Notes under the pieces: generated by a model
Database searches by the model: none
What the model was told of the DNA's origin: nothing
The model's input: only the letters and a program-made list of their open reading frames with translations
Shown here: piece by piece, positions 1-64,000 of the stretch
Numbering within the stretch: position 1 is the first letter of the stretch
Layout: each line of letters starts with the position of its first letter
Source of the DNA: Dermatophagoides farinae
Lineage: Eukaryota > Arthropoda > Arachnida > Sarcoptiformes > Pyroglyphidae
DNA length: 64,000 nt
Assembly: GCF_024713945.1 (NCBI RefSeq)
Contig: NC_134682.1
Span: 4,689,001-4,753,000, forward strand
Direction: 5' to 3'
Translations under genes and position numbers: made by a program

Positions 1-547
1 TCAAAACAAAAACAAACACCAAATGGAAAGCTTTTCTTGAGGTCTGTGTGTAGTCAACCTTGAAATTTTCTTTTCCACTCTTTATTTGACCGAGGTCAAA
101 TGGTTTTTCTACCGGGGTACGATGATGAAAAAATTGCCAAGTTTACATGCACTGTAAACCAATTCAGCTGAATTTTCCTTTTTGATTCTTGTTTTAGTTT
201 TTGGTTTTATTTATATTATTAAATATTTGGACAACAATACATAATAATTGGATAATTAATTAATGACAAGTGTGAATTGGATTCGAGATTAGAATTACGT
301 AAATTAAATAAAATATAAATATTCAACGAAAAGGACAAATGATCACAAATAGAAATTTTAACGACAAATTCAACAATGATGATGACGACGACGACGACGA
401 TATGACAATGCTGGTGGTTGAAATAGTTTGAATTGATGATGATTTTCATCTGGCTAGTTGATTGATTGGTTAGTAATAATAATAATAATCGGTGGTCAAT
501 ATTTAATGTTTGATCGATTTTTTTTTGGATTAAAATCGTTTTGTTTT
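1..547. other. AT-rich intergenic sequence, no gene seen
   Basis: No supportable gene. The stretch holds homopolymer runs, a short GAC/GAT trinucleotide run near 375-400 and the presumed 3' flank of the glycine-rich gene that ends at 548. A minus-strand open frame at 219-449 is low-complexity and has no family resemblance. Confidence 0.6.
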
Positions 548-1358
548 TTAGTAACTACCACCACCACCACCACCAGAATAACCACCGGAACTGATGGACA
601 TACCATATCCACTGGATGATCCACCATAACCACCAGATGATCCACTACTATATCCACCGGATGATCCACCATAACCACCAGATGATCCACCAGAATAACC
701 GCCACCTTTACCACCACCACCACCGCCGCCACCGAATCCGCCAGCTCCAAATCCACCACCAAAACCACCACCGGAACCACCACCAGCGTTTCTTGCAACA
801 ATAGTTTCAACACTTTCACGTACTGGTTCCACAGTTTGTGTGACACGACGGTATGGTGTGATTATTTCTCTGACTTCCTGTATAATCGGTTTAGTTATTG
901 AATGAACTAATTTATGCGGTTCATCTTGACTATGGCTTTCTTGGAATGATCCAGGCGCTGAAGAATGTTTTTGTGCAACATTCACCATCGAAGATGCAGA
1001 ACGGAAAATAAAATTCACTGGAATAAAATTAGCTGGCACATCAATAGTGGTTGGATTAATAAAACCCGAGCTTGGTACATCGAATTGTCGAATTTGATGA
1101 TTTGATATAACTGCAGCTGGTACCATAATTCCACCACCACCACCACCACCACCGCCAAACCCACCACCACCACCACCACCACCACTTCCGCCTTTACCAG
1201 AAATATAACCAATGGAATAACCACCACCACCACCGCCGCCACCATAAGAAATGGCAGCTGACATGCCAAGAATAGCGGAAAGGATTGCAAGCTGATGAAA
1301 AACAAAATTTAAAAATGTCAAATTTTGTGTTCAAAGTATTCACACTTACCTGGAACAT
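548..1358 (-). CDS. Secreted glycine-rich structural protein
   Basis: About 250 residues in two exons, 1350-1358 and 548-1291. The first exon is only 9 bases and encodes M-F-Q. It is followed by a GTAAGT donor and a 58-base intron ending CATCAG. Splicing gives MFQLAILSAILGMSAAIS, a clean signal peptide; the unspliced upstream frame would give a poorer start. The mature protein has two Gly/Tyr/Ser-rich blocks around a non-repetitive centre of about 110 residues. That centre contains the motif VREIITPYRRVTQ followed by PVRESVETIVA, which resembles repeated segments in arthropod cuticle-type or secretory-gland glycine-rich proteins (recalled, not searched). It is likely extracellular, in cuticle, egg coat or gland secretion. 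A TATA box lies 96 bases upstream. The exact role is unknown. Confidence 0.8.
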
Positions 1359-1453
1359 TATGGAAAATATGAATTAAAAAAAATGAATGAATAAAAGATC
1401 GATGTGTGTTCACCACTTGATGTGTTTGATCTGATGAATCGATCAACAGGTAG

Positions 1454-1461
1454 TATTTATA
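1454..1461 (-). promoter_or_regulatory. TATA box of the glycine-rich gene
   Basis: Read on the minus strand this is TATAAATA, 96 bases before the ATG at 1358. The spacing fits a TATA element with a 5' UTR of roughly 65 bases. Strong TATA boxes are typical of tissue-specific structural genes. Confidence 0.6.
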
Positions 1462-1719
1462 CTTGGTCTTTTTTTCTCACACTTGGAATGTTGACAATCA
1501 TCATCAAGGATTTAGATTAGATTTTGTGGTTTTTTTAAATCCAAAAAAAGAGAGAGAGAGTGAGATAGGTTTATTGTTTTTAATTGATCAAAATAATTAA
1601 ATCATAGCCAGTCGTGTCAAATTATTCATTGAAAAAGGGTTCATTAATCATATTCATCGAACTGATGAATAGACCGGTATTAGGCAATTGAATTTCAAAT
1701 TTGGATTTGTGGATTAAAT

Positions 1720-1742
1720 CAAACAAACAAACAAACAAACAA
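1720..1742. repeat. (AAAC)n microsatellite
   Basis: Five to six uninterrupted AAAC units between the two divergent genes. Confidence 0.85.
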
Positions 1743-2203
1743 TGATAAATAATAAAGGTTAATTATGTTTAAACACGAAACATTGTTTTGAATCGGTGAA
1801 AAAAAATAATCAACAAAAGGAAAAAAAATCTTTTTGCATTATATTTATAATGTATTTATTATTGTTTTTGACATTAATTAAATAGAAAATTATATATCAC
1901 ATTCATTTTTTTTCCTCAATTTATCATCATCATCATCATAATAATCATCAAGATGATAATTATTTATATGAACCATTCATATAAATAATTATAATAATGA
2001 TTTGAAAGATTCGAACTCATAATACACACACATACACACAATATCCGTCATCATGACCTTAACCTCTATCATTATTCTATTATGTTTTTCAATTGTTTTT
2101 GTTTTTGTTCAATTGATTGATTTGTTATCATAAACAAAACAAAACAAAAAATTATATCAACAGGAAGTGTGGTTTTTTTTTGTTGTTGTTGCCGTGGCGA
2201 CGA

Positions 2204-2210
2204 TATAAAG
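2204..2210 (+). promoter_or_regulatory. Possible TATA box of the 2327 gene
   Basis: TATAAAG about 120 bases upstream of the ATG at 2327. A TTTTTTTCAG just before the ATG could also be a 3' splice site of a 5' UTR intron, which would change the distance to the transcript start. Confidence 0.4.
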
Positions 2211-2326
2211 TTGAGCCATTGATTTGTTTGTAAAACAAAAAAATTTTGGGAAAATTTCCCAATTAATTTTAATAGATTGATTCGAATTTTTTAAAAGATT
2301 TTTTATTTTTTTCAGTTAAAAAAAAA

Positions 2327-4021
2327 ATGTTTTCGACTTTTACAATGGACATCATCATAATCACGTTGATGATAATGAACCCCTTGACTACAGAAGCACA
2401 AAAAGGTGATCCATCATTTATGCCGAAAATAATGCCCATAACCAGTACGGTAAATCGTACCGGTGTACAACGTGTTTATTGTACGGCAAATTCCCAGACA
2501 ATTGGCCAAACATCAACATTTGCCGTGGTGAATAATCGTCTTTATCAATTCATATATGACATGAGTGTAATAATTTTTGAAGATCTGGATGCCCATTATA
2601 ATGATGATCAACAACGTTTCTTTTTGGATATCGGTACACGTTATGAATTGATGGAAGATTGGGAAAAAATGCTCGCAGCAGATATGGATTATATTGGACG
2701 TTATCGTTTTATAATGAAAAATGTACCAGATGAACGTGATTGGCGCGTTACGATGGCAATGATAACACATCCATCATATGGTGCCGGATTCTTTTCATAT
2801 CTGGGATTTTCACGCTATTTTTATCTACTGTTTGTGAAATGGGATAAACAACCACCGGCAACAAGTAGTGATGTACCACAATCACAGCATATAATTCTAT
2901 CGAATTATTCAATCATCGTTTCGATATCAGCGGAAACGGAATATTTTGCTTTAGTACTAAGAAATGATCCAACAAATGGTGAAGACCTAGTTTTTGTTTA
3001 TCATCAACAAATCAACGAAAAATCCGTACCAAAAGGTACATTTTGTGAAAGTGAAACCGGTGAACAATATTTTCATCAACGTAAACCAAAAGATATTTGT
3101 AAAACTGGTTCACAATTATCACAAATGATGAGAGAATTTAATTTTGGATTTACTGCCCGTAAAAATCTTTATCTTGTTGCAAGTGAAGAACAATATGTTA
3201 TAGTCATTGATATTGGTGTATTGAAATCATACGATATGGAATATCCATATCAACGATACTCGTTGGATGAAGTATTTGTTTGTACTGCGGCAAGATCACC
3301 GGCTATTTATCCAACATTATATCCAAAAGGTGCTAGGCCAAATATTGAATCAGCCGAATTCTTGAACAACATGGAATCTGGTGGCGGTGGTGGTGGTAAT
3401 ACATGGTTATTTACGCCAACCGTATGGCTGATTATTGTTAGCCTGAATTTTGTTTTAGTCATATTGATAGGTGCATTATGTTTATTATATGTATCAAGAC
3501 GTAAAATTCGTGCACGTTCGGGAAAACCTGGTTTTGGTTCATTATGGTCATCAGTGTCATCATTGTCATCATCATCATCGGCAAGTGGAATATCATCGCG
3601 ATCATCATTCTCATCATCAACTGCATCGTCAAATGTTGGTAGCTCATTTTCATCTCGTGCAAGTAGTGGTGTATCATCATCGACAGCATCCTCAAGTGTA
3701 TCATCAGCCGCTTCATCCGGTGTATCATCATTTCAATCCAAATCAAATGTTCCCGGCGCAAAAGGAAAATTTTTTCGAAAGAAAAAATATTCGAAAAAGA
3801 AAAAATATCGTATACCAACATTTGGTCGATCCAAACTATCGAATGCATCATCAGCACAATCATCAGTCTGGAAATCAAAAGTTGGATCAACAGCATCATC
3901 ACGTGTATCATCATCAAGAATACCATCATCAGCCGTATCATCGATGCAATCAAAACAAGGTGGAAAGAAAATGAAATGGCAACAGTCACCGAAAAAGAAA
4001 GTTAAAATGAAAAAAAAATAA
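2327..4021 (+). CDS. Four-cysteine ectodomain family member, membrane-anchored (564 aa)
   Basis: Not a family I recognise. It is an intronless type I membrane protein: signal peptide (residues 1-24, ending TEAQ), an ectodomain of about 330 residues, one membrane span (about 363-388) and a cytoplasmic tail of about 175 residues. The ectodomain carries the four cysteines shared with the genes at 13471, 15078, 16501 and 27144. These are C52 in a segment followed by a NRLYQF-like motif, C240 (GTFC), C258 (DIC) and C319 (VFVC), with FNFGF and LYLVAS between the last two. The tail is almost entirely Ser/Ala with basic clusters (RKKKYSKKKKY and a final run of Lys), so it is low-complexity and highly charged. 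AATAAA overlaps the stop codon. Role unknown; a cell-surface receptor or adhesion protein is an inference from topology. Confidence 0.85.
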   Translation: MFSTFTMDIIIITLMIMNPLTTEAQKGDPSFMPKIMPITSTVNRTGVQRVYCTANSQTIGQTSTFAVVNNRLYQFIYDMSVIIFEDLDAHYNDDQQRFFLDIGTRYELMEDWEKMLAADMDYIGRYRFIMKNVPDERDWRVTMAMITHPSYGAGFFSYLGFSRYFYLLFVKWDKQPPATSSDVPQSQHIILSNYSIIVSISAETEYFALVLRNDPTNGEDLVFVYHQQINEKSVPKGTFCESETGEQYFHQRKPKDICKTGSQLSQMMREFNFGFTARKNLYLVASEEQYVIVIDIGVLKSYDMEYPYQRYSLDEVFVCTAARSPAIYPTLYPKGARPNIESAEFLNNMESGGGGGGNTWLFTPTVWLIIVSLNFVLVILIGALCLLYVSRRKIRARSGKPGFGSLWSSVSSLSSSSSASGISSRSSFSSSTASSNVGSSFSSRASSGVSSSTASSSVSSAASSGVSSFQSKSNVPGAKGKFFRKKKYSKKKKYRIPTFGRSKLSNASSAQSSVWKSKVGSTASSRVSSSRIPSSAVSSMQSKQGGKKMKWQQSPKKKVKMKKK

Positions 4022-4163
4022 AGGCCAACAAAAAAATCAGCGATTCTCAAAAAAGGAAAAATATCAATAGAATTTTATCTCATAATTATATAGAATTGCA
4101 AAAAAAAATTCACTCACAAAGAATTGGAATTGTTTTCTGTTTTTTTTTCATCGTTTTTTTATA

Positions 4164-7100
4164 TTATTGGCTACTAATATTACAATGATGTTGTTGTTGT
4201 TGTTGTTGATTTGTGGTTGTCGATTCTTGTTGTTGTTCTGAACAAAAATTTTTATAAATTTCCACACCTTTCGTTGATAATGATGAATTTTGAAGTTGAC
4301 TTTTCTCTGAATTATCGTTAAACGATCCAGAACTATCATTTTGTTGCTGTTGTTTGGTTGTGGATGGTGATGGTGGATTTGCAAGTTGAAAATTTTGTTC
4401 CAAATTATTTGTGGTAGTAGCGGCATGATGTGCACGTGCCCATTCACACATTAATTGTCCAGCATAAAGTGGATTTATGGAATAAAGCCAATTATACATT
4501 TCACGTGCTGTTGTTGTACGAAATAGATAACCAGCATGACGAGTGACTACTGAGAATGCATTCTCAACACATAACATTTGTCGCTGCTGTTCAGAACATT
4601 CAACACGTGCTTGTGTTAGATTTATAACCGATCGTTCAACAGGATCTTTATCATCACGATATATAAACATGTATGGTCTACGTACAACTATCCATTGTTT
4701 TTGCCATTGTGTTGGCTGTTGTTGTTGTTGTTGTGGTTGATTCGTTGTGGATGATGAATATTCACTTGCCATCAAACAGCTAATATAACCTTTTTTCGAT
4801 ATAATAGACGAGACGCGAACTTCTTCAATTTCCGGTACGAATAAATTATTATTAGTCGAAGATGATGATGGTGATATATCACCCATTGGACTATTACTAT
4901 GGCTATGTATCGATGTTGATTGTTGCTGCTGCTGCTGTTGTTGTTGATGATAATAATGTTGTGAATGATTGGCGGCAACTGTGAATGATAATTTTTCATG
5001 TTCAAACCAAGATTCAACAGCTAAACCTGATATGTCAGGTGTAACACCACCGCCATCTGGTGTTGATACATTTGATCCGGGAAAATATTCGGTTGGTGTC
5101 CGTAATAGATTAGTTGATGAACCTGGTGGTGGTGGTGGTGTCTGAAATATTGGTGCCGGTTGTGATGGTATATGAAATTGTATTAATTTAATACATTTAG
5201 CCACGAGGTTACGATCATTATCGGTGCGAAATTCTTCAACTTTTTCTCGTTCCAAAAGTGTTTCGATTCCTGCTGAAAATGTTGATGACCGTGGAATGGC
5301 TGCTGTTGACGATGCGCGGGTAGAAGCTGTCAAAGCTGAATTCGATGATAAACCAACATCTGCAGTTGTTACAGGTGATATAAGAGCCTGAGTTGTACTA
5401 CCACTTGCAACTGATAGATTTGAATTGGCCAATGCAGCTAAACTTAAACGTGATGCACTTGTTCTCATCATACCCGATGTCATTGATGAACGAATCGTTT
5501 TACCAGGTAAATCATTTAATTCATCTTCATCAAATGATTTTTGTAATGCCGTTGATTTAGCTGTACGAATCAATAGTCGATGACGACAACGTTCAACCAT
5601 TTCTAATCGATATAATTTTTCCAATTCCCATTGATGATCGAAAATCAAAGAATCACCACGTGGTTGCCAACCACCAAGATTTTCTTGTCCACGTACATAC
5701 ATTGTTGATGTATCCAATACACGTCGTTGACGACGTTGTACTCCTGGTGAACCAGCTTCTAATGATCGTCGTAATACTAATTCAAATATAGCCATTATAT
5801 GATTCAATTCAGCATTCTTATAGGAACCGGTTAGTATATTTTTCAATACACGTGTCGAAAGTCCGGAACCATGTGAACCACCGGTTAATAATGATGGAAT
5901 TGTACGTGAATCACGACCATAAATCATGACACATAAATCTTTAGTGAGAATTCCCGGTTGACTACAACGTTCTAGATCCAAATATGCTGACATTGTAAGA
6001 TAAACACGTTCACCACCAGGTGTTACACGATTCAACAGTAAAGAATTATGCAGTGAACTATCCCATGCTGCCTCATAACGAAAACGTACACGACCATCTT
6101 CCAATTGTTCCAAATGTTCGGAAAAAAATAATGATAATGATAAAACGGATGAATCATTTTCATCATCAAAATCTGAACAATCCAAATGGGTACGAACACG
6201 ACCAATAACCAGTTCACGAAGATCACGAAAATGAACATCAAAATCTGGATGATGCATAATAGTAACACGAATACGTCGTTGAATTCCTTGATGTAGTAGA
6301 AATGTTCCACGACATGGTGTATCATCATTATGATCAACAACTACCGGTAGATATTGACCATCTGGTGTCAGTTCACATACTTCAATCCAAACAATTAAAT
6401 CAACTTTTGAATGTACCAATGACGTAGATGCTGATGTAACCCGAGAAGCCATGATTTGCCATTCATTTACCAAACCAGGTGTAAATCGTGGTGAACGTAT
6501 CGGTGTTGACATTGGTAGATATGATGTTAATTGCATTCGTTTAGGTGGTGGACGTGGTAATCTATACATGATAAATTATTATTATTTTAATAAATCAATC
6601 AAAATTTAGATGAACTTGAACCACTAACCCAAGTTGATTTTGATTCATACTAGATGTTTGATTATTGTTTCCAGCAGTATTGTTGTTTCGAAATGGCCAA
6701 TTATTACTACCGACGTTACCAGCAGCATCAACGCCAAATATTGCTTCCCGATGTAATGGATGATGTTGATAGTGGCCATATAATTCGAAAATTATCGGTT
6801 CTTGCCTCAGGTATTCGATGAATGCACGTGTTACACGTACCGATATGTTTTGTGACCAATAAAAACCAGCTGAACGACCATTTTTACCTGCAGTATTTTT
6901 TACCGATTCCGTTGAAAATGCTTCCTGTGAAAGATGACGAAAATTAAATTGACAAAAAACATCAGCATATGATTTGGATAGCCCATAAAGTTGAATGATA
7001 GAAACACGAAACATAAAATCTTCATTCAATTTTAAATGAACAGGAATCATGATGGAATCATTTCTTAGGTTTTTTCCATCCGTATCGTTTTCGTCTTCCG

Positions 7101-10100
7101 TTTCTTTTTCTTCTTCTTTATGAACTCCTGATGATGATGATGATGATAATTTTGCATTTTTTTCATTTGTTTTGGATATTAATCGCGATAATTGTCGTTG
7201 TAATCGGCCACGTTCAATTATCTCCATCAATTGTACATCATCATCGACGAAATCAATCCTAGCATGTTGTTGTGTTTTTGGTGATTTACCCGAATCGATT
7301 GCTGTTGCTAAATCTTCTTCTAATGGAATGAATGAGGGAAAAAAATTTCATCATTTTGAAACAAAATTCAAAAAACACAAATCTGTTTTACCTGTTATCG
7401 GTTGTATGGACACTTTTAAATAGCCCATTACATCACCTTTTTCATTTGCAATCGATATACATTGTGTAATTGAACATTGTTCTAATAGATTCTGTACAAA
7501 CATCAAGCCACGACCAATAAAACGAAACCAAGGAAAACGATCATAAAATGGATCACTTGTTTCTGTTTCTACTGTTCCATTTTTGATACTGTTTGCATGG
7601 TAAATAGTAACACCAGTACCACCACCACTGTTGGTTGAATTTGATGGTATCGTTCCATTCAAATGTGATGATGATGATAACGATGAATGTTGCAAACTAC
7701 CAGTTGTGGTAGATGAAGAAGAAACAGTTGCATTAGCAGAAGCGGCAGCAATTGTTGCTGAATATTCTTCAGCATATTTTGCATATACTTGACGCATTAA
7801 TTCTAAACGTTTTCTATGAAAAAAAAAGATAAAGAAATCAGAAATCCTTCTATTTTTTTCACACAATTTTCACATACCTTAATTTACACAATGACCAATA
7901 ATGTGTGGCACCATTTTTTTGATCTTTCACTTCAACAGCAACAATTGTTCGTGGAAATGGATTATCATTCGTTGTGGAACACGTGGTAATGGTGGTGGTG
8001 GTAGCTGCAGTGATAGCCACACCAGAATCTGAGTGCAGATCTAAGGAACTTTTTTGATTTTGAAATTGATCACGATAATCGGCCAATAAATCCGGATGTA
8101 ATGGTGAATATATTGTATCCGTGAGTATAACAAATTGAAATTGAACACGTTTTTTCAATTCTACGGACATTGCATTTGCTTCTTTCAAGAATATAGCATT
8201 GCCCCATAAATCATCACGTAATGATGTGAATTGATGAAAACGCCATTTTAATGACGCTTTACGGGCCACAGATTCTTGCCACCATGTTAATGGTGTTTCA
8301 CATTCCATCTGGAAAAATATTGAATCCGATTCTGGAAATAGACGTCGATGTTCAGCTTCAGAACATTCATCATCATCATCGCAACCGCTTACGCTACTAT
8401 TATCACCACCGAATCGATAATGTCCAGAATGATGCATTGATGAAAACATTTGTGACATGGTCATTGATTGTTCATCCACCTGTTTCTGCAGTCGTTCAAT
8501 TGTTTGTTCATAATTTTTTCTAGCTTCTTCAAATGTTAAATCAGCTTCAGCTTTTTCACGTCGATATTGTTCTTCAAGTTGTAATAATTTCTTTTCCATT
8601 TCTAATTTCAAATCAATACCTTGTTTTTCTAGCAATTCCATTTGTGCAAATGTCCAATCTACAGCTTGCTGTTGTTGTTGTTGCTGCTTACTATATGTTG
8701 TTGTTATCAAATTGTTGTCTTGTATTGGATCTTTTGATCTAGATTCACGAACTTGACCTGGATGTTGAAAACGGAAGACATGATATTTTCCCAGGATAAC
8801 TCGTGCACCAGTACGTAATTCTTGATCGGTTTCTACTCTTCGACCATTAACAAAACATAGAGCTTCTGTTGAACATGGAATCAATGTTACTGTACCATTT
8901 CGATTTTCAAATATACAATGTTCAACAAGAATATTTGTTCCAGACAAACGAATATCCTGAGCAATACGTGCACCATCTTGTCCAACACGTGTTTCACCAT
9001 CTTTCAGATAATACAGCAAACATTCAGACATTAATGGATCTTCATTTAGATTCAAAAGATGTGGTGTATTGATTGGTGAGAAAACGCCAACAGCATCACC
9101 ATCAGCACGTCTTGCAACACCCATTTCAGCCAATACAGCTTCACGTTGTGCACGAATCTCTTCGGTACGTTTCAATTTTTCTTCCCATGTTGCATTCAAT
9201 TCAGACATGAGTTTTTCTGTTTCATGTAATTGTTCAATCACATTTTCACCGGTTACCGACATTGAACCACGTGTCAATTTTGGATGACCATGATGATTAT
9301 CAATTTGATGATCAACAGTAGTTGTTTGATGATGATCATTATTATCAAAGATATCATTATTATTAATTCGATCATCAGCTTGATTATTATTATCGTGTTG
9401 TTGTAGTTGTAGTAGTTGTTGTTGTTTTTGAAGATTATGATGATGTTGTTGATTATCATCGCTGGTGATCATGATCATTGATTTTTCCAATTCAATACCT
9501 TCAGCTCGTAAGATATTTTTAAGCCGAGCAATTTCATCACGAAGTTCACGTATCAGTTTTGCATTTGCATCTTCATTTATAATGGCCGCACACATTATTT
9601 GTTTAGCACGATCTGCATAACGTAATGTTGATAATGTTTCTTCATAATTAATATCAGCTGGTGATATGGCAGCAATCATTGCCGTTTTTGAATTACCGCC
9701 TAGATTTTCACGTAATAACCATGTAAGAACGGAATCACGATATGGTATAAAATCGGTTTTCTTTGATTTCTTTTTCTTGGCTGGATCTTGTGATGACTAT
9801 CAAATGGAAAAAAATGGTCAAATGAAGAAAATTTATACAAAAAAATCTTTTTAATAATAATTACCAATTCAGCTAAAGCGGAGATAACTTTACCCAATGT
9901 TGTCAATGATTTATTTATATTGGCACCTTCTTTTAGCCGTGTACCTTGTGCACCGGTTGAATCAGCACGTTCTGAACCGGCTAAATCAACTAATGATATT
10001 TTCGATACTTTCTCCGAACATAATCCAGTCATTTGATCTTGTTTCATTTGCGTCAATATTATTGTGAATACAGCATGCGATCTTGATGATGTTTCATTCA

Positions 10101-10807
10101 TATTTGTAGCCGCAACTGTACGTGCTTTATTTCCTTCATCAATAATTTCATGTATATCTTCATATGATGTAACGGCCAATTTACTTAAATCTTCAACATA
10201 TGGTCCAAGCACTGGATGTTCACGAACACGTAATGGTCCTTTATTTTTTGGATTCAATAAATCACGTACACGTTCACAATAGATTTCCATATAGGATACT
10301 TCAACTGAATACATTGTTTCATTCTCATCATCATCATCATCTTGTTGATCATCGCTAGTGATACGATCAAATAGATCACGACAAAGATGTGGTATAATAC
10401 CTTCTTCATCACGTGCACCCATCATTGTATATGATTTACCGGCACCGGTTTGTCCATATGCAAATATACAAACATTATAACCTTCAAATGCATGCTGTAA
10501 CATTTCTTCACCAATATCTTTATATACTTTCCATTGATCAATAAAATTCGGATCATTCGGTTCATGTGACCAATATGAATAATCATATGTAAATGTTTTC
10601 AATTGATTTTCAATTTTTGGATTCAATATTGCTATATATATGTGTGTGTGTGTGTGTGCAAAAAAAATTAATTAAAATTAAATTTACCAAAAACAGCAAA
10701 CACTTACTTGTCGTTTTAGCAGACATTGAAATGATATTTTTACATCCATATCCAATTTCACGTTTATTAAATGGCCGTACACGTACGGCTACTTTTACAG
10801 ATGACAT
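4164..10807 (-). CDS. unc-104: Kinesin-3, UNC-104/KIF1A type
   Basis: Plus-end microtubule motor for synaptic-vesicle precursor transport. Six exons, phases checked: 10708-10807, 9865-10631, 7878-9796, 7392-7813, 6629-7319 and 4164-6561, giving about 2098 residues. Introns are 64-76 bases. The motor domain has the P-loop [10 protein letters not shown], switch [12 protein letters not shown], switch [12 protein letters not shown], and a lysine-rich [10 protein letters not shown] loop of the KIF1 type. An FHA domain ([18 protein letters not shown], then [15 protein letters not shown]) and coiled coils follow. The KIF1 central region includes WSLCKLRKRLELM and [17 protein letters not shown]-terminal PH domain ([28 protein letters not shown]) binds phosphoinositide on cargo. 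The protein is longer than vertebrate KIF1A (about 1700) because of Gln, Asn, Ser and Thr runs. Each exon junction joins conserved KIF1A sequence, so the model is well supported. Confidence 0.96.
10641..10658. repeat. (TG)n microsatellite in kinesin intron 1
   Basis: Nine TG units inside the 76-base first intron of the kinesin gene, between the donor at 10707 and the acceptor at 10632-10633. Confidence 0.85.
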
Positions 10808-12894
10808 TATTATTATTCAAAATGAATGGATTTTTTTTTTTTTTTTTTTTTTTTTGGTATGAAATCACGAGAAACAAATTATGTGAATGAATATATAAAC
10901 TGGAATCGGTTTCGATATGTTGTTGTTGTTGTAGACACACTGAATAAATCCACACACACACACACACACGATATTGCAAAAAGCAAAAGAAAAATTTTTC
11001 TTGATATTATCACAATGATGTGAGATTCATTTTTTTGTCGTGGTTGTTGCACATTGTATGAAAAATAATCGTCGTCGTCGTCGTCGTTTCGTTTTTTTTC
11101 CAGTCGTTCAGAAAATTATTTCATCATACATTTGACATCCAACAAACACACACACACACACATATAAACTTATTTCTGGATCATAAATTTCCAAAATTTC
11201 ATCATCATTTAAATTCAGTAGAAGAAAAGAGATCCACCAGATATATCCGAAATACGTAAATTATCAAAATTAAATAGACACACACACACAGAATGCAAGT
11301 ATACCAAACGATCTGGAATGAACGAGAAAATAAATAAATAAAAAAAAAAACAAAAAAAAACGTTAATAATAACAACAACCAGAAAGAAAAAACCATAACA
11401 AGAATAATAGAATGTGTGTTGGTGGTGTGGTTGTGGTTCCAAATGGAACGGGAAAAAATATGCCACTACCACACACACAGGGCAAAGAATTTGAACATTT
11501 GAATTTTCGTCTTCGAAATTTCTCTATTTCTGTGAATGAAAAAGAGAAGTGGACGAAACGAGAACGAGAGAAAGAGAAAAAGTTCCAACTTGGATCTTCA
11601 AAAAAAAAAAAGTTTTGAGCGTTCCAGAATCAGGATTCGGTTTGTTGTTGTTGTTATTCATGATTGGATCATCCGTGTTGTTGTTATTATGGCTATTTTA
11701 TTTGCGCAAAATCCAGAATATCCAGAATTGTTAAGAATGCGACAAACACTATATTAATACATCATCATAATTGTGTGTTTATATCAAACATTGAGAGAAT
11801 TCGGGAATCCCGAAACAAAAAAAAATTTTTTTTTCTTTTGATCCAAAGATTTTCATGTATTAAAAAACGGTGGGCACGACGACGACGACGACAACACATC
11901 ATCTTCCATCATCCTCGAAGCCATAAAATGAAATTTTCTCATTTTTTTCTCTCTCTTTCTTGTTCAATAACAACAACAACAAAAATACCAGAAGAGAATC
12001 GATGAATAAAAGAAAAAAAAATTTGTGATCCAGGATTCTGTTGTCGATCATCATTATATAATCGTGCCTAGAACCCGAATTTTTTTTTCTTTTTGATTTT
12101 TGAATAGAAAAAGAAAGATGAAACACAATTCAATTTGTCGGTGAATTGAAATTTGAATTTGAATGGCATCACACGCAAAATTTACATTCACTATTTATCG
12201 TCGATCGATTGATTTTCATATATGGGGGGATTGATGATATAGTAAATTAATAATAGAGTGTGTTGCATACACAAAACAAACAAACAAAATAAAATTTACT
12301 CACCACAATCAATTTGATAATTTTTCATGGATCAATTCTCTTTTCCTGTGTTGAATGAATTTCCCAATTTTTTTTTCGTTGGCGGAAAATTCAAGATTTT
12401 AATTCAATTTCCGGTATCCAGTATGTTTTTTTTTCAATGTTAATGGATGAATAAAAATTCAGACCTGCGTAGGTGGGTGGTTGATGTTGATGTTACACTG
12501 ATTAGGTTATTATAGGTGGGTAGGTGGTAGGCTTCTTTGTCTGTTTCTTTTCCTTTTATTGACTTTGTCTCATTTTCTGGCCGTATAAACAAAAAAAATT
12601 ATTATGTCAACGATACAGCTTTGTTGACCTTGAATTTTTTATGATATGTTTTTTTTTGTCCAACCAATATATACACAACGGTTGATGATGATGTTATTAT
12701 TGTTGGTTGATGATGATAGTAGTCTACTATAGTCAAATATTTCTCTCACTTTCCCTTGGGTGAACTGTCTGTTTCCATTGAATTTTCTCTTCTTTTTTTT
12801 TGATGAAAATTTTTCCAGATCCAATTTATAATTCGCAAATAACTTTTTTTCCATTGTATAATGATTGAAGCTTTGTGTACCACCACCACCACCA
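10808..12894. other. Intergenic region, kinesin upstream flank
   Basis: About 2.1 kb with no convincing gene. It holds a 25-base T run (10831-10855), CA runs near 10950-10970, 11148-11164 and 11277-11291, a TCG run (11069-11087), and several AT-rich low-complexity open frames that show no protein family. It probably contains the promoter and 5' UTR of the kinesin and the 3' flank of the small ORF at 12895. Confidence 0.55.
10831..10855. repeat. Poly(T) run
   Basis: Twenty-five consecutive T residues, 24 bases from the kinesin start codon on the upstream side. On the gene's strand this is poly(A) in the presumed 5' UTR or promoter. Confidence 0.8.
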
Positions 12895-13290
12895 CTATAC
12901 CTTGCCAATTTTAGTAGTGACAGCAATCGATGATGAACTAGATTTAAATGTCTTCGACGACAGTAGAATTCGTTTAGACTTTGATGATGATAGTGGATGA
13001 TGATTACTACGTCTTTTCCGTCGTGTTTTATGTCGTCTTCGGCATCGTCGTCGTCGTCGTCGTTTTTTATCAACAACAACCACAGATCTGGACATTAACC
13101 ATCTAGATAGAATATGGTAACCGGTTAATATTAATGTAAACAATGTGAATAAAACGATTGCCGTAAATTTTCGATATATCGATGATGGTGATGATGATGA
13201 TGATGATTCGATTGTTGTTTTCAACGATGAATCAATCATATTATCTATGGTGATGATGGACGTTGTATCATTATTGGTTATTATGGCCAT
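12895..13290 (-). CDS. Small putative membrane ORF with Arg-rich and Ser-rich tail (131 aa)
   Basis: Unrecognised and uncertain. From the ATG at 13290 the frame encodes a Ser/Thr-rich N-terminus of about 45 residues, one membrane span (FTAIVLFTLFTLILTGYHIL) and a strongly basic stretch (KKRRRRRRCRRRHKTRRKRR). It ends in Ser/Lys-rich sequence. No signal peptide is seen. The arrangement of span, basic cluster and Ser-rich tail mirrors the C-terminal parts of the four-cysteine proteins at 2327 and 27144. It lies 180 bases downstream of the family member at 13471-14871, on the same strand, in head-to-tail order. It could be a small real gene, a last exon, or the remnant of a family copy that lost its ectodomain. 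Alternatively it is chance ORF sequence in simple-repeat DNA. Confidence 0.4.
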   Translation of the reverse strand: MAIITNNDTTSIITIDNMIDSSLKTTIESSSSSSPSSIYRKFTAIVLFTLFTLILTGYHILSRWLMSRSVVVVDKKRRRRRRCRRRHKTRRKRRSNHHPLSSSKSKRILLSSKTFKSSSSSIAVTTKIGKV

Positions 13291-13470
13291 CGATAAAATC
13301 GAACGTACACATAGACAATACTTTGAAGACGAAAAAAAAATACTCGAATTGAATTTGATTGGAATTTTGTAGCCGCGAATGCAAAAACGAAACAAAAAAA
13401 GAATTTTCAGATTGAATTAAATTTTCTGCTATTATTGTTGTTTTTGATTGATTGATTAAAATTTCGAATT

Positions 13471-14871
13471 TCATCTGTTCTGCGGTGGTTTCTGTTTCTG
13501 TTGTTGTTTCGTTATTTTCACAATCACCGGTGATGGTAATCTTTTGTTCATCATTTTCCATGGATTATTAATCTGCTTTTTCGTCATGATTACAGTGGTG
13601 GATGGTGATAACATTGATTGGTATTGGAATTTTTTTCGTTTCTGTCTTGTATGTGAATTTTTTCGCACAAATTTCTTGTAAATCATTAGTAATATACAAG
13701 CGAACAGCATCATAAATAATAGAAATTCAATGATGATTATTGCAAAAAATAATGGTGAAAAATGTCGATATAATGGCGGCAATGGACATTGGAAAAACGA
13801 TGTCCATGACAGCAATTGATAATGGACTTGATGTCGATCGGTTAATATTGATTTATCCATTTTTAAAATGAAAAATTTTCTATTCGAAATTAGATATAAT
13901 GAACCACGATGAATGAAACCAAAATCCAATGCCATCAATAGCCGATGAGTTTTCAATGGACCACTACATTCACCTGTTATCAGACGATTTATTTGATGTG
14001 ATCCGTTTGTTTGAACACATAATGAACCAAGATATTGGCCACCACCATTAGGTGGAAATTTATCACGTGTATGAAATAGCTGAAAATTATCATATGATGA
14101 TGATGAAATGACTGTTGATTCAAATTTTCGAATCCAATACAAATGATTTTGTTGTTGATCGGAAATCCATATAAAACTTTCACCATTCATTGGTTCTTCA
14201 TATACAATGTCCGATTGTTGTTTTTGTCCACCATGATGGTGATGATATTTGGTTCGTTGTCCGATTACGATGAAATAATCATAAATTCTTAGATGAAAAT
14301 GAAATATTTTTTCATGATTTATAAATGTTTGCACAGAAAGTTTTGGTGGCCAAATTTTTAAATTTTGTTTTTTTCGATCACGATGATGATGATGATTATC
14401 ATCATTGGGAAATAATAATGAATCACCACCAGTATATTTTATCTGATTCAATTGTTTTTCATTCAATTCAACATGAAATTCACCATCATCTGATGATGAT
14501 TCTGTTAGTGCTAATGAATAGAATGGTTTTCGTTCGCCATTATATCTAGTAGAACGGAAATTAAATTGATTCAAAGAATCATCACCATCATCATCATCAT
14601 AATGTACACCAGCCATTTCATCGAATATTGTTACATGTGCAAAAGAATCAAATAGATACCATCGTTTATTATTAATCGATGATATCGATACTAGATCTTT
14701 ATCGAATGTTAATCGTATGTTGTTGTCATCACCATTACTTTTACTATTACTACTGCCGCCACTTTTCCAATATTGATGTTTTTCCCATGAACATGACCAA
14801 TAAACATTGCCATTTACAAATGAAATTATCATCATTATCGTCATTATTATTTTTTCATGGTAAAATGGCAT
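13471..14871 (-). CDS. Four-cysteine ectodomain family member, membrane-anchored (466 aa)
   Basis: Intronless. The signal peptide ends near SFVNGNVYWSC. The ectodomain is the most diverged of the five: the N-terminal Cys (SCSW) is kept, a WYLF takes the place of the YQF motif, and VTIFDE follows. The later block is clear: GSLC, GEC, LDFGF, LYLIS and a final FFQC. A membrane span (FFAIIIIEFLLFMMLFACILLMIY) follows about 15 residues after the last Cys. The short basic tail (KKFVRKN, RQKRKKF) ends in Gln/Lys/Pro. An Asp- and His-rich low-complexity insert interrupts the ectodomain. It is the last full member of a three-gene head-to-tail cluster on this strand. Function unknown; membership rests on the ordered cysteines and flanking motifs. 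Confidence 0.78.
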   Translation of the reverse strand: MPFYHEKIIMTIMMIISFVNGNVYWSCSWEKHQYWKSGGSSNSKSNGDDNNIRLTFDKDLVSISSINNKRWYLFDSFAHVTIFDEMAGVHYDDDDGDDSLNQFNFRSTRYNGERKPFYSLALTESSSDDGEFHVELNEKQLNQIKYTGGDSLLFPNDDNHHHHRDRKKQNLKIWPPKLSVQTFINHEKIFHFHLRIYDYFIVIGQRTKYHHHHGGQKQQSDIVYEEPMNGESFIWISDQQQNHLYWIRKFESTVISSSSYDNFQLFHTRDKFPPNGGGQYLGSLCVQTNGSHQINRLITGECSGPLKTHRLLMALDFGFIHRGSLYLISNRKFFILKMDKSILTDRHQVHYQLLSWTSFFQCPLPPLYRHFSPLFFAIIIIEFLLFMMLFACILLMIYKKFVRKNSHTRQKRKKFQYQSMLSPSTTVIMTKKQINNPWKMMNKRLPSPVIVKITKQQQKQKPPQNR

Positions 14872-15077
14872 TTTATCAACAAAATTTTTTTAAAAAAAAA
14901 TTCAGAAATAAATTTAAATAACAAAAAAAAATGTACATCATCATCATTTAATTTGAAAATAACAACACAGCAACAATAACAATTGCAATAAATAATCAAA
15001 CAAACAAACAAATCAAAATTAAATCAAAATCATTCACTTGTTGCTGCTGTTTTTCATCATTTGTTTTTTTGTTCTGC

Positions 15078-16253
15078 TCAATATCTTCTCATAACCATAC
15101 GTTTTTTACGTCTTTTATCATCATCATCTTTCATTGGTTCATCCAAACGTTTAATATTAGGATTTTTATCGCAAACAAAAAAATCTATCAATTTATGTGT
15201 ATGATATGTATAATCATGTTCAAAATTTGTTAAAACTCTACGATTAATCAGAATGGCCATTTCTTTTGTCGGTGAAATCAATGCCAATTGTGTGAATGTC
15301 GTGAAACCATATTGAACTGTTTCCAATAAATGAACCAATGCATTTTTTTTACCATCATTTTCATCACCATATTCACAATCATTTTTGCCACTTAAACGTA
15401 ATGAATTCTCTTTTTTATAGCCTAAACATAGTTTTCCAAAGAATACATTGTCCATGTACATATCATCGGCATAGATTAAAAAATCATTTTGATCGATTCT
15501 ATGTGCAATCTGAAAGAAACGTGTACCAGCCGATATTGGTATAGTACGAATACGTTGATCATTCATTTCATATTCAAAACGAAATTCTGGTCCAGTTTCA
15601 ATGTGGTTAGCATGTTGTGAACACATCCATGATTGATAATCGGCAACCATAATACGTGCACGCCATTCGAAACCATGTGCCGGACGTGTTAATGACATCC
15701 ATAATCGTGATCCATTTGTAGGCAAATAATTCATAATAAATTGTGATCGTTCACGAAAACCACCATTTTTGACCATTTCTGATGCAATACGTTCTAAATC
15801 CACTTGATAACCATCGATTAAATGTAAACGATCCGGATGTAGTGAATATTTTTGCCGTGATTGTGGATAAATGGTTACTTTGAAATCTCGATGAAATTGA
15901 AATATATGATTATCACAAATTGAAATTGCTATTGTATTTTCTTCCAATAGATCTTTAGTGGCGCCACAATCAATTTGTGTGGATTCTTTCAACACAGACA
16001 TCGGTATATTCCATTTGATTAATTTACCAAAATTTTCATCTCTACCATGTAAAAGATTATGAAGAATTTGTCTTGATGGATGCTGTTCATCATCATCATT
16101 ATTATCATCATTATGAAATTTGTTTTTTATACCCGTACCGGTACTAGTAGTAGTAGTAGTAGTAGTAATAATAGTATCTGAATCGACAATCGTTATAATA
16201 ATTGATGATGATAATGATAATACCATCAACAACAAATATGATGATTTCATCAT
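15078..16253 (-). CDS. Four-cysteine ectodomain family member, secreted form (391 aa)
   Basis: Intronless. I take the ATG at 16253 as start because MMKSSYLLLMVLSLSSSIII is a good signal peptide. An in-frame ATG 63 bases upstream would add a second hydrophobic stretch and is less likely. After a Thr-rich spacer come the family hallmarks: DCGATKD, IAISICDNHIFQF, VTIYP, LHLIDGY, GKLC, NDC, VQYGF, LALIS and DFFVC. There is no membrane span; the protein ends in a basic tail (KRRKKRMVMRRY), so it is predicted to be secreted. It sits 206 bases downstream of the paralogue that starts at 17589 and 206 bases upstream of the one that starts at 14871. Function unknown. Confidence 0.82.
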   Translation of the reverse strand: MMKSSYLLLMVLSLSSSIIITIVDSDTIITTTTTTTSTGTGIKNKFHNDDNNDDDEQHPSRQILHNLLHGRDENFGKLIKWNIPMSVLKESTQIDCGATKDLLEENTIAISICDNHIFQFHRDFKVTIYPQSRQKYSLHPDRLHLIDGYQVDLERIASEMVKNGGFRERSQFIMNYLPTNGSRLWMSLTRPAHGFEWRARIMVADYQSWMCSQHANHIETGPEFRFEYEMNDQRIRTIPISAGTRFFQIAHRIDQNDFLIYADDMYMDNVFFGKLCLGYKKENSLRLSGKNDCEYGDENDGKKNALVHLLETVQYGFTTFTQLALISPTKEMAILINRRVLTNFEHDYTYHTHKLIDFFVCDKNPNIKRLDEPMKDDDDKRRKKRMVMRRY

Positions 16254-16500
16254 TATTCGATAATTATATATAAATGGTGCAGCGATGAAGAAAAAAAAAC
16301 AAGCAGAAATGACCAAAAATCAGAGAAAAAAAATAATAATAAATCACGAAAACTAAAATTTCCAATAGAATTCAAAAAACATTTAATTTATATGGAAATG
16401 AATGGAACAAAACCCATTCAATCATTATGTGTTCTGAATTATTGTGTTTGATTATATTAAATTTAAAAATTTAATAATTAATTTTTGTTTTTTTTCATTT

Positions 16501-17589
16501 TTAAAAATTTTGTTGTTCACAATTAAAAAAATCTTTTGCATTTTTCAATTGAAATGGAAATTCTTTGCCAATCATACGCAATAAATTACGATCAACAATC
16601 AATACGGTATTCTGTTCACGTGATACCAATATTAATTTCGTTAACACAATGAAACCATATTGAAATGAACGAATTAAACTGATCAATGATTTGGACATCA
16701 CTTCGAATGGTTCTAAATATTGACAATTATTTGTTTCACTTATCATACGTAACATTTGTGTTGAATGTACACCATAACATAATGTTGATAAATGTGTTGT
16801 CATATTGAAATCAATGATTTTAATAACATCAGTATTTTGTTCATGAATCATATTTAAAACTTGATCACCATATGAAATGACCACCATATGATAGCTTTGT
16901 GTTGATCTTAATGAATGATAATCATAATAATGTAGATCATTGTCACTGTCCATTGCATTACCATCATTGGATGATGGAAATTCGCCCACCAACCAGAAAC
17001 GATTACAGCATAACAAAAGACGGCTAAAAAAATTGAAACCTTTATATCTTTGCCATATTAACGATGTGGTTAGCCGCTGTTTACGTGTCTGTGGATAGCC
17101 CCAATATAAATCTGTTAAACGTTTTTGAAAATTGCCCATATAATCATAATCGGTGATAATTTGATTAACACCAAGTTTATAGCCATCATAAAGATGTAAA
17201 TGATTTTTTTCATTCGAATAACGATAACGTGCTTGATCATAGATTATAACATCAACATATGTTGGATCTCTACTTTCTGTTAATTTTTTACCATATGTAC
17301 TGGTGGTAAATTGATATATACGATTCATAATAACAGCTATAGATACGGTATTTTCAAACAAATTCTTATCATAACCACATTTTATATGGTCATGTTTTTT
17401 CACATCCACCAATGAATGATACCATGTGTGTAGGCCAAATTTTTGATAACCAATATTATCATCTTTATAAATACCATGTGAATGTAGAAAATCTTCTAAT
17501 GTTTCGGCTTCATTTTGATGGCTAATTTCTGGATAAATTATCATTATTATTCCCATAACATAACTGATCATAATGGAAATGTATTGCAT
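16501..17589 (-). CDS. Four-cysteine ectodomain family member, secreted form (362 aa)
   Basis: Intronless. It begins MQYISIMISYVMGIIMIIYP, a signal peptide. It shows the family pattern in its cleanest form: KCGYDKN, VSIAVIMNRIYQF, VIIYDQ, LHLYDGY, STLC, NNC, FQYGF, LILVS, VLIVDRNLL and DFFNCEQQNF at the extreme C-terminus. No membrane span or tail follows the last Cys, so it should be fully secreted. It is the first gene of the three-gene head-to-tail cluster. With 27144 and 15078 it defines the core domain, about 300 residues from the first to the fourth Cys. Function unknown. Confidence 0.85.
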   Translation of the reverse strand: MQYISIMISYVMGIIMIIYPEISHQNEAETLEDFLHSHGIYKDDNIGYQKFGLHTWYHSLVDVKKHDHIKCGYDKNLFENTVSIAVIMNRIYQFTTSTYGKKLTESRDPTYVDVIIYDQARYRYSNEKNHLHLYDGYKLGVNQIITDYDYMGNFQKRLTDLYWGYPQTRKQRLTTSLIWQRYKGFNFFSRLLLCCNRFWLVGEFPSSNDGNAMDSDNDLHYYDYHSLRSTQSYHMVVISYGDQVLNMIHEQNTDVIKIIDFNMTTHLSTLCYGVHSTQMLRMISETNNCQYLEPFEVMSKSLISLIRSFQYGFIVLTKLILVSREQNTVLIVDRNLLRMIGKEFPFQLKNAKDFFNCEQQNF

Positions 17590-17713
17590 TTCGTTTGTGG
17601 TTGTTGCGTGGTTGCGAATGACGACGACGAAGAAGAAAAAAACGGAATTTTTTTTCCAAAATTTCCACTGCTAATGAATATATTTATTCATTTCGATAAT
17701 CAAATTTAATTTA

Positions 17714-18651
17714 TTATCGAATTATTAGCTGAATCATTGAATCACCGGGTAAATTTGTTTGCGACTGTCGGTGGACAAGACTATTCCGTCCATAAAGATC
17801 ATATAGATGAAATTCTAGACCAAATTGATTTAATTCTTTAAGATTTCGTTGTTGTTGTTGTTGACATTCATATCGTTTGATCAATTCACTTTGTAATAAT
17901 TGTGAATATTTGGATTTTTTCAAAATTCTAACCAATTGTTCGCGGCCATTATTCAATGTTTGAACCATAATACCGATGCCAGCAAATGATAATTGGCGAT
18001 GATCTAGATCATTTTTAGTGAGCATACCTAATGATGATAATTTTGAAAGAGCTTCGGAAAGAAATCCAGCATCATTCAATTGTTTATCACTATATTCAGT
18101 ATGTTTTATACGTCGTACAATTTTTGTCATGAATAATTCAATGAATAAATTTTTTGATCCGGAATCCTTTTGATAATAACGGATAAAATCATCAATTCTT
18201 ATGATTGCATCGTTTTCACGTGATGATTCTCCATGACAAATTATTCGAATTTGATCCTCATCAATCAATGTTTCTAATGCAACATCAACTTTAGATGAAT
18301 CCTCGAATAATGAATATAATTGATGACGCCAAACTATTGGTGGTAATGATCGTTGTTTTATCAACCATGATTGTAGACATAATTGTCGAATATATTCATA
18401 TGCCTTATCGACAGTAGAAAAATCATCAATTGATTTAACTACTAAGATTCGAAAAAAAAGAAAAATCAATTCAATAGTCTCGATTTTAGTCTGAATTTAA
18501 TATTCTTACCAATCATTGTTTCTTCTTTGAATTTATCACGAATATTCGTTTGTATACGTCTACGATCTTCTTCGAATTGTTCATCATCAATTTGTTGTTC
18601 CGATCGTGAACAACTTGGTCGATTTTGGATGGAATTTTTTTGTCGTTTCAT
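17714..18651 (-). CDS. STK19: STK19-type winged-helix protein
   Basis: Two exons: 18510-18651 and 17714-18441, intron 68 bases, phase 1, giving 289 residues. Diagnostic segments are LPPIVWRHQLYSLFED (vertebrate LPPIVLRSQVYSLVPD), then a DEDQIRI strand, GREQLVRILKKSKYSQLL, and FHLYDLYGRNSLVH near the C-terminus. STK19 was first named a kinase but is now understood as a tandem winged-helix DNA-binding factor in transcription-coupled repair (recalled knowledge). No kinase motif is visible here either. The N-terminus is basic and nuclear in character. The start is the ATG at 18651; an upstream in-frame ATG at 18789 exists but would add a non-conserved hydrophobic stretch. Head-to-head with the kinase at 18861, about 210 bases apart. 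Confidence 0.88.
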
Positions 18652-18860
18652 TTTTCTTTTTAATTGAATCAAAAGAAAGAAAAAATAAATCAAACAAAAA
18701 TCTTTCTTTGGCTGTGTCCCTTTCGAAAACAACGTATTCTGACCATTGAAAATATTCGAATTTTTTTTTGCGAAACAATACCGCGACATTTAATATTAAA
18801 AACAATGGTTAAAATCATTGTGAAAATTTGCTGAAGTTTTCAAATTTATGACGGCTGCCT
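18652..18860. promoter_or_regulatory. Shared divergent promoter, STK19 and kinase
   Basis: Only 209 bases separate the two start codons, so both 5' UTRs and promoters must lie here or overlap the neighbouring genes. No TATA box is obvious. Confidence 0.5.
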
Positions 18861-18935
18861 ATGATCCTGATGGGTGCAATGGAATCAACACTAGATTCTT
18901 TAACACAATTATCATCATCACCGGCATTTTCATCA

Positions 18936-18966
<31 letters not shown>

Positions 18967-20066
18967 CATCAAAAGAAACACATAGTTCATCGAAAACAAA
19001 TCCAAAACGACGACCATCATCTACAAAACATGATCGTGAACAGCAACAACAACAAGAACAAAAACCAAATCTACGAAGACCAAAATTAGTACATCGTAAT
19101 GTAACACGTTTCTATGAGATACCATTTGGTCCATATCGTCGTCCAGAAGATGTATTACGATCATTTGGTTATGAATTAATTCGTGAATTAGATCGTGGTG
19201 CTTATGGTGTTGTTTACATTGCACATGATCTAAGAAAAGAAATGAAAGTGGCATGTAAACAAATTGAAATGGATCGAACATTTCATCGTAATGTGTTTGA
19301 AGAAAATAAAAACGAACTATTAACTATTGAACGTGTACGACATCCATATGTGATAAAAGTTTATTGTCATTTTGTTGTACAAGGTAATGGTTTTAATCGA
19401 ATGTACATATTTATGGCATTAGCTGATGGTGGAAATTTATATAAATTCATTCGAAATCGTAATACACTTATTACGGAAGAAAAATGTCGTTTATATTTTG
19501 CACAAATTCTTTGCGGTATCAATCACATGCATTCCGTTGGCATTGCACATCGTGATATTAAACCACAAAATGTTCTTCTTTGTTCAAATCGTAATTCTAT
19601 TTCTGGTGATTATCTACTAGTTGTTACAGATTTTGGTCTAAGTAAAGTCGTTACTGATCAACAACAATTAGCAATGTCTATTTGTGGTACACCGGTATTT
19701 ATGGCCCCCGAATTATTACAATCAAAACCATATAATCCATTTGCGGCCGATGTTTGGGCACTGGGCATTACATTATTTCAAATGTTATCAATGGAATTAC
19801 CATTTAATTTTCATCAACCACAAGAATTTATTATACAATCAATGATGGATAAAAAAATAGCATGGGAATCGGCATTTCGTAGAACACGACAACAGCCATC
19901 AAATGAATATAAACAACTTGTACGTTCAATGCTTAATCCAGATTCAAATCGTCGAATACGTATGATTAACATAACCAATCATCCATGGATTGTACGTGAA
20001 TATGCAATGGCCGAATCGACTAGTCGTTCATTACGATCATCAATGCGTTCACATCATCATCATTAG
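18861..20066 (+). CDS. Serine/threonine protein kinase, subfamily unclear
   Basis: Intronless, 401 residues. A Ser-rich N-terminus of about 50 residues and a Gln run are followed by one complete kinase domain (about 105-375). The domain has a nucleotide loop (LDRGAYGVVY), VACKQIE with the catalytic Lys, HRDIKPQNVLL catalytic loop, DFGLSKV, GTPVFMAPELL activation segment and DVWALGITLFQML. In the glycine loop the first Gly of GxGxxG is Asp. All catalytic residues (Lys, HRD Asp, DFG Asp, APE Glu) are present, so activity is expected. The best guess is a CAMK/TSSK-like Ser/Thr kinase; I cannot name an orthologue. The C-terminus is a His run. Starts at Met1, Met4 or Met7 are all possible; none is conserved enough to decide. 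Confidence 0.85.
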
Positions 20067-20162
20067 TAATAAAATAATATAATAATCATGATAATTAAAA
20101 TAAAAAAATATTTTTCAATTTTATTTTTCATGTTTGTGATTGGTGGTGGTCATTATCATTTG

Positions 20163-21752
20163 TTAAACTTTAAATACAATTGCCTGTTGTAGATTCGATA
20201 AACGATTAGCCCATTTTTCCAATGCCTGATAACGTGTTTGATCTTCTTGGCGACAATTTTCCAATACAAGCACCTGATTCACCTGGTCGATACGTCCTTT
20301 GATCACACTGTGTGGTGATGATGGTAAAAAAATGGTAATTAATTGAATGGAATTTTTTTTTTGAAAAATAAAAAAAAACTTACTTATCCAATATACAGGA
20401 TACAAGTAAACTTTCAACATCCGAAACATCAATATTCAGTTCTTTCGCTATGAATGGTATTTGTATACGTGTATAAGGTTTAATCAATTTGATCAATACT
20501 TGTGTACGAATATTACACATTAAATCTTCAATATGTTCTTTGATGAATGGATCATCCATTATGGTACGACGATTTTGACGAATAATTTTTTCAAATTCAT
20601 GTATATCATTATTTTGATATGCATTCACCAAATTGGTCATTGCCAATATTTCTGAATCATTTTTATATGGTTTAGCTTCTTGAGAATCAAATGGATTTAT
20701 ATCGGATTTCATTAACATATTGGCTAGAACTAAATATTTAAGACAAGTCGTTCGTCTTGGCGAGCCGGATTCGTCATAGTTTTTGAATGCTTCGAAAAAA
20801 TCCGTATGTGCTTTATCGTATTCATCTTCACGTAGATGCATTTTACCGCCACATTCACGAATCACACCCATTATCAGTGGATGTGGAATGGCCGATTTGA
20901 TGCATAATGATTTTTCATAAAGTTTCTATTGAAAATGAAAAAAAAAATTTTTTGATTCAAAAAAAAAACCACCATGATTTTGTTTTTACCTTTAATTTTT
21001 TATTATTCTTCTGTTCCGTATACATTTGAATCTCCAATGCATAAATCTCCAATAGTTGTGTACCTTTTTTCAGATCATCACTACCATCATCATTTTGACA
21101 TGATTGATGTAGTTGTTTAAGAATTTTAGACAATTTCTTAAAATCTTTACATTCATAATATAATTTTCCAAGCTTTATATTCGTTTTGAACCAAAGACGA
21201 TCATTTTTAGCATCTTTCAATGCATCCAATGTTGTTTCATAGAAATTCTGCAACAGAACCATCTGTTTTGATGTCGATATATAATCCAATATTGAATTGA
21301 TTGATTTTTCCGAATAATTACGAGTGACAGCATTTTTTATATATGTTAATAACATTTTATAACGTCGCATCATTTCTTCATAGTTGCCCTGCAAGTTATT
21401 CAATGAATTATTGAATGAATGAATCAAAAATAAAACTTACGAGTCGAAAATTAATTTTAATCATCTGCTTCAATGCTTTAAATCCCCATTCACCTTTTTC
21501 ACCATTTTCCAGATCCAATACTTGTTGAAAACTTTCCAATGCTTTTTCCGGTGTATCTTTTAATGCTTTAGAATTATAATATTGATTCTCTAAATCAACA
21601 TCGGGTTCAGAATTGGAATCTTCAGAATATTCCTATATATTTCAATGATGAAATCATATATGTCATGTAAACAAATTGACAAAAGAAAATAAACATACCA
21701 AATCATAGCTATCATCGCTATTATCACACATGAAATCATCTTGATCAGACAT
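20163..21752 (-). CDS. CSN2: COP9 signalosome subunit 2
   Basis: Scaffold subunit of the COP9 signalosome, which removes NEDD8 from cullin ubiquitin ligases. Five exons with consistent phases: 21699-21752, 21441-21632, 20990-21388, 20384-20925 and 20163-20307. They give 443 residues, the same length as human CSN2/TRIP15. Near-identity to the animal protein is visible throughout: [69 protein letters not shown] and [20 protein letters not shown]. The C-terminal PCI domain includes [18 protein letters not shown] and ends [10 protein letters not shown]. The N-terminus [10 protein letters not shown] also matches. Introns are 52-76 bases. Head-to-head with UBA2. Confidence 0.97.
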
Positions 21753-22297
21753 CTTTGATGTTAATTGATCGAATGAATTTTGTTAGATAAATTTCAATCA
21801 AATCAGAATAAACAAATGAAAAAGAATACTTTGTGTGTGTGTGTGCGTAGAAATAATGGAACACAAATTATGCATTACCCTATTTTCATGTGTTCAAAAT
21901 CAAATTTTACAAATCCAAAAAGTGAATGGTGTTTATGAATGGTACAATGATTGGATATTGTTGAATGAAAAAAAAACAATTTCAAACTGCGAAAACACGA
22001 TAAATATGTTCGTCATCTATGAGCAACATCTTGAATTTAGGCTCTATTTTTTTTACAATGCTTTTTACACAATTTTTTTTTCATTGTCTTTTGTGATCAA
22101 TGGAGCTGCGGCGAAAATTATTTGATGATTATAACATAACACGACCATTCATGACCATTAATTATCACCATCATCGTCATCATAATCATCATCATCTGTC
22201 TTATGTATCTTGAATCATTATTTGTTTCTACAGCTGTAAGGATTTTATTCGTTTTGATTAAATATATTTCCAACACTAAATCGAATAATCGAACAAA
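21753..22297. promoter_or_regulatory. Divergent promoter region, CSN2 and UBA2
   Basis: 545 bases between the two start codons. It contains a short TG run near 21834-21844 and CAT/ATC repeats near 22160-22195. A plus-strand open frame (21835-22125) has no family resemblance and is not called. Confidence 0.5.
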
Positions 22298-24511
22298 ATG
22301 TCAACATCATCAATATTGTTGAATAGTGAACAAATTCTTCAATTAACATTTGGTGATAAAGATATAGTTCGACGAATTAAATCATCAAATATATTATTAG
22401 TTGGTGCCGGTGGTATTGGTTGTGAAGTATTAAAAGGTCTTATATTAAGTGGATTTCCACGTATTACAATTATTGATTTAGATACAATTGATGTATCGAA
22501 TTTGAATCGACAATTTCTGTATAATAAAACACATGTTGGTAAATCTAAAGCAGTTGTTGCAGCTGAAATTTCTATCGAACGTTTTGCACATCATGATCCA
22601 TTGACCAAAAAACCATTATCGATAATTGAACCAATTCATGATTCAATATTGAATCTTAAATATGATCGACAATTTTATCAACAATTCACATTCATTATAA
22701 ATGCATTGGATAATAATACAACACGTGTACATGTGAATCGTCTTTGTTTAGCTGCCGATCGTCCATTAATTGAATCTGGTTCGGCTGGTTATTTTGGCAA
22801 TGTTACGTTGATCAAAGGTGGCGTAACGAAATGTTTTGAATGTATACCACCAAAAAAAGATGAAAATTCCTATGCATCATGTACGATTCGTAATACACCA
22901 TCATTACCAATACATTGTATTGTATGGGCCAAGCATTTATTTGCACAATTATTTGGACAAAGTGATGAAGATATTAGTCCAGATGCAACGGTCATTACAA
23001 ATGATGACGACGATCAAAATGATTATAATGAACAACAACAATTAAACATGAATCATCAAACTACAAGACAATTTGTTGAATCCAATGATTATGATCCAAA
23101 ATGTTTATTTAATAAAATCTTTTATCATGATATTCGTTACCTGAAAGGAATGAAAAATTTATGGGAAAATCGTAAAAATCGTCATGAACCACAAGAATTG
23201 TCATATGATCAAATTATTAATGGAAAGATTCGTTTTGAAGATCAACAACAATTGCCGCAGCAAGATAAAGAATCAAATGGTAATGGTCAAACGACATCAT
23301 CATCATCGAAAATAATCAATGATCAACGTTTATGGACAATGAATGAATGTTTAGATATATTTATTGAAAGTCTTTCAAAGCTAAAAGATCGGTTAAAACA
23401 ATGTAATGGTGGTGGTGGTGGTGGTGGTTGCCTTGAATGGGATAAAGATGATGATATTGCTGTCGATTTTGTAACATCTGTTTCAAATTTTCGTTGTTAT
23501 TGTTTTTATATAGCAAGAAAATCAAAATTTGAAGTCAAATCATTAGCTGGTAATATTATACCGGCTATATCGACAACAAATGCAATTGTTGGTGGTGGTT
23601 ATGTATTGCTTGAATCGATTCGCTTGTTGCAATCATTATTACCGCAAAGAATTTTCAAAGAATCAGAATGGAAACCAACCGAAATGGAATTGGCTAAAGA
23701 ATCCACTAGTATTATGATGAATTGTTTTTCCGTGTTTATTTCGAATAAAAATCTACCAAATTTAAGCAAAACAGCTATTGAAGAATTATTACCACCAATT
23801 ACCAATTGTCTGGCTTGTTCTGGAAAAGTTCGTGAAGTAATCGTAGAATTATCATTTGCAAAAATTACATTAGCTGATTTGATTGAACAATTAGTAATGA
23901 AAAAATTTAAAACCGTTGCCCCGGATATTAATTGTTATGATTTAAAGAAAATGATCTATGCTGCTGACGATGAAGATGAATTGAAAGAATCAACATCATT
24001 TTATCGTTCGACAACATTGGAATCATTAGGATATTTTTATGATAATATTTGTTTGAATATTCAAGATTTAGAACAAGATTTCCAAGTAAACATACGGCTA
24101 CGAAATGTACAATTTACATTGGATGAAGAAGAACAATTAAATGGTGATTTATTTCGTGTATTGTTAGATGAAAATGAATTGAATAAAATTCATCAAGAAC
24201 AACAGCAACAACAACAAAAAACAGCTGATAATAATCAACAAAATGGACAAAATGATATTGAAACAATCATTGATGGTGTTGATGAAGAAGAAAATCGAAT
24301 AACAAAATTGAAACGAAAAACAATCGAATCATCATCATCATCATCATTGGATGAACAACAGCAAAAAATGTCAACTATCGATTTAATAGATGATGATGAT
24401 GATGATGATGAAATCGAATGTTTAATGGATAATGATGATAGACAACAACAACAACAACAATCAGAACTGGAAATGGAACCACCATCAACCAAACGTTTAC
24501 GGGCCAATTAA
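22298..24511 (+). CDS. UBA2: SUMO-activating enzyme subunit 2 (UBA2/SAE2)
   Basis: Catalytic subunit of the SUMO E1. It adenylates SUMO with partner SAE1, then carries it as a thioester before transfer to UBC9 in the nucleus. Intronless, 737 residues. Features: adenylation motif GAGGIGCEVLKGL, SNLNRQFLY, catalytic Cys195 in SYASCTIRNTPS, zinc-binding pairs CFECIPPK and CLACSGK, and GNIIPAISTTNAIVGG. A ubiquitin-fold domain follows (KITLADLIEQL to about 610). The C-terminus is low-complexity and acidic with [13 protein letters not shown], which looks like a SUMO-interacting motif, and ends with a basic KRLR (possible nuclear localisation). Human UBA2 has 640 residues; the extra length is Gln, Gly and Asp runs. 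Convergent with PHM downstream. Confidence 0.96.
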   Translation: MSTSSILLNSEQILQLTFGDKDIVRRIKSSNILLVGAGGIGCEVLKGLILSGFPRITIIDLDTIDVSNLNRQFLYNKTHVGKSKAVVAAEISIERFAHHDPLTKKPLSIIEPIHDSILNLKYDRQFYQQFTFIINALDNNTTRVHVNRLCLAADRPLIESGSAGYFGNVTLIKGGVTKCFECIPPKKDENSYASCTIRNTPSLPIHCIVWAKHLFAQLFGQSDEDISPDATVITNDDDDQNDYNEQQQLNMNHQTTRQFVESNDYDPKCLFNKIFYHDIRYLKGMKNLWENRKNRHEPQELSYDQIINGKIRFEDQQQLPQQDKESNGNGQTTSSSSKIINDQRLWTMNECLDIFIESLSKLKDRLKQCNGGGGGGGCLEWDKDDDIAVDFVTSVSNFRCYCFYIARKSKFEVKSLAGNIIPAISTTNAIVGGGYVLLESIRLLQSLLPQRIFKESEWKPTEMELAKESTSIMMNCFSVFISNKNLPNLSKTAIEELLPPITNCLACSGKVREVIVELSFAKITLADLIEQLVMKKFKTVAPDINCYDLKKMIYAADDEDELKESTSFYRSTTLESLGYFYDNICLNIQDLEQDFQVNIRLRNVQFTLDEEEQLNGDLFRVLLDENELNKIHQEQQQQQQKTADNNQQNGQNDIETIIDGVDEEENRITKLKRKTIESSSSSSLDEQQQKMSTIDLIDDDDDDDEIECLMDNDDRQQQQQQSELEMEPPSTKRLRAN

Positions 24512-24812
24512 TCGAATATATTGAATCGAATGATTTTCTTAGATTTTCTTTTCATTTAAAAATTGATTTTTTTAATATAAATCAAAATAACCTTTTTTTC
24601 TTGTATGTGAGGGGTGTGTTTGTGTTTGTGGTTGTAATTTATCATTTTCACCATCATTGATCATCATCATAATAATAAGCGATAACAATAATTTATAGAT
24701 AAATGAAAAATTTTTTCCATTTTGGTTGTTGTTTTGGATTTGAAATTCTTTTTGTTCACTGTTTTGACCAGATTGATTGATTAATTGATTGATTGAATCA
24801 ATTTTCGTTTAT
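24512..24812. other. Convergent 3' intergenic region
   Basis: Short region shared by the 3' ends of UBA2 (plus) and PHM (minus). It holds TATATAA-like and T-rich sequence, a TG-rich stretch near 24605-24635 and GATT repeats near 24772-24795. No gene. Confidence 0.6.
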
Positions 24813-26128
24813 TCATGGAAATTTATTCGTTTCTTCTGTAATCTGTTTTGATACACGAAAAACATTATCCCAATAAAAATTTGGTGGTCCAGCGGTGAAA
24901 CAAATTTTCTTCTTAAGATTATGATCCATACGTTCAAAATAATACATGATATAAAAATTACACATTTCATCATCACCTGTGGAACCAATTTGTACTGGAT
25001 GTGATTGATTATTATACATCGTACAACGTGCAACAACCATATCACCAGGGTGTATAGAAATTGTTTCATGAATTGGATAAAACATTTGTGGCAACTGGGG
25101 ATTGCCTTTACCAATCAATTGCCAACGATTATTACGATCGATACGATAACCAGTGACCACTTTACCTAATTTATGTGTATGTGTTCGAAATGCAAACGGA
25201 TGTATAATAATATTTTCACGCATTTGACATGCACTGTCAAAATAGTCTAGAAAAATTGGTAAACAAAAAAAAGTTGATTCGAAAAATGATGATCAATTTT
25301 TATTTTTATTTACCAAGTGAATGTGGTTGAATCACACCACCGGTAGCCAATAACAAAACACCGGCCAATTTATCGATTCTAAAGTTTGAAAATAAAATGA
25401 AATGAAATGAACATCATCATTTTTTAAATTTCATCAATTACTGTTGTGTTTCCTGTGGTAACATTCGTAACGTTATTCCTGAATGATCGGTATCACCATC
25501 TGATTTTTAAATGAAAAATATTATCAAAAATGTTTCATATACAGATGAACTTACTTCGAAAACGATGAACATGTGCATAATGAACCTGTAATACGAGATA
25601 ATTGATATCTGATCCATAACCAACTTTGAATCCAACACCTTTTGGCAGTTTTAATGCCGGTGCATCCATAGCCCAACTATAGACAATTTGTGATTGTCCT
25701 TTACAGACTGGTCCACGTGGAAAAAATTCCCTTTCCGATGGATCAATTGATTGATCATCATCATCATCATCAAGATGATTATTAGCAAATGTCATTTCAC
25801 CACAATCCCAAACAGCACGTGGTGTATCACGTTCATAATAACCGGGTATTTGACAACCATATATCAATATATGATGTGCTGTTTGTTTAGTTGCATTCGG
25901 CAAATATTCAACAATAAATTCATGTTCATAACGTGGCATTCTAAATGCCGTACAAAGGTAGGTTTCTGGTTGCATAGGTCGTACATCTGGCATTAACATT
26001 GGAAAATATTTACTATTTTCAGCATATTCATTTTCTTTTTCTAGATGTTGTCGTGCTGTAACCAGATTCCATGATAATGATATCAAAACAATAATACTGA
26101 AGAATACTAATGATGAATGGAATGCCAT
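24813..26128 (-). CDS. Phm: Peptidylglycine alpha-hydroxylating monooxygenase (PHM), monofunctional
   Basis: Copper- and ascorbate-dependent enzyme that hydroxylates C-terminal glycine of neuropeptide precursors in the secretory pathway, the first step of amidation. Four exons with consistent phases: 25555-26128, 25442-25499, 25314-25378 and 24813-25246, giving 376 residues. Signal peptide MAFHSSLVFFSIIVLISLSW. Copper A ligands are in QTAHHILIYGC; copper B ligands are HTH in FRTHTHKLG and the Met in DEMCNFYIMYY. Other marks are VLQVHYAH, NPQLPQMFYP and VVARCTMYNN. Introns are 55-67 bases. The protein ends after the PHM catalytic core with no PAL lyase domain. It is therefore a single-function enzyme as in insects, and a separate PAL gene is expected elsewhere. 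Confidence 0.95.
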
Positions 26129-27143
26129 TTTCGATATATTCTTGAATGTTTTTGAATTAAATACATAAATTGGATTAAATCACGTTGAAAACTGGTAGGT
26201 GTTTATCACACACACACACACACAATAACTTTGATTAAATTTCAATTTTTTTTCGTTTAAATTTTTTTTAATATAAAAAAGAACGAGATTCTTTTGAACG
26301 ATTATACGATTGTACTTATGACATTTTCATTTCAAAAGAATTCAAGAATCCAAGTTGGAACTTGAGAACACTCATACATACATACACAACAACTCGAAAT
26401 AAAGATGGAGGACAATCTTGATATGGATTGAGTTTCGTTATAAAAAAAAAATTGAGAAGAGCATGAGCATCAAGTGTTGTTGCTGAAGTGAATATTTCAT
26501 TGAATTCTTGAAATTCACTATATAGAAATGAATAATGGCAATGAGAATTTATTTTTTTCTGGAACCATATCTTCTTGATATCCCACCATAAAGAACCACA
26601 CTGTTGCTATATTGTTTTTGAATTTCAGTATATTTAAGCAATTTGATTGTTGACGGGGTTTTTTTTCCGTCTCTCTATTGTCGTTGTTCAAATCATTTGT
26701 AAATAAAAATTTTCTGGAAATGACGTCGATACACTGTGTACTGTGTGTGTGTGTGTATGAGTGTTTGATGATGATAAAGAATTTTGATTCATCAAAATCG
26801 GATACAAAATGTGTGTTTATAACTCATTTTTGATATAAACAACACAACAAACGTTTTTTTTTCTCTCTAATAATTTTTGATGATAGTGTTGCCAATGATA
26901 ACAACAACAACAACAATATGATTCAAGGTGATGACGAATTGAGAGAAACAAGACTAAATAGAATGAAATGAGAGTGTTGAATGGACATTGACATTTAGTT
27001 GGTTGGTTGATTGATCAACCGGTTGAAATTTTTTTTTTTTATTGTTTTTCTCGTTTGTTTTATTTTTATTTTTTTTTTTATTTTGTTGAAATTGAAATTT
27101 TCAATCATCACATTAATTATTTATTGATTGATTGATTATTGAT
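26129..27143. other. Intergenic region, no gene seen
   Basis: About 1 kb between the PHM start and the 3' end of the 27144 gene. It contains CA and TG runs (near 26208-26224 and 26742-26756), an ACA run near 26902-26917, T-rich tracts (27027-27085) and GATT repeats near 27120-27140. No coding region is supportable. The PHM promoter is presumably at the left end. Confidence 0.6.
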
Positions 27144-28796
27144 TTATTTTCTTGATCTTTTCTTCATCATTTTTGATGCAGCCGATGATGCAGCTGATGA
27201 TGCAAATGATGATCCTACTGCTGATGATCCAATTTTTCGTTTACCTTTACCACCCATTTTTGAAAATGGTGATACTTTTTTTCGTTTACCACCCCCCATT
27301 TTAGATGGTGAAAATTTAGATCGTACACCTGATGTCATTCTTGATGATGATGACATACCACTTAATAATGTTGAACCGGCTGTCGATGATCCTCTGGATG
27401 ATGCACGTGATGAAAATGATGATGATGATGTTGATGATAGATTTGATGATGATGACATTGATGATGAAAATCTTGATCCACCACTACCACCAATACCACC
27501 ACCACCACGGCCATCAACAACAATACCGGCTTTACGTTCACGTTGTTTAACAATATAAAAAACAACAAATAAGATAATCAACATTAGAATATTTTTCACT
27601 GTAAAAATAACCAATGTTAAAAGACGATAGAATTTATCCGATTTTGACAATTCTGGTAATTCAGGTAATTCTTGTAGTTGATGTTGCTGTTGTTGATCAC
27701 CTTGACCACTTAATACAGTTGGTGGTTGTGTTGGTTTTTGTCCACGTTGAAATGGTTTAATTGTTGTGGATGGTTGCTGTCCAGCACCAACAATTGGCCA
27801 TGGTTCTTTTGGTATTGAATCTGATTCTTTCACAAATTGTGATGGTGGTGATTGACAATGGAAAAAATCTTGTAATTTTTTAATCCAAAATCTTGATTCA
27901 TGATTACGTTTTTCCAATACCATTTTATCCGTATAAATTACATATTGTTCTTCATATTTTGTTCCAACCAAATAGACAGTATTTTCAGCAATAAATCCAT
28001 AATGTACAGCTTGCAATAGAAATGTGGTTGTATTACAATGACGTTGTTGTTCTTGCAATCGGAATGCATTCCGTTGTGAAAGTGAAAAACAAAGATAACC
28101 AATCGGTCTGTTCATTTCGACATCCCAATTTACTTGCACTGTATTCGATTCACTATTATGACCAATGGTGATCAATAATGATGCAAAATGATCCGATTTA
28201 CCACTACTAATAATAATAATTGATTGATGTGATGTTTGTGGATATTTTCGTTGTTCAGATTTTATCGTACCTAATGAACCACGAAATAGAATATTGCGAA
28301 ATTTTTTTCCATCCGAACTAATCATAAAATTCAATGCAAATTGTGATTGTTGATCAGCAAACAAACCCAATGATATAAAACGACGCATATATTCACCATT
28401 CTCATCTGTGGACATTTCATTCCAAACTTGTTTTAAATTTTCATCGGATTTACTAAAAAATGATGGATAACTTTTTTCCAACGATATCATTTGACCATCA
28501 TGTAGATATAATCGATGATTAGTTGCATCATAACTGGTTTTCACTGCTTTATATACAATAATCATATGATTTTTAGTATATTGCCATATATTATCATATA
28601 CAATGCCTATTGCTGCGGTTATTTTGTCAATATTTGCTTCTGAATTACTACAACTTATACCGGAATTCACAGCAACTATTGGTGGATGTTCTTGTTGATT
28701 TATATGTTCAATATTTTCCATCATTATAATAATGATGATCATGATGATGGTAATGGAATATGAATGCCTCCATTCATTATTTTTGGGCATAATCAT
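27144..28796 (-). CDS. Four-cysteine ectodomain family member, membrane-anchored (550 aa)
   Basis: Intronless. The hydrophobic start (SITIIMIIIIIM) serves as signal peptide or anchor. The ectodomain has the family series: GISCSN, AIGIVYDNIWQY, LYLHDGQ, IGYLCFS, RHC, VHYGF, VYLVG, VIYTDKMVLE and DFFHCQ. A Pro/Gln-rich stalk leads to a membrane span (LLTLVIFTVKNILMLIILFV). The cytoplasmic tail is Gly-rich, then Ser-rich, then Lys-rich (KMGGGKRKKVSPF, KMGGKGKRKIG) and ends KMMKKRSRK. This closely parallels the gene at 2327, more than 23 kb away on the opposite strand, suggesting these two are the closest pair in architecture. Function unknown. Confidence 0.85.
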   Translation of the reverse strand: MIMPKNNEWRHSYSITIIMIIIIIMMENIEHINQQEHPPIVAVNSGISCSNSEANIDKITAAIGIVYDNIWQYTKNHMIIVYKAVKTSYDATNHRLYLHDGQMISLEKSYPSFFSKSDENLKQVWNEMSTDENGEYMRRFISLGLFADQQSQFALNFMISSDGKKFRNILFRGSLGTIKSEQRKYPQTSHQSIIIISSGKSDHFASLLITIGHNSESNTVQVNWDVEMNRPIGYLCFSLSQRNAFRLQEQQRHCNTTTFLLQAVHYGFIAENTVYLVGTKYEEQYVIYTDKMVLEKRNHESRFWIKKLQDFFHCQSPPSQFVKESDSIPKEPWPIVGAGQQPSTTIKPFQRGQKPTQPPTVLSGQGDQQQQHQLQELPELPELSKSDKFYRLLTLVIFTVKNILMLIILFVVFYIVKQRERKAGIVVDGRGGGGIGGSGGSRFSSSMSSSSNLSSTSSSSFSSRASSRGSSTAGSTLLSGMSSSSRMTSGVRSKFSPSKMGGGKRKKVSPFSKMGGKGKRKIGSSAVGSSFASSAASSAASKMMKKRSRK

Positions 28797-28942
28797 TTTT
28801 AGAAAAGAGAAAAATTGAAAAAAAACATTCGAAATAAAACATTTGACATTGTGTATTTATAATGCACAAAAAAATCTTTTAATTATTTGATTTAATTAAT
28901 TTTTTTGAAGAAAAACAAAAAAAACATTGGCAGTTTGATTGA

Positions 28943-31081
28943 TTACTTTGATTTGTGAAAAAATTTAAATTTTTTTTCCGAACGATTCTTGGTTAGTGAT
29001 GACGATGATGATGATGACTTTTCACATAAATCATCCCCATTATTGTTATGATTCTTATTATTATTATTGATTTCAGATTTAAGAATTTGAATTTCTTTTT
29101 CTAATGCGGCAATTCTTTCGGTATCTTGTTTTTTTTCTCGTTTTAGTCGTATAATTTCTTGTTTTTGCGTTTGTTGTAACGTTAACTGTGATTTTCTATT
29201 ACTTGGTTTACGTTTCAATTGAAAATGGATCGATGACAATTTTCTTTCAATCACACCGATTGTTTTGATTCTTTTTGCCGGATTTCGTTCGGTCATGGCA
29301 AGAATTAATTTTCCAAACATTTTATAAAGATCATTTTCATTGAATTCTGATGGTAGAATTCTTTGGATTTTTAATTTATCAAGCATCAATGATTTTTCCA
29401 TACCAGAACCATATGGATAGATTAATTCAAATAGAATGATACCCAAGCTATAGATATCAACACAATGATCATACTTTGATTGTTTCAATTGTTCAGGTGC
29501 TGCATATGATGGTGTACCCATACCGAACGATAGCGATGTTTGTAGATGATGATCATTATTGATGGATAATGATGATGATGATTGCACAGGCTTATAATAA
29601 GCATTTAGACTCCAAGAACTAAGACCAAAATCACAAATTTTCAATAGTTTTCCATCTAATGTAAACAGAATATTTGATGGTTTTAAATCCCGGTGTATTA
29701 GTTGTTTATCATGTATATGACGAACGCCGGCAAGAATTTGTGCGAACCATTTCAATTCTACGGATAGATTCAAATTATCAATTGTTTTAAATGATTTATT
29801 CCGATTTTCAATATAATCACGAAGATTTTGGCCACAAAGTTCCATTTGTATGAAAAGAAATGTTTCCCTTTTATTTTCATCCGTTTGTTTTCCAACATTT
29901 TTAACCATTTTCGTTCCATTATCTTTGACCGACGACGATAATGATGATGATGACGAGGATGATGATGATGAATTTGAAGAACGAAAAAATTTACTTTTTT
30001 CTTTCATTTTCGTATCATTGATTGATTTGGATGAAATGATTTCAATCAAGTCATCACCAAGTAGATTGTTATTGCCAGTACTTGTCGTTGTCGGTTCGTC
30101 ATTGTGATCATGACCATCATTGACATTCACCATTGTTGATGAACAATTCTGTATCCACGATGTTTTATATTCAACAACATTTAAATGAGATAATTGTGCA
30201 TAAATAATTGGTTCACGATTCAATTTATCCAATTGTCCTTGTTTTAAATGAATTATTTTCACTGCATATTGTTGTTTATCCACTCGATGTTGTACTTTAT
30301 TCACTTTACCATTTCCTATTTTTCATAGAAATAAAATCATTACGAAAAATAACAGATCAGATAAATTAATAAACTTACCACCGCCGCCAATTCTTTCAAG
30401 TTCTTGAAATTCTTTTGCATAACGATCTTCATCATAATAATTTCTTGAATCAAATAATAATGGTCTCGGTTGATTCGAATCTATTGCACGTATCGTTTTC
30501 GTTGTTATGAATGATAAGTGTTCGAAAATTTTGTGTTCAATTCTTTTGCTTAGATTATCGAATAGTTTACGATTTTTTCGCCATTGAAATGTTTGACTGG
30601 TAAACTTTTTCAAATCATCAAACAATTTATTCACCAAATCTTTACCATTATTTTTTTCAATAGAATTCTGTATCAATGCCAGTAATAATAGATTTTGTGC
30701 ACGATTTTGATTTCGTCGTACCACTTTATTATTATCTTTAACAGTTGTTACTGCTGCTGCTGTTGTTGTTTCTTGGTCAATTTTATCATCATTTTCCAAT
30801 TGATTTATCCATTCGATTGGTAATGAATCAATGGAAGGAACTTTTTCCGTTGCTGTTTCCATTGTTCCATCATCAAAATCAAGAATTGGTTGTGCTTGAG
30901 GTAATCGTTGAATAAGTTCATGATTATTGATTTGAATTTGGCTTGGGCTTTGATTAAGGTGATGATTATTATTATTATTAAGATCCATTTGGAATCGTAA
31001 ATGAAACGGCTGACAAGAATCATAAATATCCAATGTTATTGGTACTAAAAAATCATCACTGATATGTATTTTACAATCCAT
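28943..31081 (-). CDS. EIF2AK1: eIF2-alpha kinase, HRI type (EIF2AK1)
   Basis: Stress kinase that phosphorylates translation factor eIF2-alpha. Two exons, 30379-31081 and 28943-30315, intron 63 bases, phase 1, giving 691 residues. The glycine loop spans the splice junction (ERIGGGGNGKV). The catalytic Lys is in YAVKII and NVVEYKTSWI follows, as in eIF2-alpha kinases. A long Ser-rich insert splits the N-lobe (about 150 residues), the hallmark of the PEK/HRI/GCN2 group. The C-lobe has MELCGQNLRDYI, HRDLKPSNILF, CDFGLSSW, GTPSYAAPEQL and IYSLGIILFELIYP. The N-terminal QNLLLLALIQNSIE and the C-terminal coiled coil (KKQDTERIAALEKEIQILK) match vertebrate HRI rather than PERK (no signal peptide or membrane span) or GCN2 (no HisRS domain). 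The start is the ATG at 31081. Confidence 0.88.
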
Positions 31082-31614
31082 TGTTCTCTTTATCTCATTC
31101 AACAGTTACCAAAGTGATTATCATTTAAAAGAAGGCTGTCCAATAAAAACTACCATATCTTATTTATATAGTGATGATTAAATTTTCAATAAAAACATCT
31201 GTGAGAATCAAAAAAAAAAAACAACATTGAAATATTTCAGAAAAAAAACAAGCAATACTTTGGTGTTATTTTTATCATTATGGCTATTTCGACTGTAAAT
31301 TGATTAGAAAAAGAAATAAAAAAGTGCAAATAGTTTCATCACATTGTCTGTTTGAGGTGGTTGCTTATCATATAGGTTTTTGATTGATTAATCGATCAGA
31401 ACGAAAAAAAAGAAAGAAGTTTCCAGATTATTTTTTTTTCTAAAAAAGGTATATGACGTGTTTCTTTGTGAGAGAATTAAATGTTAAACAGTGGTTGATA
31501 TTTTTATTTTTATTTTTGTATATAGAAAAACAGACATCATCCACGACATTCCATTCTGCAGCCGCATTCTATTCATTCATTCATTCATTCGAAATTATTA
31601 TTATTAATTGATTG
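31082..31614. promoter_or_regulatory. Divergent promoter region, HRI and PPIB
   Basis: 533 bases separating divergent start codons. AT-rich, with A and T runs and an ATTC tetranucleotide run near 31569-31590. No TATA box with convincing spacing, and no gene. Confidence 0.5.
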
Positions 31615-32358
31615 ATGATGATGAAAGGAAATATTATCAAATTATTTTTAGTAATCATTTCGTTTACATTCACACATGAATGTATTGCACAATCTCCAGC
31701 AGCAGATGATACGAAACCAAAAGGACCGAAAGCAACGGATATTGTTACATTCGACATAACGATTGGTGGTGAATCGGCAGGTAAAATACGTATCGGTCTT
31801 TTTGGTAAAACGGTACCGAAAACTGCAGAAAATTTTAAACAACTTTGTATTAAACATCAGACTGAGGTTTGAATAATTTTTTTTCAATCAATCAATTTAT
31901 ACATTTCTTTTTCTTGTCCTGAATAGAATACTGATGATGGCAAATCACTTGTCGGCTATAAAGGTAGCATATTTCATCGTGTAATTGCCGATTTTATGAT
32001 ACAAGGTGGAGATTTTACACGCGGTGATGGTACCGGTGGTCGTAGTATTTATGGTGAAAAATTTCCGGATGAAAATTTCAAATTAAAACATTATGGTGCC
32101 GGTTGGTTATCAATGGCCAATGCTGGTAAAGATACGAATGGATCACAATTTTTTATAACATGTAAAAAAACACCATGGTTAGATGGCCGTCATGTTGTAT
32201 TTGGCAAAGTATTGGAAGGAATGTCTGTGGTGAGAAAAATTGAAAAATTGGAAACCAATCCACAAGATCGTCCACAAAAAGAAGTGAAAATTGCCGATTG
32301 TACCGTCGAGACATTGGCTGAACCGATTTCGGTTTCACGTGATGATGCAACTGAATGA
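31615..32358 (+). CDS. PPIB: Secretory-pathway cyclophilin (peptidyl-prolyl isomerase B)
   Basis: Prolyl isomerase that assists protein folding in the ER. Two exons, 31615-31866 and 31927-32358, intron 60 bases, phase 0, giving 227 residues. Signal peptide [20 protein letters not shown]. The core is classic: [36 protein letters not shown] (active Arg and Phe), [33 protein letters not shown]. The loop before the catalytic FHRV is longer than in vertebrate PPIB ([18 protein letters not shown] instead of ATGEKGFGYKN), and the intron falls in that loop. The C-terminus lacks KDEL, as in other PPIB proteins. The start ATG is the first of three tandem ATGs. Confidence 0.95.
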
Positions 32359-32555
32359 ATGATGAATTTTTAATTTCTAAAAGTTTTCGGAAACAACAAT
32401 CAATTCAAATGTCTTTAAATTAATAGCTAAATTCTTTTTTTTTAAATTCATTTTTAAAATTTTCAATTCTCTTTTTCTTTACAAAACAAAATTAAAGAAG
32501 TCTTTTTTTGTATAGAACAAGACAGAAATTTTCAAAAAAAAATTTTTTTTGATCC

Positions 32556-33930
32556 CTATATTGTAGTCCCTTGTTGCCGCCATTGTTGTTGTTCGGATGA
32601 ATTATTATCTTCATCATCATCATTAGCTGTTGATGATGATTGTCGAAATTTTCGACGTTGAAAATGTATAGTAGACATGATGGCATCATCCAATGTACGA
32701 TCCATTTCAATCATATTTGATTCCTGTAATCGTTTTGCTAATGAATCAATTTTCGTTACCAATTCTTTGTGTTTGTCATCACTTTTTTTGACAATCTCAA
32801 GAATTTCTGCCAATACATCATTGAATATGATTTGATATTTTTTCGGTTTATCTTTGTTCAATTGAAATTGAATAATATCGGCCACATCATTCAATCGGTT
32901 AATACGTGCCAATGCTAATAATCGTATACTTTGCATTATAATATTCATTGTTTTTAAATTCAAATTCCTTATTACTTCCAATGTAATATTTGGATGATTC
33001 TGGCGAATCGCCAATGTAAGGAAACAATATAGACCACGTAATTTAACCTGATTATTTGACATTTGAATAGATCGCAGTACACGGAAAGCCGATTCAAATG
33101 ACTCGGTTGTGTTCTAGAGATCAAAATATATTTAAAAAAAAAATTGGAAATTTCAACAGATTTTCTCTCGAGTAAAGAAAAAACATACCAATTTATAGCA
33201 TGCAGCAAAATATAGTACGGCCGAATCCACCGGATATTTAACATCGAAATCAAATTTGTTGGTTGCATAATCAAATAATTTCATTGCATCCTGATAACGG
33301 CCATTTTCCAATAGTATGTCCATCGCTATTGTAACGGAACTTATTTGTGTGAAAAATTCTTTATATTTCTAAAATTTGAAAAAAAAGAAAGAATTATAAT
33401 CAAATTGTAAACTTCGATTATTCAAAAAAAAAACGAACCGGTTTAAAAATCCACATGGCCATATCGACATTGTTCAGGTGTCGTGCTAAACGCATTACAA
33501 CCGGACCAAATTGAAATAGACCAAAACGCAATGATTGATTTTGTTTTTCAAATTTATCAATCGCTCGTTTCAACAGATCAATATGATCATCGGTATTGTC
33601 GCATAAGAATAGGAGATTTTTCAAATCTTCCGAAAGTATCGCATTTTTATCATCGGCAATATGTTCGGCAAGACGTTCGAAAAATATTGGTTTTTGCGAA
33701 CCAAAACGTTGACTAACTTGTTGCCGTAATTGTACGAAACGATCCACGCCAAGTACTTCATCGGAAAATAATTGCCGTTTTGATTGTAAATTAATCGTTG
33801 TTGTCATTGATGTAGGTGGTACGGTCAAACATTTTGATTCGAAACTTGTGAATCCATTATTATTCAATAATCGAGGTAGATTTAATCGATTAAATTGTCG
33901 TAGATTATGAAAGAAAACCGGATTGGCCAT
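32556..33930 (-). CDS. PTCD2: Pentatricopeptide repeat protein 2 (PTCD2-like), mitochondrial
   Basis: Three exons with consistent phases: 33439-33930, 33189-33368 and 32556-33113, giving 409 residues. The N-terminus is rich in Arg, Asn and Leu without acids, as in a mitochondrial targeting sequence. Segments such as LLFLCDNTDDHIDLLKRAID and LRFGLFQFGPVVMRLARHLN match vertebrate PTCD2 (LLHLCESRDHVELAKNVI, FTLGEYKFGPLFVRLCYEL), and TIHFQRRKFRQSSS matches its C-terminus. PTCD2 is implicated in mitochondrial RNA processing (family knowledge). Introns are about 70-75 bases. The gene is divergent from ORC2, with 237 bases between start codons. Convergent with PPIB at its 3' end. Confidence 0.82.
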
Positions 33931-34167
33931 GATAATAATTTTAGGAAGAAAAAAAAATTCAACTCAAATGAATATAAATGATAGTGGCAAAAACGTTGTT
34001 GAAATGTCGAATACAAAAAAAAACATGTGATCATTGTAGCAATGGCGCCATCTTTTGAATGAATCATATGATTTATGATTTCTTGTGTTTTGTTTCATTC
34101 GATTTTGGCCATCCAAATTGCAGATATTTTTTTGGAATTTAAAATAAAAAAATAACCACCAACAACG
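33931..34167. promoter_or_regulatory. Shared divergent promoter, PTCD2 and ORC2
   Basis: 237 bases between start codons. It contains AAGATGGCGCC (minus strand, 34044-34054) inside a near-palindrome ATGGCGCCAT. This resembles the YY1 core AAGATGGCGGC common near starts of housekeeping and mitochondrial genes. The site assignment is an inference. Confidence 0.5.
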
Positions 34168-35589
34168 ATGTCATATTCAACAAGATCAAAACGTAAAATC
34201 ACAACGACAACAACTACAACCGAAAATAATGATGATAAAACGGAAAAATTATCATTGAAAAAGAATGCTCAACCACTGTCTACCACCACTATTCCTACGA
34301 CGATGATGAAAATCGAAAATGATAGTGAAATGGATGAAGATCCTGACGATCCAGAAGAAGAAGAAGAAGACGAACAAGATGATGATTCAAATGATGAAAA
34401 TGAAAACATGGCCGAAGAAATTGAAATACAAGCTGAAGAAAGATTATTATTTGATGATGTTACCAATCATCGTGATGTGAATGCCTTAAACGGTATTAGT
34501 GATCATTATTTTTTAAGAAAATCAAAATCTCGTTCAAAAAAACCAAAACAAATGAATGGTGATGGCGACAATCATTGTGAATTTTTTGAACAATTTGAAA
34601 AATCAATTGAAATGATGAATGAAATGAAATTTATTGAAACTATCGACATGGAAATGGAACAAATACGACGTGAATTACGTATCAATCATGATGAACTAGA
34701 TATGCAACGATATTTGCAACTATTAATGGAACGTTTCAACATCATACTATATGGTTATGGATCCAAAATAAAAATTCTACAACATTTCATCGATAATTAT
34801 CTTCATGATCGATATCATTACATTATAATACGTGGTTATGAACCAGAATTAACCATGAAACATATTCTAATCATTCTGAATCGACCATTAGGTAATGGTT
34901 TGGATTCATTGATTATGAATCATGATAAATTATTCGAAGAATTGAATGAAATGTTCAACGATCAACAGCAGCAACATCTATTCATTGTGATTCATTCAAT
35001 CGATCGTTTAATACAAGAAGATCGTAAAAATTTAATGAAAAATTTCTTGGTAAAACTTTTCACTAGCGTTCATAACATTCATTTGATAACATCAGCTGAT
35101 ACGGTGTATGGTGATTTTCTATGGACCCAACAGGAACGTGATCAGCTACGCTTACATTCAATGCCATTGAATACATATCAGCCATATATCATTGAAAGAC
35201 GTTCGATTAATGGTGCACATTCATCATTATGGTGGTTACCAACAACATCATCACGTTCAATAGGTTCCAGAATGATGTCAGCAAATTTTTCATCCGTTAC
35301 CTATGTATATGAATCATTGAATGATAATGCAAAAAAGATTTTCATAATTATACTGAAACATTTCCTGGATATGGGAAAATCATCACGAACAATGAAATTG
35401 GATGAATTATATCGAATTTGTCGTGAAGAATTTCTCACTAGTTCACTGTCAACAATAAGACAACAATTGACAGAATTTAAAGATCATAAATTATTAAAAT
35501 TTCGTACCGACATTGGTGGTAGTGAATGTTTATCATTATCATTTGATTTAGATGTCGTAAGAAAATTTCTTGATTCAATTAATGATTGA
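34168..35589 (+). CDS. ORC2: Origin recognition complex subunit 2
   Basis: Subunit of the ORC complex that marks DNA replication origins. Intronless, 473 residues. The first 130 residues are low-complexity Thr and acidic sequence with an early basic RSKRK. The conserved C-terminal part has FNIILYGYGSKIKILQHFI (ORC2 signature, human FNIVLYGLGSKRDLLERF), IIIRGYEPELTMKHILIILN, FIVIHSIDRLI, HNIHLITSADT with WTQQERDQLR, and a winged-helix end with LRQQLTEF-like RQQLTEFKDHKLLKFR. As in other ORC2 proteins the AAA-like fold lacks a standard Walker A. It is somewhat shorter than human ORC2 (577). Confidence 0.93.
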   Translation: MSYSTRSKRKITTTTTTTENNDDKTEKLSLKKNAQPLSTTTIPTTMMKIENDSEMDEDPDDPEEEEEDEQDDDSNDENENMAEEIEIQAEERLLFDDVTNHRDVNALNGISDHYFLRKSKSRSKKPKQMNGDGDNHCEFFEQFEKSIEMMNEMKFIETIDMEMEQIRRELRINHDELDMQRYLQLLMERFNIILYGYGSKIKILQHFIDNYLHDRYHYIIIRGYEPELTMKHILIILNRPLGNGLDSLIMNHDKLFEELNEMFNDQQQQHLFIVIHSIDRLIQEDRKNLMKNFLVKLFTSVHNIHLITSADTVYGDFLWTQQERDQLRLHSMPLNTYQPYIIERRSINGAHSSLWWLPTTSSRSIGSRMMSANFSSVTYVYESLNDNAKKIFIIILKHFLDMGKSSRTMKLDELYRICREEFLTSSLSTIRQQLTEFKDHKLLKFRTDIGGSECLSLSFDLDVVRKFLDSIND

Positions 35590-37088
35590 TTTAATAAAAA
35601 CAATGATTTACATCATTTTTATTTAATTTATCTTGTCCATGATTTTGTCGTTGTTACTGTTGTTGTTGTTCCAGGAAATCGATTACATTAGCTGGTAACA
35701 GATTGTATGTGAGAATATTCTTTTTCGTTTTCAAAAATGAGATAATTGAAATTTTTTTTTTTAAACAATTCTTTAGTGGCCATTTAAAAGAAAAATTTCT
35801 GGAATCATCATCATCATCATCTTGTATAAAACTAAAATCTTGGCGATCCAAGAATATATATCTGGATCACAAAATGGAAAATTCAAACGGGAAACAGAAT
35901 AATAATAATTATTATTGTTTAAAATCGAATCATCAGTATGAACTATATGCACACACACACACACACACACAAAGAATTCGAATTATAGTCATAATAGAAT
36001 ATTCTTGATAATAGTCTCCGCCTACAAATACCGCCTATCAAAGTAATCTGACCAATCCGAATATTTACAAATGGCGTCCATATATACTATATATACATTT
36101 TTTTCGAATATTTCGAACATCAAGTGTATCCGTGTGTGTGTTGTCCATAATCATTTTTTTTTGTTTTTTTTTCTGGAACACTTGTTCCAAAAGATAGAAA
36201 AATGAAATTCGTTGATGTTAAAGTTCTTTCTAACGACACATCTGGTTTGTGTGTGTGTTTCATATTCACGATGGCAACATCTGGTTATTGAAGAAGAAAT
36301 CGAGAATAACAAACTCGAGAAATGAAATGAAATGAAATGAACAACAACAACAACAAAAACAGCACAAGCCAATTTGATGTGTGCGATCAACGGCGATTAT
36401 TATTTGAAAGCGAATTTTCTCGAAGCTTTTTTCATTTTTTTTTCTCGTTCGTCAGTAAAACATTGCACAAAGAATTTGGTAATTTTCCACCATCGCACAC
36501 CACCACACACACACACCGAACGGAAGAATTGAATCCATTGGCAAAAGACAATTCAATGGCATTGAAATTATTTGTGTTTTGAAAATCAATCGATCAATGA
36601 TCATCAGTCATCATAATCATCATCATTATTATTATTTGAGAGCCTGATTCATTTATTTCATATTTGGATCCAGGTAATTTTTGATTTGAATTGAGTGAAC
36701 AAAAAACAAAAAACAAAAACACAGAATATTTAAGCTTGATTTACACCAGTTTGTCTTGGTGTGTAACATATTTGTATATTCGTATGAAATTCATTCGAAC
36801 GTGTATGTAACATACGGTGTTATTTTTTTCCGGCTATTTTGATTCATATGTGTCCATTACCAAGATTGTCAATGCCAACACCATCGTTAACATTCGAAAA
36901 GGCAAAAATAAAAAAAAAAAAAAGTTTACCGACCTATGCTATGCTGATTTGACAGAAAATTTTTTCATCTCTCTCCTGCTTTCCATTATTTATTCTTGAG
37001 TGAATAATAATCATTGATTCATTTGAATGATTTTTTTCCACAATTCCAATTAATTAATTTCATCAATTATTAAATTGATCCAATAATC
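35590..37088. other. Intergenic region upstream of the bHLH gene
   Basis: 1.5 kb without a convincing gene. It includes a (CA)n run at 35950-35971, an ATGGCGTCCAT motif near 36070, TG/CA runs near 36127-36140 and 36500-36515, and T/A homopolymers. The right part presumably contains the promoter and 5' UTR of the Fer3-like gene. Short open frames here are low-complexity. Confidence 0.55.
35950..35971. repeat. (CA)n microsatellite
   Basis: Eleven uninterrupted CA units downstream of ORC2. Confidence 0.85.
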
Positions 37089-39482
37089 ATGAAACAACAA
37101 CAATCAGCAGCAACAAAAAAATCTCCAAGATCAAAATTATCATTATCAAATTCCAACGAAAAATTCTCAAATATCCCATCTTCATCATCATCATCATCTT
37201 CGGCATATATGCATCATAATAAAAAAAGTAAAGAATATCGTGCTTATTATGAAGCTGCAGCTATTGCAGCAGCGGCTGCTGCATCAGAATTTTTTAAACA
37301 GCCCACATCATCATCTGCAACATCATCATCGATTATGAATCAATCAACATCAATATTGGATTCTGGATATGGATCATCATCATTGAATCGTTATCCAGAT
37401 CAAACATCAGCTGGTAATTATCCAATGGTTAATCCATATGATCATTTAGCATCAACATTGGGTTTGAATCTTCGCAATTCTGAAACGAATAACCATCATC
37501 ATAATAATGGTGGTTATGGATCATCATCATCAACCACAAATTATCATTCACAAAGATTTAATAATTCATCATCGTCTGCATTCATTTTTCCTTATCCACA
37601 ACATCAATCAACATCCGGTTATTATTCAAATGGTTGTTGTTCCAATAGTTTTGATCCGACAAATCAAGTGATTGATCAACACCTACAACAATCAGTATCC
37701 AATAATTGTTGGAACCGCAATACAACAACAACAACAGTAGCAACTTTAACTTCAACAATTCAAACAACAACGATGACAACAACTGGGACAACTAGGACTA
37801 CCACCACCACCACATTATCATCATCATCATCATTGAATCAAGGGTCCAATGTCAATGCTGGAACGACTGCTAAAGCTACTAATACGAAAGCTACTGAAAC
37901 CGCTGCAACCATTTCTACAACTAAACAAAGTCACAAGTCACATCGTGAGGAAAATCATTTAATTCAAATAGATTTGATCCCACCTACTTCGGGTACTAAT
38001 GTAGATGATGATGATGATTGCAATCATCGTGGCCGTTCAACAGTTGATTCATCGACTTTATTGTTTGCAGATCACCGTCATCATAATAATCGATCATCAC
38101 CATTTTGTAGGCCACCATCAGCTGCAACAAAAATATCAAAATCTTTATCAAAAGAATCAGCATCATCGCGACAAATTGAAATAAATTTCAATTTGGATGA
38201 AAATCGTAATCGAACAAAAAGTAATCATCGACCATCAACAACAATAACAACAACAACAGCGACACCAAAAATGACTGTCGTTCATCACATTTTATCACCA
38301 TCGATTGTATCGAATGAATCACATCCACATCCACATCATCATATACAACAACAACAACATACGGATGTTGATCATTCAATAAGTCCAAATTCAACAACAA
38401 TTTCATCATCCTCATATTTATCAACAGCTAGTCATTCATCATCATCATCATCATCATCATCAATAAATTGTTCACCACCATTGATTCTTACAAATGATGA
38501 TAATTCACATGGATATATTGGTTATCCGATATCAACAACAAAAACTTCAATACATTTACCTATCCATCAGCAACAACATGGGAATTCAATAAAATCTGGT
38601 CCAACAAAACCAAAATCAAAACCACGTAGACGTGTAGCAACAGTAGCACAACGTCGTGCAGCAAATATCCGAGAACGGCGACGAATGTTTAATTTAAATT
38701 CAGCATTTGATAAGTTACGAAAAAAAGTTCCGACATTTGCATATGAAAAACGTTTATCAAGAATTGAAACATTACGTTTAGCTATAATGTATATAAGTTT
38801 CATGTCTGATCTATTGGATACAACAAGCATTGCAAGTGATATGACAACAATTGAACCACCACAGCAACAACAACAACAATTATCACCATCATTAACAATG
38901 ACAAATCGATCAATGAAAATATTGAAATCAAAAATGGAAAAAGCAAATCGAATTAAGTCATCATCAATCGTCGACGATGATGAACGATCCAATGATAATG
39001 AAATGATGGAAGAAGAACAAGAAATGAATCCGATAAAATCATCAACATCGATGAAAACATTAAAATCATCATTTACATTGATGAATGAAACGAATGAAAA
39101 TCAAATACCAACAACTATTGTAGTGGATAATTTGTCACCACCATCAACCACAACAACGACATTTCATAATCCTAATCCACCATCAATACCACAATCGTCA
39201 TCGTATACGATTAATGAAAATATTTATTATCCAGGTCATCATCATCATCATCATCAATTTCTAATGGAACGTTATCCATCTACATCATCGACATCATCAT
39301 TATGGACAGCGAATAATAATCATGATCACCATTATGGAAATCATCATCATCATCATCATTTTGGATCAAATTCAAGTGGCCATAATGATTTGGCATCATC
39401 ATCATCATCATCGTCATTTGGTCATCATAATAATCATTATCATACACCATCAACAGCAACAACAACAATTCGATATTGTTGA
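37089..39482 (+). CDS. fer3: bHLH transcription factor, Fer3/FERD3L (NATO3) type
   Basis: Intronless, 797 residues. One bHLH domain (about residues 512-577): basic region [17 protein letters not shown], helix 1 [20 protein letters not shown], helix 2 [18 protein letters not shown]. The sequence [20 protein letters not shown] is characteristic of the Fer3/FERD3L group; the related PTF1A/Fer1 type has IPTLPYEKRLSKVDTLKLAI. Group A bHLH proteins of this kind bind E-boxes as dimers with E-proteins and direct neural or gut cell fate. Known Fer3 proteins are short (about 170-200 residues). Here the domain sits inside about 730 residues of Ser, Thr, His, Asn and Gln runs. The long gene-free stretch downstream fits a developmental regulator with extended control DNA. 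Confidence 0.88.
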
Positions 39483-39841
39483 ATGAATATGAAAAACAAC
39501 AATCCGAAAACTAGTCTTCCAGAACTTTTAATTCACATATAAATATTGTATTTCTGGGATATTTTTTTTTTCATTTCAATTTTTTTTGTCTGATCTTTTG
39601 TTTTTTTTTCTTTTGAAATTAATTTTTTTTTGTGATATATGATTTACGTGTGCATGTGTGTGTGTGTACGTGTGTGAAACGAAATTCATTTTAAAAATTT
39701 TTTATTTCAAATAAACGAATAAATTATCTGGATTGATGATGATGATGATGATGATGATTATGTTATTTAAACAAATAACAAAAAGAAAAACATCAACCAA
39801 TTGAAATTTTTTTTCTTCTTCTGATTTATAGGTTCGCATTG

Positions 39842-39862
39842 TTTTTTTTTTTTTTTTTTTTT
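39842..39862. repeat. Poly(T) run
   Basis: Twenty-one T residues about 360 bases after the bHLH stop codon. Confidence 0.75.
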
Positions 39863-41452
39863 GTTCTTTTGAAGCACCTCCCTCGAAAATAATTTCAGCT
39901 TTTCAAATATATCAACATCAACATCAGCAACAACAACAACAACGATGAAAAAAAGACTTGAACGCAGCATCTAGTAAGAGATAGAGAGGCTTATCATATA
40001 TGACAATGACGATGCTATATAGACGTTTTTTTTGGCCACAAGAGATTTACGATTATTTGTTCAGTGTATATTGCGGTTTTTCAATCTTTCTCTCTCTCCA
40101 CTTTTCATAATCGACCGGTAATTATTTTTTTTTCGGTATTTGAATCCATTATCTATTCAGTAATGGCTACTTTTCATGTGCAAGATGTGTGTGTGTGTGT
40201 GTGTTTGAAAACAATTAAAATTTATGATGTTTGCATTTTGGGTTTTTTTTTGAATTTTTTTTCGAAGAAATTTAAATTTTTTTTTTTTTTTTTGATTTAC
40301 CAATTTTTAATCAACAGCTGTTTCAATGTTGATGATCGAGAAAAAAATGACTTGAAATTTTTTTTTTCAATTTCTAAATTCTGATCGATCGAATTTTCAA
40401 ATTGATTGATTACAAATAACTAACTAATTCGTGTTTGTCATTTTGTGGAAATTCAACAGAACAACAACAAAATCATGTTCTGTTTGTGGCCATGTATTAA
40501 AAAAAAAAAAAAATAGAAAAATCTTTAATGTAAACACAACAAACGATATTTATATCGAACACGTGGCGTATCGAGTTGTACGTGTTTGTTGTGTTTGTTT
40601 GATCTTAGATTTTGATACAAAATGTCAACATTCATAATTTCATGTATAGCCTACTTACTAAAAAAAATTGAAAATTATTATTAATTATAATCAATTTATT
40701 ATTAGTGTAGAAAAATTGTGATTAATTGAAGAAACAAAATATCGAAACACATCAAACACATGTACTACAAAGTAAGTAAATATTATATATCTGACAGAAA
40801 GTTGAGATCCGTTGTTTTTTTTTTAGATGCAAGATGCATAGTGGATAATTGAATTGAATGGACATGAAATGAAAAAAAAATGACAATCCATAACAAATCG
40901 ATTGACATTTTTTTTTGCTGTTTCATTTGTTTGAAATTTTGAAAAAAAAACAAACAAACCAGGGGGAGAGCAAACGATTTGACTAATTATAATCGGTTCA
41001 AAGTTTGGATTTTCTTCGTTCAAAAAAAAAAAAAATTTTTTTTTCTCAATTCTTCATTCATTCACATTTATTCAGTGCTAAGCTAGGTTTCTGGAACAGT
41101 GTGTGTGTAGCAGCCGTTAGTCAAAGTGAATTACATACACACACACACAAGCAGAAACATCCAATGGGTATATAAATGATTGACTTCAATAGTGAAACGA
41201 ATTGATTTCATTTTTTTTTCAAATTAATTTTTTTACCCTGTTTCCATTTATGATTATTATGATAATAACTTACCATTTGGTCGTTTATTCAGAAAAAAAA
41301 TCTCGTCATCATTTTTCTCCATGCGGCCATTATCTTCATTCAGTTAGTTGTTGTGGGCGTGTATGAATGGTTTTATATTGGCAAAAAAAAATAAAATGTG
41401 AATTTCAATTTTCAAAACTTTTTCACTTTTTATGATGATGATGATCATTCTT

Positions 41453-41470
41453 CAGCAGCAGCAGCAGCAG
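41453..41470. repeat. (CAG)n trinucleotide run
   Basis: Six CAG units in non-coding DNA. Confidence 0.8.
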
Positions 41471-41647
41471 TAGATGTAACAGCTTGAAATTCTATATTTA
41501 TGTGTGTGGGTGTTTCTTCTGGGTGGAGGAAGGTGATGGGCGATATATAAAAGTTTCATAACACAATCGCGCGTATCATCATCATCATCAAATGTTTCAA
41601 AAGTCATAAATCGGATTTAGATTTTTTTTTCTTGGATTTCACAAATA

Positions 41648-41674
41648 ATGATGATGATGATGATGATGATGATG
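41648..41674. repeat. (ATG)n trinucleotide run
   Basis: Nine uninterrupted ATG units in the gene-free region. Confidence 0.85.
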
Positions 41675-41858
41675 AAAATGGTTTACCATAAAATTGAAAC
41701 GAAACAACAATTGAAATCATTCGATATTATAATGGTGGTGGTGGTGTTTTTGTAAACCGGAATCTGTCATTCGAGTTACGCCTTTCAATCATACACATTA
41801 TTCGGTTGGATGGATGTTGGAAATAAAGTCTAGCCAGCTATAGCCTATTTCGTTGTTG

Positions 41859-41878
41859 TTTTTTTTTTTTTTTTTTTT
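41859..41878. repeat. Poly(T) run
   Basis: About twenty T residues in the gene-free region. Confidence 0.75.
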
Positions 41879-43025
41879 GATGATCCGATTTTCGTTATGC
41901 TTTTTTTTGTGTTTCTGTGTGTGTGTGTAACAAAAGCCGATTTTTATTGATGGTGATGATTGTTAGCGGATTTGGTCCATGAATGATGATGACGATGATG
42001 ATGAAAAAAAAAGAAAAGATTTGACAGCTTAATCTAGCGAAAGAAAGAAAGGACAAAAAAGTTAGCATAACCTCCATTTTCTTGTTGTTGATGGGGGCAT
42101 TGAAGGTAAGTGTGAAACAAAATGAACAACAGTAGCAGCAGTAACAGCAGCAGTAGCAATAACAATAAATTGAATGGACGAGGAAAAAAATTGATCCAGA
42201 AATTAATCCGATTCGATGATGATGACGAAAAAATTATAATCCGAATATATTCAGTCAGTCAATGCAACACATTCGAATGTTATCTATATACCAATGCGGT
42301 AATAATTGAACTGGGCTATATTAACAGCAGGTGTAATTTTGGGTTGTTGACGTCGTTGTCGTTTGATTTGAAATTGAAATTGAATGTAAAAAAAAATCTG
42401 GAAAATTCAAATTCAAATGAAAATTATCACCACATTTTATATGGATTATAAAGAGAGAATATAACAATAATTACCATATTAGTTGATAGGCAATAATTTC
42501 TTTTCATTCCATTCAATGATCCTGATTATGACTTTTGATGACTTTTTTGTGTAAAAAACCATTCAAATTTGACAGGGCCCAAAACGGACTATTATTGTGT
42601 GTTCCAGTAAGAAGAAGAGAAAAAATCATCTTTTTGAAAGCTGGAACAAACAATAATGAAAAAAGGTTTGAGCTTTTGATTTGTGTGTGTGTGTGATTAC
42701 AAAAGAAACAGAACAGATGACAAATTTATTTTTGATTTTGTACACTTTGTGATGATCATGAAGAGGACAGAGATTGAATTGTGATGTCTCATTCATGACA
42801 TTTCAATCTCGAATGTGTCAGATATGTTTTTGTCATATACACAGATGATGTGTGTCTTTTTTTTTTTGTTTTGTTTATCTGTATGTCACATGTGTGATGA
42901 CATGTTTATCGAGGCGTGAAAAGAAAGGTAGGCCACGAATTTTTTTTCATTTTTTTTTTTTTTTTGAAATTCACCATGATAAAGTTATGAAAATAAAAAA
43001 AATCAAAATCTTGTCACACGCGTTG

Positions 43026-43428
43026 CACGTGCATATCCGTTGTATTGTGGTTTTTTTTCTAAATCTCTTGAAATTGAGATTATTATTGTATAACAACAAC
43101 AATATACAGCACGTGTCAAAATGAAAACAAACAAATAAGACAAAACACGTGCTCGATCTTGATGTTGATGATGATGATGATATTTGTTTAATTAAGTCAA
43201 GAATTCCATAAACATCACAAGTGTAATTCTGATGTGAAAATATTTTTTATAAATTCCCAAAAGAATATTGTAAAAGAAAAAAAATTCCATGAGAAAGTAT
43301 TGATTGAAAAAAAGCAATGTGAGAAAAAAGGAAAAATTTTTAGATTTTTTTCCAACGAAAATTTCCATATTTCATTCATTCAATTCAATTCAATTTATTC
43401 ATCAAAACACGTATTAGTTACACACGTG
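43026..43428. promoter_or_regulatory. Cluster of four CACGTG E-box palindromes
   Basis: CACGTG occurs at 43026-43031, 43110-43115, 43146-43151 and 43423-43428. Palindromic E-boxes bind bHLH or bHLH-PAS/ZIP factors. Four within 403 bases of very AT-rich DNA is more than expected by chance, but function is inferred only. Confidence 0.35.
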
Positions 43429-44480
43429 TCTCTCTGTGTGTGTGTGTGTTTGGGAAAATGAAAACATCAATTATCCGGTCAAATGTCAATTTTTTTTTGT
43501 CATTTGTGTATATGTGTGAACCACATTGTTGTTGTTTGTTATTTTTTTTTTTTTTGCAAGCACTTGTACACTTTATTCATCTGTTGTTGTTTTTTTTTGT
43601 CATTTCACGCTGACCATTTATGAAATTATGAATTCATCATCATTTTTTTCGGTTATTATTAATTGACTTCAATTGTTGTCATCGAAAACACCATTGTGAA
43701 TTATTACAAATTATTTTTCTACACCCACGCGCACATATGCTGGATAATTAATGTTTAAAAAACACAACTTTTTTTTCTAATGTCGATAATCGATTGGTCA
43801 ATTGTGTTTTTGTTTTTCTAGTGGTGGGGTGAAGGGGGACTATTTGAATCATTTTTTTTTGCCTTGTAAACAAAACAAAACAGAGAAAAAAAACGTCGTA
43901 TCGATAGAGATCATATATGATCAAACGCACACACACACACACAATGGGCACAATGACCAACGGATATAACCGATGTGACTGTGTGGTGCGCTGCGTTTTT
44001 GTTTTGTTTTGTTTTTTGTTTGTTTGAAAATTCAATTCAAATCAAGCAGCTAGATTATGATTGAAGACTTTTTACCTTCTTTTTTTTTCTTTTATTAAAA
44101 CACATTTTTTTGTGTGTTGCCAATGGCAAATTGAGATCCAGAAACGAAATTGAATGAATGAAATGAAATATTCAATAAATAAGTGTGTCACACACATACA
44201 CACACACACACAAAATGTTTTCATTGCTTTCATAAATATATCACTTGAACATTCTGAACAAAATGAATATTATGATATGTTTAAATCAATATAAATCAAT
44301 CGTTTTCAATCAATCAATAATAATCAAAAAAAAAAATGTGTTTGTGTGTACACTATTCTGACTGAAATCATCTGTATATATTATGAATATTGACCAATTT
44401 ATATACCGATATATTGGTGATGATGATGATTTTTGATAGTTTTGACGGTTTCTGCTCATTGTGTTCGATAGATGGATCGG

Positions 44481-44500
44481 TGTGTGTGTGTGTGTGTGTG
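44481..44500. repeat. (TG)n microsatellite
   Basis: Ten TG units. Confidence 0.85.
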
Positions 44501-45026
44501 ATCAGTCATTACACAATCAAATATGTGGCCATTGATCGACCGGTCGTTTTTTTTTCTTGCTTTTGTTTTGTTTTTCAATTTGGTCAACACTATTTTCATT
44601 GGTTGATTGTTGTTGGCCAGTCCATTGACTTTGTTTAATTTTTTTTTATTATGCCATACTAGATGAATTTCAAAATTTGATCGATTGATTGACAAATATT
44701 GAATACTGATTGTATTTTTTTTTTCTCCAAAAAACATCATCACTGTCATCAAAATGAATTCAAATGACATAACCACTGGTTTGTTATATTTCAAGATTCA
44801 ATTGTTGTTAAAATAAATGATGATTGATAAAGTTTATAGACCAAACAAACCAACAAACAAAACAAAAACGAAAATCCGGTCATTGTGTAAATTACCATCA
44901 TCATTAGAATGACCATTTGGTTGATGATTTGTCTTGATTTGATTGATATGTAAACATTCATCGCGCACACACAAGTTTTGAACATGACGGATGATTCGAA
45001 CATTGATTCCAACATGGCTCACATAC

Positions 45027-45038
45027 GGCCATCTAGTG
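45027..45038 (-). promoter_or_regulatory. CTCF-like motif (CACTAGATGGCC)
   Basis: On the minus strand the site reads CACTAGATGGCC, close to the recalled animal CTCF core CCACNAGATGGC. It lies between the 5.6 kb gene-free block and the GSTZ gene, a plausible boundary position. Not testable from sequence alone. Confidence 0.25.
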
Positions 45039-45146
45039 TCGGTAAACAAAAACAGAAAACAGGTTTGTATTGTTTCAATATAACGATTTTTAATGAATGA
45101 ATTTTCACAAAAAAAAAAAAATTTCAAATCATCTAGAATCGTCGTT

Positions 45147-45812
45147 TCACATTTTATCTGGTTGATTATCTGGCCGAGCTTTTGCAATCGATTCAGTAGT
45201 CAATAGAAATTCATTCAAACGTTTCAATAATGGAAATTCATTCATATCAACTTTGAATTTAATAGCATTTGCCACTTGTGGTACAAGACAAAAATCAGCC
45301 AATGTTAAATGGTCACCAAATGTATGAGTTCCACTCATTGGTTTTAACATTGTTTCAAGCATCTGAAATTTTTTACGAATCCATTCACGGCTCCATTCCA
45401 TGGATTGGTCTTTAGATCCAGTTATTTCTTCAATTTTTTTCATGACAACAAGATTTTGAATTGGTTGTATGCCACTGACTATTGTTTCAGCAATAGCAAT
45501 AACTTTGGCACGTTCAATTGGATCGTTTGGATAGATTGATGGTGTTGGAAATGTTTGTTCCAAATAATCAATTATGGCCATTGATTCATAAAGAATTTCA
45601 GTACGTCCATCGGATGTTTGAAATTGTAACGTCGGTACCTGACTTATTGGATTAATTTGTTGAAATTCTTTGCCATATTGTTCACCTTTAACCAGATTGA
45701 TGGCACGATATTCATATGGAATCTTTTTCAATTCTAAAACAGCACGTACACGCCATGAACATGAACTTCGCCAATAATTGTATAAAACGAATTTACTTGG
45801 TGTGGCCATCAT
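45147..45812 (-). CDS. GSTZ1: Zeta-class glutathione transferase / maleylacetoacetate isomerase
   Basis: Enzyme of tyrosine and phenylalanine breakdown that isomerises maleylacetoacetate to fumarylacetoacetate using glutathione. Intronless, 221 residues, normal family length. The zeta active-site motif SSCSWRVR is at residues 16-23, followed by IPYEYRAINLVKGEQ and the glutathione-contact segment QVPTLQF, then LYESMAIIDYLEQTFP. The all-helical C-terminal domain has HTFGDHLTLADFCLVPQVANA, typical of zeta GSTs. Two tandem ATGs (45812 and 45809) can start it. Cytosolic; no targeting signal is seen. Confidence 0.96.
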   Translation of the reverse strand: MMATPSKFVLYNYWRSSCSWRVRAVLELKKIPYEYRAINLVKGEQYGKEFQQINPISQVPTLQFQTSDGRTEILYESMAIIDYLEQTFPTPSIYPNDPIERAKVIAIAETIVSGIQPIQNLVVMKKIEEITGSKDQSMEWSREWIRKKFQMLETMLKPMSGTHTFGDHLTLADFCLVPQVANAIKFKVDMNEFPLLKRLNEFLLTTESIAKARPDNQPDKM

Positions 45813-46338
45813 TAACTAATATCGATGAAAAAATGATTGAATTGAAATGAAAATTTTTTTTCGCTTCAAACGAAAGAATGAATTTTTATCGAATGATCAT
45901 GTTTCAAGGACATTTGATATGTTTGCATCTCATTGATTTGTTTTTTATGGATGATAATTATCATCATTTTGCTATGATGGAATTTCGAATGAATTAAAAT
46001 TGTAGAAATTTTTTTTGGTGCAAATAAATTTATAGTTACGTGATCATTTTTAATATGGACATATGTATGAAATAAGCTCCACCTTTTCAACAAAGTTGAT
46101 TTTTTACAAGAGTATCGATTGTATCGATTCGATTTGAACTAGCGCTTTGTGTTGACACGTTCATGTGTGCTTTCAGTGTGTGTGTGTGCTGATGGTTTCC
46201 TTTTTCCTACACGTTGTTGTGTTCTGCCTCTCTGTGTGTGTGTATTTGTGTTTGATTCTTGAAATTTCGCATTTTCAGGTAAATTTTCAATTTTTTAAGG
46301 CTCTAATTTCATTGATTTTTATCATTTGATGTAGAAAA
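45813..46338. promoter_or_regulatory. Divergent promoter region, GSTZ1 and eL36, with a likely eL36 5' UTR intron
   Basis: Contains T-rich sequence, TG runs (46178-46189, 46233-46243) and pyrimidine tracts such as TTTCCTTTTTCCTAC (near 46197-46211) that may serve as the terminal oligopyrimidine start of the ribosomal-protein mRNA. A donor TTTTCAG/GTAAAT at 46279 and an acceptor GATGTAG at 46334 would excise a 56-base intron just before the eL36 ATG. The intron is inferred. Confidence 0.45.
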
Positions 46339-46736
46339 ATGGCTCCATCACGTTATGAAACAGTGATTGGCCTAAATAAAGGTCATAAAGTGACCAAAAA
46401 TAATTATCAAAATCGTCCATCATCGAAAAAGGGTGTAAGTATTGTTTTTTTGTTTGTTTCTGGATCGAAATTAAAATTTTTTTTCCCCATTCACTCACCT
46501 CATAGAAATTGACTAAACACAATAAATTCATTCGTGGTGTTGTACGTGAAATTGTTGGCTTCGCACCATATGAACGTCGTGCTATGGAATTATTACGTAT
46601 TTCAAAAGATAAACGTGCATTGAAATTTCTTAAAAAACGTTTAGGAACCCATTTACGTGGTAAAAGGAAGCGTGATGAATTATCACAGGTTATTGTACAA
46701 CAACGTAAAGCACAGACAGCTTCAACAGCTAAATAG
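46339..46736 (+). CDS. RPL36: Large-subunit ribosomal protein eL36
   Basis: Two coding exons, 46339-46434 and 46506-46736, intron 71 bases (GTAAGT...CATAG), phase 0, giving 108 residues. Recognisable throughout: an [12 protein letters not shown] start, then [40 protein letters not shown] and [15 protein letters not shown]. Very basic, as in all eL36 proteins (about 105 residues). A polyadenylation signal AATAAA is at 46822-46827. Confidence 0.97.
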
Positions 46737-46821
46737 ATAGAGATGATATATAACCTGAAAATATCAAACATTTTTTTTCTTTTGATTTCTCAATTCATCA
46801 TTTTGAATTTTTTTATTTTCA

Positions 46822-46827
46822 AATAAA
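46822..46827 (+). terminator. Polyadenylation signal of eL36
   Basis: AATAAA 86 bases after the stop codon, followed by A-rich sequence. It overlaps the 3' flank of the convergent SDR gene that ends at 46881. Confidence 0.55.
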
Positions 46828-46880
46828 ACAAAAAAAAGAATGTTTTCAAAAGTTTAAAAACGAAAAAAAACTGTCCAATT

Positions 46881-47810
46881 TCAATCAATTTTGTCTTTCA
46901 TATTGCGAACATATTTTTCAATCATTTTCGTTTTCAATTGCCAACCAAATAACCATTCAAGAGTGAGTAAAATGGTCGACACAATTGAATGTGGTAGATA
47001 ACCATGACTTTCTGGTGTTGTCCAATTCACACTGGCCAATGCATTGCGTACATAATCTCTTGCACTTGGTGCCATTAATGAAGGCGATTCTTGTATGAAT
47101 AAATTCGTACAAACAGATGCCGGTGTTAATGTATAGACAAGAACATTATATCGTTCACATTCAGCCCATAATATACGAGAATAATGTAACAAGAATGCTT
47201 TGGTTGCACTATAAACAGCTAGTAATGGTATAGCATGAATTGCTGTAAATGATGATACATTAATTATGAGACCATTTCGTTTTGTTACCATTGATGGTAG
47301 AATTAAATCAGTCATTTGTATGGCACTAACGGTATTTACATTAATCATATCCATATGAAATTTCAACGATTCCAAATGAACATGTTGAATTTGTTCACGT
47401 GGTGGTCCAATACCAACATTATTTACTAAAATGGTTATATCATCGATGTACGAGGCAAGAAATTGACGAATTTTATCATAATAATAATCAAATTGTTTAA
47501 AATCAACGGCCAATGTTTGTATCTGAATCGATGATGATTGGCGACATTCATCCAATATTTTCTCACTTTTTGCGGCCAATTTCTCTTCATTACGACTAAT
47601 CATCATAATATTATAACCTTTCAAGGCTAATTGTCGTGCAAATTCATAGCCCATGCCATCGGTAGCGCCGGTCACTACAGCCCAACATTTACCATTCTGG
47701 GTATTCCAATCAAATCGGCGACGATTTAGATAATTCCAACAAAGGAAAAATATTCGAATTATAATAAACATAATCAATATGATGATAATCGATGCAAATA
47801 TCACATTCAT
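46881..47810 (-). CDS. Short-chain dehydrogenase, HSD17B12/3-ketoacyl-CoA reductase-like (copy 1)
   Basis: Intronless, 309 residues. An N-terminal membrane anchor (VIFASIIIILIMFIIIRIFF) is followed by a Rossmann domain with cofactor motif TGATDGMGYEFARQLA, SRNEEKL, NNVG, INVSS and the active-site YSATK with the upstream Ser. Such enzymes reduce 3-ketoacyl-CoA in the ER (very-long-chain fatty-acid elongation) or 17-keto steroids; which one cannot be told here. All catalytic residues are intact. First of three tandem minus-strand paralogues, and the only one without an intron. The other two share an intron just after the YxxxK codon, so this copy may have lost it. Confidence 0.9.
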   Translation of the reverse strand: MNVIFASIIIILIMFIIIRIFFLCWNYLNRRRFDWNTQNGKCWAVVTGATDGMGYEFARQLALKGYNIMMISRNEEKLAAKSEKILDECRQSSSIQIQTLAVDFKQFDYYYDKIRQFLASYIDDITILVNNVGIGPPREQIQHVHLESLKFHMDMINVNTVSAIQMTDLILPSMVTKRNGLIINVSSFTAIHAIPLLAVYSATKAFLLHYSRILWAECERYNVLVYTLTPASVCTNLFIQESPSLMAPSARDYVRNALASVNWTTPESHGYLPHSIVSTILLTLEWLFGWQLKTKMIEKYVRNMKDKID

Positions 47811-48105
47811 TATCGAAGAAGTGAGATTTCTTTCTTCTTTCTTTCTTGTTTGTTGGCAATCATCAATTTAATCATCAATTAATCGATTAAATTTAATTTA
47901 ATCTTCCAGATCAAAAAAAAACATTGAGAAAAAAATGACAAAAAAACTATGGTATAAAAAATGGTAGTGGCATACACAAAGGTTGTTGATATCAAATTAC
48001 ATTCATTACTACATACTACTACGACAAATTGTGATCATTTTTTAAAATCAGTTGTTGTTCGATTATTGTGATTGTGATAAGGGTACCATTTTTAATAATC
48101 ATCAT

Positions 48106-48880
48106 TGTTGAAGTGAGAATCAATCGAATGCATTAATGAACAATATTTAATAATAAAATAATGTTAATCGTAGCTGAATAATGCTACTCTTATAAATATT
48201 GTACAAACATAATTGTTAAGTAATTACATTACTACAACATCTCTCCCTGTTTGTCCAATATTTATGATAAAACTTTAGATTTAAACATGTGGTTAAGAGA
48301 CCGGCTAAACGCACGTATTCCATCCAGGTACGTAGTTGATCACAAACGTTGGATGTGTTAATTGATACATTGTATTTCCTGACTGTTGTACTATAGCTGT
48401 CTTTATCAGAACAAGCCAAGTTCGACCAAATCTGTTGAACAGATTCGTAATGATTTACTCTTTCTTTCGTATTCGACAAGAAGGTAAACTTTTGTAATCC
48501 AAAGAAACGTTGAAAATCAACATATTCTTTAAGATCACATTTAAGAAAATGCGATTCATCGCTTGTTTGGAAGGCCGCCTGTATAGTAGATATCCATGTC
48601 TTGATATTCGTACCATCATATTTCTGAACGTTGTTACAAACAAACGTTTCAATAAGGCTTGTTCCCATAGCGGTTGAAACATTCGATTGATCCATGTTGT
48701 TAATTACATTTGTTAAACTCTCAAGAATTAACAACAAAATCTGATCATTATTTCTTGGCATTGTAAAAAACAAAATTCGATGTAGAGACGTTAGTAACCA
48801 CGCTCTGCTACCAAAAATGTTGTATGAATATAACGTAAACACGAATAATAAACACACAAATAATAACTTTTTTAATTAAT
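48106..48880 (-). mobile_element. Ty1/copia-type LTR retrotransposon fossil (gag-like part only)
   Basis: Broken element between two SDR genes. On the minus strand a primer-binding site TGGTAGCAGAG (48803-48813) matches the 3' end of animal initiator-Met tRNA, as used by copia-type elements. It directly follows a sequence ending CAACA (48818), the expected end of a 5' LTR. A gag-like reading region follows, with the copia-type KYDGTNIKTWISTIQAAF. A purine tract (48240-48252) then abuts TGTTGTAGT, an LTR-like start at 48239, and a CAACA at 48106-48110 could close it. No protease, integrase or reverse transcriptase part is seen. The two LTR-like ends do not visibly match each other, so the outer bounds are approximate and the age is probably considerable. 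Confidence 0.6.
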
Positions 48881-48924
48881 TCATATTTTTACAAATTCAT
48901 TCATATTTATATTGCTTTTAACAA

Positions 48925-50047
48925 TTAATTTATAATTGAATTAATTGTAATATTTGACATATTACAACAATCATCGTTATTATTAAAATCTGGACCATAA
49001 ATCAAACATTTTGACATCAATCGAATCAATCGTAATAAATTACCGATATCCAACGATGTTTTAAGTTTTTTCTTATAAACATTTTCAAATATCATGTCAA
49101 TTATATCATTGGCTTTTGTTTGGCCAAATATAAATGCAAAAAATTTAATCGTGAAAGCTAGAATTGTATGTGGTACATAACCATAACTTTCTTTCACTGT
49201 CCAATTTATAGAACGTAATGCCTGATAGACATATGTTTGTGCTGTTGGTACCAATAAACTTATTTTAAATGTCAACGTAGATGATGCAACAGTTGCCGGT
49301 AACAGGGTGAAAATGAGTACATTTTTCGATTGACATTCTTTCATTAATGAACGTGAAAATGCGGCTTGAAATGACTATGAAAAAAAAGGTTTGGTCAATT
49401 TTTTCCGATTAAAATTAATGAATGAAAATTTATTTATTTTTTCTTATTACCTTTGTAGCTGCATACATTGTTTGTTTATATCCCGAATATTCGGTAATCA
49501 TTGATGAAACATTGATAATAAGACCACGACGTTTCGATAACATTTTTGGTAATATTAATTCAGTCATACGTATTGTACTTGTCAGATTGATATCCATCAT
49601 TTGTTGATGTAATTCACTGGTTTCATTATTGAATAATTGACCATTGATTGTAAAAGTACCGACATTATTTACCAATATGAATATATCTTGATGTTTCCTT
49701 AGGAATTGTTCAATTTTTTGATAAATATCCTGATATTGAAAATCAACAGCTAATGTTTCAATTTTTATTGATGGATATTGTTCTAAAATCATCGTGCTTT
49801 TCAATGCCAATTTTTCTTCATTACGACTAATCATCATAAGATTATAACCTTTTCGTGCTAATTGTCGAGCAAATTCAAAACCAATACCATCGGTTGCACC
49901 TGTTACAACAGCCCAATATTGACCATCATTTGTTGTCCAAATAAATTTACGTCGTTTTAGATAACGGAATAATGGTAATAGTATCGAATTCATAATCAGA
50001 ATGATTGTCGTGATTATTGAAACGGTGATGAAAATTGTCACAAACAT
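48925..50047 (-). CDS. Short-chain dehydrogenase, HSD17B12-like (copy 2)
   Basis: Two exons, 49451-50047 and 48925-49374, intron 76 bases, phase 0, giving 348 residues. Start at the ATG 50047 gives a membrane-anchor N-terminus (MFVTIFITVSIITTIILIMN). Motifs: TGATDGIGFEFARQLA, SRNEEKL, NNVG, INVSS and YAATK. The junction joins YAATK to SFQAAFSRSLMKECQSKNV, exactly the family's continuation, so the splice is secure. The C-terminus is about 40 residues longer than copy 1 and ends in Asn-rich sequence next to the copia fossil. Catalytic residues are intact. Likely ER-bound, fatty-acyl or steroid reductase. Confidence 0.9.
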
Positions 50048-50669
50048 TTTTATTTCGGTCACTTTGGACTACTTTGAACAACAGCAGCAGAAACACTCGA
50101 TCAGATTTTTATTTAAACCGATGGCTATGGATGAATAGATCGATTGATGTTTTCACAAGAAAATTTTTTTTTCTTCTCACACACCGAAAAAAAGTCCATT
50201 TTGGATTGATGCCAAAAAAAACGAAACAAACAGCATCTATTCCTGTTTCTCTTTTCACACATAAACACTCACACAACACATGTTGATTAATAAAAAAAAA
50301 TGATTTCGTCAATTTTTTTTGTTGTTGCTTTTCTCGTTATGTTTCGTTCTCTTAGTCTCTTTGAGAAATGTAATTAATGTCTGTTTGTCTGTCTGTCTGT
50401 CTGATTAATTTGTTTTTCACACTTGTTCATCATATTTTCTCATTATCATCATCATATAGCTCGGGTACGTTTGTCGCTTGTTGTTGTATGTATTCGATGA
50501 TGATCGATGATTGAATCGATTTTTTTCGTGATTGATCGAATAATTGATTGATTTTGGAAGAAGAGAACCAAGAAAAATAGATTTCATTTGAGTGAATTTT
50601 TGAGATTTAACAAATTTTATTTTTTCGTACTAAATTTTTTTTTCTTTGATTCGATTTTAATTAAATGAA
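50048..50669. other. Intergenic region between SDR copies 2 and 3
   Basis: No gene seen. It holds the promoter side of SDR copy 2, a TGTC tetranucleotide run at 50385-50403 and T-rich tracts. Confidence 0.6.
50385..50403. repeat. (TGTC)n microsatellite
   Basis: Nearly five TGTC units. Confidence 0.8.
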
Positions 50670-51686
50670 TCAAGATTTTCTTGTCAATCTACGACATTTA
50701 CGTTGCCATTCAGATAATGTTTCAATACAATATAAAATGGTGGCGGTTAAAAATCTGGGCAGATAGCCGAAATTTTCGGTTGTATCCCAATTGATTGTAC
50801 ACAAGGCACCTTGTACATAACGACGAGCAGATGGCAACATTAGAATAGGTTTCATTTCCATTAAACTTGTTGACATTGAACCCGGTGTCAAGGTATAGAT
50901 GAGTACATTGTTAGCTAAACATTCTTGATGTAGACCACGTGAATAATAAGCAATAAATGATTGGAAATATTTGAATTTTTCAAACTATTCAAAAAAAACA
51001 AGACAAAAAAGGTGTTAAAAAACTAAAAATCAAATAATCGATATATTTACCTTCGTTGAACCATATGAAATTGCCGGCCCATTGTGTAACGATGTAATCG
51101 ATGTAATATTGATAATTAAGCCATTACGATTCATTACCATTGATGGTAATACCAATTCTGTCATACGTATTGTGCTCATTATATTTGCATTGATTAAATC
51201 ACGATGATATGTTGTTGTTGTGGTCGTGGTCGATGTTCCATTATCATCATCTTCAAATTCATCAACATTATCAGGAAAATTATTACAGTTATTCACCAAA
51301 ATAAATACATTATTCGTATCGATATTAATAAATTTACGTATGTTATCCCAGATATTTGATCGGCGAAAATCAACAATCATAATACGTATCTGTACGAATG
51401 GACATTCACGTTGAATTAATTGTTTTTTCTCTTGTAATTGGGCGGCAGGATCGCCACTAATAATCATAAGGTTATAACCTTTTAATGCTAATTGTCGTGC
51501 AAATTCATAACCAACACCACCATCAACAATTTGTCCAGTAATCAATGCCCAATAACGTCCATTATTTGTTTCCCATTTAAATTGTTTACGATTCCAATAA
51601 TTCCATATAATCATCGTTGTACGTAATATAATGATGGCAATGGTTGTTCCAATCGTTATGGATAAAAATATCATTGATACATACAT
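50670..51686 (-). CDS. Diverged short-chain dehydrogenase-like protein (copy 3)
   Basis: Two exons, 51051-51686 and 50670-50984, intron 66 bases at the same place as in copy 2, giving 316 residues. The membrane anchor (MYVSMIFLSITIGTTIAIII) and overall fold are kept. The cofactor motif is altered: TGQIVDGGVGYEF has two extra residues against TGATDGIGFEF. SRNEEKL has become SGDPAAQL and NNVG has become NNCN. The active-site YGSTK is retained with an Asn-Ile-Thr-Ser strand before it. An Asp/Thr-rich insert lies before helix D. The reading frame is open through both exons, so it is not an obvious pseudogene. It may be a pseudoenzyme or have changed cofactor use. Sits upstream of copies 1 and 2 in the same orientation. 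Confidence 0.82.
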
Positions 51687-52153
51687 TTTGTCAGTTTGTT
51701 GTTAATAATAAAATTGTGCAGTAGTCATTAATGATGAAATTTTATCGTATGATCGTTTGTCATTTGTTTGTTTGTTTCGGTGGTGGTGGATTTATTTTGT
51801 TTGACATACATTGATTACAAATGTTCATTGATTGGATGATATGAAATAATGAAATCATTGCTTGTGTTTATATGATTTTGAGCTTGATGTTGATTTTCGA
51901 TTAACCGCGGTTGGTTGATTGGTTGTTGTTGATTTTTTCTTTCTTTCTCGTTCATTTTAATTAAAATCAAGGACAATAAATCATGATTTCGTAGTAAAAG
52001 ACGACTAATTTCCGAATCTAGAATTTATGAATTTCTTCCAATTCCTAGAAAATGAAAATTATTCAAAAACAACAGAAAATAGACATAAAAATGCTCACAC
52101 GGTTTTTTTTTGAATTCGAATATTTATACAAATTGATTTGGTTTTTTTGCAAT

Positions 52154-52168
52154 CCATAGATGGCGCAT
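52154..52168 (+). promoter_or_regulatory. CTCF-like motif, copy 1
   Basis: CCATAGATGGCGCAT, matching the core AGATGGCGC. It shares AGATGGCGC with the second copy 56 bases downstream in the same orientation. Confidence 0.35.
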
Positions 52169-52209
52169 CAAATAAATTTTCCTTGAATAAACATTTTATT
52201 TTCTCTTGG

Positions 52210-52224
52210 CCACAGATGGCGCTG
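52210..52224 (+). promoter_or_regulatory. CTCF-like motif, copy 2
   Basis: CCACAGATGGCGCTG, a near-perfect fit to the recalled animal CTCF core (CCACNAGRTGGCGC type). The assignment to CTCF is from memory. Confidence 0.4.
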
Positions 52225-52955
52225 TTATTCAAAAAAAAATGTTTTCAAATAGAATGAATTGAATAAAAATGATGGTCAAAGGACCAGTTTATTATTTTTA
52301 TGATTATTTATTAAAATTAAAAATTCTTTTCACTGTTATCTTATAAATTTGAAAAATTTGTAACATTGTGACATCAGTACGTACATCATCATCATCGATG
52401 TATTTTTCATTTTTACTAATTTCTGAGTTTTGATTTCATCATTTTGTATTCGTTTTACGATGTTTGTTCTGTTTTTCTTTTCAAAATATTTATACAACAA
52501 AAAACAGCAACAGAATAGAATTTGTTTATTCTATTCGACGATGATGGCCAACCCCACCACCATCAGTAGCATGATAGCGAGAAAATGAGTCCATTGAACA
52601 AAAAGGCAATAAACAAACAATAAACAAAACCAAAAAAAAAAAAAATCCTCGTATTGAATTGTGATGATTAATTTAAACAAATCGTCATCATCACCATCAT
52701 CTCCGAGATATAAATGGATGCACTAAAAACAACAACATGGTTACTATTACTATGGTTACCTTTTTTTTTAGTAATATTTGGCTTTCCTTTGTGGAGATGA
52801 TTATGGATAAATTTCGGACAATTTACAGAAAAAGAAAATAGAAAACATTGTTGCTGATTGATGTTATCAATTTCATCATTGAGTTATTATTATTGTTATC
52901 ATGATCAGAGAACAAAATCCAAAATTTTCAATAATAAATAAATGTTATTATTATT

Positions 52956-54362
52956 ATGCCATTTTTGGATCTAAAATTTATTCGAAAAAGAATTAATTAT
53001 CATTATTTTATGATACGAATGTCGATACAATCATTAACATTACCATTGCCAATATCATCATCATCATTGCGTCAATTTAAACGCCGAAAAAGATGGCCAA
53101 CATTCAATTGTCTTTTATTCGTGGCCATATTCTTCATAATCATATTGCCATTATTATTGATTTATCGTCTTTATTGGTTTCGTGATTTTATCTACATAAT
53201 TAGGTAAAATTAAATTTTTTTTTTCATAATTTTAATAATAATAATTTGTTTGGTTTTCGTACCTTTTTCCTTCAAGACCAACATTTGATCATAAGGTGAC
53301 GTTTAAAAATGTGATTACACATTATCATCTGATCGATAGCGGTAATGACAGTACTGATGATCAATTATTGTGTTCATTTCATGGATGGATCGCACGAAAT
53401 AATCGACAGCCAAATATCAAAGTGATTGATGCATTTCTATTTTCATTAGAATTTGATTTACTTGAAATTCGTTTACGTGAATTATGGCCTGTTGTCGATA
53501 TATTTATTGCAATGGAAGCGAATCGTACATTTAATGGTCAATCAAAACCATTATGGTTACGTGAACAACAACAATTCACTAAACGTTTTGAATGGGCATC
53601 AGAAAAATTGAAAATTTTCAATTGTCCAGATCTTCGTCCATTGGAATCAGGACAAAGTCCATTTGTGAATGAAATTCGTATGCGTAATTGTATGACATGG
53701 ACAATACGTTCATTGGCTCGAACCAATGATTTGATAATTGTTGGTGATGTTGATGAAATACCAAGACGTGAAACAATCAATCTATTTCGTCGTTGCGATG
53801 GTTTTCCAGAAATTGTACATTTACAAATGAAAACATTTTTTTATTCATTTGAATTTTATTATTCATCAGATGATTTTTGGCAAGCTAAACTGCAAACATA
53901 TGATCGAAAAAGATTCTATTATAGCCATCAAAAAGGTAGTGAACATCTACTTGCTGATAGTGGTAAGTTCAATGGTTCGATACTATCGATTGATTTTTTT
54001 CATTTTGTTTTTTTTTTTAATTTAAAAATTAAGGTTGGCATTGTACATTCTGTTTTCGTTACATTCGAGATTTTCGTTTTAAAATGACAAGTTATTCACA
54101 CAATGATCGAATAATGGGACGTAATTATCTTCTCGATGATGATGAAATACAACGACGTATTTGTAATGGATTGGACATTTTCGATATGTATCCTGAAGTT
54201 TATAGTTTTAAAGAATTGATGCAGAAATTCGGTCCAATACCACACATGGATAGTTTTATCGATATACCAGCAACGTTATTACGATATTCGAAACGATTTC
54301 CATTCCTGTTGAAAGGAAATTGTATACGTGATGATTATCGCCATCGTAGTAGTTTGAAATGA
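52956..54362 (+). CDS. GT17-family N-acetylglucosaminyltransferase (MGAT3-like)
   Basis: Type II Golgi enzyme that, in vertebrates (MGAT3), adds bisecting GlcNAc to N-glycans. Three exons with consistent phases: 52956-53203, 53277-53962 and 54034-54362, giving 420 residues. A short cytoplasmic N-terminus with basic residues (FKRRKRW) precedes a membrane anchor (CLLFVAIFFIIILPLLLIYRL). GT17 marks are VIDAFLFSLEFDLLEIRLREL, DIFIAMEAN, NDLIIVGDVDEIPRRE (acidic metal/sugar motif DVDE), GWHCTFCFRYI at the second splice junction and SYSHNDRI. Introns are 71-73 bases. Exact acceptor in mites is unknown. Confidence 0.9.
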
Positions 54363-54950
54363 CAGAAAAAAAACAAAAATTAATCAATCATCAAACGACA
54401 ACAGAGGGAAAAATCAAAACACTTACAAGGATGTTGGATGTGTGGACACATTGTCATTTGTAAGAAGATATATGAATTGATTTGGTCAAAACTAAATATA
54501 AAAAAAAATATTGCCTTCAACAACCACGAAATTGATTTTTGCCATATGATAGCCTATCTTTGTTTAATCAAACAGAAAATAAATGCATCGCAATGAAATT
54601 AATTAATGGACGCACACAACAACGCAAACGTTTTTCAATTGTCAACATATTCGATCCAATTTTTTTTTTCTGTTTCTCAGTTTTATTTTCAGAAATGAAA
54701 ATGTGAGAGGGAAAAATAATCCTTCCATGTGGTGATAAATTTGTAAATTCAAACAATGACAAACAAAAAAAAAGTTATTTTTGAAATTTCAAAACGTTTA
54801 TTTTTTTTAATATTGTTTTTGCTATTTTTAATTACAATAACTGGACATTGAAAGTGTTGAAACAGGGGGGGGAAAAAAACATCAACTGATGTGTCATTGA
54901 ATTTTCAATCAATCAATCTTTCATTGAGTGGAGAAAAAAAAAGTGATGAT
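54363..54950. other. Convergent 3' intergenic region
   Basis: 588 bases between the GT17 stop and the stop of the first receptor-like gene. It contains A- and T-runs and one G run (near 54867-54875). No gene is seen; the minus-strand frame at 54568-54762 has no family features. Confidence 0.6.
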
Positions 54951-56324
54951 TTAAAGACAAAATTTTTTATAAAAAAGACAAACAATCACAAAATTGAACA
55001 TGAATAATTCAATCCATTTATATTTGTTGATGAAAAATATTTGTCCACAAGTGAAACCGAAAAGATTTTCCGATATTGATTGAATAAAATGGCTAATTTT
55101 TAATCGATCACGAAATTGTCGAATACGTTGTAATTGTTTGAAATGTCGTTGATGACGATGATGCTGGTGCTTTTGGTGTTGGTGATGATTATCGACAACA
55201 ACAAAACTACGAACATAACGTTTCATTGTTGAATGATAAAATTGTTCATTATAAGATGGAATCAATGATAACCAAAGATAAACGGCAATTGTTGAAAAAA
55301 ATACGGACAACAAAAGTATGACCAGAATGGTATTCACTACGGACATTCGTTGTTGTTGACTATAAAATAAACTGGAGATGATAATCGAAAATTTTGAAAT
55401 CAATTCCATTTTTATATAAAATTCACGTGAAGTATAATTCATTGTACTTATTTCATTGAATAATATCAAATAATGACGATGAAATTGATGCCAAAAATTT
55501 CTGATTCTTGATTTAGATTTAAATCTAATCACTAATTGTTTCACTTGTATACGAAATAATTCAATATATTGTAACAGATGACGTATAGAGATGAATAAAA
55601 TACCAAATGAATGTTTTGTATGCCAAGCGATGGCAATACAAACGATAATGAAAATGAAAACTTTGATGAAATCGATTCGATTGTCCCAATATATGTATAA
55701 TACCCAATACAGTATCCTTAATAACGTGAGAATCAAAATATAAAGCAATGATTTATAAATTGAATTCGCGATTAGATTCGTTATCGTCATAAACCAATGG
55801 AAATAATGGCGATATTTTGGTTCGACAAATGTTTCATCATTATGAAAATATTGATATTTTCTAAATATATCATTTATACGACAATCATATGTGAGAATTT
55901 TTCGGAATGCAACGAACCATACGGTTTCTAGTATAAACAATACGATTATAGAATACCATAAGATCAGATTGAATGATTGAAATTTCAAAATTTTTTCCAA
56001 ATCATTCAATGTAAATGGAAAAATTATTGTCGCTGTTGCTGGAAATGCAACTAAAATGATTAGATATACGATTGTAATTGTTGCTGCTAATACGATGGTT
56101 ATTGATGGTAAAAATGTTTGAAACGTATGTGGAATTGTTCGCCGATAATAATCATCAAGGTTGTAATCCATTCGGGCAATATATTTTTTCCATGATTGAA
56201 AAAATGATACGGCTATATCAGATAATGGTATTTCATGAGAAAATTTTTGTGGCCAAAGTTTCATTTTTAATAAAAAATTTTCCATTTTTTGTTGTCGTTG
56301 TTGTTGTTTGTTCACAGAATTCAA
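54951..56324 (-). CDS. Multi-span receptor-like protein, CGQxFFIxK family (member 1, 457 aa)
   Basis: Unrecognised, intronless. It has a hydrophilic N-terminus of about 65 residues with FFQSWKKYIARMDYNLDDYY and IPHTFQTF. About seven membrane spans follow, roughly at residues 70-93, 115-140, 180-212, 220-250, 312-330, 335-360 and 435-455. A His-rich loop lies before the last span. The C-terminus has the family signature FGFTCGQIFFINKYKWIELF and ends YKKFCL. Length (about 460), span count, a long loop between spans 4 and 5 and a conserved C-terminal span resemble arthropod gustatory receptors, but the usual TYxxxxxQF ending is absent. I treat it as a chemoreceptor-like family without firm assignment. 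One of two tandem minus-strand copies. Confidence 0.82.
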   Translation of the reverse strand: MNSVNKQQQRQQKMENFLLKMKLWPQKFSHEIPLSDIAVSFFQSWKKYIARMDYNLDDYYRRTIPHTFQTFLPSITIVLAATITIVYLIILVAFPATATIIFPFTLNDLEKILKFQSFNLILWYSIIVLFILETVWFVAFRKILTYDCRINDIFRKYQYFHNDETFVEPKYRHYFHWFMTITNLIANSIYKSLLYILILTLLRILYWVLYIYWDNRIDFIKVFIFIIVCIAIAWHTKHSFGILFISIRHLLQYIELFRIQVKQLVIRFKSKSRIRNFWHQFHRHYLILFNEISTMNYTSREFYIKMELISKFSIIISSLFYSQQQRMSVVNTILVILLLSVFFSTIAVYLWLSLIPSYNEQFYHSTMKRYVRSFVVVDNHHQHQKHQHHRHQRHFKQLQRIRQFRDRLKISHFIQSISENLFGFTCGQIFFINKYKWIELFMFNFVIVCLFYKKFCL

Positions 56325-56673
56325 AAGTCAGAATCATAATGAAATGAAATAATAAATCATTGAAAATGAAACAGAATGTGAAATGAAAAAAAAAATCATT
56401 ACAATCACATGATCAACATTTGCACACACACACACAACAACAACAACAACAACAATAGCGACAGAGACAAAGCTCACTAGAAAAATGGTACATTTTCATT
56501 CATACGAATTCATTTTTTCTCACTTGAATTTGAAAATAAATTCACGTTAGAAACAGATAATCATGTATGTATGTGTGTTTGTGTTCTATTGATTTTTAAT
56601 ATACAGCATAAGTATAATATAATAACAACATTAAGACCGGAAATAGAACTGTAACGTTATTTATGAATATTGA
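56325..56673. other. Intergenic region between receptor-like members 1 and 2
   Basis: 349 bases: CA run then AAC run near 56425-56455, no gene. It presumably holds the promoter of member 1 and the 3' UTR of member 2. Confidence 0.6.
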
Positions 56674-58068
56674 TTACAATAAGCAAATTTTTTTATAAAA
56701 TAATAAAATCAATGAAAAATTGAGTAAAAATAATTCTGTATATTTATATTTTGTTATGAAAAACGCCTGTCCACATGTCATGCCAAATTGATTCATTGAA
56801 ATTGTCTGTATGAAAAGATTCAAATGAATGGTATGATGATTGAATGATTTGGCCAGTGGATAATGATTATTATTGATTATTAATTGATTTCGACGACATT
56901 GTAAATAGTATTGTTTACGTGCATTCCAATCACATAGATAATGCCAACATTTTTCATTATAACTAGGTATCAATGAAACACGTGAATAAATGGCCGTGTT
57001 TGAATTGAATGCACACATCAATAATAGAACGAACATCGAATTGAATATATTCCAATGAATTTGTTGTCCATAAAAAATACTGCTGAAAATTATTGAACAT
57101 TTGGATATCATTTCAATGGAAAGAAATACTGCTCGTAATGAACAATTCAATTTGGATGTATCATCATATAATTTCACATAATTCCGATAAAATTGTTGCC
57201 AAATTAAATGTTTATTAATAATAATTCGTTTACAGTGGCGCTGTTGTCGATGATGATGATGATGATTGATAGTATTTCGTTGTAAAACAATTTCCAATAA
57301 ATCCTGCAATAATTGTTTGGATTGTAAACGAAAAAATTCAATCATAAACAATAAATATTTCATCGAAATAAATAGCTGGCCAAATGTATAGCTAGTGTGA
57401 ATGTAGACAAAAATTGCAATCAAGATGAATAAAATGATATTCAACAAATGAATTTGACTATTTAAATATGATAGAATTTTACCATAAACAATCAATATGA
57501 ATACAATGCTTACACCAGCAGTAAGTAAACGATAAATCATGCCAGAGAAAATGTTTGAAATTAAAATGAAACGTGTAAAATAACGATGAATATTCGTACA
57601 TAAATAATGGCAATTATTATCATGACGAGAATATTCAATAAATATATCATTCACACGACATTCATAACGAAGGATTCGTCGAAATACACCTAGCCACATG
57701 TATTCCAATATTAACAGAGTGAATATGGCATAAATGGCCAATATACGGCATTCATTAACATGTAAAATATGATCCATATCATTCAATGAAATAGGCAGAC
57801 CAATCATTTTTGGGCCAATAACTAATGTGATTAAAAAAGAGATATTTACAGCTGATGCAAATGTTATGATTATTGTACGGCGAAATGTTTTCAATGTCCA
57901 TGGTATTTTATGATTTTGATAATCATATGGATGATATTCAATACGTGCAGCATATTGTTTCCATGATTGAAAACATTGTTGCATAATCGTACGAATAGAA
58001 ATGGGTGATGGACATTTATAACGTAGCCATAATTTTTGGATCAGTTTTATGAATATCATCAATGACAT
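56674..58068 (-). CDS. Multi-span receptor-like protein, CGQxFFIxK family (member 2, 464 aa)
   Basis: Intronless paralogue of the gene at 54951. N-terminus CFQSWKQYAARIEYHPYDYQ and IPWTLKTFRR; about seven hydrophobic spans; a His-rich insert between spans 4 and 5. The segment FYGQQIHWNIFNSMFVLLLM corresponds to FYSQQQRMSVVNTILVILLL in member 1, and VSLIPSYNEK to LSLIPSYNEQ. The C-terminal signature is FGMTCGQAFFITKYKYTELF. Same strand and order as member 1, so it arose by local duplication. Function inferred only from topology. Confidence 0.82.
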   Translation of the reverse strand: MSLMIFIKLIQKLWLRYKCPSPISIRTIMQQCFQSWKQYAARIEYHPYDYQNHKIPWTLKTFRRTIIITFASAVNISFLITLVIGPKMIGLPISLNDMDHILHVNECRILAIYAIFTLLILEYMWLGVFRRILRYECRVNDIFIEYSRHDNNCHYLCTNIHRYFTRFILISNIFSGMIYRLLTAGVSIVFILIVYGKILSYLNSQIHLLNIILFILIAIFVYIHTSYTFGQLFISMKYLLFMIEFFRLQSKQLLQDLLEIVLQRNTINHHHHHRQQRHCKRIIINKHLIWQQFYRNYVKLYDDTSKLNCSLRAVFLSIEMISKCSIIFSSIFYGQQIHWNIFNSMFVLLLMCAFNSNTAIYSRVSLIPSYNEKCWHYLCDWNARKQYYLQCRRNQLIINNNHYPLAKSFNHHTIHLNLFIQTISMNQFGMTCGQAFFITKYKYTELFLLNFSLILLFYKKICLL

Positions 58069-58366
58069 TGTTTCACGTTTTTTTTTCTTTATTCCAGTTG
58101 AACAAAATATCGAATGATGAAAATTTGATTGAGAATCGTGTGTTATTTATAACAACAACAATAAAAATTATTACTTAAACTACCACACAACCGCAAATTG
58201 TCGTCGTTTGTTGGAATTGAATTTTTTATGAAACATACACACACACACGCAAACATACACAGTGATTCTATACCATTTATTCTCCATTTTGGTAAATGAA
58301 AAGAAAAATGAAATATAGAAATTCAAAGAATATTCTGTATTGATTATCAATCAATGATGATGGTAA

Positions 58367-58387
58367 TTTTTCATTTTTCATTTTTCA
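58367..58387. repeat. (TTTTTCA)3 tandem repeat
   Basis: Three 7-base units in succession. Confidence 0.7.
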
Positions 58388-58980
58388 TTTTTTTTTGCTT
58401 GAAACACAAACACAAAATCGAAAGAAAAAAAACACCACAATACATAATTATCTTTTAATGATAACTAAGAGAAATGAAAAAAAAAGTTTATCTTCATTTT
58501 TCATGCCCAAACAGGAAAAGAAAAAGAAAAGAAAAACAATAAGAAAAAAATGTCAAAATGATCGAAATTTTCAAGAAAAAGTTTTTGTGACATTTATTAT
58601 TATTAAGTTTTTGATTGAAAATTCTTATATTCTGTATTGATTATATCATTTGTGTGTGTATGTGTGTGTAACAAATTAACGGTTTCGTTTTTTTTTTCGA
58701 TTCCAATATGATAGAATCGATGATAACCGTAATGGTAAAAGGCATTATTATGATTCCATCTGGCTAGATGATCTATTTTTATCCGTTGCAACTTTGTCAT
58801 TTGATTACATAGATCGATGATTGATTTTTTTTGCCTACATTTGAAATTTGATTATGGTTATTGTTTTTAATGTTGAAAATTGATTTTTCCGGATAATTGG
58901 CATGCGATTGCATTGATTTTTATTGATTGATTGATTGAATCCATTTATAATGGCCACAATGTAATAAAATGGACATTTCA

Positions 58981-59014
58981 TTCTGAAAACAATTCTGAAA
59001 ACAATTCTGAAAAC
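58981..59014. repeat. 12-base tandem repeat, about three copies
   Basis: Unit TTCTGAAAACAA repeated nearly three times, ending 35 bases before the ATG of receptor-like member 3. Confidence 0.8.
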
Positions 59015-59048
59015 TTTCAATTTCAATTTCTATACTTGTACTTGGAAA

Positions 59049-60485
59049 ATGAAATATTGCCTTTGTTTTTCTCATTCCAATTTCAAAGAATCAAATCAAT
59101 TGCATTGTGATTTGATTTCCTTGTGTTTCAACCAATCAATCATTCATTGTTTATTGGTTGAAACAACAACAACAACAAGAATAATGATCATAAAACGTAT
59201 ACGACAATACATTTATCCGGCGAATTTTATCCAAATTGATGATTTAATTAAAGATTGCTTTGAATGTTTCAAATATTATGTTTTTCGTTTGGAATATTCA
59301 CTGGATGATTATCAGAATCGACAAATTCCATGGACATATCAAACATTTCGACGAGCCATATGGCTTACATTGAGTTTTTGGATAAACATTCTGTGTGTTG
59401 TTAAAGTTTTCATTTATCCTGACCATATTGTATCGAAAATAATGAAAAATTTTGAAACGGAATTTCAGTTCTATCGTTGCGATTTGTCTTTTGCACATTT
59501 ATCATTCACGTATATAATCCTAGAATATCTGTGGTTCAATTTATTTCGTGAAATTTTGACTTATAAATTTAAAATCAACCAATTGATAGTGAAATATAGT
59601 CATGTTGATGATGATCATTTGGAGCCAGAATATCGCCGTCATATATCTTGTTTTATTCACTTTGGTAATCTTGCATCAAACGTAATGAATTTTTTCATTT
59701 TTATTGCCCTGATCATTTTCTATTTATTAACCATTTACCCTGTTCTTTTATTCTATCGAAATGATGAATTATCGCTGTTGGTTTTGATTATTTTCATATT
59801 AATTATTACCAATTCATTATATCGTATTGAATATATGGTTGGTCAATTGTTTGTCGCAATGAAATATCTATTATTCATTATTGAATTTTTCAAATTACAA
59901 TTGAAACGAATGGTCACCAATTTACAATTGACAATCAAATTTGGTAAATTTTCTCAATCTCATATAAATATGCGAATGTTTTGGACTAGATTCCTGAAAA
60001 ACTATGTTCAACTTTATTATGAAATGGCCATTCTCAATCAAACGATCAGTGGCATTTATTTCGATATTGAAGCCATATCAAAGTCAGCGATTATATGTGG
60101 CAGTTTGTTTTATAGCAAACAAATCCAGATGAATGTATACAATACAATAATTGTTATATTTTTTCTGTCACCATTCATCTATGCAAATGGCTTGTATACA
60201 CGGGTGGCTCAATTCCCATTATTCAATCAAATTGCCAGTCGTTTGACCATACAATGGTTAGCACGTTTACAATATCAAAAATTTTATAAACACGGTATAT
60301 ATCGATCACGGTCATTAATTCATGACGCAATCAAATTGAATTTATTCACCCAAACAATGTCTGATAATCGTTTCGGTATCAGTTGTGGTCAAGTGTTTTT
60401 CATTACGAAATTTAAATTTGTTGAATTATTCTTGATGAATTTTGTTCTCATTTTAATGTTTTATAAGAAATTCTGTTTGTTATAA
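59049..60485 (+). CDS. Multi-span receptor-like protein, CGQxFFIxK family (member 3, up to 478 aa)
   Basis: Intronless, opposite strand to members 1 and 2. The frame is open from 59049, but an internal Met at 59184 (MIIKRIRQYIYPANFIQIDD) aligns better with the N-termini of the paralogues, so the true protein may be about 433 residues. Conserved parts: CFECFKYYVFRLEYSLDDYQ, IPWTYQTFRRA, LEYLWFNLFREIL, VGQLFVAMKYLLFIIEFFKL, FYSKQIQMNVYNTIIVIFFL, and the signature FGISCGQVFFITKFKFVELF ending YKKFCLL. Very close to the partial copy at the window end (same VFFITKFKFVELFLMNFVL stretch), so the two are recent duplicates flanking the gypsy fossil. Confidence 0.82.
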   Translation: MKYCLCFSHSNFKESNQLHCDLISLCFNQSIIHCLLVETTTTTRIMIIKRIRQYIYPANFIQIDDLIKDCFECFKYYVFRLEYSLDDYQNRQIPWTYQTFRRAIWLTLSFWINILCVVKVFIYPDHIVSKIMKNFETEFQFYRCDLSFAHLSFTYIILEYLWFNLFREILTYKFKINQLIVKYSHVDDDHLEPEYRRHISCFIHFGNLASNVMNFFIFIALIIFYLLTIYPVLLFYRNDELSLLVLIIFILIITNSLYRIEYMVGQLFVAMKYLLFIIEFFKLQLKRMVTNLQLTIKFGKFSQSHINMRMFWTRFLKNYVQLYYEMAILNQTISGIYFDIEAISKSAIICGSLFYSKQIQMNVYNTIIVIFFLSPFIYANGLYTRVAQFPLFNQIASRLTIQWLARLQYQKFYKHGIYRSRSLIHDAIKLNLFTQTMSDNRFGISCGQVFFITKFKFVELFLMNFVLILMFYKKFCLL

Positions 60486-60629
60486 ATTCTATTCATTTTA
60501 TAGTCATTCGAAATATTAATAATGAAGAATAATATCTTTCATAATATCTTTTAATGGATTTTATTCCACATTGATCAGTAAATCATTAAAATGTTTTATA
60601 TTATCAAATAAATTTCATCGTTTTTTTCA

Positions 60630-62970
60630 TGTAAAATTTGTCAAAGTAGATTGGTGTTCGATAATTAGATTCGATATCCAACTGCTACTTAAACAATTGG
60701 CGTTTACGCCTTTCTGAATTAGTTTTTAGAATTGCCTCGAACCTGCCTGTTATTCGTTTATCGTAATAAAATACAACTTGGTGGCAGATGTATTTTGTGA
60801 TTTTAATTGTGTTATTTTTGGCGTTTTTGGTTTATCAATTGTTTCTAAAGGCCAAAGTTGTCCATAAAAGATTGCCCACTGTTCCTAAGTTTGATGGATC
60901 GAAACCATTTTTATGGAAAAATTTTATAAAGACTTGGGAAATTTTCGAAAGATGTGTGGGAGAAGAAGCCGCGGAAGTAATATTCTTCAATGAAGCTTTG
61001 TCCGGTGCGGCGTTGGACTATGTCATAGGCCTCGACAGGAGGGCAGCGATTAAATTTTTGGCTGGTATTTTCGAGAATAAATCGTCCGTGTCTCGTTGGA
61101 TTCGTGAGGACGCGAGGAATTTGTCGTTGGTTAAAGATGAGTTGGATCATTCCAATATTCTTGGGGCTTTATCTAAAATTAGATCTTGGAACAATCTTTT
61201 ACCGGAATCAACAGTTTCTGTAGTCGGATTATCTGCAGTTTTACGAGACAAATTTCCTGTGGCTTGGTTGGCCGAGATTAGCGAAGGCGAAGAAATCAAC
61301 ATCAGAAAATTGGCGTATATTCTAGAGAGACGTGAATTCGGTGCTAGGCCATTCGCATCGATTGTTGAGAGTTCGATTAATGCTATAAATTCACAACAAT
61401 GGGCTTCGTCATCGAATGGAAAATTTGGTCAAAGAAAAGAAATTCGATGTTTTTCTTGTGGCAAGTTGGGTCATATAGCTAAGAAATGTTGGTCTAAGAA
61501 TAAATCGAGATTGGAAGGGAAGGAAGTCAGTGGTGAACAAGCTGTTAAACAAGTTGTTGAGTCTGAACAATCTGTTGCTGAATCGTTAATAAAGCATGTT
61601 GATAATTATGTCTTTGGTGTTAATGGCTGTTATCATGATCAACCTTTTATTGTTTTTGCTGTCGTTGATGGACAGAAGATTCGCATGCTGGTGGATACTG
61701 GAGCAGCCATAAGTATCTTGCCTTTAAGGACATTTCCGAATTCTTTACCGGCTTCTAAAGTTTTTAAAGGGGCGTTTGGTCATAAAGCTGAAGCGTTTGG
61801 TCCTTGGAGCAGAGACATGGTGATCGCAGGAAATCATTTCTTGTTGGAAGCTTATTCCGCTGATTTAAACGAGAACGTCGGAATTTTAGGTCGAGATTTT
61901 CTTGTCAAATACAAAGTTTCGTGGAATGCTGAGTCCGGTGAGCTGGTCGCTTCGCTCAACGGACAGAACGTTGTCTTGAAACAAAGTCGAGTTAGAACGA
62001 AGACAAATTCAATTTTCGCCATCTGGACGGGTCAAGATTTCATCGATGAAATGGAACAATTTAGGATTTCTGAAGATTCTGGTCGAGTTTCTGAAGGCAT
62101 GGCAAGTTTGTTCCAGAAATACGAACATCTGTTTTCGGGCGTAGGTCATTACAAAGGAGTTCAACATTTCATTCCGTTATTGGACGATGCGACTCCGGTA
62201 ATCCTTCCGGACCGGCGTTTCCCTGTTGCAGTCATGGATATGGCCAGAAAGGAAGTGAAGGAACTTTTGGATATTGGTATCCTTCGCAAGAGTCGTGATA
62301 GCGAGTGGGCGGCTCAAATCGTTCCTATCAAAAAGAAGGATGGTACGTTAAGGCTAGCGATTGATTATCGGGAACTGAATAAGAAGACGAAGAAGCCTGG
62401 TTATCCAATGCCTAGGATCGATGTTTTATTAGAAAAAGTTGCTGGGGCCGATAAATTTTCTAAGATTGACTTGGCCAAGGGTTATTATCAGATCGAGATT
62501 GCCGAATTGGACAAGTGCAAAACTGCTTTCCGGTTCGATGGAGAGCTTTACGAATTTAATCAAATGCCATTCGGTTTGTCCTCGGCTCCGCAGACTTTCC
62601 AGAGGGCAATGCATAAAGTTCTCAACGGTGTTCCTAATGTCGTCTGTTATTTGGACGATATCCTGATTTTCACTGGTCCGAACGAAGATCATTTGGCCGC
62701 TGTGGATCGTGTTCTGGCCGCTGTGGAAGAGGCCAATCTTCGTATGAATAAGAAGAAATGTCAGTTCGAGTTGGAATGTGTGGAATTCTTGGGTTTCCGG
62801 GTGGACAAGAATGGCGTTCGACCTTCGGAGGAGAAGATTAAAGCAGTGATGGAAATGCCTCGACCAACCTCTACTTCCGATGTTCAGACGTTTGTTGGTT
62901 TAACTAATCATTTTGCTGCTCATATTCCGGAACATGCCGAAATCGCTACTGTCAATCTATTTCATTATCG
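60630..62970 (+). mobile_element. Ty3/gypsy LTR retrotransposon fossil (gag, protease and reverse transcriptase parts)
   Basis: Plus-strand element inside the receptor-like array. Parts seen in order: a possible LTR-like segment at about 60630-60775 (TGT...ACA), a primer-binding-site-like TGGTGGCAG at 60779-60787, then a long reading region. It has a hydrophobic start, a gag part with zinc knuckle CFSCGKLGHIAKKC, an aspartic protease with VDTGAAISIL, and a Ty3-type reverse transcriptase with IDYRELNKKT, FNQMPFGLSSAPQTFQ and CYLDDILIF. No RNase H, integrase or matching downstream LTR is seen, so it is broken. Its base composition is clearly richer in G and C than its neighbours and the visible protein parts are well kept, suggesting a fairly young insertion. 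Outer limits are approximate. Confidence 0.85.
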
Positions 62971-63001
62971 GTGGAACAAGTTTAAATTATTTTTAAAATG
63001 A

Positions 63002-63427
63002 TAGATTGATTAAATAGAAACAATTAAAATTTTCAAATGAAACCAAAAACTAAATTGAAAAAAAAGTTTTGTTTTTTTTTGTCACAAATAACCAATCAAT
63101 CGATTTGCTTAAATCATCACAATCGAATGATGAATCGAAAAACGAGAAAAAAAACATGTAAAACTTGTTTGTTTTTTTTTGCAACAAAATCAATATAATT
63201 GAAATGGGAAGAAAATGTTTTTTTTTGCAATTAGGCAGTAGAATCATAAAATCGATATGAAATCATTGATTCAAAAATTAAAAATTCATTTTATTCATTG
63301 GCAAACAAACAAAAAATTTAAATGTTATGATGATGATGATATATATGGAATTATTAAAGTTATTTTTGGTAAAAGAGATGATTGATTGACATTGCTAATG
63401 ACGGTGCTGTTCATTATGGATAGATAA
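63002..63427. other. Intergenic region, no gene seen
   Basis: 426 bases of AT-rich sequence with T and A runs between the gypsy fossil and the last receptor-like copy (ending at 63428). Nothing coding is supportable. Confidence 0.55.
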
Positions 63428-64000
63428 TCAAGCCATACAGAATTTTTTATAAAACATTAAAATAAGAACAAAATTCATCAAGAATAATTCAACAAATTTA
63501 AATTTCGTAATGAAAAACACTTGACCACAACTGATACCGAAACGATTTTTAGACATTGTCTGTACGAATAAATTTGATTTGATAATATCACGAATGAAAA
63601 ACCGATTTCGATCATGTTTATAATGTCGTCGATATTGTGAACATGCTAACCATTGCATCATTTTCTGACTAGCAATTTGATTGAATTGTGGAAATTGAGC
63701 TACACGTGAATATAAGCCATTAGTATAGAAGAATGGTGCGAGCGATAATATGACAATTATTGTATTGTGAATATTCATGTGAATCTGTTTACTATAAAAC
63801 ATAATGCAGAATACAATGGAACATTTTGATATGGCTTCAATATCGAGAAAAACGCCACTGATCGTTTTATTGAATATAGCCACTTCATAGTATAGTTGGA
63901 CATATTTTTTCATGAATCTAGTCCAAATTGACCGTCTTTTAGATAATAGTAAAAATCTATCAAGTTTTATTGTCCATCGTAAATGAATAACCAATCGTTT
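63428..64000 (-). CDS. Multi-span receptor-like protein, CGQxFFIxK family (member 4, cut by window edge)
   Basis: C-terminal part only; the frame runs off the right edge of the window, so the N-terminus lies beyond 64000. About 190 residues are visible. They contain IWTRFMKKYVQLYYEVAIFN, FYSKQIHMNIHNTIIVILSL and RVAQFPQFNQIAS, and end with FGISCGQVFFITKFKFVELF and YKKFCMA. It is very similar to member 3 (59049), far closer than either is to members 1 and 2. The two copies are convergent with the gypsy fossil between them. Confidence 0.8.
   Translation of the reverse strand, partial: KRLVIHLRWTIKLDRFLLLSKRRSIWTRFMKKYVQLYYEVAIFNKTISGVFLDIEAISKCSIVFCIMFYSKQIHMNIHNTIIVILSLAPFFYTNGLYSRVAQFPQFNQIASQKMMQWLACSQYRRHYKHDRNRFFIRDIIKSNLFVQTMSKNRFGISCGQVFFITKFKFVELFLMNFVLILMFYKKFCMA

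Follow-up and report, generated by a model that had tools for sequence, protein, structure and literature searches.

A "previously undescribed family" of proteins named 4BetaP, with at least 119 genes, has been reported in the house dust mite Dermatophagoides pteronyssinus, where its expression is 2.7- to 429.7-fold higher in males (PMC12105342). 4BetaP proteins are described as having an N-terminal transmembrane helix and an extracellular four-blade β-propeller, followed generally by at least one further transmembrane helix and a cytoplasmic tail that is disordered and varies in length, with no other domain; the four-bladed reading is a published AlphaFold prediction (PMC12105342). Two germline-expressed C. 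elegans proteins of unknown role (Q22625 and Q19393) are structurally similar to one 4BetaP protein (PMC12105342), a likeness that would argue against strict confinement of the fold to mites or arachnids. The same source reports that the sperm of D. pteronyssinus is aflagellate and that testis-specific kinase-like genes are male enriched (17 of 17). Among the matches listed in our literature search, PMC12105342 was the sole relevant source for the name 4BetaP. As far as their available text goes, PMC6806590 highlights male genes that encode short proteins and mentions no propeller, and PMC4930577 contains nothing relevant to the genes described below.

Here we analyze a window of 64,000 nucleotides from Dermatophagoides farinae (contig NC_134682.1, positions 4,689,001 to 4,753,000) in which an initial annotation had noticed five genes encoding a shared four-cysteine ectodomain. 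Judged by their architecture, these genes look like further 4BetaP members, probably, and not like a new kind of protein.

Five open reading frames form one divergent family

All five of the open reading frames listed by the initial annotation are present in the window, at the positions it gave. The genes and their parts are as follows, and each gene is referred to below by its first coordinate.

2327..4021, + strand: member 1, P0001, 564 amino acids (open reading frame, profile); core cysteines 52, 240, 258, and 319; the ectodomain precedes a single transmembrane segment and a tail that is rich in Ser/Lys and has no acidic residues
2447..3292, + strand: ectodomain of member 1, modeled as all-beta (pLDDT 58.7, pTM 0.67)
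3428..3484, + strand: predicted transmembrane segment of member 1 (hydropathy), residues 368-386, with the cationic tail after it
13471..14871, - strand: member 2, P0002, 466 amino acids (open reading frame, profile); core cysteines 27, 285, 302, and 362
13684..13740, - strand: predicted transmembrane segment of member 2 (hydropathy), residues 378-396
15078..16253, - strand: member 3, P0003, 391 amino acids; core cysteines 96, 276, 293, and 361; extra cysteines 113 and 211
15159..15998, - strand: ectodomain of member 3, modeled with sheets readable as four blades (pLDDT 64.5, pTM 0.73)
16501..17589, - strand: member 4, P0004, 362 amino acids; core cysteines 71, 271, 289, and 357; extra cysteines 194 and 195
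27144..28796, - strand: member 5, P0005, 550 amino acids; core cysteines 49, 236, 254, and 314
27558..27614, - strand: predicted transmembrane segment of member 5 (hydropathy), residues 395-413

In leave-one-out searches of the window translated in six frames, a hidden Markov model built from the ectodomains of any four members recovered the fifth, with E values of 3e-21 (2327), 4e-10 (13471), 1.2e-34 (15078), 1.6e-27 (16501), and 8e-24 (27144); the top nonmember in the corresponding runs had E values of 0.33, 0.43, 0.41, 0.2, and 0.71. In the same order, the left-out members scored 75, 38, 117, 95, and 85 bits, against maxima of 10.4, 7.0, 10.8, 9.5, and 10.9 bits in a control of 1,000 shuffles per member, of which 947, 910, 927, 979, and 985 scored at all. 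Pairwise Smith-Waterman comparisons gave a real score that none of 500 shuffles reached in 8 of 10 pairs; the other two were 13471 versus 15078 (2 of 500 shuffles) and 13471 versus 16501 (3 of 500). On this sequence evidence 13471, the most divergent gene and the one with the longest ectodomain, is the weakest member pairwise, yet it is secure by profile. The profile scores, the shuffles, and the pairwise comparisons together led us to reject chance resemblance of the five.

The full five-member profile found no sixth member in the six frames of the window (next E value, 0.53). Pairwise comparison agreed with the low sequence identity noted at the outset; 16501, for example, is closest to its neighbor 15078, at 27% over 300 columns (BLASTP). 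The proposal of one family with five members is thus upheld, every leave-one-out run having found the missing gene, and common ancestry holds. As far as their sequences tell, the five genes make up one real family that diverges fast and encodes both secreted and membrane proteins.

Conserved cysteines and motifs

Four ectodomain cysteines, which the initial annotation had described as shared, align in all five members. Their spacing had been called fixed; this is true of C2-C3 (17-18 residues) and loosely true of C3-C4 (60-68 residues), and it fails for C1-C2 (180-258 residues). The ectodomains of 15078 and 16501 carry two extra cysteines apiece. As for the motifs originally written down, counted as exact matches inside the ectodomain, the closing [FV]F.C is found in all five members and the rest in just three or four: [QDN][YF]GF in four, and [RN][IL][YWF]Q[FY], L[HYF]L.DG, G.LC, and L.L[VIL][SG] in three each. 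The five genes yield a working signature of C1 ... GxLC - 17/18 - C ... [YF]GF ... [FV]FxC.

Anchored and tail-less forms

The expectation that these are secreted or surface proteins is supported; by hydropathy, three of the five genes encode anchored forms and the other two tail-less forms. An N-terminal hydrophobic segment was flagged in 15078, 16501, and 27144 by a 19-residue hydropathy window; the hydrophobic N termini of 2327 and 13471 are shorter and were recognized by eye only. A C-terminal transmembrane segment is predicted in 2327, 13471, and 27144 and is absent from 15078 and 16501. The order of parts in 27144 is a hydrophobic N terminus, the ectodomain, a linker, the transmembrane segment, and a Ser/Lys-rich tail, and in 13471 a single transmembrane segment leads into a short basic tail. 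Both 15078 and 16501 have a hydrophobic N terminus and the ectodomain, which in 16501 reaches the C-terminal end of the protein. With neither a C-terminal transmembrane helix nor a tail, these two proteins look secreted.

The tails of the anchored forms are 176 (2327), 68 (13471), and 135 (27144) amino acids long and contain, respectively, 37, 19, and 27 K/R residues and 0, 0, and 2 D/E residues. Two of the three are Ser rich (62 and 43 Ser), and two are of low complexity. The tails of 2327 and 27144 resemble each other beyond shuffles (2 of 500), a weak signal between low-complexity sequences; no likeness beyond shuffles was found between the tails of 2327 and 13471 (34 of 500 reach the real score) or those of 13471 and 27144 (132 of 500). 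We also considered whether a 131-amino-acid open reading frame (12895-13290), which encodes a transmembrane segment and a basic tail, is a tail-only relic of the family. This candidate was rejected, as its likeness to the three family tails is not outstanding (163, 18, and 257 of 500 shuffles score at least as high).

Predicted fold of the ectodomain

No Pfam family scored above the cutoff in any of the five members, in line with the claim that they contain no known Pfam domain. Entries below the threshold were Cupin_2 (E value, 0.0011), 2OG-FeII_Oxy_3, Comm, and Tmemb_9 in 13471 and Orf78 (E value, 0.009) in 27144; these weak entries differ from member to member. Against PDB sequences, the five-row profile gave no match at E values up to 10, and P0005 alone gave one chance-level match (E value, 0.53). 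Viral contigs contained no relatives of P0001 or P0005 and prokaryote genome contigs none of P0001 or P0004, results that say little, these not being animal genomes.

AlphaFold models of the 2327 ectodomain (five-row alignment; pLDDT 58.7, pTM 0.67) and the 15078 ectodomain (pLDDT 64.5, pTM 0.73) are almost all beta; the two are not independent, since the same five sequences underlie both and the alignment is shallow. In the 15078 model, strands fall at residues 22-28/31-36/40-44/58-67, 98-104/111-118/121-127, 150-157/160-167/172-178/184-192, and 230-233/237-242/247-252/262-269. Counted from this strand list, they make up four groups, each with three or four strands, which is the arrangement of a four-bladed propeller; the second group is poorly resolved, with residues 72-148 mostly below a pLDDT of 50. 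The putative blades have no mutual sequence similarity (profile comparison; probability of ≤0.3% in six of six pairs), which is neutral toward a propeller.

Foldseek searches of the PDB at E values up to 10 returned 598 matches for the 2327 model and 838 for the 15078 model. No match reached an E value of ≤0.001 with either model, the best being 1.7e-2 (2327) and 1.8e-3 (15078), and TM-scores were at most 0.33 among the best 50 of 598 and the best 50 of 838. These best 50 of each set are largely β-propellers of several blade numbers. The propellers among the matches listed include WD40 proteins, the YWTD domains of LDLR and LRP6, BamB, nidogen, and the hemopexin domain of MMP-13; the few nonpropellers among these matches include a DNA sliding clamp (15078) and an immunoglobulin and a beta-lactoglobulin (2327).

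Together, these models lend weak support to an ectodomain that is a small β-propeller, probably with four blades. The structure search makes a propeller plausible and points to no one relative. Both modeled ectodomains are all-beta and blade-like, at modest confidence and with a poor second blade.

The models may of course mislead, and the ectodomain may instead have another all-beta fold or a novel one. The alignment behind them holds five sequences, the pLDDT values are 58.7 and 64.5, and Foldseek returned nothing at an E value of ≤0.001. We nevertheless regard a different fold as quite unlikely, given pTM values of 0.67-0.73, a blade-like order of strands where the prediction is confident, the presence of propellers among the Foldseek matches listed for either model, and the look-alike 4BetaP proteins, which have been published as four-bladed from AlphaFold (PMC12105342).

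If the ectodomain is a propeller, it could also have branched off and diverged from one of the well-known propeller families, such as the hemopexin-like or YWTD type. The hemopexin domain (Pfam PF00045) is a four-bladed propeller whose ends are joined by a disulfide, and the five-gene ectodomain has cysteines at both domain ends and, probably, four blades in common with it. MMP-13 is also in the Foldseek list (rank 42; E value, 2.8e-2; TMq, 0.23), as are the LDL receptor and LRP6. Against such a branch, none of the five members matched a Pfam propeller family, and the profile matched no PDB sequence, both at E values up to 10; the structural match to hemopexin is weak, and structural scores in general are too low to pick one family. 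These results make a branch of a known propeller family very unlikely. Hemopexin membership in particular, which had been guessed from the end cysteines and the blade-like strands, was rejected on the absence of the hemopexin repeat profile (Pfam; E values up to 10).

Comparison with 4BetaP

As far as hydropathy and the models tell, the five genes resemble 4BetaP in an N-terminal hydrophobic segment (recognized by eye only in 2327 and 13471), an extracellular domain that is predicted to be all beta and is probably a propeller, a transmembrane helix and a disordered-looking tail of variable length in three of the five, the lack of any other known domain, and membership in a large divergent family. 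They differ in that two of the five lack the C-terminal helix and the tail, and the description of 4BetaP, in the available part of PMC12105342, makes no mention of the four-cysteine pattern or the cationic tails seen here. Because this unusual order of parts is the one described in PMC12105342, the five genes are probably 4BetaP genes; going by published architecture alone, we consider it likely that they belong to this family or are its counterpart in a related mite. The family that the initial annotation had left unassigned can thus probably be assigned to a published one of matching architecture. At the level of fold, its shared motifs probably lie within a known one, the β-propeller that the models resemble, although no Pfam model covers it.

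The layout could also be shared without homology, with the five genes forming a separate mite family that has a nonreproductive role, for instance in host or microbe recognition. Membership in 4BetaP is judged from layout and not from sequence, two members are of a secreted type by hydropathy, and four multi-span genes of receptor-like type, as well as other family clusters, also lie in the window. We find a separate family unlikely, though less so than the alternatives raised above, since the 4BetaP layout agrees in the order of parts, the lack of other domains, and the variable tail (PMC12105342), and a house dust mite family of 119 genes should turn up in such windows.

4BetaP has at least 119 published genes and neither a Pfam sequence model nor a known function. 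The five genes show anchored and apparently secreted forms side by side, with unusually cationic tails, and the signature and tail features could serve to trace the family across mites and to probe a role in fertilization.

Proposed mechanism and role

For the five genes as 4BetaP members, we infer a tentative mechanism from their architecture. C1 and C4, which flank the domain, would close the propeller ring, and C2 and C3, 17-18 residues apart, would pin a loop ahead of the last blade. On the extracellular side, the propeller head may bind a ligand or some partner. The cationic tail would tether the protein, either to the inner face of the membrane or to an acidic partner. The same binding head would be secreted in the case of 15078 and 16501, which have no tail. 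By way of 4BetaP, whose 119 genes are overexpressed in males (PMC12105342), the five proteins likely have a part to play in sperm, in seminal fluid, or in mating.

A more specific scenario is a speculation that we rate as distinctly doubtful. The cluster would hold paired forms of one binding head, some anchored, with cationic, almost acid-free tails, and others, between them, secreted and bearing two extra cysteines. During mating, these forms would serve as receptors on the sperm surface and as soluble partners or decoys, within a family of more than 100 members whose diversification is driven by sexual selection in animals with aflagellate sperm.

Gene structure and neighboring genes

The five genes had been described as intronless among spliced neighbors. 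Each is indeed one open frame, as read from the open reading frames, and a kinesin gene in the window is split over several. The UBA2-like (22298-24511), ORC2-like (34168-35589), and GST (45147-45812) genes, however, are also single open reading frames with their domains, and the intron contrast does not set the five-gene family apart. The interval spanned by the five genes also contains an intronless kinase gene of the CaMK/CHK type (18861-20066).

Other genes in and around the cluster

An intronless gene lies mid-cluster, among the five four-cysteine ectodomain genes:

18861-20066 (+), protein kinase (Pfam Pkinase, E = 3.4e-59)

Its top matches in a PDB sequence search were CaMK1 and CHK2, and it could be a testis-specific kinase.

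Family member 13471 stands immediately upstream of a small ORF:

12895-13290 (-), 131-aa ORF, hydrophobic segment and basic tail

This ORF, which had no match in the Pfam scan, encodes a single hydrophobic segment and a strongly basic tail (26 K/R and 1 D/E in 70 residues); compared with the three cationic C-terminal tails of the family, this tail did not stand out from shuffled sequences.

Receptor-like multi-span genes surround a retroelement ORF:

54951-56285 (-), multi-span protein
56674-58068 (-), multi-span protein
59049-60485 (+), multi-span protein
60788-63001 (+), retroelement ORF
63428-63913 (-), multi-span protein

Judged by eye, the four multi-span proteins resemble arthropod gustatory receptors; they share the C-terminal motif FG..CGQ.FFI.K and have no Pfam match at E 0.001. 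Pfam identified a zinc knuckle, aspartyl protease, and reverse transcriptase in the retroelement ORF, which stops short of an integrase match.

Three further ORFs lie in tandem:

46881-51686 (-), short-chain-dehydrogenase-like ORFs (46881, 49430, and 51030)

Of these three, the Pfam scan covered ORF 46881, which matched adh_short.
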